A stretch of DNA of 64,000 nt from Archivesica marissinica (taxonomy: Eukaryota > Mollusca > Bivalvia > Venerida > Vesicomyidae). The first letter of the stretch is position 1; each line of letters opens with the position of its first letter. Shown here piece after piece: positions 1 to 64,000 of this stretch. Location: positions 22,537,518 through 22,601,517 of the forward strand of contig CM026391.1 of NCBI GenBank assembly GCA_014843695.1, read 5' to 3'. The position numbers were made by a program, and so were the translations under genes. The notes beneath the pieces were generated by a model. It saw only the letters and a program-made list of their open reading frames with translations. It did no database searches and was not told where the DNA came from.

Positions 1-1329
1 AGAATGTGTAGAGGGAGGTAATTGTGCACAGACATTAGCCATGTAATTAGAATTAAGGGTAGATACAGACAGAAATGGAGCAACATACCCCGAGTCGAAT
101 GGACCATAAATAAGCGAGATAGTGTTTTACCACCATTTTTATCCTCCATTTTGAAAATCGTAGGTGCGGAACGTATAATCGTTTAGTACGAGTATCGAAA
201 CCCCCGGATAGATAGGACCTATAATAAAGCTTATATAACGAATTTATATCGGTACTTCCGGTTTTTCGGATCACTACTTCCGGTATGAGGTCAGATCATT
301 AATTGAGTCATGGATTCGTCATTGTCTCTTCGAGATCTTTCCAACGATACCAAACAAGGCCAGTTTCCTCGAAAGTTCATTTTTTGTCAAACTTATTTAT
401 TTAAAGGGAAATAATTAGTATTATAGATATATCGAAAACGAATAATGATATATCAAAATGAAGGGTAGCGTTGGACTCGTGACGACGATACGCGTATATC
501 AGAACTAACGTATAGTTACGTTACTTACGTTTAAATAGTTTTCATTTCCATAATTTGGACATTAAGGATATATAAAATCTTTAAATCTCGATATCTCGAA
601 AACTACTTGCCGTATAAATAAAAGAAAGATACCGTTGGATCGGTCTCGCCGAGCTACGTCGAATTATTCAGATTTCTACGTCTAACACCGAGTCGAAAAA
701 TTGATGACGTCAGATTCGTCGGCCATTTTGTTTTTCGAAATCAACTAATTCCATTCATCAAGAAAGGTTTAGCCTATAGCGATATTTGACTATCTGTTAA
801 GTTAATAACTAATTTGGTTGTAATATCTCTCGTGTCAATTTTATTTAATATAAAAACGAATATGCCATAATTCATCAATATTACTCGCGTTTAATATCAA
901 ATTCTACTAATTGATACGTTCTGAATCGATTTCTAGGGTCAAAACCGGTCAATTCCCAATTTTTTACAATCATTGAATATAATTGACATTTAACATTTTT
1001 TATTTACATTTACGGATTTCCGTGTCGATTTGTAGTAATTTGAAATTAATTACCTGTCTCGTCTTACCGGTAGATTGTACGGTGTATTTGGGACATATTT
1101 AACAACACGAGATATTTAGAATTACATGTGTCAGAAATCGATACATGCTGGGGTCACGATCTTATCTCATTCCTACAGTTAGTGCGTCCATGTTTTGTGT
1201 TGGAAGATGCGGGATATGATCATTAGTCAGGGGGATGTTTAACTACGTAAGAATAGACCTTACCAAATCAATTTGTTGTTAGACACCAATCCGATACCAT
1301 CCGTTTTATTGTCGTCTTTATACGCCAGT
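1..1329. other. Intergenic, no recognised gene
   Basis: No convincing coding segment or known repeat was recognised. The stretch is AT-rich with scattered CG-containing motifs. Short ORFs here lack family resemblance or splice-site support. Confidence 0.5.
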
Positions 1330-1539
1330 ATGGAATCGACACCAAGAACGAAGATCACTGAGTGGCTATGGATCCTTTTTACGATTGTGACGTGTATTGC
1401 CATACCGGCGATTGTTTTAATCTCTGTTGCAACTGTTTATCAAAATACAGACGATGAAGAGGGAATTTCAAATCAAACCGCCTGTTCGTACACAAATCAA
1501 TTTACTTTATCGGGAAATGTGTACGCTACTATATGTGAG
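1330..1539 (+). CDS. Possible first coding exon of a single-pass membrane protein
   Basis: An ATG at 1330 opens 70 codons ending at a good donor (GAG|gtaatt). The peptide has a short polar start, a hydrophobic stretch of about 25 residues (roughly residues 11-37) that looks like a membrane anchor, then an acidic, Cys-containing segment with a possible N-glycosylation site (NQT). This would suit a type II membrane protein with its C-terminal part outside. Without the donor the frame stops 13 bases later, at 1549-1551. The protein family is not recognised and no following exon was identified, so this could be a chance ORF. Confidence 0.35.
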
Positions 1540-2689
1540 GTAATTAGATAGCGTCCAATATTCAAAATATGTAGATATGGCACTAATTGATTAATTACAC
1601 CGGGATTTTCGAGATATGTAGCGCTGTGCGTGTACCATCAATTATATACAAGAAGTTTATACGAGTCATTTTCGATATATTGAGCCGTTGATCAGACAAC
1701 TAGGTTTTGGATGGGGCATACAGAATGATAGGACTTATTCGGGAATATATGCAGAATTTAAAAAGTATGACAAACCTTGATTGCCACCAGACATACGTTC
1801 ACACAGACAGGCGGCCCAACGGACAAACATACAAACAGACAGGAGGCCTGAAAGGCATACCTCATACCCCGCTAAAGAATCGTGTGTAAAGGTAGGTGGT
1901 TTTACATACATTATCTCTGTATAAAAGTAAGTTGTGAGGAATCTAGCTAGCTTGCTCGCGGAAGGTCTGTGGTTCTACCCCCAGTCTTATTAAGGAAGCT
2001 ATCTAGCTTGCGGAAGGTCTGAATGATATACAAAAGTATAATTACAGAAATAATAATTATGAGAATCTTATCCAATAAAAACATGCGCCAAGTTTGAATC
2101 ATATAATGAACGTACCTGTATATTCGTTGACAGAATGGTTGAAGTTCGTCAAGCTTATGAAACGTTTGAGGCCTATAGATTTAAGTCCGTTCTAATCGGT
2201 CGATATTTATAGAAGCGTACGTAATTGTTATTTATGGATCGGTTCGTTCCAATTAGTCGATATTTATAGAAACGTACGCGATTGATATTTATAGAGCGGT
2301 TCGTTCCCGTGTTTCGAGACGGAACGAACGTATTTAAAGATTTGTACTCGACTGTCATTGGCGATTATTTTTGGTTTACGTCATGGTCGCTAAAAATAAC
2401 ATATAAGGCCATCCAAAATGGACGCCGCTCTTGCGTAGAGACACTCGACGTATACGCAAATCTGTTACTGTAACTAGGTCATCCAAGATGGCCACCGAGC
2501 GTTACATAGAGGTACGCCTTCGTACATGGACGCCGCGCTCAGTAGTTGTGCGATACATATACGTCATCAATAAGGAGGTGGCTCTATAGTGACGCATATA
2601 CTAAAAATAAACGCGCACGTGCGTGACCTACTTTATATTACCTTATATGCAAATATGTTACTATAAATATAATTCAAAATGGCGCCCGT
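1540..2689. other. Intergenic with short direct repeats
   Basis: No gene is supported. At about 1935-2020 two copies of a motif like 'ctagcttgcggaaggtctg' resemble part of a dispersed SINE-like repeat seen again near 31.3 kb and 55.45 kb. At about 2190-2310 there are three imperfect copies of a unit of about 45 bp containing 'gatatttatagaaacgtacg' and 'cggttcgttcc'. This is the flank into which the Polinton remnant is joined. Confidence 0.45.
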
Positions 2690-3280
2690 TTGTTTACATC
2701 CAAAGTGAGGCCCATACTACTGATATTGTATGATAGTATACTGAGGCATCGAAAAATCACCAAAGATAAATCAGACACACTATGGAACATAAACGTTAAT
2801 GTGCCAGCCCGGAGTATGAAAGGTATTCTAATGGTGTTTGAAGACCCAGACAGGGAAAGCAGTGAACAGTACTATAATCCAGAAATAGAAAAAGTGGAGC
2901 TCACAATAGAAGGCGTGCCTAACCAGCTTTATAGTCAGGGTATGCGTGCTTATCAACAATGGGATGATATAAACAAGTTTTTTGCTTTGACGTCAAAACG
3001 GAGTAAGGAAACGGGTAAAATAGTGCATGACCTTGCATTTAGCAACGTTAGTGTGGAAGGATATCTAACATCCCACTACGCTTTGTGGTTAGATCTGCGA
3101 TCCACGGATGACAACTCCCTTCACGGAACCGGAAGAACGACTCAAAATGCCAGTGAAGGGATAACTGTTCAAATCGGTAAGAAGGCAAAGACAGCGGATC
3201 CAATAAATGTTTATCTCTATATCATACAAGATGCACAAATCAACTTCCAAGATGGACGATTCAAAGAAGCTATCTATTGA
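2690..3280 (+). pseudogene. Polinton major capsid protein, C-terminal part (5'-truncated)
   Basis: About 190 codons match the C-terminal half of the double-jelly-roll (hexon-like) major capsid protein that forms Polinton/adintovirus-type capsids. Recognisable features are a 'LWNINVNVPARSMKG' strand region, then 'YALWLDLRSTDD', 'LHGTG' and a closing 'VYLYIIQDAQIN' segment. The open frame begins at a TTG just inside the junction and the first in-frame ATG is well inside the conserved part, so the N-terminal two-thirds is missing. The preceding DNA does not look like capsid sequence. The 3' end overlaps the ATPase start, as expected for compact viral-type gene clusters. Family assignment is from recognised sequence pattern, not a search. 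Confidence 0.75.
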
Positions 3281-3915
3281 AACTGATTACCCAAAATACA
3301 CACACTGTGCTGTGATATGTGGTCAGACAGGCTGTGGTAAGACAGAGTATGTACTTGATTTATTAGAAGATGAGTATAAAGGTGTGTTTACAAATGTATT
3401 CATATTATGCCCAACTATAGCGTGGAATAAAGCATACAAAAACAGACTATGGATTGGTGATGTGAAACATTCAAGAGATAAACAAATAACGATCGTTAAT
3501 CCTGTTTATCCTGACGGGACTGAAAAGCTACAGGAGTTATTGAGAGTCTTTTTTAATCGATATGCTGGCACGTCTACCCTGTACATTATTGATGATTGTT
3601 CTGCTACAAAGGAGATCGCAAAGAAAAGGGATATGCTGTCTGAACTTGCATTCTCAGGCAGACATGCTGATCAATCTGTATGGGTGTATGACTCAAAGAT
3701 ATAATTCCGTGTTGAAGGATTTGAGAGACCAAACAAAGTGGCTTTGTATGTTTTATATGAAAGATAGAGACAGTTATGAAACATGCCTGTGCGAGAATGA
3801 TGTTATTCCATTGGATGAAAGAAGCATGATACGGAAAAATCTGACGAAGACGAAGCATGCTAAATTAATCTTAAGGACAGATCCGCCTATTGGCTATTGG
3901 TTGATTTATGAGTAA
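3252..3915 (+). pseudogene. Polinton packaging ATPase (FtsK/HerA superfamily), frameshifted
   Basis: This encodes a genome-packaging P-loop ATPase. Walker A is seen as GQTGCGKT near residues 18-25, and Walker B as LYIIDD about 90 residues later. The best start is ATG 3252, which overlaps the capsid stop by 29 nt; ATG 3207 is possible but lies deeper in the capsid frame. The frame ends at a TAA at 3702-3704, but the homologous reading continues in another frame from about 3690 to the TAA at 3915. The break is a single-nucleotide shift around 3685-3695 in the region after Walker B, so the gene is inactive. The 10-bp satellite begins about 40 bp after the stop. Confidence 0.85.
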
Positions 3916-3956
3916 TGTTTATGCATTGTTGAAATCATGATGATTATCGTGTTTGT

Positions 3957-4769
3957 TTACTCAGCATTACTCGGCATTACTCAGCATTACTCAGCATTAC
4001 TCGGCATTACTCAGCATTACTCAGCATTACTCAGCATTACTCGGCATTACTCAGCATTACTCAGCATTACTCAGCATTACTCGGCATTACTCAGCATTAC
4101 TCAGCATTACTCAGCATTACTCGGCATTACTCAGCATTACTCGCATTACTCGGCATTACTCAGCATTACTCAGCATTACTCGGCATTACTCTGCATTACT
4201 CGGCATTACTCAGCATTACTCGGCATTACTCAGCATTACTCAGCTTACTCGGCATTACTCAGCATTACTCCATACTCGGCATTACTCAGCATTACTCGCA
4301 TTACTCAGCATTACTCCATTACTCCTTACTCGGCATTACTCAGCATTACTCGGCATTACTCAGCATTACTCAGCATTACTCAGCAGTACTCGGCATTACT
4401 CGGCATTACTCGGCATTACTCGGCATTACTCAGCATTACTCAGCATTACTCGGCATTACTCAGCATTACTCAGCATTACTCGGCATTACTCAGCATTACT
4501 CAGCATTACTCAGCATTACTCAGCATTACTCAGCATTACTCGGCATTACTCAGCATTACTCGGCATTACTCGGCATTACTCGGCATTACTCAGCATTACT
4601 CGGCATTACTCGGCATTACTCAGCATTATTCAGCATTACTCAGCCTTACTCAGCATTACTAGGCATTACTCGGCATTACTCAGCATTACTCAGCATTACT
4701 CAGCATTACTCGGCATTACTCGGCATTACTCGGCATTACTCAGCATTACTCAGCATTACTCAGCATTGC
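3957..4769 (+). repeat. 10-bp satellite inside the Polinton
   Basis: About 80 copies of a 10-bp unit alternate between 'tcagcattac' and 'tcggcattac', with a few slipped units (4143, 4240-4330). It fills the space between the ATPase stop and the next Polinton gene. ORFs read through the array simply because it has few stops; they are not genes. The two flavours occur in irregular runs, which suggests expansion by unequal exchange or slippage after the element had lost function. Confidence 0.95.
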
Positions 4770-4908
4770 AGCAAATAATTTACTAGTACCCTTCATAAAA
4801 TGCTACTTGACTTACTAAATATTATAGCATCAATCAGTAACATCACAGTGGGGTGATGTTTATGTTTTATTTCCTGAAAGTAAAAAATCATCTCCAAAGA
4901 ATAAACAT

Positions 4909-5409
4909 GAACGCAGAAGAATTATTGCAAGGTATCATTACCCCGGTTGAGACGTCAACCCAAGATATAAAAAAGAACGATTATCTGCTATAGTCGCAGG
5001 TGGGAATAGTAGCCAATATGTAGGCCATCACTACCAGTTAACAGACTTGGATGGTATGCCATCAGAAACTGTTGATAAACTATACTGCAGATATGAAGCA
5101 AGACTTGGAACTAGTATGACTAAAACGCTTGGTAACTCGTTTATCAATATGTATGTGTTAGGTTTGAGTAGATTCTTCACAATAGCAGATCCACCAAAGC
5201 TGATAAGTGAATTAGAAGAAGATCAGTTTGTGAATCATGCATTAACAATCACATGTTGTGAATTATACTACAGATATGGGATGTATTTAGCGCCATTCAC
5301 TGCGATGTTGACAACAGTGAAGCATGTTGATTTCAATAAAACTATAAGTGCTAATAAAAATGGATGCGACAGAGATGACAGAACCATCTGTAGTGATGAA
5401 TCATGTTAA
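4909..5409 (+). pseudogene. Conserved Polinton protein of unknown function, frameshifted near its start
   Basis: A short frame from ATG 4909 ends at a TAG (4991-4993), while the main frame runs open from 4951 to a TAA at 5409. The two read as one protein if a one-nucleotide shift is assumed at the A-run around 4967-4975, so the gene is probably broken there. The main part is soluble-looking, with a conserved block near 'VGHHYQLTDLDGMPS' and a second near 'CELYYRYGMYLAPFT'. I recognise this as a protein often found beside capsid and ATPase genes in such elements, but no function is known to me. Its 3' end overlaps the next gene by 50 nt. Confidence 0.6.
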
Positions 5410-5737
5410 GAATCCAAAACGTGTAGCAGCAGGGATAAAATCAGCTGCATTGAGAAAAGCGAAGCGTAACAATATTGTTAAAGTTACAGCGGAAGATAGT
5501 GATGTTGTTGTACATCATGAGGAGGTTGAACATCATGAGGAGGTTGAACACCATGAGGTGGAAGTGGTATCTTATGCTAATCATCGTTAAAAGAATCATT
5601 TCATAATTGGTGGCGTTGCTATTTTGGCAGCCATTACGGGTTTGTATATGTGGAGGACCAAACCTGTTACTTCAGATGATCGTCCTTATGTTCATCATGT
5701 TTGTCCTCCTCGTATTGATCGTTTTGAATTTAATTAA
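5360..5737 (+). pseudogene. Small basic/acidic membrane-anchored Polinton protein with premature stop
   Basis: ATG 5360 opens a frame with a basic patch (KNPKRVAAG..., about residues 20-44), then a His/Glu repeat (EVEHHE, three near-copies). It stops at TAA 5588-5590. The same frame continues directly into a hydrophobic membrane-spanning stretch (FIIGGVAILAAITGLYMW) and ends at TAA 5735-5737. A single in-frame nonsense codon therefore separates the anchor from the N-terminal half. The basic N-terminus could bind nucleic acid or other virion parts; that is inference. The role in the element is unknown. Confidence 0.55.
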
Positions 5738-5767
5738 ATCTAATATTTTTTTAACCATTAAACAAAA

Positions 5768-5987
5768 ATGACAACCCCATCAATTGATAGTAAACATATC
5801 GTCAACATGATCTATCATGCAGGCATTGAATTCCCAACTTACAAAGAAGATTCTTAAAATGCAAACCCCTAAAGTGGATTTTAATATCAACGATATAGGG
5901 CTGCTAACCGTTGATACTCTGTTGGCGATGTATACACGTGATATGCTTGTTAAGCAAGGTATTATTCCTGCTGATATTATGAAGTAA
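5768..5987 (+). CDS. Small Polinton ORF(s), probably one gene with a frameshift
   Basis: Two overlapping short frames are seen: ATG 5768 to TAA 5857 (29 codons) and ATG 5817 to TAA 5987 (56 codons). The second has the better coding look, with a closing segment 'LLTVDTLLAMYTRDMLVKQG'. They may be the two halves of one small gene shifted near 5815. The position between other short element genes supports a small virion or accessory protein. No family is recognised. Confidence 0.4.
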
Positions 5988-6010
5988 TTTTAATTTTTTT
6001 ACACCAACAA

Positions 6011-6415
6011 ATGGCAATGATAGCAATAATGGTAGGTGGAGCATTAGTGAATGCGTTAGCGTTTAGTGGATCGAATTACTTATGTTCACACATGTCTGGT
6101 GATGACAGAAAACGTCATGATAAAGCAATCGAAGATCTACAAGCTGCACAAGCTGCATGGAGTAAGAAACGAGCTGAACGACTTGATTATTTGAATATCC
6201 GGATGACAAAGGAATTGCATGCAAAGCAAACATTCAATGACGTTGATGAAGCTATGAGGCAGTATTATTCACTGACAGGCAAGAAACTGGAAGCTTTGCC
6301 TGAACCGACACTTAGTGATTTTTACACACCATCACCAGAACAGAAGAAACGTGAACTGATATGTGTAGTATTAGGCATGACAGCTACTGGTGTTCTGGCT
6401 TATAAAATGTTATAA
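6011..6415 (+). CDS. Conserved Polinton protein with terminal hydrophobic segments
   Basis: This is an intact 134-codon ORF. It has a hydrophobic N-terminus (MAMIAIMVGGALVNALAF), a charged helical middle rich in Lys/Arg/Glu with coiled-coil character (about residues 30-75), a 'LSDFYTPSPEQ' block and a C-terminal membrane-like segment (CVVLGMTATGVLAYKML). The two hydrophobic ends suggest a hairpin or membrane-associated virion protein. I recognise the pattern as common in invertebrate Polinton-like loci but know of no assigned function. Being intact beside broken genes is notable, although a short ORF can escape lesions by chance. Confidence 0.65.
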   Translation: MAMIAIMVGGALVNALAFSGSNYLCSHMSGDDRKRHDKAIEDLQAAQAAWSKKRAERLDYLNIRMTKELHAKQTFNDVDEAMRQYYSLTGKKLEALPEPTLSDFYTPSPEQKKRELICVVLGMTATGVLAYKML

Positions 6416-6427
6416 TCACAATAAAAA

Positions 6428-7321
6428 ATGGAAAAGATATATTACAGTCCAAAGGGATTCTGGAGAGGTATGTCTGCAGTTAAAAAATTAGCAAACGAAG
6501 CAAAGGTCAATGATAAACCAGCATTAGAGTTGTTAAAGAAGCAAGCAGTATGGCAGATATACTTGCCTGCACCAAAGAAACTAGTTAGACCAAGGTTTGA
6601 AGTTTACAGTAAGAATGAAGTGCATCAAGCTGATTTATTGTTTTTACCACATGATGGTGTTGGACGCAAGACCTATAAATATGCTTTGACTGTTGTTGAT
6701 ATTGCAAGTAGGTATAAAGAAGCAGAGCCGTTGACTTCCAAGGACAGTAAAGAGGTTGCACAGGCATTTGATAATATATAAAGAGAAAGCTGGCATATCC
6801 AAAGCTATTACAAGTGGACCCAGGAGTTCATGGGATCAGTTACACAGTTGATGGATAATCAAAATGTGAAAATCAGGCGAGGTAGGAGAGACATTCACAG
6901 ATACCAAGCTATCGTGGAAAGATTCAACAGGACACTGGCTGAAAGACTGTTTGGATATCAGTATGCTAAGGAAATGGAAAATCCAAACAAACGTAACAGA
7001 GAATGGGTAAAGAGATTACCCAGTGTAATTACAGTGATAAATTCAGAGACGAAAAAACCTCCACCTGTTATAACAAGAACTGTTGACGCAGCTATTTGTC
7101 CAAACGCCAGTGTGAGATATTTATATCAACCAGGGGAACAAGAAGGTGGTAAACGCAGAGCCACAGACCCAATATGGAGTGTGGATATTCACAAGATTAA
7201 TTATCATATTATAACGCAAGGCATCAGAGTGTATTATTTGAAAGCACCAGCTCCACAAAGAGGTTTTGTTAAAGAAGAGTTGCTTATTGTTCCTGCAGAT
7301 ACCCGAACGCGTATGTTGTGA
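6428..7321 (+). pseudogene. Polinton integrase (rve family, DDE), two frameshifts
   Basis: This is a retroviral-type integrase that would insert the element into host DNA. The first catalytic Asp is in HQADLLFLP (codon 6632-6634), the second in QVDPG (6817-6819) and the Glu in IVERFN (6917-6919). An N-terminal helical region precedes the core, and a C-terminal SH3-like segment (IWSVDIHKI... GFVKEELL) closes the gene. The frame is lost at TAA 6779-6781; a second frame carries the middle Asp, and the third runs on from about 6825 to TGA 7321. Two small indels, near 6776-6783 and 6822-6828, explain this. The 3' end overlaps the convergent polymerase. Confidence 0.88.
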
Positions 7322-10300
7322 TACCGTCTGGTAGTATGTATCGTTGTGTGTCTAATGGTGAGAGTGTTTTCTTGCTGACTGTTAACCCGTATATTTGATG
7401 TATTTTAGAACGTAGCATGTTCATTTCATGAGTGTATGATTTTTTATTGAACAGGGCATCTTTGTAGTTGTCGAAGTTTATGTGTTTTTGTATTACATAT
7501 TTGTTTGTGCCTTTTGCTTTTTTGATAAGCTGTTCATCAGCGCGCATTATTGCATACAGTTTTGGTCTTAGACCAATGTATTCAGATATCGCTACACCGG
7601 CGCATTCATCCCTCATTTTGCCAATCACCTTTTTGTTTGTCACATCATGAAGGGAATGATCCTTAGGATAGTCAGACAGATCATATTCGTCTTTCATTTC
7701 AGCCATATCTTGATACGCATCTTCTGTTTTGATATCAACAAGCAATGAATCTGTATCTGTATGCAGCATAGTACAATTATTACCATATTTCCTTTTCAGT
7801 GTGTTATAATACCAGTCATACATTAAGTGCTTTGATAAGTCCAGGACGCACATACCAACATAGATTGGTTTGTTAAGAGTTATCTTTATTTTGTTAACAT
7901 GTAACATGTATAGCAGACAAATCATCAGTGAACCTAACCCTTCTGTTGAAGTTAGGCTTAGCAATAATCTTACGCAGCCTTTCATTTTCAGTGCCGTCAG
8001 TTCTTACTATTTTTATGTCAACCCTTTTACGTATGTTTTTCATGGTCTTACCATATACTGAGTTATTCATCAGCTTGTAAAAGTCCTTTTCAAAGGCAGA
8101 TGTTGCATTTGTGCGAAAGTCTATATTTAGACGGATGTATGACTCCATCCATGGCTTTTCATTGAACTCCAAGATACGGTGCACTTTGGTAAGCTTCATT
8201 CCAAGTGATCTATATAGATGCAGGTTCTTGTAATGCAGAATGTACTTTGTTTTATTCATTAGGTTGGGCACTAGTTTTTCATGAATAGTGTTATTATCCA
8301 TAAGCTCCTTTTGATAATCTGATAGCCACTCTCTTTTCACTTCTAACTTCTCTGGCGCAAGAGGGTAGTCATTATGATACTTGTGAAACTTTTTTGGATA
8401 TTCCAAGTCTACCTCCAGTATCCAGCCTTTACCTTCTTCTCTTTTAAGATGTTTTCCAGTCCTCCATTTGAAACCAGAATATGGGAGTGGCTGACTCATT
8501 TCCCATCAATATAAGTTATTAGCATCATAATACATTATGTGATTTGATTCTTGTGTGGGATCATAGCCTGGGACATGTGTATTATTTGCTTTAGCATGAC
8601 GCTTGGAAACCATGCTTATTCCTCCGCGCATGGCTCGCTCAATAAATAAGTGCATATCAATGTCTGTTAGAAGTTCAAGATCTATCTGTGTGTGATTTAG
8701 TAAAGCGTCCCATGATAGGCCTGGTGCTGTATAATAGTGTAGGGGATCAAGCTTGTACGCGTTCATACATGTTTTTCTGAAAGTCTGAAATATGTCAGAT
8801 AGTAGAACGATGTCTGTTTTTAGATACAAGTCATGATAGTCACCTAACGTTTGACAATTGAATTCATTCCATACGTTTTGTGCATGTTCATATTCTTGAG
8901 GTGATATACTGGAATCACTTAAGCTGCTATAGAACTTATCACTCGGGGGCAGCTGTGTTTCATCAAATCTTTCAAAGCTATCCATGTAATCATATGGGTA
9001 AACACCTTTTCTGCATATTAAATCTGTTTTATCTTTGAACTCTGTTTTTGTATTGATGAAAGCGTCTTTATTTGTTGCTTTAACAAGACTATCCAAAGAT
9101 GAAGACATAAACATGAAGCTATCCAAGAACTTAAGCTGACCAATACTGAATCATATGTACTTTTCTGCATTGTTTGGGATGACTGAGATAGTGCCTTTTA
9201 CCTCTGCTATTTTCTGCATAATCAGGTGACTATCATATCCTCTTAGATTATGAAATATAATCGGGATTGAGGTTTTGCCTTTTTGTATTTTTAGTTTCAG
9301 ATTACATGACTTGTGTGCTCACCTCTGTATTTCCCAGTGAAGTGACAGTGGTCTCTTACTGTGTCTTTTTTCAGCTTGTCTTCACATATCCAACAGTCTG
9401 TTGCATTATCATAGTCAGATATGTTTTCATCTGTCATTATTTTATTTTTTTGATGAGCAAAGGCATTATTGATACTTGATGCTTCACACTCAAGATGATT
9501 AAGGAATACTTCTATCGTATCCTCACCTCTATATATTGGATCCTTTGCTACACCATCATATCGTACAACCTGATAACCAAAGCGACAGGCATCATGTACA
9601 CTTTTGATTTCAGATGTGTTACCAACTTTAATTGATTGGAGGACTATATGCTTTCAAAATCAGCATATATAGCATATGGGACAGGCATTTGGTTTTTATG
9701 ATTTTTGAATCTGATGTGATTTTTACCTTCAGCAGGCATTTCTATTTTTAGGGGGCTTTTATTGATACGTTCACAATATTGTTTGTGATTAATGAGGTTG
9801 TGAAACCGTGGAGACAACGGTCGTAGAAATATGTGCGACATTTATGTTTATTTTGATCATGTAAGAGACGATTAAGATTTTTAATCCAGCAATAGTGGTA
9901 TTTTGTTATTTTGGATTTTGATGCTTTTTTTACACGATCATCATCATCAATGATACCTTCTTCATCATCTTCATCAGGGTCATAATTATCATCAATGATG
10001 CCTTCTTCATTATCATTAACATCAACATCTTCACTTATCAGAAGTAAGTTAATTCTGGGAATGTCTTTTGACATAGCAGATATGTAATACGGGAAGATGT
10101 TAAGCTTCCCTTTTTTCTTTGATAAGGTGTAACCGTATACGTTTATTGCAATATGATGATTTTGCCTTTCTACTACTTTGATTTGTGATATAGGGGTTGG
10201 CAAGTCAATACCGTTCATATTTAGAGTGCTTTTTTTATTTGATAATCTCTCAGGATGTATATCAACAGGATTAATGGCAGAATTGTTCAAGACATCTGTT

Positions 10301-10931
10301 ATCTGTGTTTTTTACATTGATTATTGCCTTTTTATCAGCCAGCTGTTTTGGCAATTCAATATATGATGCACCTTTAAGAGGCTCATACTTTGCAAAATTA
10401 AGATACATATTTCCACATATGTCTATTTCCAACCCAGAAGCTGTATTTGTGAATGTTTCAATGAAGACGACAAGCTTAGCACGTATCGTTGAGTAATATT
10501 CGCTTATCTTACTCGGCTCTAGGAGAGATTGCTATTAAATACAGCAGATACATCCACTCTTTTTTTCCATCATCTTTGAAGAAGTTAATTATCATACTTA
10601 CTTGGAATTTAAAAGCATTGTATTCTTTGAATTCCTTTTTTATTTGTTTTTCTATGATCTTACGTTTGGATTCAAGTAATATTTGTGGGTCCTTGTATGA
10701 TTCACCTGATAATGCATAGGCTTTGAAATAGTTGCATTTTGGATTGTCCACTAGTTTTAATTCTGGGAACATAAACTCAGGTTCAGTGATGGGTGTATTA
10801 TCTTTCTGTGGGACATTACCTTTCTGTGTATTATCTTTTGATTCTAAATTAGTTAATGCTTTATTTAAAGCGGTGTCACTTATTCTTCCTTCTTCGTGAA
10901 GCTTTATCAAGTAAGTTATTTGTTTACTCAT
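7284..10931 (-). pseudogene. Protein-primed family B DNA polymerase of the Polinton, multiply broken
   Basis: About 1,200 codons read from 10931 down to 7284. Seen in order: an N-terminal region starting at ATG 10931; a C-rich stretch with 'HYCWIKNL' near 9.88 kb; exonuclease motif I DFE at about 9653-9661; an endonuclease-VII-like 'CHFTGKYRG' block at about 9322-9351; exonuclease motif II NLRGYD near 9227-9250; polymerase motif A DANNLY (about 8506-8526); motif B YGKTMKN (about 8044-8070); and motif C HTDTDS (7746-7763). Lesions include in-frame TGA codons just after motif A (about 8503) and near 9155, frame changes near 9.64 kb and 10.3-10.5 kb, and a 7-bp tandem duplication at 7896-7909. 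The gene would have replicated the element with a protein primer; it cannot work now. Confidence 0.88.
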
Positions 10932-10981
10932 TTTATATATTATTTTTTATTTTCTTAATATATATAAAACCATAGTATAAG

Positions 10982-11468
10982 ATGGAGGATGATAAATGTC
11001 AGTTTCTTAAAGTAGGAGATCATGAAGAATGTCAGAATAAAAAATCAAAAGACACAAACTACTGTTATACGCACAACATTTTGATAAAAACAAGTAAAGT
11101 GAGAAGATGTAATTTGTAATAAAGGTACATCTGCAAAGACAAGGATTTGTACGATTTGTTATAAATTCGATTTATGTCAAATAATCCTTAAAAACCGTAT
11201 TAGAGAGCAATGTCAGTTTCTTAAGATCGGGAACCATAAAGAATGTCAGAAAAAAAGAACAAAGAATTCAAACTACTGCGTTATGCATAACATTATGATA
11301 AAGACAAGTAAAGTAACAAGATGCAAGATTTGCAATAAAGGCACATCTGCAAAGATTGGAATCTGTAGTCTGTGCGGAGATGTTAAGTTGAGGCAGAACT
11401 ATAGATATCAGAAAATGAAGGCGTTTTCTAATGAGTGTAAGAGATTTTGTTTGATTGAATTGTTTTGA
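10982..11468 (+). pseudogene. Cysteine-rich, tandemly duplicated zinc-binding-type ORF, frameshifted
   Basis: ATG 10982 opens a Cys/His-rich frame with a repeated block: CQFLK...H.ECQ...YC..H, then CNKGTSAK..IC.(L/I)C. The block occurs twice, from about 10997 and from about 11209, a period near 213 bp. The spacing of Cys and His suggests two tandem zinc-binding modules. The first frame stops at 11119 where about two bases are missing compared with the second copy; the protein otherwise resumes and ends at TGA 11468. It is divergent from the polymerase, whose start lies 50 bp away, so the gap may have held a shared promoter. No known family is recognised. Confidence 0.55.
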
Positions 11469-11501
11469 TAGACACACAAAAAAAATAACCCATAAACCAT
11501 A

Positions 11502-11822
11502 TTACTCCTTCGGATACACAAGATCATATGCGTGATACTTGTTTTTTTTATTCTTCTTACACGGCTTCAATCCAAGCGACCTAAAATAGAATGGATACTT
11601 ATCAGCAATCAGCGTCTTCCGCATATGTCCAGGAGCCCACACCTCTGTGTCATCTGATAATTTCAACACTAGAGCTTCGCCATGTTCAGTCTCAACGTCT
11701 CTTGCGCTTACAACTGTGTAGATATGGTATTCTTCCAGATCTGCCCATCTAGCTATATCAATAGTTTGCTCTTGGAGGAGTTCCTCGAATAGTGCTGTTG
11801 TGATATTGTCTTGTTGTGTCAT
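11502..11822 (-). CDS. Small intact Polinton-associated protein, possibly OB-fold
   Basis: A complete 106-codon ORF starts at ATG 11822 and ends at 11502, about 33 bp from the 3' end of the Cys-rich gene. It has an acidic N-terminus, a central stretch of alternating hydrophobic and polar residues (HIYTVVSARDVETEHGEALVLKL) and a 'WAPGHMR...PFYFRSLGLKP' block, ending with Lys-rich 'KKNKKNKYHAYDLVYP'. The beta-rich pattern with a basic tail would suit a small nucleic-acid-binding OB-like protein; that is inference from appearance only. I recall similar short ORFs near polymerase genes in such elements, with unknown function. Confidence 0.55.
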   Translation of the reverse strand: MTQQDNITTALFEELLQEQTIDIARWADLEEYHIYTVVSARDVETEHGEALVLKLSDDTEVWAPGHMRKTLIADKYPFYFRSLGLKPCKKNKKNKYHAYDLVYPKE

Positions 11823-11872
11823 TGTGTTTTTTATTACTAGAAAAAGATTTAAATATGTAAATAATTATCAGT

Positions 11873-11943
11873 GCTGTGACGTGACGTGATGGAGTGTGAT
11901 TTGGTGTGATGAGGTGTGATGAGGTGTGATGTGGTGTGGTGTA
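11873..11943 (+). repeat. Short G/T-rich tandem repeat at the right edge of the Polinton
   Basis: Imperfect copies of a 10-bp unit 'gtgatgaggt' and relatives (gtgacgtgac, gtgatgtggt) lie just outside the last element gene. This could be part of the element's subterminal region or host sequence. Confidence 0.6.
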
Positions 11944-12116
11944 TGAATTCCTGTAATTTGAGGCTTCAAACGGGATTATTTGCGATTTTTAACCAGTGAT
12001 CTGGGTTTTTTGGACTAAAAGTGTGTGTTTTTGGGTGGCAAAGGGCGATATTTTACGTTTTTGTCCCAGAACCCCCAGTTTACATATACTATATAGCTAT
12101 TTATTATTTTATACAC

Positions 12117-12882
12117 AGGCTCATAAGATTTCTTAACGACGATACTCGAGTTCAAGGTTTCATTCCGGACATATACAGACTGTTAAAGAAATACAACATA
12201 TTTATCATTATACCAAGTTTCATTCAAAGTGGCTCTTTTCCTACTAAATACTCATGGAACTCATCAGTTAAACGAACAGTGTATGGTTTCCAAAACATTG
12301 AACGCAATGCGCGTTTTGATCTGTTAATGTACAGAGAACTTCACACTAGTATATTCAGTCACAGGGGTCCCTGTCGCATATGGAAATTAAGCCAGAAGTA
12401 CCCACTTATCAAACTTAAATGCGAAACTATAATAAGGGCATTTGGGAACATATTCTCGTTTAATAGAATTGAAAGTTGTCATAAATGCGGACTTACTGTT
12501 GAGAAGAAAGTATTACATCTCTTAAATCACTGTATAAGCAACAATATAATAAGGGATAGCCTATGGCGAGACACATTACATATATTCGGAGACCAAGCCG
12601 TTTAAGAAATAATAGGGAAGTAGGAGGTGACGAGAACCTTTCACCGGTCAGAGCGTGGATTATCTCTACCTCCCTATTACCACCTCCAATAAAAAAAGAA
12701 AACAATGACAAAGATGAGGCGGTAAAGGTTTGGGTTGGGGCAGCCGGCTCGCAGTATATGATTTACCTACTCCATATTATTTCTTTATAAGAAGAAAGAA
12801 ATGATAAAAAGGAAAGAGCTAGCTTAGAGAAGCTTAAAAAAGAACTATGGGATTTTATTAAGTTTTGTAATAAGGAGTTTTA
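12117..12882 (+). mobile_element. LINE fragment: C-terminal end of a reverse-transcriptase ORF
   Basis: The ORF segment 12117-12605 reads like the end of a non-LTR retrotransposon ORF2: a basic, Trp/Tyr-containing tail with a CCHC-type knuckle, CHKCG...HLLNHC, then 'RDSLWRD'. Stops follow from 12603, but in the next 280 bp the LINE-like reading reappears as 'LKKELWDFIKFCNKEF' ending at TAA about 12882, a typical LINE C-terminus. It is 5'-truncated and decayed. The clade cannot be given from this fragment. Confidence 0.6.
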
Positions 12883-13613
12883 AACATGTAGTTACTATAC
12901 CCCAACGATAACGTGATTCCCGCGAAAAAGATAGCACAGGCTAATATTATTATAACGGGTAAAAAGAAGTTTATTATCATTTATGTATGCATTACTTGGC
13001 ACACAGGATTATTTATTACACCTGTGGTGATTTTTGGTTCACAGCCCACCGGTAGGAATGTGATTTGAGTACGAGTCCAACCTATACTGTATGCATTTTG
13101 TTCTTATCAAAATACTACTCACCGGCAGCAAACGATTATCCCAATCATTGAGGACCGTCATTTGTGTTCGCCTCATTAAGTGATATGTGTTAGTAAATCG
13201 CACTTATAGGTCCAAAATACATTGACGGCTTTCAAAATGCTTGAGAAGTAGGTCAGTGTATTTCACGAGTGATTTTCAGCAAACTATCAACTCAGTGAAC
13301 TAAATAACTATCCAGTTCGGTATAAAACAGTGCTGTCTTGTTATTGCATGTACAAATATATGCATAACATGTTAATTTCATCAAACGCCAAATTGTCAAA
13401 ATTATGGAAATACCCCACCACCCGTATTTTAATGTAAAACGCACAACACAATATCCGGGTAAGACAGGAAATAGTAACACCAGTGGGAATGGTTCCAGGT
13501 GTTGGTGGCATTAATGAGCATAGAACGAAAACCAGGTTCTTTGACCAATCAGAATATTCCCTATACATAATCACGTGACTGATTGATTATATATAGCCGC
13601 GTAGCTTATAATC
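12883..13613. other. Intergenic, nothing recognised
   Basis: No coding potential or repeat family was identified in this AT-rich stretch. Confidence 0.4.
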
Positions 13614-13805
13614 TTCCCCCGTAGGTTCGATCCCCCGGCTGACCCTAATGGCTTTACACCGTGCACGTAAAAGAACCAGAGGATTTTCTGGAATGGGTCT
13701 CTGTCTGTATCATGCACTATCCTCCAACACTCTAAAAGGACTAATCTCTTCAGGAGGCGTCCCTCATATGGGCAACCGGTAGCGACGATAAATAAACGTA
13801 AAACC
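13614..13805 (+). mobile_element. SINE-A, copy with internal deletion
   Basis: The tRNA-like B-box region (GGTTCGATCC) and 'ctgaccctaat' are followed directly by 'ggctttacaccgtgcacg' and the family body, ending in 'gcaaccggtagcgacg ataaataaacg'. The middle third present in other copies (33143-33427) is deleted. Confidence 0.8.
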
Positions 13806-13964
13806 ACCAATCTTCCCCCACAACTTTATGGTCACTTCGACGGGCAACATCGACAATACAGATATATACAGTAGAGAATTCTCTATAGGTAGACGAGCAT
13901 ACAGCAGCATTGATTTAAACTATGTGCAGAAACACTGTACTACCTAGGCAAGCAGCAGTCGCTA

Positions 13965-14175
13965 TCGGGAGATGGTTAACATGTGCATGCAGACACATGC
14001 TAGCAGGTGTACTACGGACATGTGCTAGAACAGACATGTGCTGGCAAGTGCACAAGACACGCGCATGCTAGCAGGTGTACTTGTATACGTGCGTGTGCTG
14101 GAACAGACATGTGCTAGCAGATGTACCTGTAGACACGCGCATGTTAGCAGATGCACTTGGAGACTTGCGACTGTT
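13965..14175 (+). repeat. Degenerate minisatellite (acatgtgctagcaggtgtac-like)
   Basis: About five imperfect copies of a unit of 36-60 bp contain 'catgctagcaggtgtact' and 'agacatgtgctggcaag'. It looks older than the other arrays in the window. Confidence 0.55.
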
Positions 14176-17104
14176 AAAAGACCACTGTTGATTTATGTTG
14201 GCTAACAAGTGCGAAACCAGCACTAGTTAAAGTAGATCACAGCACGCGTATGTTAGAACTGTGCACACGCGTGTTAAAGCAGCTCGCACGTACATGCCTG
14301 GTATATTCCTAACTCCTGTGTCGTTAATACTTGTGAAATTGACAAGTGTTATCAGTATTCTACTATCCCTTGGTTGACAGGTGAAACAATCCTGTGCAGG
14401 CTTCTGTCTGTGCCTGTGCATGTGTTAAGTTCCATGTGTTGAGCATTTGTCCATGCTGGGTAGTGATCGTGTCGCAGACCGCCGGCGAGCACTAAGGGTG
14501 TGGGGGTCGAGATCGACAAAGAAAGAGGAAAACTCTTTTATTAATGTCTACTGCACTTTATTCCTCGCAATATAGCCATCGTTTCTCTCTCCGTCTCTAT
14601 CTATCCCTCTCTATCTCTATCTCTATATCTCGATATCTCTATCTCTCGATATCTCTATCTGCAACCAATATATACAAATATACAGTTTCATACTTATATA
14701 CATCACATAATTAACAATCACATAAGTTATACCATATCATCAGACATATATAATGACGACAATTGCATTGACGAATTTAAGAAATACAATATACGATGGT
14801 GTAGTTTAAGTTAGACAATGAAAATCAAGTCTTTACATCTGATCGATATTTCTCAAAAACTAACAGGTTATCAGTCAATGTACATGAATAATATATTATC
14901 GGGATGGTAGTCAAAAAGAGTAGCAATAGTTACCTGAAGGTATATATATATATTCCTACATAATATGGTTTATTTGTAGCACATAATTAATGGCGTCTTG
15001 TTTATGTTTTGTGAAAATGGCGGATGTCTCATATGCATGCAGTGATTGGTTAGTAAAGAGCACGTGCTTAAATATTGTCACGTGTCAGGTCAAATGTACG
15101 TGTCACTTATTATAACTATTGGTCCAAGGGAAATAACTAAAACTATACTACACTGTACTACATATGCTACGTTACAAACTAACTGAAGGTGTTACAACGT
15201 TTTCAACTCACTGCTTCAAATAGGGGCAAAAATGACAAGCGAATATATGTGTTCAAAGAGTTTGTATTTATTAACAACAATTGCACCCTATGACAATCGC
15301 GATATAACAGTCGTGGCCACTCACTAGTAACTGGCGTATGCTTGATACATGTAACCGGTTTTCATTTGTTTAAGCGTGTGTCGTTTACTTACACGCGCTT
15401 GTTATTTTTACTGTACCATTGTCTTCAGCTACTAGACAACTCCATTTAATTCAGAATCCAGTACGTGTTACCAGGCTCCCTAGCTTTGGTAAGATACAGG
15501 TCATATAACCCCAGATTCCTTACATGGGAAGGACATAGCACCACCAAGCATTGGTCAGTAGATGTTTCCGTTTTGTTTTGTCTCTGCGCATGTAAATCTT
15601 GTACCAGACAAACTCCAATAGTTGTGTTTGAGACGTAGGCTAAATAAAACCGCCCCCAGGAGTCGTATGTGTTGGACATCGCTGGCAAGAAACCATACCA
15701 CACTAACAAGTGACAACTCGACTAAAACCCTGCCCAACAACTGCTAACCCTAGTTACCTCTACAGCTATCTTGCATAGTTCAAACCCTTCCCACAAGGTA
15801 CACGAGCTCGCTCGCATAAGGTGATTCGCCCACAGGTAATCACCTGGATAGCTACCCCGACAGCAGATCTCTGCTTCATCTACTGCCAGAGGTCGGCAAG
15901 AGTCAATACATTGCTTATTCACCATCCGGCATACTCCAGCATCTATAGTTGAATTCCAACTAGGAAGTGTCCATCACGAATAATACGTGTATGGTCCCAG
16001 GGTATATTATATAGTGACACGTGTGCATGCGGAAGTGCCGTTTAGTCTCACGTTAGTTTGAGTTGGTCGACCAAAGTTTCCCACAGTACATAACATACAC
16101 ATGTTAAGTGTTAGTGTTAGTTTATAGTTCTTTTCATCCAGCGCGTGTTCCCTTGTGCTAGTACATACTATATTACTAGTTCATATTGTTTTTGCTAATC
16201 ATTATTGTTAGAGCTGTTTTGTGCTCTGTCCAAATTGAGAATGTTGTTGTCATTTATCTGAGTATATATATTTCTTCTATTCCTGTTTATAGGTGTTCAT
16301 ACAAACTGCATAGCGTATGAACAAGTAGTACATGTTTGTTCGTAAATATCGCTCGATAGCCCAAGCACTCATAGAAGGTTTCGAACCCGGTCATACGCAT
16401 GATAAGAGACCGCTGTTCGGTTCAAGGGGTAGTGTAGCATTTACATTTCAGTACCAGTGCCAGACTCATAGAAGTACTATACAGGCATTGGTTCTGCATT
16501 CGCATAACAGACGCATGTCACTGTAAGTCTATAACAAGTGTGAATCAGCGTATTCTACCAGAAACACCGTACTGTCGTATTGGAGCTCCTGCGCACAACC
16601 CAAGTCGTATGCCTATATAGCAACATAGCTCACTGCATATACTTTTTGTGACTTGTACAATACTTCAACACATACCCAGACATCAGTTCACAGTATCGCC
16701 ACACCACACACTCCCCAACCTATCGAGTCGAACAACTTGTCCATACAGACTTGCGTTTAACACCCCAGCAATAGCTGTTCAGTTCCTCAGCAAGTTATCT
16801 GAGGCTTATCCATATGTTTTTCTATACCTCGTGTATCTGTGTGGTTGGACGTCGTGAAATACTAGTTGACATATCACCCCCTAATCATTGTCATTGGAGC
16901 CGTTACATGATATGTTTGTAATTTAATGTATTATCGTTAATGTTTTGCACACGTAACCAACAATACACACTCACGACAAGTTATACACGCTACGTATTGA
17001 TGTGGCTTATTCAAAGCCTAACCTTTGTAAATAAAACATTATCGTTGGGAAACTGTATATACAAAAGACTATTCATGTTTATAAAAGAAATAACGAAACA
17101 TTGA
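14176..17104. other. Intergenic, no recognised gene
   Basis: A pyrimidine-rich 'atctctatctctcgat' microsatellite lies at about 14580-14660. Several short ORFs occur on both strands (for example minus strand 15446-15925) but none has recognisable domains or splice-site support. Confidence 0.4.
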
Positions 17105-17256
17105 ATATATATTTAAGTACAGGGATTCTACTCTGTCTATCTATCTATCGTTATATTTGGACAGCTTTGTACAAACAATTTCAGATAGGGCCATTTTACT
17201 GATCGATGCGAAATCTGACATCCCACAGAGTAGAATCCCTGTACTTAAATATATAT
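17105..17256. mobile_element. Short inverted-repeat element (MITE-like), perfect 32-bp arms
   Basis: Bases 17105-17136 and 17225-17256 are exact reverse complements over 32 bp (arms contain 'gtacagggattctactctgt'), separated by 88 bp. The ends lie in TA repeats, so a TA target duplication cannot be told apart. Perfect arms imply a recent insertion or a conserved structure. Confidence 0.65.
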
Positions 17257-17380
17257 ACTAGTACCCCCAAACGTGCCAAATCCCTGTGATGTAGTATAGT
17301 TTAGAAAAGAATTTATTTTCGGATATATCAATGGAGAAAATAATGTGTATTGATGGGTATGACTCATGTATGTATGACTA

Positions 17381-18540
17381 GATATCCAGTTAATGATTGT
17401 TGACTGGGGTCAGGTGTATGCTATCCAGTTAGTGATTGCTGACTGGGGTCAGGTATATGATATCCAGTTAGTGATTGCTGACTGGGGTCAGGTATATGAT
17501 ATCCAGTTAATGATTGCTGACTGGGGTCAGGTATATGATAGCCAGTTAGTGAGTGTTGACTGGGGTCAGGTGTATGATATCCAGTTAATGATTGTTGACT
17601 GGGGTCAGGTGTATGATATACAGTTAGTGATTGTTGACTGGGGTCAGGTGTATGATATGCAGTTAGTGATTGTTGACTGGGGTCAGGTGTATGCTATCCA
17701 GTTAGTGATTGCTGACTGGGGTCAGGTATATGATATCCAGTTAGTGATTGCTGACTGGGGTCAGGTATATGATATCCAGTTAATGATTGCTGACTGGGGT
17801 CAGGTATATGATAGCCAGTTAGTGAGTGTTGACTGGGGTCAGGTGTATGATATCCAGTTAATGATTGTTGACTGGGGTCAGGTGTATGATATACAGTTAG
17901 TGATTGTTGACTGGGGTCAGGTGTATGATATGCAGTTAGTGATTGTTGACTGGGGTCAGGTGTATGATATCCAGTTAGTGATTGCTAACTGGGGTCAGAT
18001 GTATGATATCCAGTTAATGATTGCTGACTGGGGTCAGGTATATGATATCCAGTTAATGATTGTTGACTGGGATCAGATATATGATAGCAAGTTAATGATT
18101 GTTGACTGGGGTCAGGTGTATGATATCCAGTTAATGTTTGTTGACTGGGGTCAGGTGTATGATATCCAGTTAATGATTGTTGACTGGGGTCAGGTGTATG
18201 ATATCCAGTTAATGAGTGTTGACTGGGGTCAGGTGTATGATATCTAGTTAGTGATTGATGACTGGAGTCAGGTGTATGATATCCAGTTAATGATTGTTGA
18301 CTGGGGTCAGGTGTATGATATCCAGTTAATGATTGTTGACTGGAGTCAGGTATATGATATCCAGTTAGTGATTGTTGACTGGGGTCAGGTGTATGATATC
18401 CAGTTAATGATTGTTGACTGGGGTCAGGTGTATGATATCCAGTTAGTGAGTGTTGACTGGGGTCAGGTGTATGATATCCAGTTAATGATTGCTGACTGGG
18501 GTCAGGTATATGATATTCAGTTAATGAGTGTTGATTGGGC
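17381..18540 (+). repeat. 39-bp minisatellite with a 273-bp higher-order duplication
   Basis: About 30 copies of a 39-bp unit with core 'gactggggtcaggtgtatg'. Because 39 is a multiple of three and the frame has no stop, a 13-residue peptide repeat can be read, but there is no start context, no splice sites and no codon bias, so it is not called as a gene. Seven consecutive variant units (17414-17686) are repeated immediately (17687-17959), showing a segmental duplication of exactly 7 x 39 = 273 bp. Confidence 0.95.
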
Positions 18541-18550
18541 TTAGTTTAAA

Positions 18551-18792
18551 CGTTATTTATTTTACAATGATTGCGAAGCAAGTTTTAACAACTTATATTA
18601 ATCACTCTCGATGGCGCGGATGAAAGCGTATATGTGGTCATTCCTGATGGAGGAAACCGGAGTACCCGGAGAAACCCACCTGTCCGATCTGGCGACCACC
18701 ATACAATCTCATATTCTTCCCGGTCCGAGGTTTGAACCCGGGTTGCATTGATGAGAAACGAGCGCGCTAACCACTGCGCTAATCGGACAGTC
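18551..18792 (-). mobile_element. SINE-B inserted between two related minisatellites
   Basis: Read on the minus strand it starts with a tRNA-like head (tccgattagcgcagtggtta, A box; GGGTTCAAACC, B box). The body has 'ggtactccggtttcctcc' and 'cgctttcatccgcgcc', and the tail 'gagtgattaatataagttg'. It separates the 39-bp and 46-bp arrays. Confidence 0.85.
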
Positions 18793-19628
18793 TGATTGGG
18801 TGCGATTCGTGTGTACTAGATATACCGATAATGATTGCCAATTGGGTGTGATTCGTGTGTACTAGATATACCGTTAATGATTGCTGATTGGGTGTGATTC
18901 GTGTGTACTAGATATACCGTTAATGATTGCTGACTGGGTGTGATTCGTGTGTACTAGATATACCGATAATGATTGCTGATTGGGTGTGATTCGTGTGTAC
19001 TATATATACCGTTAATGATTGCTAATTGGGTATGATTCATGTGTACTAGATATACCGATAATGATTGCTGATTGGGTGTGATTCGTGTGTACTAGATATA
19101 CCGTTAATGATTGCTGATTGGGTGTGATTCGTGTGTACTAGATATACCATTAATGATTGCTGATTGGGTGTGATTCGTGTGTACTAGATATACCGTTAAT
19201 GATTGCTGATTGGGTGTGATTCGTGTGTACTAGATATACCGATAATGATTGCTGATTGGGTGTGATTCGTGTGTACTAGATATACCGTTAATGATTGCTG
19301 ATTGGGTGTGATTCGTGTGTACTAGATATACCGTTAATGATTGCTGATTGGGTGTGATTCGTGTGTACTAGATATACCGATAATGATTGCTGATTGGATG
19401 TGATTCGTGTGTACTATATATACCGTTAATGATTGCTAATTGGGTATGATTCGTGTGTACTAGATATACCGATAATGATTGCTGATTGGGTGTGATTCGT
19501 GTGTACTAGATATACCGTTAATGATTGCTGATTGGGTGTGATTCGTGTGTACTAGATATACCGATAATGATTGCTGATTGGGTGTGATTCGTGTGTACTA
19601 GATATACCGTTAATGATTGCTGATTGGT
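18793..19628 (+). repeat. 46-bp minisatellite
   Basis: About 18 copies of a 46-bp unit with 'gattgggtgtgattcgtgtg' and 'tactagatataccgttaatg'. It shares the core 'gttaatgattgctga(c/t)tggg' with the 39-bp array across the SINE, so the two arrays probably descend from one ancestral repeat. Confidence 0.95.
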
Positions 19629-19921
19629 CAGGCGCGTAGCTTGCACGTAAATGTTGACAGGTCGGAAAAATGTAAATGCGAAAAATGCAATAAAAAATGA
19701 AGCCTAAGGGGGTGAGGGGTCAAATGTTTATTGTCTTCAACCGTTATAATTTATATCTACAATTATGTGACCCGACTGTTCGATATCAAGAGCCGTCCAA
19801 AGTATGCTTACGAAGAGAGATAACCCAGACTTCACGTTTATGTTTGATAATATTAGGTATTGTATTCGTCATTTTCTCTAAGAATAGACTCCCTTAGATT
19901 AGTGTGTGGGACATTTTAAAT

Positions 19922-20074
19922 ATGGCGTCCCCGGAGATAAACAGGGATTTCGATCCGTCATATTCGGACGTTTTCATACAGACAATTACAGATGACAATG
20001 ACAGGATGTGCCTCCTGACCAGCAAATGGGATAGCGTGCATCAATTTGTGTTCCCAATCTGGTATAGTATATAG
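19922..20074 (+). CDS. Possible short CDS or first coding exon (unknown protein)
   Basis: ATG 19922 opens 50 codons with a normal amino-acid mix, unlike the repeats on either side (starts MASPEINRDFDPSYSDVF, contains 'TDDNDRMCLLTSKWDSV'). It ends at TAG 20074, or could leave at a weak donor at about 20061 (CTG|gtatag). The codon usage looks coding, but no family is recognised and no following exon was found. Confidence 0.3.
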   Translation: MASPEINRDFDPSYSDVFIQTITDDNDRMCLLTSKWDSVHQFVFPIWYSI

Positions 20075-20179
20075 CCTAGTAATCTTTAAATAGTAGATTT
20101 ACTGCAGATCTAGTCTGCATCAATTCATACATGCATATGTAACGGTATGTATATTAACCCAATATGTGAGGTGATATAT

Positions 20180-22608
20180 AGGCATCCATCCAACTATGTA
20201 TCCATCCATCCATCTATGTATCCATCCATCTATCTATCCATCCATCCATCTATGTATCCATCCATCCATCTGTGTATCCATCCATCCATCCATCCATCTA
20301 TGTATCTATCCATCCATCTATGTATCCATCCATGTATCCATCCATCCATCCATCTATCTATGTATCCATCCATCCATCCATCCATCCATCTATGTATCCA
20401 TCCATCTATGTATCCATCCATCCATCTATGTATCCATCCATCCATCTATGTATCTATCCATCCATCCATGTATCCATCCATCCATCCATCTATCTATGTA
20501 TCCATCCATCCATCCATCCATCTATGTATCCATCCATCCATCTATGTATCCATCCATCCATCCATCCAGCTATGTATCCATCCATCCATATATGTATCTA
20601 TCCATCCATCTATGTATCCATCCATCCATCTATGTATCCATCCATCCATCTATGTATCTATCCATCCATCCATGTATCCATCCATCCATCTATGTATCCA
20701 TCCATCTATCTATGTATCCATCCATCCATCTATGTATCCACCCATCCATGTATCCATCCATCCATCTATGTATCCATCCATCTATGTATCCATCCATCCA
20801 TATATGTATCCATCCATCCATCTATGTATCCATCCATCCATCTATGTATCCATCCATCATCTATGTATCCATCCATCCATCTATGTATCCATCCATCCAT
20901 CTATGTATCCATCCATCCATCTATGTATCCATCCATCCATCTATCTATGTATCCATCCATCCATCTATGTATCCATCCATCCATCTATCTATGTATCCAT
21001 CCATCCATCTATGTATCCATCCATCCATCCATCTATCTATGTATCCATCCATCCATCTATGTATCTATCCATCCATCTATGTATCCATCCATCCATCTAT
21101 GTATCCATCCATCCATCTATGTATCCATCCATCCATCTATCTATGTATCCATCCATCCATCTATGTATCCATCCATCTATGTATCCATCCATCCATCTAT
21201 GTATCCATCCATCCATCTATGTATCCATCCATCCATCTATGTATCCATCCATCCATCTATGTATCCATCCATCCATCTATCTATGTATCCATCCATCCAT
21301 CTATGTATCCATCCATCCATCTATGTATCCATCCATCCATCTATGTATCCATCCATCTATGTATCCATCCATCCATCTATGTATCCATCCATCCATCTAT
21401 GTATCCATCCATCCATCTATGTATCCATCCATCTATGTATCCATCCATCCATCTATGTATCCATCCATCTATGTATCTATCCATCCATCCATCCATCTAT
21501 CTATGTATCCATCCATCCATCTATGTATCCATCCATCCATCTATGTATCCATCCATCCAACTGTGTATCCATCCATCCATCCATCCATCTATGTATCCAT
21601 CCATCCATCTATGTATCCATCCATCCATCCATCTATGTATCCATCTATGTATCTATCCATCCATCTATGTATCCATCCATCCATCTATGTATCCATCCAT
21701 CCATCTATGTATCTATCCATCCATCTATGTATCCATCCATCCATCTATGTATCTATCCATCCATCCATCCATCTATGTATCTATCCATCCATCCATCCAT
21801 CCATCCATCTATGTATCTATCCTATCTATTATCCATCCATCCATCTATGTATCTATCCATCCATCATCCATCCATCTATGTATCTATCCATCCATCCATC
21901 CATCTATGTATCTATCCATCCATCCATCCATCCATCATCCATCCATCCATCCATCCATCTATGTATCTATCCATCCATCCATCCATCCATCCATCTATGT
22001 ATCCATCCATCCATCCATCTATGTATCTATCCATCCATATATGTATCCATCCATCCATCCATCTATGTATCTATCCATCCATCCATCTATGTATCATCCA
22101 TCCATCTATATCCATCCATCCATCTATGTATCTATCCATCCATCTATGTATCCATCCATCCATCCATCCATCCATCCATCTATGTATCCATCCATCCATC
22201 CATCCATCTATGTATCTATCCATCCATCCATCCATCTATGTATCTATCCATCCATCCATCAATCTATGTATCTATCCATCCATCCATCCATCTATGTATC
22301 TATCCATCCATCCATCCATCTATGTATCTATCCATCCATCCATCTATGTATCTATCTATCCATATCCATCCATCCATCCATCTATGTATCCATCCATCCA
22401 TCCATCCATCTATGTATCCATCCATCCATCCATCTATGTATCTATACATCCATCCATCCATCCATCTATGTATCTATCCATCCATCTATGTATCTATCCA
22501 TCCATCCATCCATCTATGTATCTATCCATCCATCTATGTATCTATCCATCCATCTATGTATCCATCCATCCATCCATCCATCCATCTATGCATCTATCTA
22601 TCTATCAT
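20180..22608 (+). repeat. 2.4-kb tetranucleotide microsatellite (atcc/atct)
   Basis: An almost pure (ATCC)n/(ATCT)n mix interspersed with 'tatgtatc'. All three plus-strand frames stay open for about 800 codons only because the repeat lacks stops; none is a gene. Local higher-order patterns such as 'atccatccatctatgt' recur every 16-20 bp. Confidence 0.97.
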
Positions 22609-22759
22609 AACGGTATTAAATCATTTAATTATACGGCATTGTGTTAATATTTAAAACGCAAGATTATTAATATATTTTATCATTTTTATTAGCATACATG
22701 TAACACGTATTTAACCATGTTAATCACTGCTCTCTGAATACGTCCTTCAATTTATTTCG

Positions 22760-22875
22760 TCAGTTTACTTCTTTCCTTTTAAGTTTGGAACCAGCTCGAC
22801 ACTTGTGTGAGGCATTGTAACATACATATCCCAGCATGACCAGCACTCGCAGCATTGTGGTACAACCAAAGTAAC
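22760..22875 (-). CDS. Possible terminal coding exon of an unknown minus-strand gene
   Basis: On the minus strand a good acceptor (tatatttgtcacag|G) at 22876 leads into an open frame that ends with TGA 22760-22762. The peptide includes 'YFGCTTMLRVLVMLGYVCYN' and a basic tail (KLKRKEVN), consistent with a membrane protein C-terminus. An AATAAA signal follows within a few bases (22751-22756). The exon needs one base from the previous exon, so it does not join in phase with the secreted-protein exons upstream. Family not recognised. Confidence 0.35.
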
Positions 22876-23162
22876 CTGTGACAAATATAAAAATAGGAGA
22901 GGGCAACCATAAGTTGTATAGCCTTCTGTACAATTCCTCGTAAATAATCATGTACATGATAGAAAATAAATATGTTTAAGCCAAATATAAAAATAAAATG
23001 GTTTAAAACTGCAACGTAGCGGGTATACACGTAACAGTGTCGTGTATATCACAATCTGAGCAGAACATTTGTATTCGGGTGTGATTTACAAACTAAATAT
23101 ATACATATAATAAACATATATCCCTTTGATTGCTGTAAATAATTAGTGGGATGATTTGCATA

Positions 23163-24174
23163 AAACAATAAATGCGGACACACGTCCCGGCGTCAGTTAC
23201 AAAAATAAATGTTGATACACGACACGTCCCGGCGTCAGTTACAACAATAAATGTTGACACACGTCCCGGCGTCAGTTACAAAAATAAATGTTGACAGACG
23301 TCCCGGCGTCAGTTACAACAATAAATGTTGTCATACGTCCCGGCGTCAGTTACAAAAATAAATGCAGACACACGTCCCGGCGTCAGTTACAACAATAAAT
23401 GTTGACACACGTCCCGGCGTCAGTTACAAAAATAAATGTTGACACACGTCCCGGCGTCAGTTACAACAATAAATGCAGACACACGTCTCGGCGTCAATTA
23501 CAACAATAAATGCGGGCACACGTCCCGGTGTCAGTTACAACAATAAATGCGGACACACGTCCCGGCGTCAGTTACAACAATAAATGCGGACAGACGTCTC
23601 GGCGTCAGTTACAACAATAAATGCGGACACACGTCCCGGTGTCAGTTACAACAATAAATGCGGACACACGTCCCGGCGTCAGTTACAAAAATAAATGTTG
23701 ACACACGTCCCGGCGTCAGTTACAACAATAAATGCGGACACACGTCCCGGCATCAGTTACAACAATAAATGTTGACACACGTCCCGGCGTCAGTTACAAC
23801 AATAAATGCGGACACACGTCCCGGTGTCAGTTACAACAATAAATGCGGACACACGTCCCGGCGTCAGTTACAACAATAAATGCGGACACACGTCCCGGCG
23901 TCAGTTACAACAATAAATGCGGACACACGTCCCGGCGTCAGTTACAAAAATAAATGTTGACACACGTCCCGGCGTCAGTTACAACAATAAATGCGGACAC
24001 ACGTCCCGGCGTCAGTTACAACAATAAATGCGGACACACGTCCCGGCGTCAGTTACAAAAATAAATGTTGACACACGTCCCGGCGTCAGTTACAACAATA
24101 AATGCGGACACACGTCCCGGCGTCAGTTACAACAATAAATGCGGACACACGTCCCAGCGTCAGTTACAAAAATA
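23163..24174 (+). repeat. 37-bp minisatellite
   Basis: About 27 copies of a 37-bp unit, 'acacgtcccggcgtcagtta' plus 'caacaataaatgcggac'. Two main variants (aaaataaatgttgac and caataaatgcggac) alternate in runs. The unit is contiguous with no unique spacers. The array ends about 165 bp before a SINE-B tail. Confidence 0.95.
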
Positions 24175-24337
24175 ATTTCACTCTGCGCTAGAATTATCAA
24201 ATGTCTACTGAAGTGATGAAACACATATCCATTAATAGACCGATGTGGAGAACAACATACCAATACTCTACAAGGAAATGGTGAAAACAGACCTTCTGTG
24301 GGTGGACACACATCCAAAATAATCATTACTTATGTTT

Positions 24338-24496
24338 ATAACTTTATTTATTTTACAACGACTGCGAAGGATGTTTTAACAACTTATATTAATCACTCTC
24401 GTTGGCGCGGATGAAAGCGTATATGTGGTCATTCGTGTGGGAGGAAACCGGAGTACCCGGAGAAAACTCACCTGTCCGATCTGGCGACCACCGTAG
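24338..24496 (-). mobile_element. SINE-B, truncated head
   Basis: It has the same tail (ttatttattttacaacg) and body as other SINE-B copies but ends at 'ctgtccgatctggcgaccac', before the tRNA-like head. Confidence 0.8.
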
Positions 24497-25479
24497 CATT
24501 ACTTATGGAGGGGGGGTCACGGATAGATGGGACAAACTTAAATACGTTATAAAATGTAAGCTAGATATGGTCGGTGTAATTAATATTCCTTGAACAGGTA
24601 AATTAAAATTGCATTCTGAGAATCAATAAACTGCACAATGGTGAAGTCTTGCCAAAACGAACCACAATGAAACAAGGCGCAGACAATATCCATACCACTT
24701 ATTATACAGCATTACATTGCTACATGAGAGTACAATATTCTGCTATTTTTGTTTACGAGGGCGTAATTAGAACTGTATCGAAATAATAAGACGTCTATGC
24801 AAGATGTATGTGTCCCCTTATTGGACTCTGGACGCTACAAGTGATGAACTTCACGAACTAGACTGTGATGACTCGGGAAATGAGAACTCATCTCACCAAC
24901 GATCAATTACATAGAATCAAGAAACACAGGTAAAACAAATCAACCCGCTCTCCATTTGTTACAGAAAAAACGATCGAGAGTATTGCAGGTGTTTCGAAAT
25001 CAGTAAAAAAAGCCCGAACTGGAAACCTGCTTGTTGAAGTAGGCAATCCTCACCACTCTCGCAATTTAAGTAGGGTCTACTATCTCTGACAGCTTTCTAC
25101 AATATTTCGTGTAAGCATTATCCACACCAGCCTCTCAACTCATCGAGAGGGGTAACTCTAACGATTACTATCGGATAAACTGGTGGTGGGTGGGGGGGCA
25201 TAACTAACTCATCGAAGATCGAAGTTACTAGTCTATAAATGACAGCTCTGATCGTTGCCGAACATACCAGACTATTCTCGCCAAACGCATCGACACTAGA
25301 AATTTGCGATTTGTAGTTTGCTATGCTGTCGAATATTTGAATATATAATCACGATAGGTAGACCTACAACAGTTATATGGTACATATATAAGGTACAATT
25401 TTATTCCAGATGATAGGGGTCCTCTACCATGGTAACTGGGGCTAAGAAAGCACAACTAATTTCGACTAAGATTCATATA
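24497..25479. other. Intergenic or intronic, nothing recognised
   Basis: No supported gene or repeat family. It contains only short ORFs. Confidence 0.4.
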
Positions 25480-25661
25480 CAGTCAAACCTGTGCTAAAGG
25501 CCACCTCCGAATAAAGGCCGCATATGAAAAACCTGTCTCTAAAGACCGCCATTTTTCTCTCCCGTCGAGCCATTGTCATAACCCTCTATCGAGAGGTCAC
25601 CTGCCAACAAAGGCCACTTTTTGACTTTCCCGAGGGTGACCTTTATATACAGGTTTGACTG
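25480..25661. mobile_element. MITE, Tc1/mariner-pogo type (TA target site)
   Basis: The terminal inverted repeats begin CAGTCAAACCTGT... and end ...ACAGGTTTGACTG, flanked by TA on both sides (25478-25479 and 25662-25663). The interior has repeated 'aaaggcc' motifs. A related right-end fragment is seen at about 52700-52855. Confidence 0.75.
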
Positions 25662-25812
25662 TACTAGTATATACTCTTACTGTAATATTCCTGTTCAAAT
25701 TTACTGTCAAAATGTCCATAAAACAAATTTCTACATACCATTGTATTCATTACACAACCAGTATAAATACATCTTTTGAAAAACCTAAGATGAATACGCA
25801 TGTCGATTTCTT

Positions 25813-26327
25813 TTAAAGCAGCATTACATCGTATGAAATAAAAGATATTTGAAATATTCAATTTTTATGTATGGGTAGCAATGCTGCTACACATTCTAAC
25901 ATTATACTTTGTATGCTTATGTTCATTTGGTAAACAGTGTTTTTTTGCGATAAAACAAACTCGAAACCGAAAGTAGGACTTTCCGAGTCGATCGGTCATG
26001 CACTTGTTTACAACCAGAACGCATCGCCCGCACTTGTTTACATTCGGAATGCTTCGTCCCCATTTGTCCCACGTTGTCTTTTTTAATTAAATTACTTGAT
26101 ATGTTGATTCATACCTCTGTTAGCTAAGTCTTTTAGGGATGTTTCACGCTTGCGCGCTGTGCGTGTTTACATTTCGTGTGTTGATCAACAAATTCGCGTA
26201 TACGACGGTTTAAATTTATTGGAATTTTATCGTTTCTGAGCGACTATTTCGATTTTTGTAAACACACACACATTAGTATTTATATTTTACCCAAAACATC
26301 CTTTATTACGATGTAATACTGCTTTAA
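25813..26327. mobile_element. MITE with TTAA ends (family T)
   Basis: Left end TTAAAGCAGCATTACATCGT and right end ACGATGTAATACTGCTTTAA are inverted repeats with one mismatch or indel, each bounded by TTAA. A related element lies at 34019-34387, a right-end fragment at 27440-27518 and a left-end fragment at 27789-27916. TTAA targets suggest a piggyBac-like mobiliser, which is inference. Confidence 0.65.
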
Positions 26328-27434
26328 AAGTAACTATTGAACATTTATGGTATCATTGTTTGGTTGATTATATAGTGAGCTCAACATGGCACTATGTGGA
26401 CTGGTCTTTCAAGATATATGGGCCGGATTAATTTTTGTCCACAGTGGCACCCATCAATTCGACCTTTAGCAATCACATTTTAAACTATTTTCCACAATAT
26501 TTAATATGTCTAGCTTCATTATATAGTTTTCCATAATGTTTACTAAACCATTTGTTAAGTAAGCAATCATTTTCCTAACCCGTGATATATCCTAAGTATC
26601 TAACACACATATTAAAACACATGAGTATACACGTAATTAGTTAACAGATGTGACACGGGTAGATATATAAATACTAAAGAGTACAGTAGTCAAGTTTGGA
26701 GATGGGAAAAGTTGTTAAAATTTGCTTTGCAATAAATAAAGCTTAAAAACACATTCATTAGCACATTGTTTTTGTAAAATACATCTCTCCCCAGCATAGA
26801 CTGGTTGAAAATCTCAAAAGCCCTCTAGAAAGAAAAGGTTGGGCATTTTTAGTAGAATATGGCATACAATTGTTTTACCATACTTAGGGTGTGCTGACAC
26901 CAAATCTACCGTATGCCAAGTTGTATTTTCAGTTTTCCCTGTCAAAAATTAAAAACAAAATGGCTACTAATTAATTCCGAACGTGCGTGATAATTGCATA
27001 AGCACACTCAGGTAGGATGGGTTGTCTGCAATATACTATTGCATATTTCATAGAAAACAAACAAATATCACTTGATCCCAATATTCTATGTTGTTTATTT
27101 TGATTTAAGTTTATTTCACGTCCCTACCGGTTGCCCATTTGAGCGACGGGCAATTTATCTAATAACACCTTACCTGGACAGGCTCCAGCTACAGACGGAT
27201 CTGTAGTCCAGTGGTAAAAAACAGTGATATATGCAGGTCAGTAGTACCATAGCATGTAGCAGCGCGATTTGTTCATTTCACATGTGGCAACATTGACATT
27301 AATGACAGTAGCCTAGATGGAAAGATGGAAAGAACAGTTTCCACGCAACACAAATAGCTTGTTGGCAGAGAGGATCTGTCTGTGATATGGAACTAGCCAT
27401 ACTGCAACACAAATAGCTTGTTGGCAGAGAGGAT
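26328..27434. other. Intronic or intergenic; one SINE fragment
   Basis: At about 27110-27220 there is a rearranged SINE-A fragment (ccctaccggttgcccat, inverted; ctgtagtccagtggta). A stretch of about 60 bp containing 'aacacaaatagcttgttggc' is tandemly duplicated near 27350-27440. Nothing else was recognised. Confidence 0.45.
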
Positions 27435-27439
27435 CTGTT

Positions 27440-27518
27440 TCGATTTTTATAAACACACACATATTAGTATTTATATTTTACCCAAAACATTCTTTATCAC
27501 GATGTAATGCTGCTTTAA
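27440..27518. mobile_element. Right-end fragment of a TTAA MITE
   Basis: It matches the last 80 bp of the element at 25813-26327 (acacattagtatttatattt, then cccaaaacat, then TTAA end). It ends 53 bp downstream of the stop codon of the secreted-protein gene. Confidence 0.6.
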
Positions 27519-27570
27519 GATTTAGGAGCTTATATGCAAGTTGTTCCAACGTATGTCAATAAATATTAAA

Positions 27571-27757
27571 TTATACCTTCTTAAGACAGTACTGTGGAGT
27601 TTTCCTGCAATCCACAGATATCACCTTTCCGTCTATCTTCATAGTTGTGCGTGTACAAAACACCCAGACTTTCTTGTACACCTGGTAATTACTCTCCAGA
27701 CACAGAGAGTTGCGTATGTTTGGGTGGGTTGTCTGGCATCGTGTCTTACAGTATTCT
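27571..27757 (-). CDS. Secreted cysteine-rich protein, coding exon 4 (terminal)
   Basis: On the minus strand an acceptor (attttatacag|A) starts an exon that supplies the one base needed to finish the Arg codon left by exon 3. It then encodes 61 residues to TAA 27571-27573. It contains six cysteines (YCKTRCQ, SLCLES, VFCTRTT, VDCRKT, QYCLKK), a dense spacing typical of disulfide-rich extracellular proteins. The four coding pieces sum to 459 nt, exactly 153 codons including the stop, which is strong support for the model. I do not recognise the family; a small secreted ligand, matrix or defence protein are all possible. Confidence 0.6.
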
Positions 27758-27788
27758 CTGTATAAAATACATGATCTGGTGAACTTAC

Positions 27789-27916
27789 TTAAAGCGACAC
27801 TACATGTATTAGTGAACACGCAAATTTCTACAGAATGTAATTTCCTATTATATGGTATACCCCCCCCCCAATATTTGCCTCAAAAACTGAGTATTTCAAC
27901 TAATGATCAAACGTCG
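27789..27916. mobile_element. Left-end fragment of a TTAA MITE
   Basis: It starts TTAAAGCGACACTACAT and matches the element at 34019 for about 120 bp (cagaatgtaatttcctatta; tgcctcaaaaactgagtatt). It begins 31 bp upstream of the splice acceptor of the secreted-protein terminal exon. Confidence 0.65.
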
Positions 27917-28067
27917 TATACGCGGTAACCACCCTATAATAAAATGACATATAAACTTTGCATAATTTCGGACACTATTTTTCGGATACGCTGTTTTTGA
28001 CATACCCTTGGAAGTTAAAATGTTCACGAATAATACCTGATTTCCCTCCTTTATCAATGTCCACACA

Positions 28068-28208
28068 CGCACGCACGCGCGCGCGCACACACACACGCAC
28101 GCTGCTTGCATGGACTGAGCACATGACACAGTATATACAAACGATGGCTTACGTGGTACAGTTAACGATCCTAACCCGCTGCTTGCATGGACTGAGCACA
28201 TGACACAT
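28068..28208. repeat. CA/CG alternating tract with flanking direct duplication
   Basis: An alternating purine-pyrimidine run of about 40 bp (cacgcacgcgcgcgcgcaca) could adopt Z-DNA. A segment 'gctgcttgcatggactgagc' plus 'acatgacaca' just after it occurs again about 78 bp later. Confidence 0.7.
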
Positions 28209-28480
28209 TTCCGAGCTGCCTGTTTTTGAATTCTTCCACACGAATCTATTGAGCCAGTACACCTTGTATGGACATGATATCTGCCAATAATATCGCTTAT
28301 ACGAGATATCCAGCCTTAAAAACATAACAACAATATTAGTAATGTTTAGTACATATGTCTTGCTCATGCATTACACAATATACATAACTTGCACACATAT
28401 ATTTACAATGACAAGTGGATGGAATTGGACGCTTTGTTGAAATTCTCTCCAATAAACAATACATTTATGATGTAGCATAA

Positions 28481-29248
28481 CTCCCGTTTCCATGAAGCGT
28501 GTATTCGGAGCGTTTTCAGCGCGGCTTTTGTCTGTGCCTCTCTTCCCAAAATTCGCTCCTTCTAAATGGCATACTGACGTTTCCATAGAAACGGTTTGTC
28601 GCGCTGATTATTGTACGCGCGGATAAAATTCGCATCAGGTAGCGAATTTTGTACGCGCGTTCAAGCGATAATTAACTAGTTTATATAATATGTCCTAGGG
28701 AATTTTCGCTGGACTGGTAATCCAGGGATCGCAGGTTCGATCCCCGTCTGACCCTAATAAAATTAACAGTCTTTCAGATGGGACGTTAAACCGAGGTCTC
28801 GTGTCGGTGCTTTACACCGTGCACGTAAAAGAACCAGAGGAGATTCTGGAATGGGTCTCTGTCTGTATCATGCACTATCCTCCAAAATCTAAAATAACTA
28901 ATCTCTTCAGGAGGCGTCGCTCATATGGTAATATGCTCAAAATGATTTCCTTTTTGCACTATTTGATGCACCCCAAATCTGTGTTGCCTTTTATTTAACT
29001 GTTTCTACTTCAGAAGCAAGGAACAACATATCGTCCGCATCTAGCTGTTCTCGTAACTGTGAAAGTACGAACCTCAATGTTTCGACATCGTCATTTTGAA
29101 TTTCTGACCGAAACCCGCTTGCGTACAATAATAAAAGCTGCTAGTATTATCGGCTTACATGGAAACGACTGTCACTGCACGTAGGCGCCGACAAAAGTAG
29201 CGCTGACAAAATCGGTGCGTATAAAGTACGCTTCATGGAAACCGGGCT
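28481..29248. mobile_element. PIF/Harbinger-like non-autonomous element with captured coding fragment
   Basis: The ends are imperfect inverted repeats (left CTCCCGTTTCCATGAAGCG; right CGCTTCATGGAAACCGGGCT) with further subterminal similarity, flanked by TAA on both sides (28478-28480, 29249-29251). Inside, minus strand about 29130-29000 holds about 45 open codons (contains 'DDVETLRFVLSQLREQLDAD') ending in TAA. A SINE-A is nested at 28708-28931. The 3-bp TAA duplication suits PIF/Harbinger; the TIR identity is inference. Confidence 0.6.
28708..28931 (+). mobile_element. SINE-A, 3'-truncated, nested in the Harbinger-like element
   Basis: Head 'gctggactggtaatccaggg' with B box GGTTCGATCC, body 'aaattaacagtctttcagat' and 'gtctcgtgtcggtgctttac'; it breaks off at 'gcgtcgctcatatgg'. 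Confidence 0.85.
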
Positions 29249-29251
29249 TAA

Positions 29252-29621
29252 GAACAGTGTATACCGTCAATCAGAACGTTTAATAATTCAATTAAAGATT
29301 TATTTAATCATATTTTATTGCAAATCAATAATACATATGTCATACACATACATAGCACTAAAATACAAATTGTTTGGGCCACAAGTCTTAACAACATTAG
29401 ACAACGGCCAACACCAGAAAGTCAAACTAACGTTTGATTAAATTAAATGACTGAGTTTCTTTCTTGCATAATACGCACAATATAATGTAAATACAAATCA
29501 CTTAAAGGATCAGAAAAAAAGACAAATTTATATTAAAAAAATTAAAGATGCATTCTTGTTCAAAATTACTGTGGCAATTTCTAAAAAGGTTGATACATGT
29601 ATCATGTAAGTGTGTTCATTG
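29252..29621. other. Intronic; dispersed repeat fragment
   Basis: The segment 29300-29405 (aatcatattttattgcaaat ... gggccacaagtcttaacaac) resembles stretches at about 31790-31890 and 52480-52590, a low-copy dispersed repeat of unknown class. It lies in the intron between coding exons 3 and 4 of the minus-strand secreted-protein gene. Confidence 0.45.
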
Positions 29622-30324
29622 GCAAATAATTAATTCCCAAGTGTCTCCGTAAGCAAATAAGTAATTCCCAAGTGTCTCCGTAAACAAATAATTAATTCGA
29701 AATGTCTCCGTAAGCAAATAATTAATTCCCAAGTGTCTCCGTAAACAAATAATTAATTCCCAAGTGTCTCCGTAAGCAAATAAGTAATTCCCAAGTGTCT
29801 CCGTAAACAAATAAGTAATTCCCAAGTGTCTCCGTAAGCAAATAATTAATTCCCAAGTGTCTCCGTAAGCCAATAATTAATTCCCAAGTGTCTCCGTAAG
29901 CAAATAATTAATTCCCAAGTATCTCCGTAAGCAAATAAGTAATTCCCAAGTGTATCCGTCCGTAAGCAAATAAGTAATTCCCAAGTGTCTCCGTAAGTAA
30001 TTCCCAAGTGTCTCCGTAAGCAAATAATTAATTCCCAAGTGTCTCTGTAAGCAAATAATTAATTCCCAAGTGTCTCCGTAAACAAATAATTAATTCCCAA
30101 GTGTCTCCGTAAGCAAATAATTAATTCCCAAGTGTCTCCGTAAACAAATAATTAATTCCCAAGTGTCTCCGTAAGCAAATAATTAATTCCCAAGTGTCTC
30201 CGTAAGCAAATAATTAATTCCCAAGTGTCTCCGTAAGCAAATAATTCATTTCCAAGTGTCTCCGTAAGCAAATAATTAATTCCCAAGTGTCTCCGTAAAC
30301 AAATAATTAATTCCCAAGTGTCCG
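29622..30324 (+). repeat. 31-bp minisatellite
   Basis: About 22 copies of 'aattcccaagtgtctccgta' plus 'agcaaataatt', with a few shortened units (29950-30000). It lies in the intron between coding exons 3 and 4 of the minus-strand secreted-protein gene. Confidence 0.95.
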
Positions 30325-30876
30325 CAAATATATATAATAAAAAAATATTTTTAGACTAATCTAACGGTTATCCCGAAGTTGGCCAAATATCGTTCGGCTT
30401 TTCCGTAGCACTCGCATCCGCCATCGTGTGAAATATATACAAATATAAACAAAAGTCAATTATTTGCTAAAACTAAGAAAACTATAATTATTGTAATGTC
30501 TTTGTGGATGTGTATTTGGATATCCACAGGTTCGGATATGTCGTAGACAATTTAAGTGTTCAAAATGGGACCCCATAGTCTTTTCATTTTACAACCTGGT
30601 GCGAATGTCGCGGGTCCGCTCAGAACACCGAAATTAATTGACCTTATAACACTGCCGCGACACCATACCTTTGTTCTTGCAGTCCTGACAAATATATAAC
30701 CGGCATCTAATCGATTATTGCGGGATTAATATGTCTTTACTCTTTACAGTATTAAATTATACGTTTCATACATAACTTTTCATGAACAATATAATAATGA
30801 ATATTCCTTTTGATAATCAAGAGTCCGAGGTGTAACAACATGGCACAAGGAAAATGAGGAATTAAAATATACTTAC
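30325..30876. other. Intronic, little recognised
   Basis: On the minus strand a short ORF of 18 codons starts MADASATEKPNDIW near 30428, too short to call. Nothing else was identified. Confidence 0.35.
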
Positions 30877-30981
30877 CGATTTGTAACTGGATCCTTAGGA
30901 CTGGATGGTGCACGACATGTTTTCCCAAGCGAGCTAAAGTACTTTTTTGGCAAAGCCTTTACCGACCTCACATATTCCCAC
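30877..30981 (-). CDS. Secreted cysteine-rich protein, coding exon 3
   Basis: This is an internal exon with a strong donor (AATCG|gtaagt) and an acceptor (tctatcatag|G). Its first base completes the Trp codon begun in exon 2, and it ends with two bases of an Arg codon. It encodes about 34 residues that are basic and aromatic (WEYVRSVKALPKKYFSSLG) with one Cys (KTCRAPSSPKDP). Both neighbouring phases match, which is the main evidence that these exons form one gene. Confidence 0.6.
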
Positions 30982-31569
30982 CTATGATAGAAATGCATCT
31001 TAATTATCGTATAAAATAACCGTAGAATTAATTCGTATGTGAATTTTAAACACTGCCATATGTGGAGTAGGTGGGACGATAGCGGTCATTTCACAGTAAG
31101 GCACTTGCGGGTAGAACCACCGACCACACACATTCTAGCTGGATAGTGGATAACTTCCTCACATGAAATAATTGGACACCCCTGGTGGGCTTCGAACCTA
31201 TATCGGCTACAACCGTGTGTGCCAAGTGATTTGCTGTAGCGACTTTAACAACTCGGTGACAGATGCCCAAGAGCAGTAATTAGTACCATCAATGTTGTTA
31301 GCTGACACGATGAAGCTATCCAGATGGCTTGCGGATGGTCGCTGGTTCTGTCCGTCCTCCGCCACCAACAGCTAGAGAATCGCCATCTTGATTTAAGTTC
31401 ATCATGCTTTTCTCATGTATAAGGGGCCAGCCATTTCTAACTTATGAGACACCTCTGTTTATGAACATCAGTACTTCCAGAATCCTATGATTGTATGCCT
31501 GGCGCCAGGCTAGTAGACAAATCATTATTTAACTAGCTGGCGGCTCACCAACCGGCCATATCAGAACAA
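30982..31569. other. Intronic; SINE-like fragments
   Basis: About 31080-31400 carries fragments resembling the dispersed repeat at 1935 and 55450 (ggttctacc..., 'gatggcttgcggatggtcgc'). No gene is supported. Confidence 0.4.
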
Positions 31570-31641
31570 ACCCCCGATAGGGTTCGAACCTTCGACCTCC
31601 CGCTCCGTAGGCGGACGCCATAACCACTATGCCACGGAGAC
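31570..31641 (-). tRNA. tRNA-Arg(ACG)-like sequence, probably pseudo or SINE head
   Basis: On the minus strand 72 nt can fold as a tRNA: the acceptor stem GTCTCCG/CGGGGGT pairs at all seven positions (with G-U pairs), the anticodon stem TCCGC/GCGGG encloses the loop CTACGGA with anticodon ACG, and a T-loop TTCGAAC is present. The D stem has two mismatches and the T stem at least one, so it may be a decayed tRNA gene or the head of a tRNA-derived SINE. No CCA is encoded, as expected in eukaryotes. Confidence 0.45.
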
Positions 31642-32711
31642 GGACTATGTATATGTTGTGTTATATTATGTATTTCCGTCATATATGTTGTATGGGCGAC
31701 GATCAACTATACCTAATACACCTTGAAAGTCCATAGTTACCAATAGGTGTGATTTAGGAAGAGAAACCATGCCCATTGTGTTTGTTTAATCGTATTTTAT
31801 TGTATATGTATACATAAATACAATCACAATCATACAGGTATTACATACATACACAAATGGGTTGGACCACAAGTTATAACAACATTAGATTCGGTCCTCC
31901 CCATTGTAGCTGATAAATAAGTAGTGGTTTATTTGTATGAAAGCGTACAAGAAGTGAGGATATAATTAAGAGAAGGAAAAAACATGAAGAAAATGGACAA
32001 GTATGCTCAGATGCCCATTGTGTGATCCACCTTTTCAGAATGTATAGAATCTATAGTGGAACTATTCTTCAAACTATGATGGAAGTACATACATTTATCT
32101 CTCTTCCTATATGTAGGAGAATATAATCTATTTTGTTTATACAAATTAATTTTAGTTCGATTGCGAAACAACTTATATTAATCACTCTCGAGACCTCATT
32201 CCTGATGAAACTCATCACCATGTAGGAGAGAGAAGCACTGTGGAATTTAAATGCCTTGCTGTTGCTGAAGGGCACACCCGTAACGACTCCGGCGGAGCTC
32301 GAACTCCTATACTGATTTGATCAAATAATGACTTATTGAAATGTATACTATATTACCATAGAAAAACCACGATAACGTTTGCCTACCGATCACTGCTTAT
32401 CGGTAATTTACAAAGGGAGGAGGGGAGGAGGGGGAACTTTCTTGAATTTCATTGCAAATAAAATCAATTATTTTCTCACTAAGTACATCCGAAAATAATT
32501 TCTTTTCTAAGCTAAACTACACTCCCTTCCTCTTTCCCCCCCCCCCCCATAACAACTGAAAACACAATGTGTTTGCAGCTGGCTGTTTACTACTTTCGAA
32601 TGATTTTCCCTTCAATTTCATATCAGTAAATTCCCGTACACAATCTAACCCAAATACCCCTCTCGTAGCGAAAAGAAATTCAAATATCCACTAAGTTCGT
32701 TCATACAAATT
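31642..32711. other. Intronic; SINE-C fragment and dispersed repeats
   Basis: About 32155-32320 is a tRNA-derived SINE fragment (gaaacaacttatattaatca; gagctcgaactcc, an inverted B box). About 31790-31890 is a copy of the dispersed 'gttataacaacattag' repeat. The rest has no recognised content. Confidence 0.45.
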
Positions 32712-32890
32712 TATTTGAGCTCGATTGCGAAACAAGTTCTTACAACATTAGTTTTACTCGCTCTTGGTACCTCATTCCTGGTGGAATCCAATGACATGAG
32801 GGTAATGTGGGTTTATCAAAGTATTGCCTAAATACATAACCACCGTGGTTCTGGTGGGTTTCGAACTCACAACCTCTTGATTACAATGTG
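32712..32890 (-). mobile_element. SINE-C (tRNA-derived)
   Basis: On the minus strand the B-box region 'gagttcgaaacccacc' is followed by a body and a tail ending in 'gcaatcgagctcaaataaat'. A relative lies at 32155-32320 and another fragment at about 53665-53790. Confidence 0.55.
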
Positions 32891-32899
32891 GTTCAATAC

Positions 32900-33063
32900 C
32901 ATTCTTCGCTCAGATATGTGCCATCCCAACTGATGAATGGATTCTTCTGGGCCTCTGTCGGTAGCGGGAGGCAGGGGTCGTGAGTCACAGGGTCCGTGTA
33001 CAACACCTTGTCTTGGGCAGACGAAAACCCGACAAGTAGCGCTGCGAACACAACTAGATTATT
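32900..33063 (-). CDS. Secreted cysteine-rich protein, coding exon 2 (signal peptide)
   Basis: The acceptor (tattttcag|AAT) and donor (GAATG|gtattg) bound 164 nt. With the ATG at the end of exon 1 it gives a classic signal peptide (MNNLVVFAALLVGFSSAQ, cleavage likely after SSA or AQ), followed by an acidic segment 'DKVLYTDPVTHDPCLPLP' with one Cys and 'ISWDGTYLSEEW'. The exon starts in phase 0 and ends two bases into a Trp codon. The protein would enter the secretory pathway. The 3' boundary lies about 10 bp from a SINE-C in the intron. Confidence 0.65.
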
Positions 33064-33142
33064 CTGAAAATAATGTATATTACCTGAGTATAGAGAGTAA
33101 CATTGTATAAATATAGGACCTTGTATGTACATGGATGGTGAA

Positions 33143-33427
33143 GCTGGACTGGTAATCCATGGGTCGCAGGTTCGATCCCCCGTCTGACCCTAATAAAATT
33201 AACAGTCTTTCAGATGGGACGTTAAACCGAGGTCTCGTGTCGGTGCTGTACGCCGTGCACGTAAAAGAACCAGAGGAGATTCTGGAATGGGTCTCTGTCG
33301 GTACCATACTATCCTCCAAAAATCTAAAATTACTAATCTCTTTAGGCGTCGCTCATATGGGCAACCAATCTCTTTAGGAGGCGTCGCTCATATGGGCAAC
33401 CGGTAGCGACGATAAATAAACGTAAAC
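33143..33427 (+). mobile_element. SINE-A, near full length with internal duplication
   Basis: Complete head-to-tail copy: 'gctggactggtaatccatgg', B box GGTTCGATCC, body, and tail 'gcgacgataaataaacgtaa'. A stretch containing 'aatctctttaggaggcgtcg' and 'ctcatatgggcaacc' is present twice in tandem near 33335-33400, with the first copy slightly shortened. Confidence 0.9.
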
Positions 33428-34018
33428 ACACATGAATGGTGATTTGATACCATATTTTATGAAACGAGTTTTGGAATTTTGCAATTAAGCGAGCCTTTTG
33501 CAAAATTCCAAAACGATTTTCATAAAAATATGGTATGAAATGATCACGAGTGTACGATCCCTTTATCACATTAGGCATACCACAGTAACAACAACCAAAC
33601 TTCGAAGAACATAAACGATGCTGTTTGCCAGTATAGTTTGTGTGGCCTGAATACATTTGGTGCATCAATACGCCGTAGTAAATAGTCCCTGATAATCAAA
33701 CAACTTCACGCAAATACTGGACAGTATACTTTTAATCACTATCTGTTGTAAGCACATACTTATTAAACATCTTATTGATCTAAGAATTTGATTTTCAGCA
33801 AATGAAGAATGAACACAAGCTATATGTATATGTCGAATGTGCAATGCTAACTGTCCAATCAGAATCATTACCGGTGTTATTACACGTGTGGACATATAAG
33901 AACATATGTGATGGTTGTATTACATTGAATACAAGCATAGTTATATGATATATATAGACAATAATCACATGAAAGAGTCACCTTACGTTTACAGATTCAA
34001 ACACTGACCCTGGTATTT
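33428..34018. other. Intronic; short inverted repeat
   Basis: At 33445-33535 'ataccatattttatgaaac' and 'ttttcataaaaatatggtat' form an imperfect hairpin with a 'gaattttgcaa' stem inside. No gene was recognised. Confidence 0.45.
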
Positions 34019-34387
34019 TTAAAGCGACACTACATCAATGAAAATTTCTGCAGAATGTAATTTCCTATTATATGGTATAATTGTTTTCCAAATATTTGCC
34101 TCAAAAACTGAGTATTTCAACTAATAAACAAACGTCGTGGTTTGCTTTCATAACAAAATAATGTAAATAGAGTTGACATCCATGCGTAATACAACACGTG
34201 TATCCTGAATAACACGATATATGGTACAGATTTATCGCTATATGAAATCCTACTTTCAATTTTTAAGTATGTAGACAGCAAAAACAATGTTAGTGTATGA
34301 AAGTATTCGGAAGAATGTGTAGTACCAATGCATTTATACGTGAAAAAATGCATTTTCTTTGCTTTTTACGATGTAATGTCGCTTTAA
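34019..34387. mobile_element. MITE with TTAA ends (family T), complete
   Basis: Left end TTAAAGCGACACTACATC and right end GATGTAATGTCGCTTTAA are inverted repeats with one mismatch, each including TTAA. Length is about 369 bp with no coding capacity. It lies in intron 1 of the secreted-protein gene. Confidence 0.7.
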
Positions 34388-36441
34388 AGCTATCTCAGTA
34401 AGATTTGTTTTACTCAGATAGCCAGACCACAGTGAAGTGATATACAAATTGTTTTGAAATACACCACATAGCGAAAGTTGATAGAAATATACAAATATAG
34501 GCGCCATGTAATTCAATATGTATTGTATTCATTGTGTCGTCTATTAATAAATGGCAATGTAGCAGAGGAAGCTTGCTCTTGGTCTGCCGTTATGTTGTTG
34601 CATATAACTTGATGTTAACACTCATTTAGCCACGGGTACTTGGTGACTTATTTGGCAATTGGTTTCTGTACCGTTCAGCTTTTTGGAATACCAATATGTT
34701 GTAGCATATTCGACATACATCCACATTCAAGTTATAAACATGACACAGCACTAAGAAATATTCTAACATACTTTAACCCATTCAACACCAAGTAACTAAC
34801 ATGGACGTGTGCATGATATTCTTAGACCAATAAATCAATAAGAAAATTACATTTGGACCAGTTCATTTATCAAAATAGGCAATATTGTCTAAAAATAGTA
34901 ATGTTACTGACAAACAGTGCATATCCTGATGAACCGACTCGTCACGAGCCGGTTCATGTAGGCTATATCTACACTTTTTGTAAGCCTATTCAGATGTATG
35001 TTGTGTTCAAAGGGTCAATGGAAATCTTATCTATTACTTTGCAATCGTGAATACCCCATACATCTGCCTATCTACTAATAAATATTAATTTAGTGGCGTC
35101 CGTCGTCCAGTGGTAGAGCGTCGGATTTGGAATCGGTCAGGCCACGTATGTAGTGTCATTGAGCAAAGCACCTCACACACATTGCTTAGTACTGGTTAAT
35201 CGCTTAGGTCGGCTAAGCCTGCCCAGGAAAACATGGCTAAGTCCCCGCGAGTGATTTGACATTAAAGGAACATACATACATACATACATAACATTATAGG
35301 AGCAACCATACAGTATCAAAATGTGACCGAATAGTTGTAAGATAGAGCAATACATGTATGCTTTTATCGCTTGCTCAGATAAAGTCTTAGCAGCATGTTC
35401 ATGATAAATATAAGTAAAATGATCAACAATTTCACCATTTTCACAATTCATATTCTATCTAACCATGATCGATGTAAGTGGTTCCCCTTGTTTCAAGCCG
35501 ATGGTAACATCAAATAAATCGGAGACATTCACATCAGTCGATACACATGATTTTACAACAGAGCATACAGCTTAAAACATTATTATATATGTTAACAAAT
35601 AAACTACAATACTCGCAGCATTTCTATTTCTAACCAGGTTCTTTACCTGCCAAACGTAATAAGTCGATCATTTTATATGCAAAGAGACAGCAATATGTTA
35701 CCAAACTATTGACCTGATTATCTCAAGAAAAGTGTGCTGGAATTCGTGCGCATGGAAATCACTACCAGGTAGAACAATATACAAATGTAACGGTCGAGAT
35801 TAATAGTGTCCACATACTCTTGTGTACGACCCATTCTAACATGCTGCTGGTCAAATTAGTTACTACATGAACAATTCAATTGCTTCTAGTCGTCTTCCAA
35901 GCAAGGTTCAGAAGCGCCATGTAGAAACGAGAAGTGTCAATAAACAGCTTGGTATAAACAACCATTGCATTATTACCAAGTTGTTTGAAATGAATGTACA
36001 TGTATTTCTTGGTTCCTGAATTATGTTGGGATATCGGGCGCTTGTTTTAATATATGTGTCCTCCCGTCGTTCTTCATACACCAAACATTTGATGGACAAT
36101 TTATCTGACGGGAAACTAAGCGTGGCCACTATTGGTCGCTTTTTGATATATATACTAAATAGTTATGCACGGCAAATGTTCAGTGTCATGCGACGTGATC
36201 ATCCCAAGATTATAAAAATTGAGAATGTTGTTGATGCAGTCGTAATGTGTTATGATCTTTTAATAATGTGACACTCATTGAAATTGAAAAAGGAGAGATT
36301 GGTTCTCATCTGCAAGGCCTGTAAATCCACGACTTGTTCCATTAACCGAAGCTAGAAATCATATTGCGTTCGATCGACTAACATGTAGAATACAGTTTGT
36401 CTTATGTAAGCTACAATTAAATGTTATAAGACTAAACTTAC
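34388..36441. other. Intronic; one tRNA-like SINE
   Basis: At about 35095-35275 a SINE-like repeat has a tRNA-like A box (gtccagtggtagagcgtcgg) and 'tgcccaggaaaacatggcta', ending in a (CATA)n tract. The rest shows no recognised gene or repeat. Confidence 0.5.
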
Positions 36442-36459
36442 CATTATGAAAGATCCTTT
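36442..36459 (-). CDS. Secreted cysteine-rich protein, start-codon exon
   Basis: On the minus strand an acceptor (ttatgttttctgcag|AAAGG) and a consensus donor (ATG|gtaagt) bound an 18-nt micro-exon whose last three bases (36444-36442) are an ATG. Joined to exon 2 in phase 0 this ATG gives a textbook signal peptide, and exon 2 itself has no suitable ATG after its acceptor. The acceptor-like sequence may be coincidental, in which case this would be the end of a longer 5' exon. Confidence 0.5.
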
Positions 36460-36793
36460 CTGCAGAAAACATAAATGAAATACAAGTATATGGTACCTAT
36501 AGATACATGCACAATGTACATAAATAAGATATTTCGAAAATGAGACATCAATAAAATAAATATTACTCTGTTCAATTAGTTACAGGGTTATGCTATGGAA
36601 ATATATAGCGGATATTTGTGTTTATTAGTTAGCCTGGGTTCTAGTCTGTCGATTTTTCACTAATTTACTTCTAGCAAAATGACATTATCAGAAACTCAAT
36701 ACGGCCCAATAAATGATCTCGGTGTTATAAATATATTTATATGACTAACCAGGAACGGCTGTTCCCAGGCTATGTATTAGTGTATTAGAATTA

Positions 36794-37388
36794 GTGAGGA
36801 ATACGCAATACAGTGGCACGGTAAATGCCATCTTCCACTATTTCAAAGCAGTGAAAAATTGTCAGAAAGAGGGTAAATCACAAAAGTACACGCAACCACG
36901 GAGGAATACGCAATACAGTGGCACGGTAAATGCCATCTTCCACTATTTCAAAGCAGTGAACAATTGTCAGAAAGATGGTAAATCACAAAAGTACACTCAA
37001 CCACGGAGGAATACGCAATACAAGTGGCAAGGTAAAGGCCATCTTCCACTATTTCAAAGCAGTGAACAATTGTCAGAAAGATGATAAATCACAAAAGTAC
37101 ACTCAACCACGGAGGAATACGCAATACAAGTGGCAAGGTAAAGGCCATCTTCCACTATTTCAAAGCAGTGAAAAATTGTCAGAAAGAAGGTAAATCACAA
37201 AAGTACACTCAACCACGGAGGAATACGCAATACAGTGGCACGGTAAAGGCCATCTTCCACTATTCCAAAGCAGTGAAAGATTGTTAGAAAGAGGATAAAT
37301 CACAAAAGTACACGCAAGCACGGAGGAATACGCAATACAAGTGGTAAGGTAAATGCCATCTTCCACTATTTCAAAGCAGTGAAAGATA
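36794..37388 (+). repeat. 105-bp tandem repeat, six copies
   Basis: Unit of 105-106 bp including 'gaggaatacgcaatacagtg' and 'ccatcttccactatttcaaa'. Two subtypes (cagtggcacgg and caagtggcaagg) alternate. It lies upstream of the secreted-protein start exon. Confidence 0.95.
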
Positions 37389-37539
37389 GCATTTTCTTTC
37401 ACTGATAAAACTCAATCATTCATTGGAAAGCATACAGCAATTACTATGTAATTATTAAAAAGGGCCCGCATCATTGGTATTGTAACAGTGTGAACTCTTT
37501 GTTATTGCTACAAGATAGTAATGTGTTTCAGACACTTAC

Positions 37540-37720
37540 CAGTGCTTCGTGTGAAAATCACAGCGGACTCACGTCCCAAATACATCAGTTTAACGCATTT
37601 ATACGTTAAATAATCGCGTGAAGCGAGGTTCGGCGGTAACTTATGAACTTGTAGTCGTAACATTATATATAGAACATCTCGAGTTCTGACTTGTCCAGTT
37701 ACGTATCGACATCTGTTTGA
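37540..37720 (-). other. Possible 5' exon of the secreted-protein gene
   Basis: On the minus strand a strong donor (AGCACTG|gtaagtg) at 37540 ends a less AT-rich segment that looks exon-like. It would be a non-coding first exon for the start-codon exon at 36459. Its 5' edge is not determined and the link is inference. Confidence 0.25.
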
Positions 37721-38694
37721 AACTTCAACCATATATCATTATACTTATATGTTGATAACTTCTCAGTAATCGGTGCATTATTTAATATTAACCTGTTTTG
37801 TCAGATATCAAATGCATTATAAATGGTATTTTTGCCAGTGTGTTTTTCGTGTCGATTCTATAAATGTTCTGTAACTCTTATATGTGATTTAATCTTATTG
37901 TATCCGTTCAATTGCAAACTGCCACAATGCGATCATAAAAATTAGCGTTGTTTATCGTTTGCTCTTGTTCCCAATCCAATTAAGTGTCAATATTTCATTC
38001 AGAAACAGGACATATACAGTATCCGTATTTTCAATTTGCGATTATTTATAGTCGTCCGAACAACCTAAGTGGTTTAGTTTTGTATACAATATATATGTAA
38101 TGTACATTACGAACGATTAAAACACAGTCGTGACGTCATTCATACCTTTGTACTTGCAGTCCATTATTAATAATATTGGAATGTTGTCAAAACGCAGAGT
38201 ATTATATTAAATCCTACGCATACATGTACGAAATTAACAATTATAATTAGTAGGTTCTTATTATATAAGTGTGTGCTTTAAGTAATACATAAGCCTCAAA
38301 CGAATCCAATATGTAAACTAATGGTAATGTCTTCGGCGATACACGCCTCACACAGTCCAATATTTTACATATTGGATCATTTCCGGCTTGTATCCTATAC
38401 ATAAATCTGCTTAGACCACTCTAAGCGCATCCTCAATATAATCAAATATTTTATTCACCATATATTTAGAGGATAAGCAAAATACAGAACATGCCCCCAA
38501 TTCTAGGATAAGCAACGCAATCGCGACCCCTTGATTTGCAGTCCACCGTAGTAATTAAGCACTATAGGCCCATATAGCTGCTCACGACAAGCATCCCTCT
38601 TATTCCGGACCGAATCTGTTTTATAACTATGTTGCATTTGGATATTTCTCTTACGGTGTATTTAAATTGATGAGCAAAACAAACTGTCATTTAC
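37721..38694. other. Intergenic, nothing recognised
   Basis: AT-rich stretch without supported genes or repeats; it may hold the promoter of the minus-strand secreted-protein gene. Confidence 0.35.
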
Positions 38695-38985
38695 AGACAT
38701 ATCTGTAGTCCAGTGTAACACGTTGGACTGGTAATCCAGGGATCTCAGGTTCAATCCCCCGTTTGACCCTAATAAAATTAACAGTCTTCCAAATGGGACT
38801 TTAAACTGAGGTCTCGTGTCGGTGCTTTACACCATGCACGTAAAAGAACCAGAAGAGACTCTGGAATGGGTCTCTGTCTGCATCATTGCACTGTCCTCCA
38901 AATATCTAAAATGACTAATCTCTCCAGGAGGCGTCGCTCATGTGAGCAGCCGATAGCGACGATAAATAAACGTAAAACACACACA
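38695..38985 (+). mobile_element. SINE-A, full length
   Basis: A-box region 'tctgtagtccagtgtaac', 'ttggactggtaatccaggg', a B box with one change (GGTTCAATCC), body and tail 'agcgacgataaataaacgta'. Confidence 0.9.
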
Positions 38986-38999
38986 AAATTGTCATTTAT

Positions 39000-39185
39000 G
39001 TGTGTGTGCATGTTTTGCGCTTATTTATCGCCGTTAGCGGTTGCCCAGATGAACGGTGTATATTGAAGAGATTAGTCAATTTGGGGTTTGGAGGCTAGTG
39101 CAATGATACAGACACGGCTCTATTTCAGAGAATCGTCTGGTTCTGTACATGGTATAAAACATCGATATGAGACCTAGACTAATAG
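39000..39185 (-). mobile_element. SINE-A 3' part, inverted relative to its neighbour
   Basis: It reads as the reverse complement of the SINE-A body: 'cttatttatcgccgttagcg', 'gtttggaggctagtgcaatg', 'gattagtcaatttgggg'. It lies about 15 bp from the tail of the plus-strand copy, forming a long imperfect palindrome. Confidence 0.75.
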
Positions 39186-39690
39186 CCTATACAAACTCGT
39201 ACTGCTATGTACAGCTGGAATTTATTAATACACGTAAAGGGACTCCGTTGCTATCACAACTTCCATGACATAATGCATATATTTAACAATGACATAATTA
39301 ATTAGTATACATCACCACAAAGGGTTAAGATACACAAGTTCCATATACAACATGTCAGGTTTTATGAGGATCCAGCAAGTGTATCAGGAGATTATATAAA
39401 TCTATTTAGATGTATCGCCTGTGTGCTTATATGTCAGAACAAGTATAATAGGGCCTCAAGCAACTAGTGGACCATACTTAATGTTGATACATATATTCAG
39501 GGTTACAGCTGCTGACCAATATTGCTTTACATGTTTAAATGTAATTAAGACACCAGATAGTCGGCCTAATCCATTTTGATCCGGAATTAAGCCGGATTAT
39601 TATATAGTACACCTCTAGAAATGTGGTCCTTCGGTAACAGATGCTCTTTTGCAAGAGCATCATATATTCGTAACCCGGATTCCAATGATA
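39186..39690. other. Intergenic, nothing recognised
   Basis: No gene. A short hairpin 'gatgctcttttgcaagagca' lies at about 39640. Confidence 0.35.
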
Positions 39691-40072
39691 ATTAATGTAT
39701 AGCTAGCCAGAGTATGTCCATCGGTGACATTGACCATACTATATCTAGAGTATGCCCATCGGTGGCATTGACAATCTATATCCAGACTGTGCCATCTGTG
39801 ACATTGACTATAACGATATCCAGAAGAGTATGTTCCTAAGTGACATTGACAGTAGACACCAAGAGTATGCATCTCGGTAACATTGACTATATAGATACCC
39901 AGAGTATGTATCTCGGTAACATTGACTATAGATACCCAGAGTATGTCTCTCGGTGACATTGTCTATATATACCCAGAGTATGTCCATCGGTAACATTGAC
40001 TATAGATACCCAGAGTATGTCTCTCGGTGACATTGTCTATAGATACCCAGAGTATGTCCATCGGTTACAAAT
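39691..40072 (+). repeat. 37-bp degenerate minisatellite
   Basis: About ten copies of a unit of about 37 bp, 'cagagtatgtctctcggtga' plus 'cattgactatagatacc'. The first copies (39691-39830) are more divergent than the last. Confidence 0.85.
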
Positions 40073-40220
40073 TGACAACAGAGTATACCACTTAAGTTTT
40101 GTCCTATATTGCCTAGTGTAGTCATAATACATATGCATATTCATAATACTGCCTGGATTTGAGAATGAAATCACAGCCCCCGTAGTTGCAGTCCCCCGTC
40201 TTAATCACTTGACACATATA

Positions 40221-40390
40221 TGTCCGATTAGCGCAGTGGTTAGCGCGCTCGCTTCTCACCAATGTAACCCGGGTTCGATCCTCGGACAGGGAACTATGTG
40301 AGATGGTACGGTTGACCACATAATGATACGCTTTCATCCGCGCCAACGAGAGTGATTAATACAAGTTTAACTTGTTTTCTTTTATTTTTA
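40221..40390 (+). mobile_element. SINE-B with internal deletion
   Basis: A clear tRNA-like head (tgtccgattagcgcagtggt; GGGTTCGATCC) is followed by 'gagatggtacggt', a deletion of the central body, then 'cgctttcatccgcgccaacg' and the tail. The head is closest to a tRNA gene of all copies but lacks a proper 3' acceptor strand. Confidence 0.85.
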
Positions 40391-40605
40391 AATATACGTC
40401 CAGGAGATATGTAGGCCTACAATGTATATAATGCATATGGTTTGTTTCATGTATTACAATGTGAATGTTTTGCTACAAAACAATTAATAGGAATTAACAA
40501 TAGGTCTATATGTGAAATCTAATATTCCTTTTCATTTCAGATAGCAAACTCCTCCTTAATTTATGTATCCTAAGCCTAGACATGTTTTCATTTGCATGCT
40601 TAGAC

Positions 40606-40828
40606 TACGCCCCCGTGATCGAGTAGTTAAGGTCATTGACTTGCATACCACTGTAACATATCATCTCTGATGGTCATGGGTTCGAACCCCGCTCAGACCG
40701 TGTCTCATTTATATTAAAAAGTTAGCAGTTTCTTACGGAGGTTGGTGCACCAAGTACAACCCAGTATTGTTGTTGTTCGGTAAACTACGCCTCGCTCAAA
40801 TGGGCAACCGGTAGCGATAATAATAATG
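40606..40828 (+). mobile_element. SINE-D (tRNA-derived)
   Basis: Head 'cccgtgatcgagtagttaag' (A box), B box GGTTCGAACC, body 'tttcttacggaggttggtgc' and 'accaagtac', tail 'gggcaaccggtagcgataat' shared with SINE-A. A second copy lies at 44637. Confidence 0.8.
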
Positions 40829-40885
40829 CATGCTTAGCCAACCTAAGCGAATAACCAATAAGAAATATGTGTGAGGTACCTTGCG

Positions 40886-40950
40886 CAAGTTCGATCCCGC
40901 ATCTGACCCTAATAAAATTAACAGTCTTTCAGATGGGACGTTAAACCAAG
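40886..40950 (+). mobile_element. SINE-A fragment
   Basis: Only the B-box region (agttcgatcccgcatctgac) to 'ttaacagtctttcagatggg' and 'acgttaaacc' is present. Confidence 0.7.
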
Positions 40951-41555
40951 AAACAATTTTTTTATGTAGAGGTCTTTATATACCTAACACACTCAGTTAG
41001 TAGACAACTTGTCAACCCTAACACGGATGTAATACCGAACACAACGGGCTTTAGATACATACTGGTTCTTAAGAACAGAACAGATTGACGTTTTAGATTG
41101 GTAATTATTACTAATAAGATGCACACAGCTTGTTGATATAAAGTATGTAAAAAAAATTCGAGTTTATCTTGAAATCACGTAGTATCCGACTATGCATTGT
41201 AACTATCACTACATCTTCATCACTGGCATGACATTCGGACACAGTAATTTCCGGATAAGTAATTTCCGGATATTCTACTACTGGTATTTCTAGTATTCAA
41301 GGCTTTCAAAGTTCTAGATAGGCCTATTACAGACAGTATGCTCACCCCACCATCCAAAATGTCTGTCAAAGCTATGCATAACTTATTTTGATTGTACGTA
41401 CGATACTGACAGTAAATAAAATTTGAATATTTGACACAAACTTGTGAGCTGTGGATTAATATAAATTTAAAGATGTTATTTCTCATGACTTGTCATTGTT
41501 CATATAAGCTCATCATTATGGCAACATGGATGTATCAGGCGGGGTGGGGGTGTCT
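40951..41555. other. Upstream of AMDHD2, nothing recognised
   Basis: AT-rich, with no supported gene. It could contain the AMDHD2 promoter or a non-coding first exon, which cannot be seen from the sequence alone. Confidence 0.35.
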
Positions 41556-41765
41556 AACTTTATTTATTTTACAACGATTGCGAACCAAGTTTTAACAACT
41601 TTATATTAATCACTCTCGTTGGCACGGACGAAAGCATAAATGTGGTCATTTGTGTGTGACGAAACCGGAATACCCAGAGAAAACCCACCTGTACCATCAC
41701 GCATACATCCCGGTCCTAGTATCGAACCCGGGATGCATTGGTGAGAAGCGAGCGCTATTCGAACA
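41556..41765 (-). mobile_element. SINE-B immediately upstream of the first AMDHD2 coding exon
   Basis: Tail 'ttatttattttacaacgatt', body and B box 'tcgaacccgggatgcattgg' are present; the A-box part is truncated after 'gagcgctattcgaacag'. It ends about 85 bp before the coding exon. Confidence 0.8.
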
Positions 41766-41849
41766 GCAGTCGATATTACTTCGGTCAAACCCTGGTACAA
41801 TTTTAGTTCACAAACATCTTATCAAATTTTGAAAGCGGTTTTTTTCCAG

Positions 41850-42074
41850 ATTCAACAGCCATGCCATCTAAAGTGAAGGATGGTTGTATTTACCAATTCC
41901 GAAACTGTAAGATTCTATGGCAGCACAATCTGGTGGAGGAAGATTTGTGGGTACGTGAAGGCAAGATCCTAAATCCTGAGAAACTATTCTTCGATGAGCA
42001 GGCCTACGCTGATGTCCAGATTAATTGTCAGGGATGCATTATTGCGCCTGGTTATATAGACGTGCAAATCAATG
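41850..42074 (+). CDS. N-acetylglucosamine-6-phosphate deacetylase, coding exon 1
   Basis: The AMDHD2/NagA enzyme removes the acetyl group from GlcNAc-6-phosphate in the cytosol, feeding sialic acid/GlcNAc breakdown and hexosamine recycling. This exon has an acceptor (tttttccag|A at 41850), 11 nt of 5' UTR, ATG 41861 and 71 codons plus one base, ending at the donor (AATG|gtatgc). It holds the N-terminal beta-sandwich part (YQFRNCKILW, EDLWVREGKI, APGYIDVQIN). The acceptor implies an upstream non-coding exon. The first codon after splicing is Gly, as the family expects (NGG). A SINE-B starts about 40 bp into the intron. Confidence 0.93.
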
Positions 42075-42109
42075 GTATGCATTCTTGTGATGTCTCAATG
42101 TCAATCCTA

Positions 42110-42347
42110 CATAATTGCGAAACAAGTTCTAACAACTTATATTAATCACTCTCGTTGGCGCGGATGAAAGCGTAAATGTGGTCATTCGTGTGGGAGGAAA
42201 CCGGAGTACCCGGAGAAAACCCACTTGTCTGATCTGGCGACCACCGTACCATCTCACATACTTCCCGGTCCGAGGATCGAACCCGGGTTGCCTTGGTGAG
42301 AAGCTGTCCGATTAGCACAGTGGATATCGCGCTCGCTTCTCACCAAA
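42110..42347 (-). mobile_element. SINE-B with its tRNA-like head inverted
   Basis: It reads as a normal minus-strand SINE-B up to the B box and 'ttggtgagaag'. The remaining head is then on the plus strand instead (ctgtccgattagcacagtgg ... gcttctcaccaa). The switch point is the self-complementary gtgagaag/cttctcac, giving a local palindrome. Confidence 0.75.
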
Positions 42348-42419
42348 GTTTGACATTCATAATTCTTACATAACTATTGGTATTTAAAATAATATCATCA
42401 TATCCAGAGTTACCTCATT

Positions 42420-44152
42420 GCCTCCATGAGCAGACGTTACTTATTATTTGGACTACTAGTATATGGTTTGGCGTTGATTTTACCTATTATTTGGACTATA
42501 GGGGAGTGTTTAGCATAGATTTTACTTAGTATATGGACTATAGGGGAGTGTATGGTATATACATCTTATTTGGACTACTAGTATATGGAGTGTTTGGCAT
42601 AGATTTTACTTAGTATTTGGACAATAGGGAGTGTATGGTATAGACATTGCTTATAATTTGGACATTTTGTATGGTATGGCATAGACATTACTTATTAATC
42701 GGACTATATGGTGGGTATGGCATAGACATTACTTATTAATCGGACTATTGGGAGGGTATGGCATAGACATTACTTATTAATCAGACTATATGGAGGGTAT
42801 GGCATAGACATTACTTATTAATCAGACTATAGGGAGGGTATGGCATAGACATTACTTATTAATCTGACTATAGGGAGGGTATGGCATAGACATTACTTAT
42901 TAATCAGACTATATGGAGGGTATGGCATAGACATTACTTATTAATCAGCCTATTGGGAGGGTATGGCATAGACATTACTTATTTATCGGACTATATGGAG
43001 GGTATGGCATAGACATTACTTATTAATCAGACTATATGGAGGGTATGGCATAGACATTACTTATTAATCAGACTATAGGGAGGGTATGGCATAGACATTA
43101 CTTATTAATCAGACTATTGGGAGGGTATGGCATAGACATTACTTATTAATCAGACTATATGGAGGGTATGGCATAGACATTACTTATTAATCAGACTATA
43201 GGGAGGGTATGGCATAGACATTACTTATTAATCAGACTATATGGAGGGTATGGCATAGACATTACTTATTAATCAGCCTATTGGGAGGGTATGGCATAGA
43301 CATTACTTATTTATCGGACTATATGGAGGGTATGGCATAGACATTACTTATTAATCAGACTATAGGGAGGGTATAGCATAGACATTACTAATTTATCAGA
43401 CTATATGGAGGGTATGGCATAGACATTACTTATTTATCGGACTATATGGAGGGTATGGCATAGACATTACTTATTAATCAGACTATATGGAGGGTATGGC
43501 ATAGACATTACTTATTAATCGGACTATATGGAGGGTATGGCATAGACATTACTTATTAATCAGACTATATGGAGGGTATGGCATAGACATTACTTATTTA
43601 TCAGACTATATGGAGGGTATGGCATAGACAATACTTATTAATCGGACTATAGGGAGGGTATGGCATAGACATTACTTGTTAATCGGACTATAGGGAGGGT
43701 ATGGCATAGACATTACTTATTAATCAGACTATATGGAGGGTATGGCATAGACATTACTTATTAATCAGCCTATTGGGAGGGTATGGCATAGACATTACTT
43801 ATTTATCGGACTATATGGAGGGTATGGCATAGACATTACTTATTAATCAGACTATATGGAGGGTATGGCATAGACATTACTTATTAATCAGACTATAGGG
43901 AGGGTATGGCATAGACATTACTTATTAATCAGCCTATTGGGAGGGTATGGCATAGACATTACTTATTTATCGGACTATATGGAGGGTATGGCATAGACAT
44001 TACTTATTAATCAGACTATATGGAGGGTATGGCATAGACATTACTTATTAATCAGACTATAGGGAGGGTATGGCATAGACATTACTTATTAATCAGACTA
44101 TTGGGAGGGTATGGCATAGACATTACTTATTAATCAGACTATAGCGAGGGTA
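42420..44152 (+). repeat. 41-bp minisatellite in AMDHD2 intron 1, derived from the exon 2 acceptor
   Basis: About 36 regular copies (from about 42650) plus several longer, degenerate ones (42420-42650). Unit: 'ggagggtatggcatagacat' + 'tacttattaatcagactatat'. The first 24 bases match the start of AMDHD2 exon 2 (gagggtatggtatagacttt) with few changes, and 'tatatggact' matches the intron just before it. The array therefore looks like an expansion of the intron 1/exon 2 boundary. A 41-bp period shifts frame on every copy. Confidence 0.93.
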
Positions 44153-44302
44153 TAGACTTTTCTTACATTACTTCAACTGTTACAGGAGGGCTTGATATAA
44201 TTGTTACACAATACATTTGGGCTGTGTCAGCAGCATCTCATATCATGACATCACTTTTTCTATATTTACTATATATGGACTGTTTCTTTGGACTTTTTTA
44301 AG

Positions 44303-44439
44303 GAGGGTATGGTATAGACTTTACGGAGACAGAAGACATTTGTGCAGGATTACAGACAGTGGCTAAAGGTCTACTGGAACATGGTGTCACCTCCTTTTGT
44401 CCTACCATAATAACAAGCCCGAAGGAAACTTATCAGAAG
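44303..44439 (+). CDS. AMDHD2/NagA deacetylase, coding exon 2
   Basis: Acceptor (gacttttttaag|GA) and donor (CAGAAG|gtgtgt) bound 137 nt that complete the Gly codon from exon 1 and end in phase 0. The peptide begins GGYGIDFTETEDI and contains 'GVTSFCPTIITSPKETYQK', the conserved part of the TIM barrel where the strand-loop 'GVTSFCPT' lies. The 5' end of this exon is the apparent source of the minisatellite in the preceding intron. Confidence 0.92.
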
Positions 44440-44636
44440 GTGTGTGTAAAACATTACTGTTGTGTACCTGAAGTATGTGGAAAGCACATCTGTACTATTC
44501 AAATGAAGAATTTGATTAACTCTCCAATGTGGCGCTGGACTTCCATGACATATTTCCAGTGCTTTCAGTTACAAATAAGAAAGCCCATTATAGAATTGTC
44601 GTCTGCTACAATTATTCAAATTATTTATAACAGTGG

Positions 44637-44905
44637 TCCACCTCCGTGGTCGAGTGGTTACGGTCGCTGACTTGTATACCACTGTAACCTATCATCACTG
44701 ATGGTCACGGGTTCGAGCCCCGCTCAGGCCGTGTCTCATTTATATGAATAAGTTGGCAGTTTCTTACGGAGGTTGGTGCACCAAGTACTGGTTAACCGCT
44801 GGAGCCTGCCCAGGAAAGGTGTTGTTAGGTAAACTGCCCACCGGCGATATAGCCCGAAATGGTGCTGATGCATACGTAAAACCCGAAATATAACATAACA
44901 TATTT
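44637..44905 (+). mobile_element. SINE-D in AMDHD2 intron 2
   Basis: Head 'ctccgtggtcgagtggttac' and B box GGTTCGAGCC, then 'tttcttacggaggttggtgc', then a tail 'aaatggtgctgatgcatacg' + 'taaaacccgaaatataacat'. This tail reappears fused to a partial copy of exon 3 at 51491-51535. Confidence 0.82.
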
Positions 44906-45329
44906 ATAACAGTTATTTTACCCAGCATGCAAAGAGTTGATTCGATATTCACTTTGCTTAGTACTGATTTACTAGTATAGCGTTCCTCATGTATACCCGC
45001 ACTTACTTTAACTCTTTGCGTGATAACGTTGAAAATAACAGTCAAATATGTCGTATAATTTCATTAGAATTTTGTCGCAATAAAGAAAATGCATGACATA
45101 TACAATGTATTCCAGAGTTTTCGGTTATACATTGTAAATAAGAAAAACACATTTGAATTTGTCGTCTGCTACAATTATTTGAACTATTTATAGCCTTGTT
45201 TTACCCAGCATGCAAAGAGTTAATGGTTTTTCACCTAACCTAGCACCGACTTAAATCACATGTGTGGACCTAGGCAGTGTTTCAGGTGCACAAATACATT
45301 CACACATGTAATGCCACTGACTGAAGCAG
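44906..45329. other. AMDHD2 intron 2, nothing coding
   Basis: A 15-20 bp motif 'ttacccagcatgcaaagagt' and 'gaatttgtcgtctgctacaa' occurs twice (about 44585-44945 and 45155-45215), so a fragment of the intron has been duplicated. No other feature was seen. Confidence 0.5.
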
Positions 45330-45650
45330 TTTTTCACAAACCTTATAGCTTACCTGTATGTCGAATGTTATTTTTCAAAAAGCAGTAACAATGTACAAAA
45401 TTATTCACAATCTTGTACCGAATTATTTGAATGAATATTTTTCCATTAAGACATTACAATACAGTTACTTCAGAGATTTGCTTCAAATATTGATCTCTAT
45501 ATTCCAAGACCTAGATGTGAAATTTACAAGAAATCTTTAGAATACTCTGGTCCAAAGATATGGAATTGTCTACCATGGGAAATTAAAACGTCCAGATCTT
45601 TAAATATGTTCAAGACAAAATGTAAATTATGGATACAACATCTTTTTAAT
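45330..45650 (+). mobile_element. LINE fragment: 3' end of a reverse-transcriptase ORF
   Basis: Open segments read 'KAVTMYKIIHNLVPNYLNEYF' (split by a frameshift near 45470), then 'YSGPKIWNCLPWEIK' and 'FKTKCKLWIQH'. These are the typical last 100 residues of Jockey/CR1-like LINE ORF2 proteins (pattern ysGp.iWN.LP...FK.k). It ends just before the 75-bp satellite. The name of the clade is inference. Confidence 0.7.
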
Positions 45651-45689
45651 TATAGACACTGGAAAGTTATATATATAATGATTGCCATT

Positions 45690-48600
45690 CAATATGCTTA
45701 TGTCGTTGTGTATTTGGATAACATTATACATCATGTATATTGCATGGCGTAACTGTGTGCTTTGGTTATAATTATTGTGTATGTGCATTAATGCTATAGC
45801 GTTATACATGTATATTGCATGGCGTAACTGTGTGCTTTGGTTATAATTATTGTGTATGTGCATTAATGCTATAGCATTATACATGTATATTGCATGGCGT
45901 AACTGTGTGCTTTGGTTATAATTATTGTGTATGTGCATTAATGCTATAGTGTTATACATGTATATTGCATGGCGTAACTGTGTACTTCGGTTATAATGGT
46001 TGTGTATGTGCATTAATGCTATAGGGTTATACATGTATATTGCATGGCGTAACTGTGTGCTTCGGTTATAATTATTGTGTATGTGCATTAATGCTATAGT
46101 GTTATACATGTATATTGCATGGCGTAACTGTGTGCTTTGGTTATAATTATTGTGTATGTGCATTAATGCTATAGTGTTATACATGTATATTGCATGGCGT
46201 AACTGTGTACTTTGGTTATAATTATTGTGTATGTGCATTAATGCTATAGGGTTATACATGTATATTGCATGGCGTAGCTGTGTGCTTTGGTTATAATTAT
46301 TGTGTATGTGCATTAATGCTATAGTGTTATACATGTATATTGCATGGCGTAACTGTGTGCTTTGGTTATAATTATTGTGTATGTGCATTAATGCTATAGT
46401 GTTATACATGTATATTGCATGGCGTAACTGTGTGCTTTGGTTATAATTATTGTATATGTGCATTAATGCTATAGTGTTATACATGTATATTGCATGGCGT
46501 AACTGTGTGCTTTGGTTATAATTATTGTGTATGTGCATTAATGCTATAGTGTTATACATGTATATTGCATGGCGTAACTGTGTGCTTTGGTTATAATTAT
46601 TGTCTATGTGCATTAATGCTATAGTGTTATACATGTATATTGCATGGCGTAACTGTGTACTTTGGTTATAATTATTGTGTATGTGCATTAATGCTATAGT
46701 GTTATACATGTATATTGCATGGCGTAACTGTGTGCTTTGGTTATAATTATTGTGTAAGTGCATTAATGCTATAGTGTTATACATGTATATTGCATGGCGT
46801 AACTGTGTGCTTTGGTTATAATTATTGTGTACGTGCATTAATGCTATAGTGTTATACATGTATATTGCATGGCGTAACTGTGTGCTTTGGTTATAATTAT
46901 TGTGTATGTGCATTAATGCTATAGTGTTATACATGTATATTGCATGGCGTAACTGTGTGCTTTGGTTATAATTATTGTGTATGTGCATTAATGCTATAGT
47001 GTTATACATGTATATTGCATGGCGTAACTGTGTACTTTGGTTATAATTATTGTGTATGTGCATTAATGCTATAGTGTTATACATGTATATTGCATGGCGT
47101 AACTGTGTACTTTGGTTATAATTATTGTGTATGTGCATTAATGCTATAGTGTTGTTATACATGTATATTGCATGGCGTAACTGTGTGCTTTGGTTATAAT
47201 TATTGTGTATGTGCATTAATGCTATAGTGTTATACATGTATATTGCATGGCGTAACTGTGTACTTTGGTTATAATTATTGTGTATGTGCATTAATGCTAT
47301 AGTGTTATACATGTATATTGCATGGCGTAACTGTGTACTTTGGTTATAATTATTGTGTATGTGCATTAATGCTATAGTGTTATACATGTATATTGCATGG
47401 CGTAACTGTGTACTTTGGTTATAATTATTGTGTATGTGCATTAATGCTATAGTGTTATACATGTATATTGCATGGCGTAACTGTGTACTTTGGTTATAAT
47501 TATTGTGTATGTGCATTAATGCTATAGTGTTATACATGTATATTGCATGGCGTAACTGTGTACTTTGGTTATAATTATTGTGTATGTGCATTAATGCTAT
47601 AGTGTTATACATGTATATTGCATGGCGTAACTGTGTACTTTGGTTATAATTATTGTGTATGTGCATTAATGCTATAGTGTTATACATGTATATTGCATGG
47701 CGTAACTGTGTACTTTGGTTATAATTATTGTGTATGTGCATTAATGCTATAGTGTTATACATGTATATTGCATGGCGTAACTGTGTACTTTGGTTATAAT
47801 TATTGTGTATGTGCATTAATGCTATAGTGTTATACATGTATATTGCATGGCGTAACTGTGTACTTTGGTTATAATTATTGTGTATGTGCATTAATGCTAT
47901 AGTGTTATACATGTATATTGCATGGCGTAACTGTGTACTTTGGTTATAATTATTGTGTATGTGCATTAATGCTATAGTGTTATACATGTATATTGCATGG
48001 CGTAACTGTGTACTTTGGTTATAATTATTGTGTATGTGCATTAATGCTATAGTGTTATACATGTATATTGCATGGCGTAACTGTGTACTTTGGTTATAAT
48101 TATTGTGTATGTGCATTAATGCTATAGTGTTATACATGTATATTGCATGGCGTAACTGTGTACTTTGGTTATAATTATTGTGTATGTGCATTAATGCTAT
48201 AGTGTTATACATGTATATTGCATGGCGTAACTGTGTACTTCGGTTATAATTATTGTGTATGTGCATTAATGCTATAGTGTTATACATGTATATTGCATGG
48301 CGTAACTGTGTACTTTGGTTATAATTATTGTGTATGTGCATTAATGCTATAGTGTTATACATGTATATTGCATGGCGTAACTGTGTACTTTGGTTATAAT
48401 TATTGTGTATGTGCATTAATGCTATAGTGTTATACATGTATATTGCATGGCGTAACTGTGTACTTTGGTTATAATTATTGTGTATGTGCATTAATGCTAT
48501 AGTGTTATACATGTATATTGCATGGCGTAACTGTGTACTTTGGTTATAATTATTGTGTATGTGCATTAATGCTATAGTGTTATACATGTATATTGCATGG

Positions 48601-49168
48601 CGTAACTGTGTGCTTTGGTTATAATTATTGTGTATGTGCATTAATGCTATAGTGTTATACATGTATATTGCATGGCGTAACTGTGTGCTTTGGTTATAAT
48701 TATTGTGTATGTGCATTAATGCTATAGTGTTATACATGTATATTGCATGGCGTAACTGTGTGCTTTGGTTATAATTATTGTGTATGTGCATTAATGCTAT
48801 AGTGTTATACATGTATATTGCATGGCGTAACTGTGTGCTTTGGTTATAATTATTGTGTATGTGCATTAATGCTATAGTGTTATACATGTATATTGCATGG
48901 CGTAACTGTGTGCTTTGGTTATAATTATTGTGTAAGTGCATTAATGCTATAGTGTTATACATGTATATTGCATGGCGTAACTGTGTGCTTTGGTTATAAT
49001 TATTGTGTACGTGCATTAATGCTATAGTGTTATACATGTATATTGCATGGCGTAACTGTGTGCTTTGGTTATAATTATTGTGTATGTGCATTAATGCTAT
49101 AGTGTTATACATGTATATTGCATGGCGTAACTGTGTGCTTTGGTTATAATTATTGTGTATGTGCATTA
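45690..49168 (+). repeat. 75-bp satellite in AMDHD2 intron 2, first block
   Basis: About 46 copies of a 75-bp unit (gttatacatgtatattgcat + ggcgtaactgtgtgctttgg + ttataattattgtgtatgtg + cattaatgctatagt), mostly more than 95% alike by eye; one unit has a 3-bp insertion at 47152. 75 is a multiple of three, so the minus strand reads open for about 1,180 codons; this is not a gene. Confidence 0.97.
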
Positions 49169-49428
49169 GGCCGTAATAAAATATTTCCTAGATTTTCATC
49201 CCCGCCCGCCCCCGTTTTTAGGGCCCGCCCCGATTTTTTTTATTACTATTTGAAAGAAAAAAAAAAAGAAAAAAAATCTTGTCAAGTTGAATCTTGTCAA
49301 AACACCATTTTATCAGCATAAATATCGATATCCTGAAAATATAAAATAAAAAATAAAAGTTCACCCCCCGCCCCCATCCATTTTCAAAAAAATTTGGATG
49401 AAAATCTAGGATTTATTTTATTATGGCC
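49169..49428. mobile_element. MITE (PIF/Harbinger-like) inserted in the 75-bp satellite
   Basis: A 260-bp element with 33-bp terminal inverted repeats (GGCC(g/a)TAATAAAATA..., three mismatches), flanked by a TTA duplication (49166-49168 and 49429-49431). The satellite unit 'gcattaatgct' is split exactly at TTA, so the target-site duplication is unambiguous. The interior has C-rich (ccgcccgcccccg) and A-rich tracts. A 3-bp TTA duplication and GGCC ends suit PIF/Harbinger. Confidence 0.85.
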
Positions 49429-51316
49429 TTAATGCTATAGTGTTATACATGTATATTGCATGGCGTAACTGTGTACTTTGGTTATAATTATTGTGTATGT
49501 GCATTAATGCTATAGTGTTATACATGTATATTGCATGGCGTAACTGTGTGCTTTGGTTATAATTATTGTGTATGTGCATTAATGCTATAGTGTTATACAT
49601 GTATATTGCATGGCGTAACTGTGTGCTTTGGTTATAATTATTGTGTATGTGCATTAATGCTATAGTGTTATACATGTATATTGCATGGCGTAACTGTGTG
49701 CTTTGGTTATAATTATTGTGTATGTGCATTAATGCTATAGTGTTATACATGTATATTGCATGGCGTAACTGTGTACTTTGGTTATAATTGTTGTGTATGT
49801 GCATTAATGCTATAGTGTTATACATGTATATTGCATGGCGTAACTGTGTGCTTTGGTTATAATTATTGTGTATGTGCATTAATGCTATAGTGTTATACAT
49901 GTATATTGCATGGCGTAACTGTGTGCTTTGGTTATAATTATTGTGTATGTGCATTAATGCTATAGTGTTATACATGTATATTGCATGGCGTAACTGTGTG
50001 CTTTGGTTATAATTATTGTGTATGTGCATTAATGCTATAGTGTTATACATGTATATTGCATGGCGTAACTGTGTACTTTGGTTATAATTATTGTGTATGT
50101 GCATTAATGCTATAGTGTTATACATGTATATTGCATGGCGTAACTGTGTACTTTGGTTATAATTATTGTGTATGTGCATTAATGCTATAGTGTTATACAT
50201 GTATATTGCATGGCGTAACTGTGTACTTTGGTTATAATTATTGTGTATGTGCATTAATGCTATAGTGTTATACATGTATATTGCATGGCGTAACTGTGTA
50301 CTTTGGTTATAATTATTGTGTATGTGCATTAATGCTATAGTGTTATACATGTATATTGCATGGCGTAACTGTGTGCTTTGGTTATAATTATTGTGTATGT
50401 GCATTAATGCTATAGTGTTATACATGTATATTGCATGGCGTAACTGTGTGCTTTGGTTATAATTGTTGTGTATGTGCATTAATGCTATAGTGTTATACAT
50501 GTATATTGCATGGCGTAACTGTGTGCTTTGGTTATAATTATTGTGTATGTGCATTAATGCTATAGTGTTATACATGTATATTGCATGGCGTAACTGTGTA
50601 CTTCGGTTATAATGGTTGTGTATGTGCATTAATGCTATAGTGTTATACATGTATATTGCATGGCGTAACTGTGTACTTTGGTTATAATTATTGTGTATGT
50701 GCATTAATGCTATAGTGTTATACATGTATATTGCATGGCGTAACTGTGTACTTCGGTTATAATGGTTGTGTATGTGCATTAATGCTATAGTGTTATACAT
50801 GTATATTGCATGGCGTAACTGTGTACTTTGGTTATAATTATTGTGCATGTGTATTAATGCCATAGGGTTATACATGTATATTGCATGGCGTAACTGTGTA
50901 CTTTGGTTATAATTATTGTGTATGTGCATTAATGCTATAGTGTTATACATGTATATTGCATGGCGTAACTGTGTACTTTGGTTATAATTATTGTGTATGT
51001 GCATTAATGCTATAGTGTTATACATGTATATTGCATGGCGTAACTGTGTACTTCGGTTATAATGGTTGTGTATGTGCATTAATGCTATAGTGTTATACAT
51101 GTATATTGCATGGCGTAACTGTGTACTTTGGTTATAATTATTGTGCATGTGTATTAATGCCATAGGGTTATACATGTATATTGCATGGCGTAACTGTGTA
51201 CTTTGGTTATAATTATTGTGTATGTGCATTAATGCTATAGTGTTATACATGTATATTGCATGGCGTAACTGTGTACTTTGGTTATAATTATTGTATATGT
51301 GCATTAATGCTATAGT
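49429..51316 (+). repeat. 75-bp satellite in AMDHD2 intron 2, second block
   Basis: About 25 further copies of the same 75-bp unit. A 300-bp segment (four units including the variants 'cttcggttataatggttgtg' and 'gtgcatgtgtattaatgcca') is repeated at about 50730-51030 and 51030-51330, indicating a recent four-unit duplication. Confidence 0.97.
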
Positions 51317-51416
51317 GTTAAAGAAATTTAAGAGGGCCCTAAGGAAGATTAGTTCAGAACTAATTAGGTCACCATCTATAAATAAAGAAATCTATTTATC
51401 TATATTAAACTTAAAT

Positions 51417-51538
51417 CATGCCACAAAAGATAATGACATATTGCAATATTTCAGATCATGCCAAAAGTAAGGACATCTGAAGGAAACAAAAATGGTGCTG
51501 ATGCAGGCGTAAAACCCGAAATATAACATAACATATAA
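51417..51538 (+). pseudogene. Partial duplicate of AMDHD2 exon 3 fused to a SINE-D tail
   Basis: Bases 51417-51500 repeat 51539-51622 with one or two mismatches, including the intron end, acceptor (atatttcag) and the first 46 nt of exon 3. At 51491-51500 (aatggtgctg) the copy switches into the SINE-D tail (atgcaggcgtaaaacccgaa...). The duplicate lacks the end of the exon and its proper donor, so it should be skipped or produce a broken transcript if spliced. Confidence 0.85.
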
Positions 51539-51576
51539 CATGCCACAAAAGATAATGACATATTGAAATATTTCAG

Positions 51577-51631
51577 ATCATGCCAAAAGTAAGGACATCT
51601 GAAGGAAACAAAAATGGTGCTGGAGTTCTTG
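51577..51631 (+). CDS. AMDHD2/NagA deacetylase, coding exon 3
   Basis: A 55-nt exon with acceptor (gaaatatttcag|A) and consensus donor (CTTG|gtaagt) encoding 'IMPKVRTSEGNKNGAGVLG', the linker just before the metal-binding strand. Phase 0 start and phase 1 end fit exons 2 and 4. A partial duplicate lies 122 bp upstream. Confidence 0.92.
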
Positions 51632-51971
51632 GTAAGTACAGATTGACAATGGAATCAGCAATATGGCCGCCGACATGGGCGAACTTGTATGCAATATACG
51701 TAACCCGGCGCGATATACCCTGAACTGTGCTGAAGTGCCGTTAAACCAAATACTCACTCACCGACATGGGTGAACTTGTATGCAATATACTTAACCCGGC
51801 GCGATATACCCTGATCTGTGCTGAAGTGCCGTTGGAAATACATGTGATAGATGCAAATATGGGGCTGGAATTTGGAGGTGTGTGAGGGAATAAAAAATGG
51901 TATCAAAATACTGGGTACATAAACACGTGTAAGAAGAATCAAACCTGGGTCCAGAATATGTGGGGGAGGCA

Positions 51972-52638
51972 ACTAATGGTGGGCCGATCATAGATTATAA
52001 TCAAAAATTGATCCGAGACCCTCGTAATCGGCTATATTCGATCACACTTTCTCATAATTGAATACCCGTTTACCAGTATTTTATTTTTTGTTCGCCTGAT
52101 TTCGTTCCTTTGGAGGAAAATAGTCTACTTCTGGAATGTCAAAAATGGACTCCGACGTGAAATATAAGATTGGTTGAAAACTTAAGCACTGTAGTCCTCG
52201 CAGTTGTTAAGATTAAATCAAATATTTTAAAAAAGCTGCATTGTTAGGGTTTTTTTAAACATGAGATTATTCAGATAATGAAAATGTACGCCCAATTTAA
52301 CACTTACTTACTCCTGGGAAACAGACTTCAATAAGATACCATTAGTGGCAGTAGTACTCTTACATATATATAGTCATATACATCTACAACGATTACTAGT
52401 CGATTATAATCAACATATAATTGGTTTCGGTTAACCGATTACAACCGATAATCGGTTATGATTTTGAAACTGATTTTTAGTTTAATCATATTTTATTGCT
52501 CGATTCGTTTTACATATACATGTGCATAAAAAACATGACACATTAAATAAAGGCAAATGGGGCGGGCCAAAAGTTCTAGCAACATTAGTTACGGCCCTTC
52601 CCGAAGTTACGGCCCTTTGAAACCGATTGCCCATCATT
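51972..52638. mobile_element. Possible DNA-transposon remnant in AMDHD2 intron 3
   Basis: The left end 'taatggtgggccgatcatag' and right end 'accgattgcccatcattatg' are imperfect inverted repeats, with internal 'gattataatc' and 'ccgataatcggttat' palindromes. About 52475-52600 is a copy of the dispersed 'aatcatattttattg' repeat nested inside. The class is uncertain. Confidence 0.4.
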
Positions 52639-52699
52639 ATGAGCAACTCTGGGGCAAGAATTCAGCATAGTGAAAACATGTGATGAAAGCAAAACTTGG

Positions 52700-52860
52700 G
52701 CTTCTGAGTAAATAAAAAAAAAAAGTGGCTGCTTAGCACAGGTGGCCACTTAATAGAGATCAAATGTATAATAGAATAACATATGGGAATCTGGAAACTG
52801 GCTGCTTAATACAGGTTGGCTGCTTAATGGAGGTGACCACTAACACAGGTTTGACTGTAC
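52700..52860. mobile_element. Fragment related to the TA-flanked MITE at 25480
   Basis: It ends 'aacacaggtttgactgta' like the MITE right end and contains repeated 'tggctgcttaatacaggt' motifs. The left end is not seen. Confidence 0.55.
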
Positions 52861-52940
52861 TTGATGCATTTAAATCAATATTGCGATTCTCTAGCTGTTA
52901 CAGAACATTGTTTTTATTTTATAACACCATATTAATTCAG

Positions 52941-53150
52941 GTCTACATTTAGAGGGACCATTCATTAATGAGGCAAAGAAGGGAGCTCATAATTCAAAAT
53001 ACATCAAGTCATTTCCAAATGGGTTCAGCGATGTCAGTGATCACTATGGGGACTTTGAGCATGTTGCTATGGTAACAATCGCGCCAGAACTAGAAAGGTC
53101 AGGAGAGGTCATTAAAGAACTTTGCAAAAGAGGAATAAGAGTGTCCTTAG
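52941..53150 (+). CDS. AMDHD2/NagA deacetylase, coding exon 4 (metal ligand Glu)
   Basis: A 210-nt exon with acceptor (attaattcag|GT) and donor (TTAG|gtaaat). It encodes 'LHLEGPFINEAKKGAH', whose Glu (residue 140 of the spliced reading) is the equivalent of the NagA metal-binding Glu, then 'DHYGDFEHVAMVTIAPEL' and 'GIRVSL'. The last base begins the Gly of the GHS motif continued in exon 5. Intact and in phase. Confidence 0.94.
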
Positions 53151-53358
53151 GTAAATAATGCGTTTTATATTTAGTACATACATTGGTAACCTGGGTAACT
53201 CTATGATATTTTAGCCTTTTATTATGCGACAAACGGCCGTATATAAAACAGATTGTTTTATGTCAATGAGAGACATCAGTCAGTTACTGCCCCTGAATAT
53301 TCTCTAAAAGAATATAGGTTATCTTCAGTGGTTTCCTCTGTTTTTATCGTTGTTTCTT

Positions 53359-53602
53359 AGCCCATTTCATTCTGGATACCGTTCAAACAGTATTTGCAAG
53401 GAACATAGAGCCAGATCAGCCGCCACAGAACATGCCGTCTGATCAAGCTCTATGCTGTTTGCTATTCAGATGATCTTGCTAAGACACTTGGCTATGTAGC
53501 AAACAACATAGATCCAGATCAGCATGCAGCATCACGCTGCGGCTAATCTGGATCTATGTTGTTTGCAAAAGCCTTTAAATGTATCCAGAATGAAATGTGT
53601 TA
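53359..53602. mobile_element. Fold-back MITE in AMDHD2 intron 4
   Basis: Long imperfect inverted repeats: left 'catttcattctggatacc ... acatagagccagatcagc', right 'ctggatctatgttgtttgc ... tatccagaatgaaatg'. The inner part forms a second palindrome around 'gcatgcagcatcacgctgc'. No coding capacity; the target-site duplication is not clear. Confidence 0.7.
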
Positions 53603-53664
53603 ACACAACATACTAATAATTTGAAGCCACTTTCTCATCTTATAATTGAGGCAATGTGGTTTTA

Positions 53665-53790
53665 AGGACCTCATTCATAATGGAATGCATTGCCATGAGG
53701 GAGAAAAAAGAGTGGTTTTAAGGATGTTGCTTAGCGACACTACCGCCAAGGTTATTGTGAGGCTCAACATCTCGATTACGAGGTCATTTC
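53665..53790. mobile_element. SINE-C fragment
   Basis: It resembles 32712-32890: 'acctcattcataatggaatg', 'cattgccatgagggag', 'aacatctcgattacgaggtc'. Confidence 0.5.
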
Positions 53791-53929
53791 CATTTCAGCA
53801 AGGATCACAAGATTGGTAAGTATTTCAATAAAATAATTTGCTATATTTGGTATAGATATTGGTAACCCCCTTATATTATGATAAAGGGTACATCAGAGAT
53901 GAAACCACATTGCAGATTAGTCAACCAGG

Positions 53930-55228
53930 ATGTATTTGTTGTAAATTACAGAATATCAAACCTGGTTGCCTGGAGATATATGACCTTGTATGGACTGTAT
54001 GTGTTGTAAATTACAGAATATCAAAACTGGTTGCCGGGAGATATATGACCTTGTATGGACTGTATCTGATGTAAATCACAGAATATCAGACCTGGTTACT
54101 GGGAGACATATTACATTGTCTTAACTGTATTTCTTTTAGATCACAGTATGTTGCCCTGGTTACCATCATATATATGATATTATATGGACTGTATTTGTTG
54201 TAGGTCACAGTATATTGCCCTGGTTACCATCATATATATGATATTGTATGGACTGTATTTGTTGTAGGTCACAGTATGTTGCCCTGGTTACCATCATATA
54301 TATGATATTGTATGGACTGTATTTGTTGTTGATCACAGTATGTTGCCCTGGTTACCATCATATATATGATATTGTATGAACTGTATTTGTTGTTGGTCAC
54401 AGTATATTGCCCTGGTTACCATCATATATATGATATTGTATGGACTGTATTTGTTGTAGGTCACAGTATGTTACCCTGGTTACCATCATATATATGCTAT
54501 TGTATGGACTGTATTTGTTGTAGGTCACAGTATGTTGCCTTGGTTACCATCATATATATGATATTGTATGGACTGTATTTGTTGTTGATCACAGTATGTT
54601 GCCCTGGTTACCATCATATATATGATATTGTATGGAATGTATTTGTTGTAGGTCACAGTATGTTGCCCTGGTTACCATCATATATATGATATTATATGGA
54701 CTGTGTCGGTTGTTGGTCACAGTATGTTGCCCTGGTTACCATCATATATATGATATTATATGGACTGTGTCGGTTGTTGGTCACAGTATGTTGCCCTGGT
54801 TACCATCATATATATGCTATTGTATGGACTGTATTTGTTGTAGGTCACTGTATGTTGCCCTGGTTACCATCATATATATGATATTGTATGAACTGTATTT
54901 GTTGTAGGTCACAGTATATTGCCCTGGTTACCATCATATATATGATATTATATGGACTGTATTTGTTGTAGGTCACAGTATGTTGCCCTGGTTACCATCA
55001 TATATATGATATTGTATGGACTGTATTTGTTGTAGGTCACAGTATGTCAGACCTGGTTACCATCATATATGTGATATTGTATGAACTGTATTTGTTGTAG
55101 GTCACAGTATATTGCCCTGGTTACCATCATATATATGATATTGTATGAACTGTATTTGTTGTAGGTTACAGTATGTTGCCCTGGTTACCATCATATATAT
55201 GATATTGTATGGACTATATTTGTTGTAG
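53930..55228 (+). repeat. 64-bp minisatellite in AMDHD2 intron 4, derived from the exon 5 acceptor
   Basis: About 20 copies of a 64-bp unit: 'gtcacagtatgttgccctgg' + 'ttaccatcatatatatgata' + 'ttgtatggactgtatttgtt' + 'gtag'. The unit contains the intron 4 acceptor (tgttgtag|) and about 26 nt of exon 5; the real exon follows directly at 55229 as if it were the last unit. About eleven units keep an intact TAG|GTCACAG-like site. The oldest, left-most units (53930-54130) keep more exon-like sequence (cagacctggttactgggaga). Confidence 0.95.
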
Positions 55229-55317
55229 GTCACAGTATGTCAGACCTGGTTACCGGGGAAACAGCTATAAACAGCGGAGCTTGTATGATCACACATCTGT
55301 TCAATGCCATGGTGTCA
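55229..55317 (+). CDS. AMDHD2/NagA deacetylase, coding exon 5 (metal ligand His residues)
   Basis: An 89-nt exon from acceptor (atatttgttgtag|GT) to donor (GTGTCA|gtaggt). It encodes GHSMSDLVTGETAINSGA followed by 'THLFNAMVS', giving the two metal-binding histidines (about residues 207 and 228). The chosen donor joins to exon 6 as 'NAMVSYHHRDP', the same length as the family pattern. The first 26 nt are also the repeat unit of the upstream array, so this exon must be recognised against many decoy acceptors. Confidence 0.94.
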
Positions 55318-57171
55318 GTAGGTACTCGCTTTCTCCTTCTCTATTTGGATGAGGGGCCTTCGTGGCCGTGTGGTTACAGTCGCTTACTTCAATTCACTTG
55401 CACCTCACCGCTGTATGTTAGCCTCCCACTGGTGTTTGTCAAATAATTTCAAGTATGGAAGCTGTCCAGCTTACTTGGGATAAGTCGGTGGTTCTACCGG
55501 GGGCCAATTAGTGCCTGAAATACTGCTCAGGGGCACCCAGGGTCTTCCTCCACCAATAATTGCAGAAAAGTCGCCATACGACCCAAGTAACAAACAAAAC
55601 TATCAGGATGATTTCGTGTATCGTCATCTGGGCCTTTTTACAGTAACAAAATATGTCATAAGAAAATTATAGACATTTATTCACTAATTGCAACTAATTA
55701 GTCACTAATCATCAGACTTGCAAAACAGCCCTACAAAGTGAAAACTTAATTTTAAAGCCCCACAACTTGATGCCTTTCCTTATAATGTTACGCATATTGA
55801 GATATTTCAGGATTACTCCTCTAATGTTTCCATTTCAAAGAAATGTTTTATGTTAGTAAATTACCTCCCTTTATCCATTGTTGTTAACTTACTGTTAGTA
55901 ATTTGCAACCCATCATTAATTACCCCCCTTTATGCATGATTGTGAAATTACTGTTATAAATTACCTCCCTTTATGCATGATGTTGGCAAATGACCACCAT
56001 TTATGCATTACTGTGACATTTCTGTTAGTAAATTACCTCCTTTTATCTATTATCTTTCGTGAAATTGCTGTTAGTAATTTACCTCCCTTTGTCCATTATT
56101 TACCTCCCTTTGTCCATTATTTTCTGTTGGTTTACTAGAGTTCTTTCTGGCATAAATGTGTGTGACTTAAAGCGTCAATATATATGATATATTTTGGTAA
56201 AGAGTATCAGATATAATTTCCAATCATTTGAAAAATCCAAATATTCACAAAGAAACGAAAACAATCAAATAAATATAGCACTGTCGTATACACTAATTGT
56301 TTATCAACAAACGTTTGTAATCAATGCTTATTGTGCATGCGTGGCGCAACAATGTTGGCTGTTCCAACAGCTGTCTTAGATGTTTGTTCTGATTGTCGAT
56401 AGATCCCGATTAGTTACGAATGTACGCAGGGCGTGGCTATGATCCGTTGGATTGATCAATCTATATTCCTTCTCACCAATGCAACCCGGGTTTGATTCTC
56501 AGACCGGGAAGTATGTGAGGTTGTACGGTGGTTGCCAGATCGGACAGGTGGGTTTTCTCTGGGTACTCCGGTTTCCTCCCACACGAATGACGACATTAAT
56601 TTTACACTTTCATCCGCGCCAGCAAACTTATTCAGGAATGTCGTACTTTCAGTGGGTTATTTGCAAGAAACTGTTTTCTGACTGAAAATAATTATTCAAA
56701 TTATATCATGTTAAAATAGCATTGTTACGTGTACGTAAATTTTCGGATTTTATAATATATTTATTCCCTAATTATGATACGGTGTTGCTTTAGCAGGGAT
56801 CAGTTTAGAGGACGATGTGGGCGAAATTGTCGCCCTAGGGACCCTGACTTCGCCCTCTGGGGGCCCCACTTCTCCCTATAAAAAAAATATTTAAAAAAAA
56901 TATTTTTTGGTTTTTACGATTTTCAAACAAAATTTTGTCTAGTAAGATACACTGGCCCTTTATAAAGTACTCCTTTTATTCAAATGTATTTAATGGTTGT
57001 ACTGTGCATTTTAACCCTATTTTGCAGAAGTATATTAAAGAACACCATTTAAGGAAGCGATCACGCGCTTTCTCACTTCTCCCAAATATTCTGACCTAAA
57101 ATGAACCCTGTTTAGTGATGTTGGTTTTCATGTAACAAGTACATGTGCCCATATATGGCGATCACTTACTA
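55318..57171. other. AMDHD2 intron 5, first part
   Basis: About 55355-55590 is a SINE-like repeat (ttcgtggccgtgtggttaca; 'gtcggtggttctaccggggg'). About 55860-56125 carries irregular copies of 'ttacctccctttatccatta'. About 56810-56890 has a short repeat of 'ctagggaccctgacttcgcc' type. No exon is expected here. Confidence 0.5.
56462..56640 (+). mobile_element. SINE-B, head-truncated
   Basis: It starts at 'ccttctcaccaatgcaaccc' with B box GGGTTTGATTC, keeps the body (ggacaggtgggttttctctg; gggtactccggtttcctccc) and ends in 'catccgcgccagcaa'. Confidence 0.8.
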
Positions 57172-57283
57172 TGTTAATACGCTGGACTCGTAATCCAGGG
57201 GTCGTCAGTTCGATTCCCCCGCTATAACATACTAAAATGACTGTCATTGTCTTACAGGTTGAGACTTTAACACAAGGTCATGT

Positions 57284-59125
57284 GTCGGTGCGTTACAGTG
57301 TCAGTGCATTACAGTGTCGGTGCAATATAGTGTCGGTGCAATACAGTGTCAGTGCAATACAGTGTCGGTGCATTACAGTGTCAGTGTGTTACAGTGTCAG
57401 TACGTTACAGTGTCGGTGCAATATAGTGTCGGTGCAATACAGTGTCGGTGCTTTACAGTGTCAGTGTGTTACAGTGTCAGTACGTTACAGTGTCGGTGCA
57501 ATATAGTGTCGGTGCAATACAGTGTCGGTGCTTTACAGTGTCGGTGCAATATAGTGTCGGTGCAATACAGTGTCGGTGCTTTACAGTGTCAGTGTGTTAC
57601 AGTGTCAGTACGTTACAGTGTCGGTGCAATATAGTGTCGGTGCGTTACAGTGTCGGTGCAATATAGTGTCGGTGCAATACAGTGTCAGTGCGTTACAGTG
57701 TCAGTGCTTTACAGTGTCGGTGCGTTACAGTGTCGGTGCAATATAGTGTCGGTGCAATACAGTGTCGGTGCGTTACAGTGTCGGTGCGTTACAGTGGCAG
57801 TGCATTAGAGTGTTAGTGCATTACAGTGTTAGTACGTTACAGTGTCTGCGCTTTACAGTGTCAGTGCATTACAGTGTCTGCGCTTTACAGTGTCAGTGCA
57901 TTACAGTGTCGGTGCAATATAGTGTCGGTGCAATACAGTGTCGGTGCGTTACAGTGTCAGTACGTTACAGTGTCTGTGCTTTACAGTGTCGGTGCTTTAC
58001 AGTGTCAGTGCGTTACGGTGTCGGTGCTTTACAGTGTCGGTGCGTTACAGTGTCAGTGCATTACAGTGTCAGTGCGTTACAGTGTCAGTGCGTTACAGTG
58101 TCAGTGCATTACAGTGTCAGTACGTTACAGTGTCGGTGCTTTACAGTGTCGGTGCTTTACAGTGTCGGTGCGATACAGTGTCAGTACGTTACAGTGTCAG
58201 TACGTTACAGTACGTTACAGTGTCGGTGCGTTACAGTGTCAGTACGTTACAGTGTCGGTGCGTTACAGTGTCGGTGCGTTACAGTGTCGGTGCGTTACAG
58301 TGTCAGTGCATTACAGTGTCAGTGCGTTACAGTGTCAGTGCGTTACAGTGTCAGTGCGTTACAGTGTCAGTACGTTACAGTGTCAGTACGTTACAGTGTC
58401 AGTACGTTACAGTGTCAGTACGTTACAGTGTCGGTACGTTACAGTGTCGGTGCGTTACAGTGTCAGTACGTTACAGTGTCGGTGCGTTACAGTGTCAGTG
58501 CATTACAGTGTCAGTGCGTTACAGTGTCAGTGCATTACAGTGTCAGTACGTTACAGTGTCGGTGCTTTACAGTGTCGGTGTGTTACAGTGTCAGTACGTT
58601 ACAGTGTCGGTGCGTTACAGTGTCAGTACGTTACAGTGTCGGTGCGTTACAGTGTCGGTGCATTACAGTGTCAGTGCATTACAGTGTCGGTGCATTACAG
58701 TGTCGGTGCGTTGCAGTGTCAGTGCGTTACAGTGTCAGTACGTTACAGTGTCGGTGCTTTACAGTGTCGGTGCTTTACAGTGTTGGTGCGTTACAGTGTC
58801 AGTACGTTACAGTGTCGGTGCATTACAGTGTCGGTACGTTACAGTGTCGGTGCATTACAGTGTCGGTGCAATACAGTGTCGGTGCATTACAGTGTCGGTG
58901 CATTACAGTGTCGGTGCATTACAGTGTCGGTGCATTGCAGTGTCAGTGCGTTACAGTGTCAGTATGTTACAGTGTCGGTGCGTTACAGTGTCAGTACGTT
59001 ACAGTGTCGGTGCGTTACAGTGTCAGTGCATTACAGTGTCAGTGCATTACAGTGTCAGTGCGTTGCAGTGTCAGTGCGTTACAGTGTCGGTGCGTTACAG
59101 TGTCAGTGCGTTACAGTGTCAGTGC
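57284..59125 (+). repeat. 16-bp minisatellite grown inside a SINE
   Basis: About 114 copies of 'gtgtcagtgcgttaca' with variants (g/a at position 6, tgc/tac, gtta/atta/ctta/aata). The unit corresponds to the SINE-A sequence 'gtgtcggtgctttaca', so the array arose by tandem multiplication of that spot. Long ORFs in three frames are by-products: 48 nt (three units) is a 16-residue period. Confidence 0.95.
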
Positions 59126-59175
59126 GTGCATGTAAAAACCAGAGGAGCCTCTGGAACAGGCTCTGTCTGTATTAC

Positions 59176-59371
59176 AGTGTTTGCCCCAAAGTCTTGGGAC
59201 ACATTTAAATAATTATTAGTGACCCGAATCTTATGTACCATACCGTACGTAATAAATTACCCGATAAATTATTGTGTCCCATTTCTTTGGAACATGAAAA
59301 ATAATTACTATTATTACACAAAATGATAGTGTCCCACTTATTAGGTCCCAAAACTTAGGGTAAATATGACA
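59176..59371. mobile_element. Tc1/mariner-like MITE nested in the SINE
   Basis: Left end 'tacagtgtttgccccaaag' + 'tcttgggaca' and right end 'tgtcccacttattaggtccc' + 'aaaacttagggtaaat' are imperfect inverted repeats. The left TACAGTG start fits a TA-inserting Tc1/mariner-type element. It interrupts the SINE between 'ctgtctgtat' and 'attgcactctcctcc'. Confidence 0.55.
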
Positions 59372-59502
59372 TTGCACTCTCCTCCAAAAACATAAAATGG
59401 CAAATATCTTGAGGAGGCGTTGCTCATCGACAACCGGTAGCGACGATAAATAAATGGAAAGTATACATACAAATGATTGTAGTTATGCTAATTGTATTGC
59501 AG

Positions 59503-59647
59503 TACCATCACAGAGATCCGCACCTGATTGGTGTGTTAACAAGCAGCCATATTAAGCAGGAGCGTGCGCTGTATTACGGTCTGATCGCTGACGGTATACA
59601 TACACATCCTTCCGCTCTCAGGCTAGCACATAGAGTACACCCAAAAG
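59503..59647 (+). CDS. AMDHD2/NagA deacetylase, coding exon 6
   Basis: A 145-nt exon from acceptor (taattgtattgcag|TA) to donor (AAAAG|gtaatt). It encodes 'YHHRDPHLIGVLTSS', 'YYGLIADGIHTHPSALRLAH' and 'RVHPKG'. The His of DGIHTHP (about residue 268) matches the substrate-binding His of NagA. It ends one base into Gly, completed by exon 7. Its last 34 nt plus the donor are the unit of the following 3.6-kb array. Confidence 0.94.
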
Positions 59648-62600
59648 GTAATTAATTGTTTGCCCTCAGGCTAGCACATAGAGTACACCCAAAAGGTAAT
59701 TAAATGTTTGCTCTCAGGCTGGCAAATAGAGTACACCTAAAAGGTAATTAATTGTTTGCTCTCAGGCTAGCACATAGAGTACACCCAAAAGGTAATTAAT
59801 TGTTTGCCCTCAGGCTAGCACATAGAGTACACCCAAAAGGTAATTAAATGTTTGCTCTCAGGCTGGCAAATAGAGTACACCTAAAAGGTAATTAATTGTT
59901 TGCTCTCAGGCTAGCACATAGAGTACACCCAAAAGGTAATTAATTGTTTGCTCTCAGGCTAGCACATAGAGTACACCTAAAAGGTAATTAATTGTTTGCT
60001 CTCAGGCTAGCACATAGAGTACACCTAAAAGGTAATTAATTGTTTGCTCTCAGGCTAGCACATAGAGTACACCCAAAAGGTAATTAATTGTTTGCTCTCA
60101 GGCTAGCACATAGACTACACCCAAAAGGTAATTAAATGTTTGCTGTCAGGCTAGCACATAGAGTACACCCAAAAGGTAATTAATTGTTTGCTGTCAGGCT
60201 AGCACATAGAGTACACCCAAAAGGTAATTAATTGTTTGCTCTCGGGCAAGCACATAGAGTACACCCAAAAGGTAATTAATTGTTTGCTGTCAGGCTAGCA
60301 CATAGAGTACACCCAAAAGGTAATTAATTGTTTGCCCTCAGGGTAGCACATAGAGTACACCCAAAAGGTAATTAATTGTTTGCTGTCAGGCTAGCACATA
60401 GAGTACACCCAAAAGGTAATTAATTGTTTGCCCTCAGGGTAGCACATAGAGTACACACAAAAGGTAATTAATTGTTTGCTGTCAGGGTAGCACATAGAGT
60501 ACACACAAAAGGTAATTAATTGTTTGCTCTCAGGCTGGCACATAGAGTACACCCAAAAGGTAATTAATTGTTTGCTCTCAGGCTGGCACATAGAGTACAC
60601 CCAAAAGGTAATTAATTGTTTGCTGTCAGGCTAGCACATAGAGTACACCCAAACGGTAATTAATTGTTTGCTCTCAGAGTAGCACATAGAGTACACCCAA
60701 AAGGTAATTAATTGTTTGCCCTCAGATTAGCACATAGACTACACCCAAAAGGTAATTAATTGTTTGCTCTCAGACTAGCACATAGAGTACACCCAAAAGG
60801 TAATTAATTGTTTGCCCTCAGACTAGCACATAGACTACACCCAAAAGGTAATTAATTGTTTGTTCTCGGGCTAGCACATAGAGTACACCCAAAAGGTAAT
60901 TAATTGTTTGCTCTCGGGCTGGCACATAGAGTACACCCAAGAGGTAATTAATTGTTTGCTCTCAGACTAGCACATAGAGTACACCCAAAAGGTAATTAAT
61001 TGTTTGCCCTCAGGCTAGCACATAGAGTACACCCAAAAGGTAATTAATTGTTTGCCCTCAGGCTAGCACATAGAGTACACCCAAAAGGTAATTAATTGTT
61101 TGCCCTCAGGCTAGCACATAGAGTACACCCAAAAGGTAATTAATTGTTTGCCCTCAGGCTATCACATAGAGTACATCCAAAAGGTAATTAATTGTTTGCC
61201 CTCAGGCTATCACATAGAGTACATCCAAAAGGTAATTAATTGTTTGCTCTCAGGCTATCACATAGAGTACACCCAAAAGGTAATTAATTGTTTGCTCTCA
61301 GGGTAGCACATAGAGTACACCCAAAAGGTAATTAATTGTTTGCTCTCAGGCTAGCACATAGAGTACACCCAAAAGGTAATTAATTGTTTGCTCTCAGGGT
61401 AGCACATAGACTACACCCAAAAGGTAATTAATTGTTTGCTCTCAGGGTAGCACATAGAGTACACCCAAAAGGTAATTAAATGTTTGCTGTCAGGGTAGCA
61501 TAGAGTACACCCAAAAGGTAATTAATTGTTTGCTGTCAGGGTAGCATAGAGTACATCCAAAAGGTAATTAATTGTTTGCTGTCAGGGTAGCATAGAGTAC
61601 ATCCAAAAGGTAATTAATTGTTTGCTGTCAGGGTAGCATAGAGTACATCCAAAAGGTAATTAATTGTTTGCCCTCAGGCTAGCGCATAGAGTACACCTAA
61701 AAGGTAATTAATTGTTTGCTCTCAGGCTAGCACATAGAGTACACCCAAAAGGTAATTAATTGTTTGCTCTCAGGCTAGCACATAGAGTACACCCAAAAGG
61801 TAATTAATTGTTTGCTCTCAGGCTAGCACATAGAGTACACCCAAAAGGTAATTAATTGTTTGCCCTCAGAGTAGCGCATAGAGTACACCCAAAAGGTAAT
61901 TAATTGTTTGCTGTCAGGGTAGCATAGAGTACACCCAAAAGGTAATTAATTGTTTGCCCTCAGTCTAGCACATAGAGTACACCCAAAAGGTAATTAATTG
62001 TTTGCCCTCAGAGTAGCGCATAGAGTACACCCAAAAGGTAATTAATTGTTTGCCCTCAGGCTAGCACATAGAGTACACCCAAAAGGTAATTAATTGTTTG
62101 TCCTCAGGCTAGCACATAGAGTACACCCAAAAGGTAATTAATTGTTTGCCCTCAGGCTAGCACATAGAGTACACCCAAAAGGTAATTAATTGTTTGCTGT
62201 CAGGCTAGCACATAGAGTACATCCAAAAGGTAATTAATTGTTTGCCCTCAGGCTAGCACATAGAGTACACCCAAAAGGTAATTAATTGTTTGCTCTCAGG
62301 CTAGCACATAGAGTACACCCAAAAGGTAATTAATTGTTTGCTCTCAGGCTAGCACATAGAGTACACCCAAAAGCTAATTAAATGTTTGCTCTCAGACTAG
62401 CGCATAGAGTACACCCAAAAGGTAATTAATTGTTTGCCCTCAGGCTAGCACATAGAGTACACCCAAAAGATAATTAAATGTTTGCTCTCAGACTAGCACA
62501 TAGAGTACACCCAAAAGGTAATTAAATGTTTGCTCTCAGACTAGCACATAGAGTACACCCAAAAGCTAATTAAATGTTTGCTCTCAGACTAGCACATAGA

Positions 62601-63246
62601 GTACACCCAAAAGGTAATTAATTGTTTGCTCTCAGGCTAGCACATAGAGTACACCCAAAAGGTAATTAATTGTTTGCTCTCAGGCTAGCACATAGAGTAC
62701 ACCCAAAAGGTAATTAATTGTTTGCTCTCAGGCTAGCACATAGACTACACCCAAAAGGTAATTAATTGTTTGCTGTCAGGGTAGCATAGAGTACACCCAA
62801 AAGGTAATTAATTGTTTGCTGTCAGGGTAGCATAGAGTACACCCAAAAGGTAATTAATTGTTTGCTCTCAGGCTAGCACATAGAGTACACCCAAAAGGTA
62901 ATTAATTGTTTGCTGTCAGGGTAGCATAGAGTACACCCAAAAGGTAATTAATTGTTTGCTGTCAGGCTAGCACATAGAGTACACCTAAAAGGTAATTAAT
63001 TGTTTGCTCTCAGGCTAGCACATAGAGTACACCCAAAAGGTAATTAATTGTTTGCTCTCAGGCTGGCACATAGAGTACACCCAAAAGGTAATTAATTGTT
63101 TGCTCTCAGAGTAGCACATAGAGTACACCCAAAAGGTAATTAATTGTTTGCTCTCAGAGTAGCACATAGAGTACACCCAAAAGGTAATTAATTGTTTGCC
63201 CTCAGGCTGGCACATAGAGTACACCCAAAAGGTAATTAATTGTTTG
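59614..63246 (+). repeat. 48-bp minisatellite in AMDHD2 intron 6, derived from the exon 6 donor
   Basis: About 75 copies of a 48-bp unit: 'gctctcaggctagcacatag' + 'agtacacccaaaaggtaatt' + 'aattgttt'. The first unit is the real end of exon 6; each later unit carries the last 34 nt of the exon and a donor-like AAAAG|gtaatt. Variants include 'gggtagcatagag' (2-nt deletion), 'caggctggca' and 'cccaaaagct'. Reading through the first unit past the true donor meets TAA within two codons. Confidence 0.97.
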
Positions 63247-63321
63247 CATGGTTTTAACTTAAGAAATGTTTAAGATTAAATTAAACAACATTTTGTGCAT
63301 TACGAGTGCTAAGCAAGTCAT

Positions 63322-63790
63322 TTTAAGTTTAAACTTAAGGAACACAAAGGAGACTTATAAGGAATAAAAGGGAGAAGTTTAAGGAACACAAGGGCGACTT
63401 TTAAGGAATACAAGGGAGAAGTTTAAGGAACACAAGGGAGAAGTTTAATGAACACAAGGGAGACTTTTAAGGAATAAAAGGGAGAAGTTTAAGGAACACA
63501 ATGGAGACTTTTAATGAACACAAGGGAGACTTTTAAGGAATACAAGGGGGAAGTTTAAGGAACACAAGGGAGACGTTTAAGGAATACAAGGGAGAAGTAT
63601 AAGGAACACAGGGAGACGTTTAAGGAATACAAGGGAGAAGTTTAATGACTACAAGGGAGATGATTAAGGAACACAATTTAAAAGAAGACGTGAGAAGTTC
63701 AAGGAATACATGGGAGTAGTATAAGGAACCAAAGGGGGAAGTTTAAGGTACACAATGGGGGAAGTTCAAGGAGCACAGGGGAGGAGTTTG
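63322..63790 (+). repeat. 22-bp purine-rich minisatellite
   Basis: About 20 imperfect copies of 'aaggaacacaagggagaagt' + 'tt', with alternation of 'ggaacaca' and 'ggaataca'. Strongly A/G-biased strand in intron 6 of AMDHD2. Confidence 0.9.
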
Positions 63791-63936
63791 CTAGCTGAGC
63801 CAAGTACTATCTGTATATTTTATGTGGTAAATCTTTTCCATGAGCCCAAAATAAGGTGGTGTTGCATCCCAAGGAGGATCATTTCACATACATCACCCCA
63901 GAAGCTTTATTCCTGAATACTGTACATCTGTTGTAG

Positions 63937-64000
63937 GCTTGGTACTTATAACTGATGCTATATCAGCAATGGGGTTACCAACGGGGGAACATCATCTAGG
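63937..64000 (+). CDS. AMDHD2/NagA deacetylase, coding exon 7 (partial, runs off the window)
   Basis: Acceptor (acatctgttgtag|GC) and an open frame to the window end encoding 'LVLITDAISAMGLPTGEHH'. The Asp of ITDAIS (about residue 290) is the catalytic Asp equivalent of NagA. The window thus covers about 304 of the roughly 400-410 residues expected; the remaining exons lie beyond base 64000. Confidence 0.93.

Follow-up and report, generated by a model that had tools for sequence, protein, structure and literature searches.

The AMDHD2 locus

The window analysed here is a 64,000-nucleotide stretch of a clam genome, and the gene in its positions 41850..64000 is AMDHD2 of a heterodont clam, with the nearest named proteins in Mercenaria (81%) and Ruditapes (80%). 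The translated product matched PDB 7nut (E 8.3e-85) and was colinear with Ruditapes AMDHD2. When the Ruditapes protein was used in a tblastn search, eight of nine coding exons were matched; the sole miss was the 55-bp exon 3, which is backed by the joined AMDHD2 translation. In the 1.54 Gb clam genome searched, 7/7 of the matches listed to Ruditapes AMDHD2 fell at this locus. The exons and the repeats between them are as follows.

41861..42074, + strand: AMDHD2 exon 1, with the 3′ end CAAATCAATG followed by gt
42420..44165, + strand: intron 1 array, 41-bp unit, 38.3 copies (TRF 42582-44153) plus diverged 5′ copies, with the exon 2 acceptor region inside
44303..44439, + strand: exon 2; the intron 1 unit has its source match at 44299-44324 (4 intron and 22 exon bases)
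45732..51320, + strand: intron 2 array, 75-bp unit, matching no exon edge
51418..51500, + strand: extra exon 3 acceptor copy (37 intron nt and 46 nt of exon 3), 82/83 bases the same as 51540-51622
51501..51539, + strand: tail segment separating the two exon 3 copies, joined via the 11-bp shared sequence AAATGGTGCTG; a second tail copy lies at 44857-44903
51577..51631, + strand: exon 3, functional copy, from the joined translation
52941..53150, + strand: exon 4, from tblastn
53925..55254, + strand: intron 4 array, 64-bp unit, 19.9 copies (TRF 53976-55254) plus 5′ copies, with the exon 5 acceptor region inside
55229..55317, + strand: exon 5, its first part (55229-55254) within the intron 4 array
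57282..59127, + strand: intron 5 array, 16-bp unit, its likeness to the exon 5 donor no better than chance
59503..59647, + strand: exon 6; 59614-59647 is the exon portion of the first repeat copy
59614..63247, + strand: intron 6 array, 48-bp unit (34 exon and 14 intron nt), 76 copies, the functional donor being followed downstream by 70 decoys AAGGTAATT
63335..63777, + strand: second intron 6 array, 22-bp unit, matching no exon edge
63937..64000, + strand: exon 7, first part, running on past the window

Three arrays are built from exon edges

TRF delimited three minisatellite arrays in AMDHD2, with 38 copies of 41 bp (42582-44153), 20 of 64 bp (53976-55254) and 76 of 48 bp (59614-63247), tandem units of minisatellite size as in the arrays known as mirages. 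Each unit combines exon and adjoining intron sequence, as judged for introns 4 and 6 by the overlap of array and exon and for intron 1 by best match. The first-pass annotation had read the three as repeats of the exon 2 acceptor, the exon 5 acceptor and the exon 6 donor, respectively, and all three assignments were borne out.

The intron 1 unit found its best match at the exon 2 acceptor (23/26 bases identical), with a score of 37 versus 26 for the next independent place among 1858 60-bp windows covering both strands of 30000-64000 with arrays removed; however, AG/GAGGG was intact at only one place in intron 1. An early copy scored 33 against the exon, below the 37 of the unit consensus, so copies at the array edge are not always nearest to the source. 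The intron 4 array contains the first 26 bases of exon 5 and, upstream of that exon, keeps its acceptor TTGTTGTAGG at 11 places, while the acceptor AG is lost in five rows. Similarity to exon 5 reaches ~42 nt into it in the most 5′ copies (gaps of 1-5 bp) and ~26 nt in the homogenised unit, which had two weak matches at other sites of the clam genome. The intron 6 array starts 34 nt inside exon 6, and the functional donor AAG/GTAATT is followed by 70 exact copies. When the intron 6 repeat DNA was compared with the clam genome, 21/21 of the matches listed fell in the intron 6 array itself. The additional proposal that the process began each time at a splice junction did not hold, since the junction is internal to the units (34 + 14 nt in intron 6) or the arrays start a few bp into the intron.

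In total, AMDHD2 carries eight arrays, of which three are junction-derived; the other five, namely those of intron 2 (75 bp), intron 5 (16 bp) and intron 6 (22 bp) and, downstream of the window, the arrays of introns 7 and 8, match no exon edge. We considered the intron 5 array as a copy of the exon 5 donor and rejected it, as their common GTGTCAGTA stretch failed to beat shuffles. With random seeds, three junction-derived arrays of eight would arise with P 0.002-0.006, a post hoc value because AMDHD2 was picked for the array feature.

A fourth duplication and junction-spanning arrays in other genes

A fourth case, overlooked by the first-pass annotation, lies at the exon 3 acceptor, which is duplicated in two copies. 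The 11-bp shared sequence sits at one breakpoint of this duplication, described as recent, and we take the segment between the copies to be a SINE-like 3′ tail.

The same arrangement recurred elsewhere in the clam genome, where six further arrays span splice junctions in myosin and kinesin genes; across these other genes the exon portions measure about 15-86 nt.

Myosin C7 acceptor array: 48 bp
Myosin C4 donor array: 110 bp
Myosin C2 donor array: 84 bp
Myosin C9 donor array: 35 bp
Myosin C3 donor array: 56 bp
Kinesin C6 acceptor array: 113 bp x6

Long stop-free frames near myosin matches were tried as a signal of such arrays. L028 and L034 had mirages and L029 had no array, so the signal is unreliable. 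Genes of the window were also sought as independent tests: six-frame translations of 11900-17382 and 24176-42001 gave no Pfam match at E 0.01, a weak scan because AMDHD2 exon 1, partly inside the scanned span, was also missed.

Sampled array starts concentrate near splice sites

The distance from splice edge to array start was followed in 38 exons chosen by Pfam match, drawn from 33 of 74 myosin matches and the first 5 of 125 kinesin matches. Loci L035-L054 were taken in order of myosin rank, except for the near-identical tandem paralogues on C5, the C4:23273144 row just beyond L030 and rows inside L028-L034. Loci L055-L064 are ten of 20 lower-ranked regions, the first ten on the list, picked before their sequence was viewed; L051 lies on a small contig and has the same peptide as the exon in L031. 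We dropped L065 (picked for tandem Pfam matches), L028-L034 (chosen for their frame length or for clustered exons) and two edges without a clear splice site (the L036 acceptor and the L066 donor).

In this small sample (35 loci, two families), with edges set by eye on printed sequence whose array bases were in lower case, so that placement was not blind, an array started ≤35 bp from the splice site at 15 of 74 edges (8/37 acceptors and 7/37 donors), compared with 8 over the next 265 bp. The near versus further intron hazard ratio was 12 (P 1.5e-8) at a 35-bp cut chosen after the distances were seen; alternative cuts gave P 4.4e-7 (20 bp) and P 1.3e-6 (50 bp). The ratio ranged over 10.6-18.7 across five TRF thresholds and over 5.6-27.6 in a locus bootstrap. 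Relative to 16 arbitrary 10-kb stretches (at round-number coordinates rather than random draws, some with N in four of them), near-edge starts were 22-fold in excess, 15 versus 0.67 expected (Poisson P 1.1e-15). The excess supports the suggestion that splice-junction neighbourhoods are preferred sites for arrays in this sample; the genome-wide comparison of exon-edge arrays with chance expectation, proposed alongside it, was run in part, on these 74 edges, and found an excess at junctions.

Could chance alone place arrays over junctions in a minisatellite-rich genome, with the reader picking a gene that shows them? Arrays do occupy 34,117 of 160,000 bases (21%) in the 16 arbitrary stretches, and the AMDHD2 probability is post hoc. 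However, the exons of the sample were picked by Pfam, and their near starts exceed both the expected 0.67 and, 12-fold, the deeper parts of the same introns, so we consider chance very improbable.

Most of the 15 near arrays hold hardly any exon sequence. Exon content was at least 16 bp in only 2 and 0-4 bp in 13, and the idea that the latter are decayed mirages was rejected, as no more than 2 of the 15 units fit their own junction better than every other junction. Thus, the broad pattern is one of arrays hugging junctions, with exon-copying in a minority.

A filter acting after birth might also yield such hugging: minisatellites would be born anywhere in introns, neutral deletion of the intervening DNA would draw them towards the exon and selection on splice signals would halt the approach. 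Acceptor-side gaps of 0-32 bp resemble the space that splice signals need, and the array-rich genome supplies the material. Against this, intermediate distances are few (15 starts at 0-32 bp, then 56, 71, 104, 110, 127, 238, 280 and 288), the arrays of introns 4 and 6 are flush at just one end, with ~775 and ~690 bp separating their other ends from the next exon, and the exon sequence inside units is left unexplained. We regard this filter as rather unlikely.

A splicing-linked or RNA-templated process, with cutting or copying precisely at the splice site, such as spliceosome-linked nicking or reverse copying of splicing intermediates, would fit the concentration at both donors and acceptors. 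Unit and array edges lie off the junction, however: the intron 6 unit is divided 34/14 nt, spanning arrays in other genes hold about 15-86 nt of exon, and 12 of 15 near arrays are set back by 2-32 bp. Furthermore, each unit holds both intron and exon sequence, which rules out spliced RNA as the template, although unspliced RNA could serve. Such a process is, in our judgement, improbable.

A proposed junction-proximal seed and growth into the intron

Instead, we propose that the AMDHD2 arrays are probably exon-boundary minisatellites seeded by short junction-proximal duplication and then grown intron-ward. The seed would be a tandem duplication of a short sequence, either across a splice junction or no further than about 35 bp from one, and growth would follow on the intron side via slippage or unequal exchange. 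Because purifying selection acts on the coding sequence and its splice site, the outermost copy would stay the real exon edge and extra copies would therefore land in the intron, where they would be tolerated provided that the spliceosome takes the outer site. Array births, or survival, in the clam genome would be concentrated at splice junctions, donors and acceptors alike. We observed the anatomy of the arrays, its recurrence in other genes and their concentration in the sample; we infer that arrays are born by slippage or microhomology template switching, to which transcription-linked fork stalling close to splice sites may contribute, and that splicing tolerates the array copies.

More tentatively, and at somewhat less than even weight, splice junctions may be mutational birth sites of minisatellites in this genome, with short duplications arising at >10x the intronic background in the tens of bases around donors and acceptors. 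Exon-copying mirages, known from phyla as distant as those of amphioxus and clams, could then be the part that shows of a general process linked to transcription or chromatin. Were the bias mutational, introns would grow through it, decoy splice sites would arise and so, possibly, would new introns.

Relation to known systems

Ordinary intronic VNTRs or minisatellites have characteristic unit lengths, copy numbers and variant patterns of slippage and unequal exchange. The clam arrays resemble them in all three; they differ in that the AMDHD2 junction units are copied from an exon-intron boundary and in that the sampled arrays are placed strongly non-randomly with respect to splice sites. The closer likeness is to mirages, whose original report is said to concern Adh (NAR 2002, doi 10.1093/nar/gkf386).

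In two later papers (PMC3087553, PMC3902484), amphioxus mirages are tandem exon + intron units found at either donors or acceptors and often bearing AG/GT decoys; they undergo concerted evolution inside the cluster with edge copies excluded, leave normal mRNA splicing undisturbed and show length and somatic instability; PGBD5 has imperfect splice-site duplications. The first-pass annotation knew of no described general mechanism: the phenomenon had in fact been published, although the globin paper also calls its mechanism unclear. The clam arrays share the part-exon, part-intron tandem unit at donors or acceptors, the many AG/GT decoys and the concerted evolution that leaves out edge copies, but occur in a bivalve mollusc rather than a cephalochordate, number three plus a two-copy case in one gene, reach 76 copies compared with 6 and 3 units in the two haplotypes of amphioxus BflGb6, and seemingly belong to a wider tendency of arrays to lie right up against exons. 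Intron gain through tandem genomic duplication of exon segments that carry AGGT, as outlined in a review (PMC3443670), likewise has a short exon-edge duplication supplying doubled splice signals, but the clam shows no evident new intron; introns already present have been enlarged, and the copies stay within them.

A search of titles and abstract starts found no paper on bivalve exon-boundary minisatellites, a weak negative with most subscription journals outside its coverage. The clam arrays add a mollusc to the amphioxus record of exon-boundary minisatellites and suggest that such minisatellites are part of a broader, measurable tendency for tandem arrays to lie at splice junctions. An old unexplained curiosity is now testable in any chromosome-level clam genome.

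Decoy splice sites

Selection for decoy splice sites had been offered as another possible cause, and we asked what decoy use would do to the protein. Computed use of the decoys led to an in-frame stop for 70/70 donors and 11/11 acceptors, truncating the protein in all 81 cases tested. The acceptor AG is, moreover, mostly gone from intron 1 copies and is gone from five rows in intron 4. These results speak against the retention of copies as decoys or splicing regulators. In favour of retention, the donor half of the intron 6 unit has fewer distinct variants than the exon half (5 in 19 positions versus 18 in 29, counted by eye; Fisher P 0.065), and an intronic minisatellite in C. elegans is linked to multiple alternative splicing in one report (PMC4039745). 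Overall, we find such selection highly improbable. The intron 6 array is a natural experiment in splice choice; since the 70 later donors lead to a stop, the protein can be made only when splicing takes the first among 71 identical donors.

Three AMDHD2 introns carry arrays built from the gene's own splice junctions

AMDHD2 (N-acetylglucosamine-6-phosphate deacetylase) has nine coding exons, with exons 1-7 lying within 41861-64000 and the final two 3-5 kb past the window end. The joined exons matched human AMDHD2 (PDB 7nut) over a 232-aa stretch (E 8.3e-85), and tblastn with Ruditapes AMDHD2 recovered 8 of the 9 exons; exon 3, which at 55 bp is too short for its own match, is supported by the joined translation. 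The closest named proteins are those of Mercenaria (81%) and Ruditapes (80%), which points most probably to a heterodont clam rather than an amphioxus, and all 7 matches listed for the protein in the 1.54-Gb genome fall at this locus.

As the first-pass annotation had claimed, three introns hold arrays carrying their own exon edges, as judged by array overlap or best match:

Intron 1: a diverged 41-bp unit matching the exon 2 acceptor
Intron 4, end: a 64-bp array reaching 26 bases into exon 5
Intron 6, start: a 48-bp array of 76 copies, the first of them formed by the last 34 nt of exon 6 and, from the donor on, 14 nt of intron

The functional nine-base donor of exon 6 recurs in 70 exact copies downstream. 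In the intron 4 array, the 5'-most copies align ~42 nt into exon 5, beyond the reach of the homogenised unit. For the intron 1 unit, the top match among 1858 sixty-base windows was exactly the exon 2 acceptor, scoring 37 versus 26 for the next independent place; the acceptor AG is gone from the homologous place in most copies, with 1 intact. The further claim that units start at a splice junction did not survive, since the junction is internal to the unit in all three arrays. The intron 4 unit also has weak matches at two other places in the genome, G000:C19:40385866-40386060 and G000:C5:108160350-108160544 (71% over ~195 bp, E 2.4e-6).

We detected no exon-edge match in the remaining AMDHD2 arrays (introns 2, 5 and 6 [a 22-mer] in the window, 7 and 8 beyond it). 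Junction-derived arrays thus number 3 of 8 against 0.3-0.4 expected under random seeds (P 0.002-0.006); this P is post hoc, such arrays being what drew attention to the gene.

The arrays fit the description of amphioxus mirages, minisatellites whose unit spans an exon-intron boundary. Two papers report mirages in the Adh3, globin and troponin C genes of amphioxus, and similar duplications in PGBD5 (PMC3087553, PMC3902484). Phylum, copy numbers and the occurrence of several cases in one gene are new relative to these; a search of titles and abstract openings, in a collection with only a minority of subscription journals, listed no report of such arrays from a mollusc.

Array starts gather at splice junctions in a sample from two other gene families

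Myosin-head (74) and kinesin (125) domain matches in the genome served as exon places, and six further junction-spanning arrays were found outside AMDHD2.

Junction-spanning arrays at myosin or kinesin loci elsewhere in the genome
L028 acceptor, L030 donor, L034 donor: loci chosen for their long frames or clustered exons
L045 donor, L053 donor: loci picked by Pfam hit only
L065, 113 bp: apparent at once from the kinesin P-loop exon, which was hit six times in tandem

Arrays with five or more copies occupied 34,117 of 160,000 bases in 16 arbitrary 10-kb stretches of the genome, and 22,219 of 64,000 in the window. The first-pass annotation had proposed screening arrays against exon edges genome-wide; run in part, on 38 Pfam-picked exons at 35 loci of two families (74 edges, set by eye and not blind, array bases being visible in the printed sequence), the screen bore out an excess at junctions, a gathering whose measurement is new. 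With arrays defined as at least 2.5 copies of period at least 9, 15 of 74 edges had an array start within 35 bp (acceptors 8/37, donors 7/37), and the next 265 bp of introns had only 8 more. Near the junction, arrays began at a hazard of 0.0066 per base; deeper in the introns the figure was 0.00055 (P 1.5e-8), and the arbitrary stretches gave 0.0003. We set the 35-bp cut once the distances were known; cuts of 20 and 50 bp gave P values of 4.4e-7 and 1.3e-6. The near/far ratio was 10.6-18.7 across five TRF thresholds (locus bootstrap 5.6-27.6).

Three of the 15 near arrays extend into the exon (by 41, 16 and 4 bp), and the other 12 start 2-32 bp into the intron (L044, L046, L049, L050, L053 on its acceptor side, L055, L056 on its donor side, L058, L059, L067, L068 and L070). 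No exon sequence was detectable in the units of these 12. Among the 15, only L045 and L053 matched their own exon better than every other edge; exon-copying arrays are therefore a minority of a wider exon-flush class. Were seeding equally frequent on either side of the junction, the 3:12 split would hint at poorer survival of seeds that create decoys.

Origin of the arrays and consequences for splicing

Each array likely began as a short duplication that covered a splice junction or lay close to it, and would then have grown and homogenised through slippage or unequal exchange, its outermost copy probably persisting as the real exon edge because selection acts on the protein and the splice site. 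Array boundaries scatter tens of bases on either side of the junction, which speaks against exact cutting at the splice site as the cause of array births. Candidate causes of the gathering of births at junctions are fork stalling linked to transcription in the vicinity of splice sites, and the chromatin of exon edges.

Within 51418-51622, the exon 3 acceptor and 46 nt of exon 3 occur twice (82/83 bases identical), parted by the 39-bp tail of a repeat that we take to be SINE-like, with 11 bp common with exon 3 at the joint. A 25-base piece of this tail has one other copy in the window. The duplication looks like either a young two-copy seed from template switching or the trace of a truncated insertion whose target-site duplication, at 83 bp, is unusually long.

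Computed use of inner copies gave an in-frame stop for 70/70 intron 6 donor decoys and 11/11 tested intron 4 acceptor decoys. Such use would thus be harmful, and the arrays are harmless only if splicing reliably takes the outer site, the choice that amphioxus RT-PCR suggests in one report (PMC3087553).

Other features of the window

2627-11864: transposon-like element with a type B DNA polymerase fragment (PF03175), an A32-like packaging ATPase (PF04665) and further frames on both strands
3957-4767: 10-bp array TTACTCAGCA, 82 copies, within the transposon-like element's region and a short way past its ATPase-like frames
17381-24175: four large arrays in succession within 7 kb, with units of 39, 46, 20/4 and 37 bp
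31569-31641: tRNA-Arg-like sequence (ARAGORN, Rfam)

The transposon-like element presumably resembles Polinton/Maverick. The 39- and 46-bp units have a GATAT..GTTAATGATTG stretch in common and so may be related. The tRNA-Arg-like sequence is possibly the head of a SINE.
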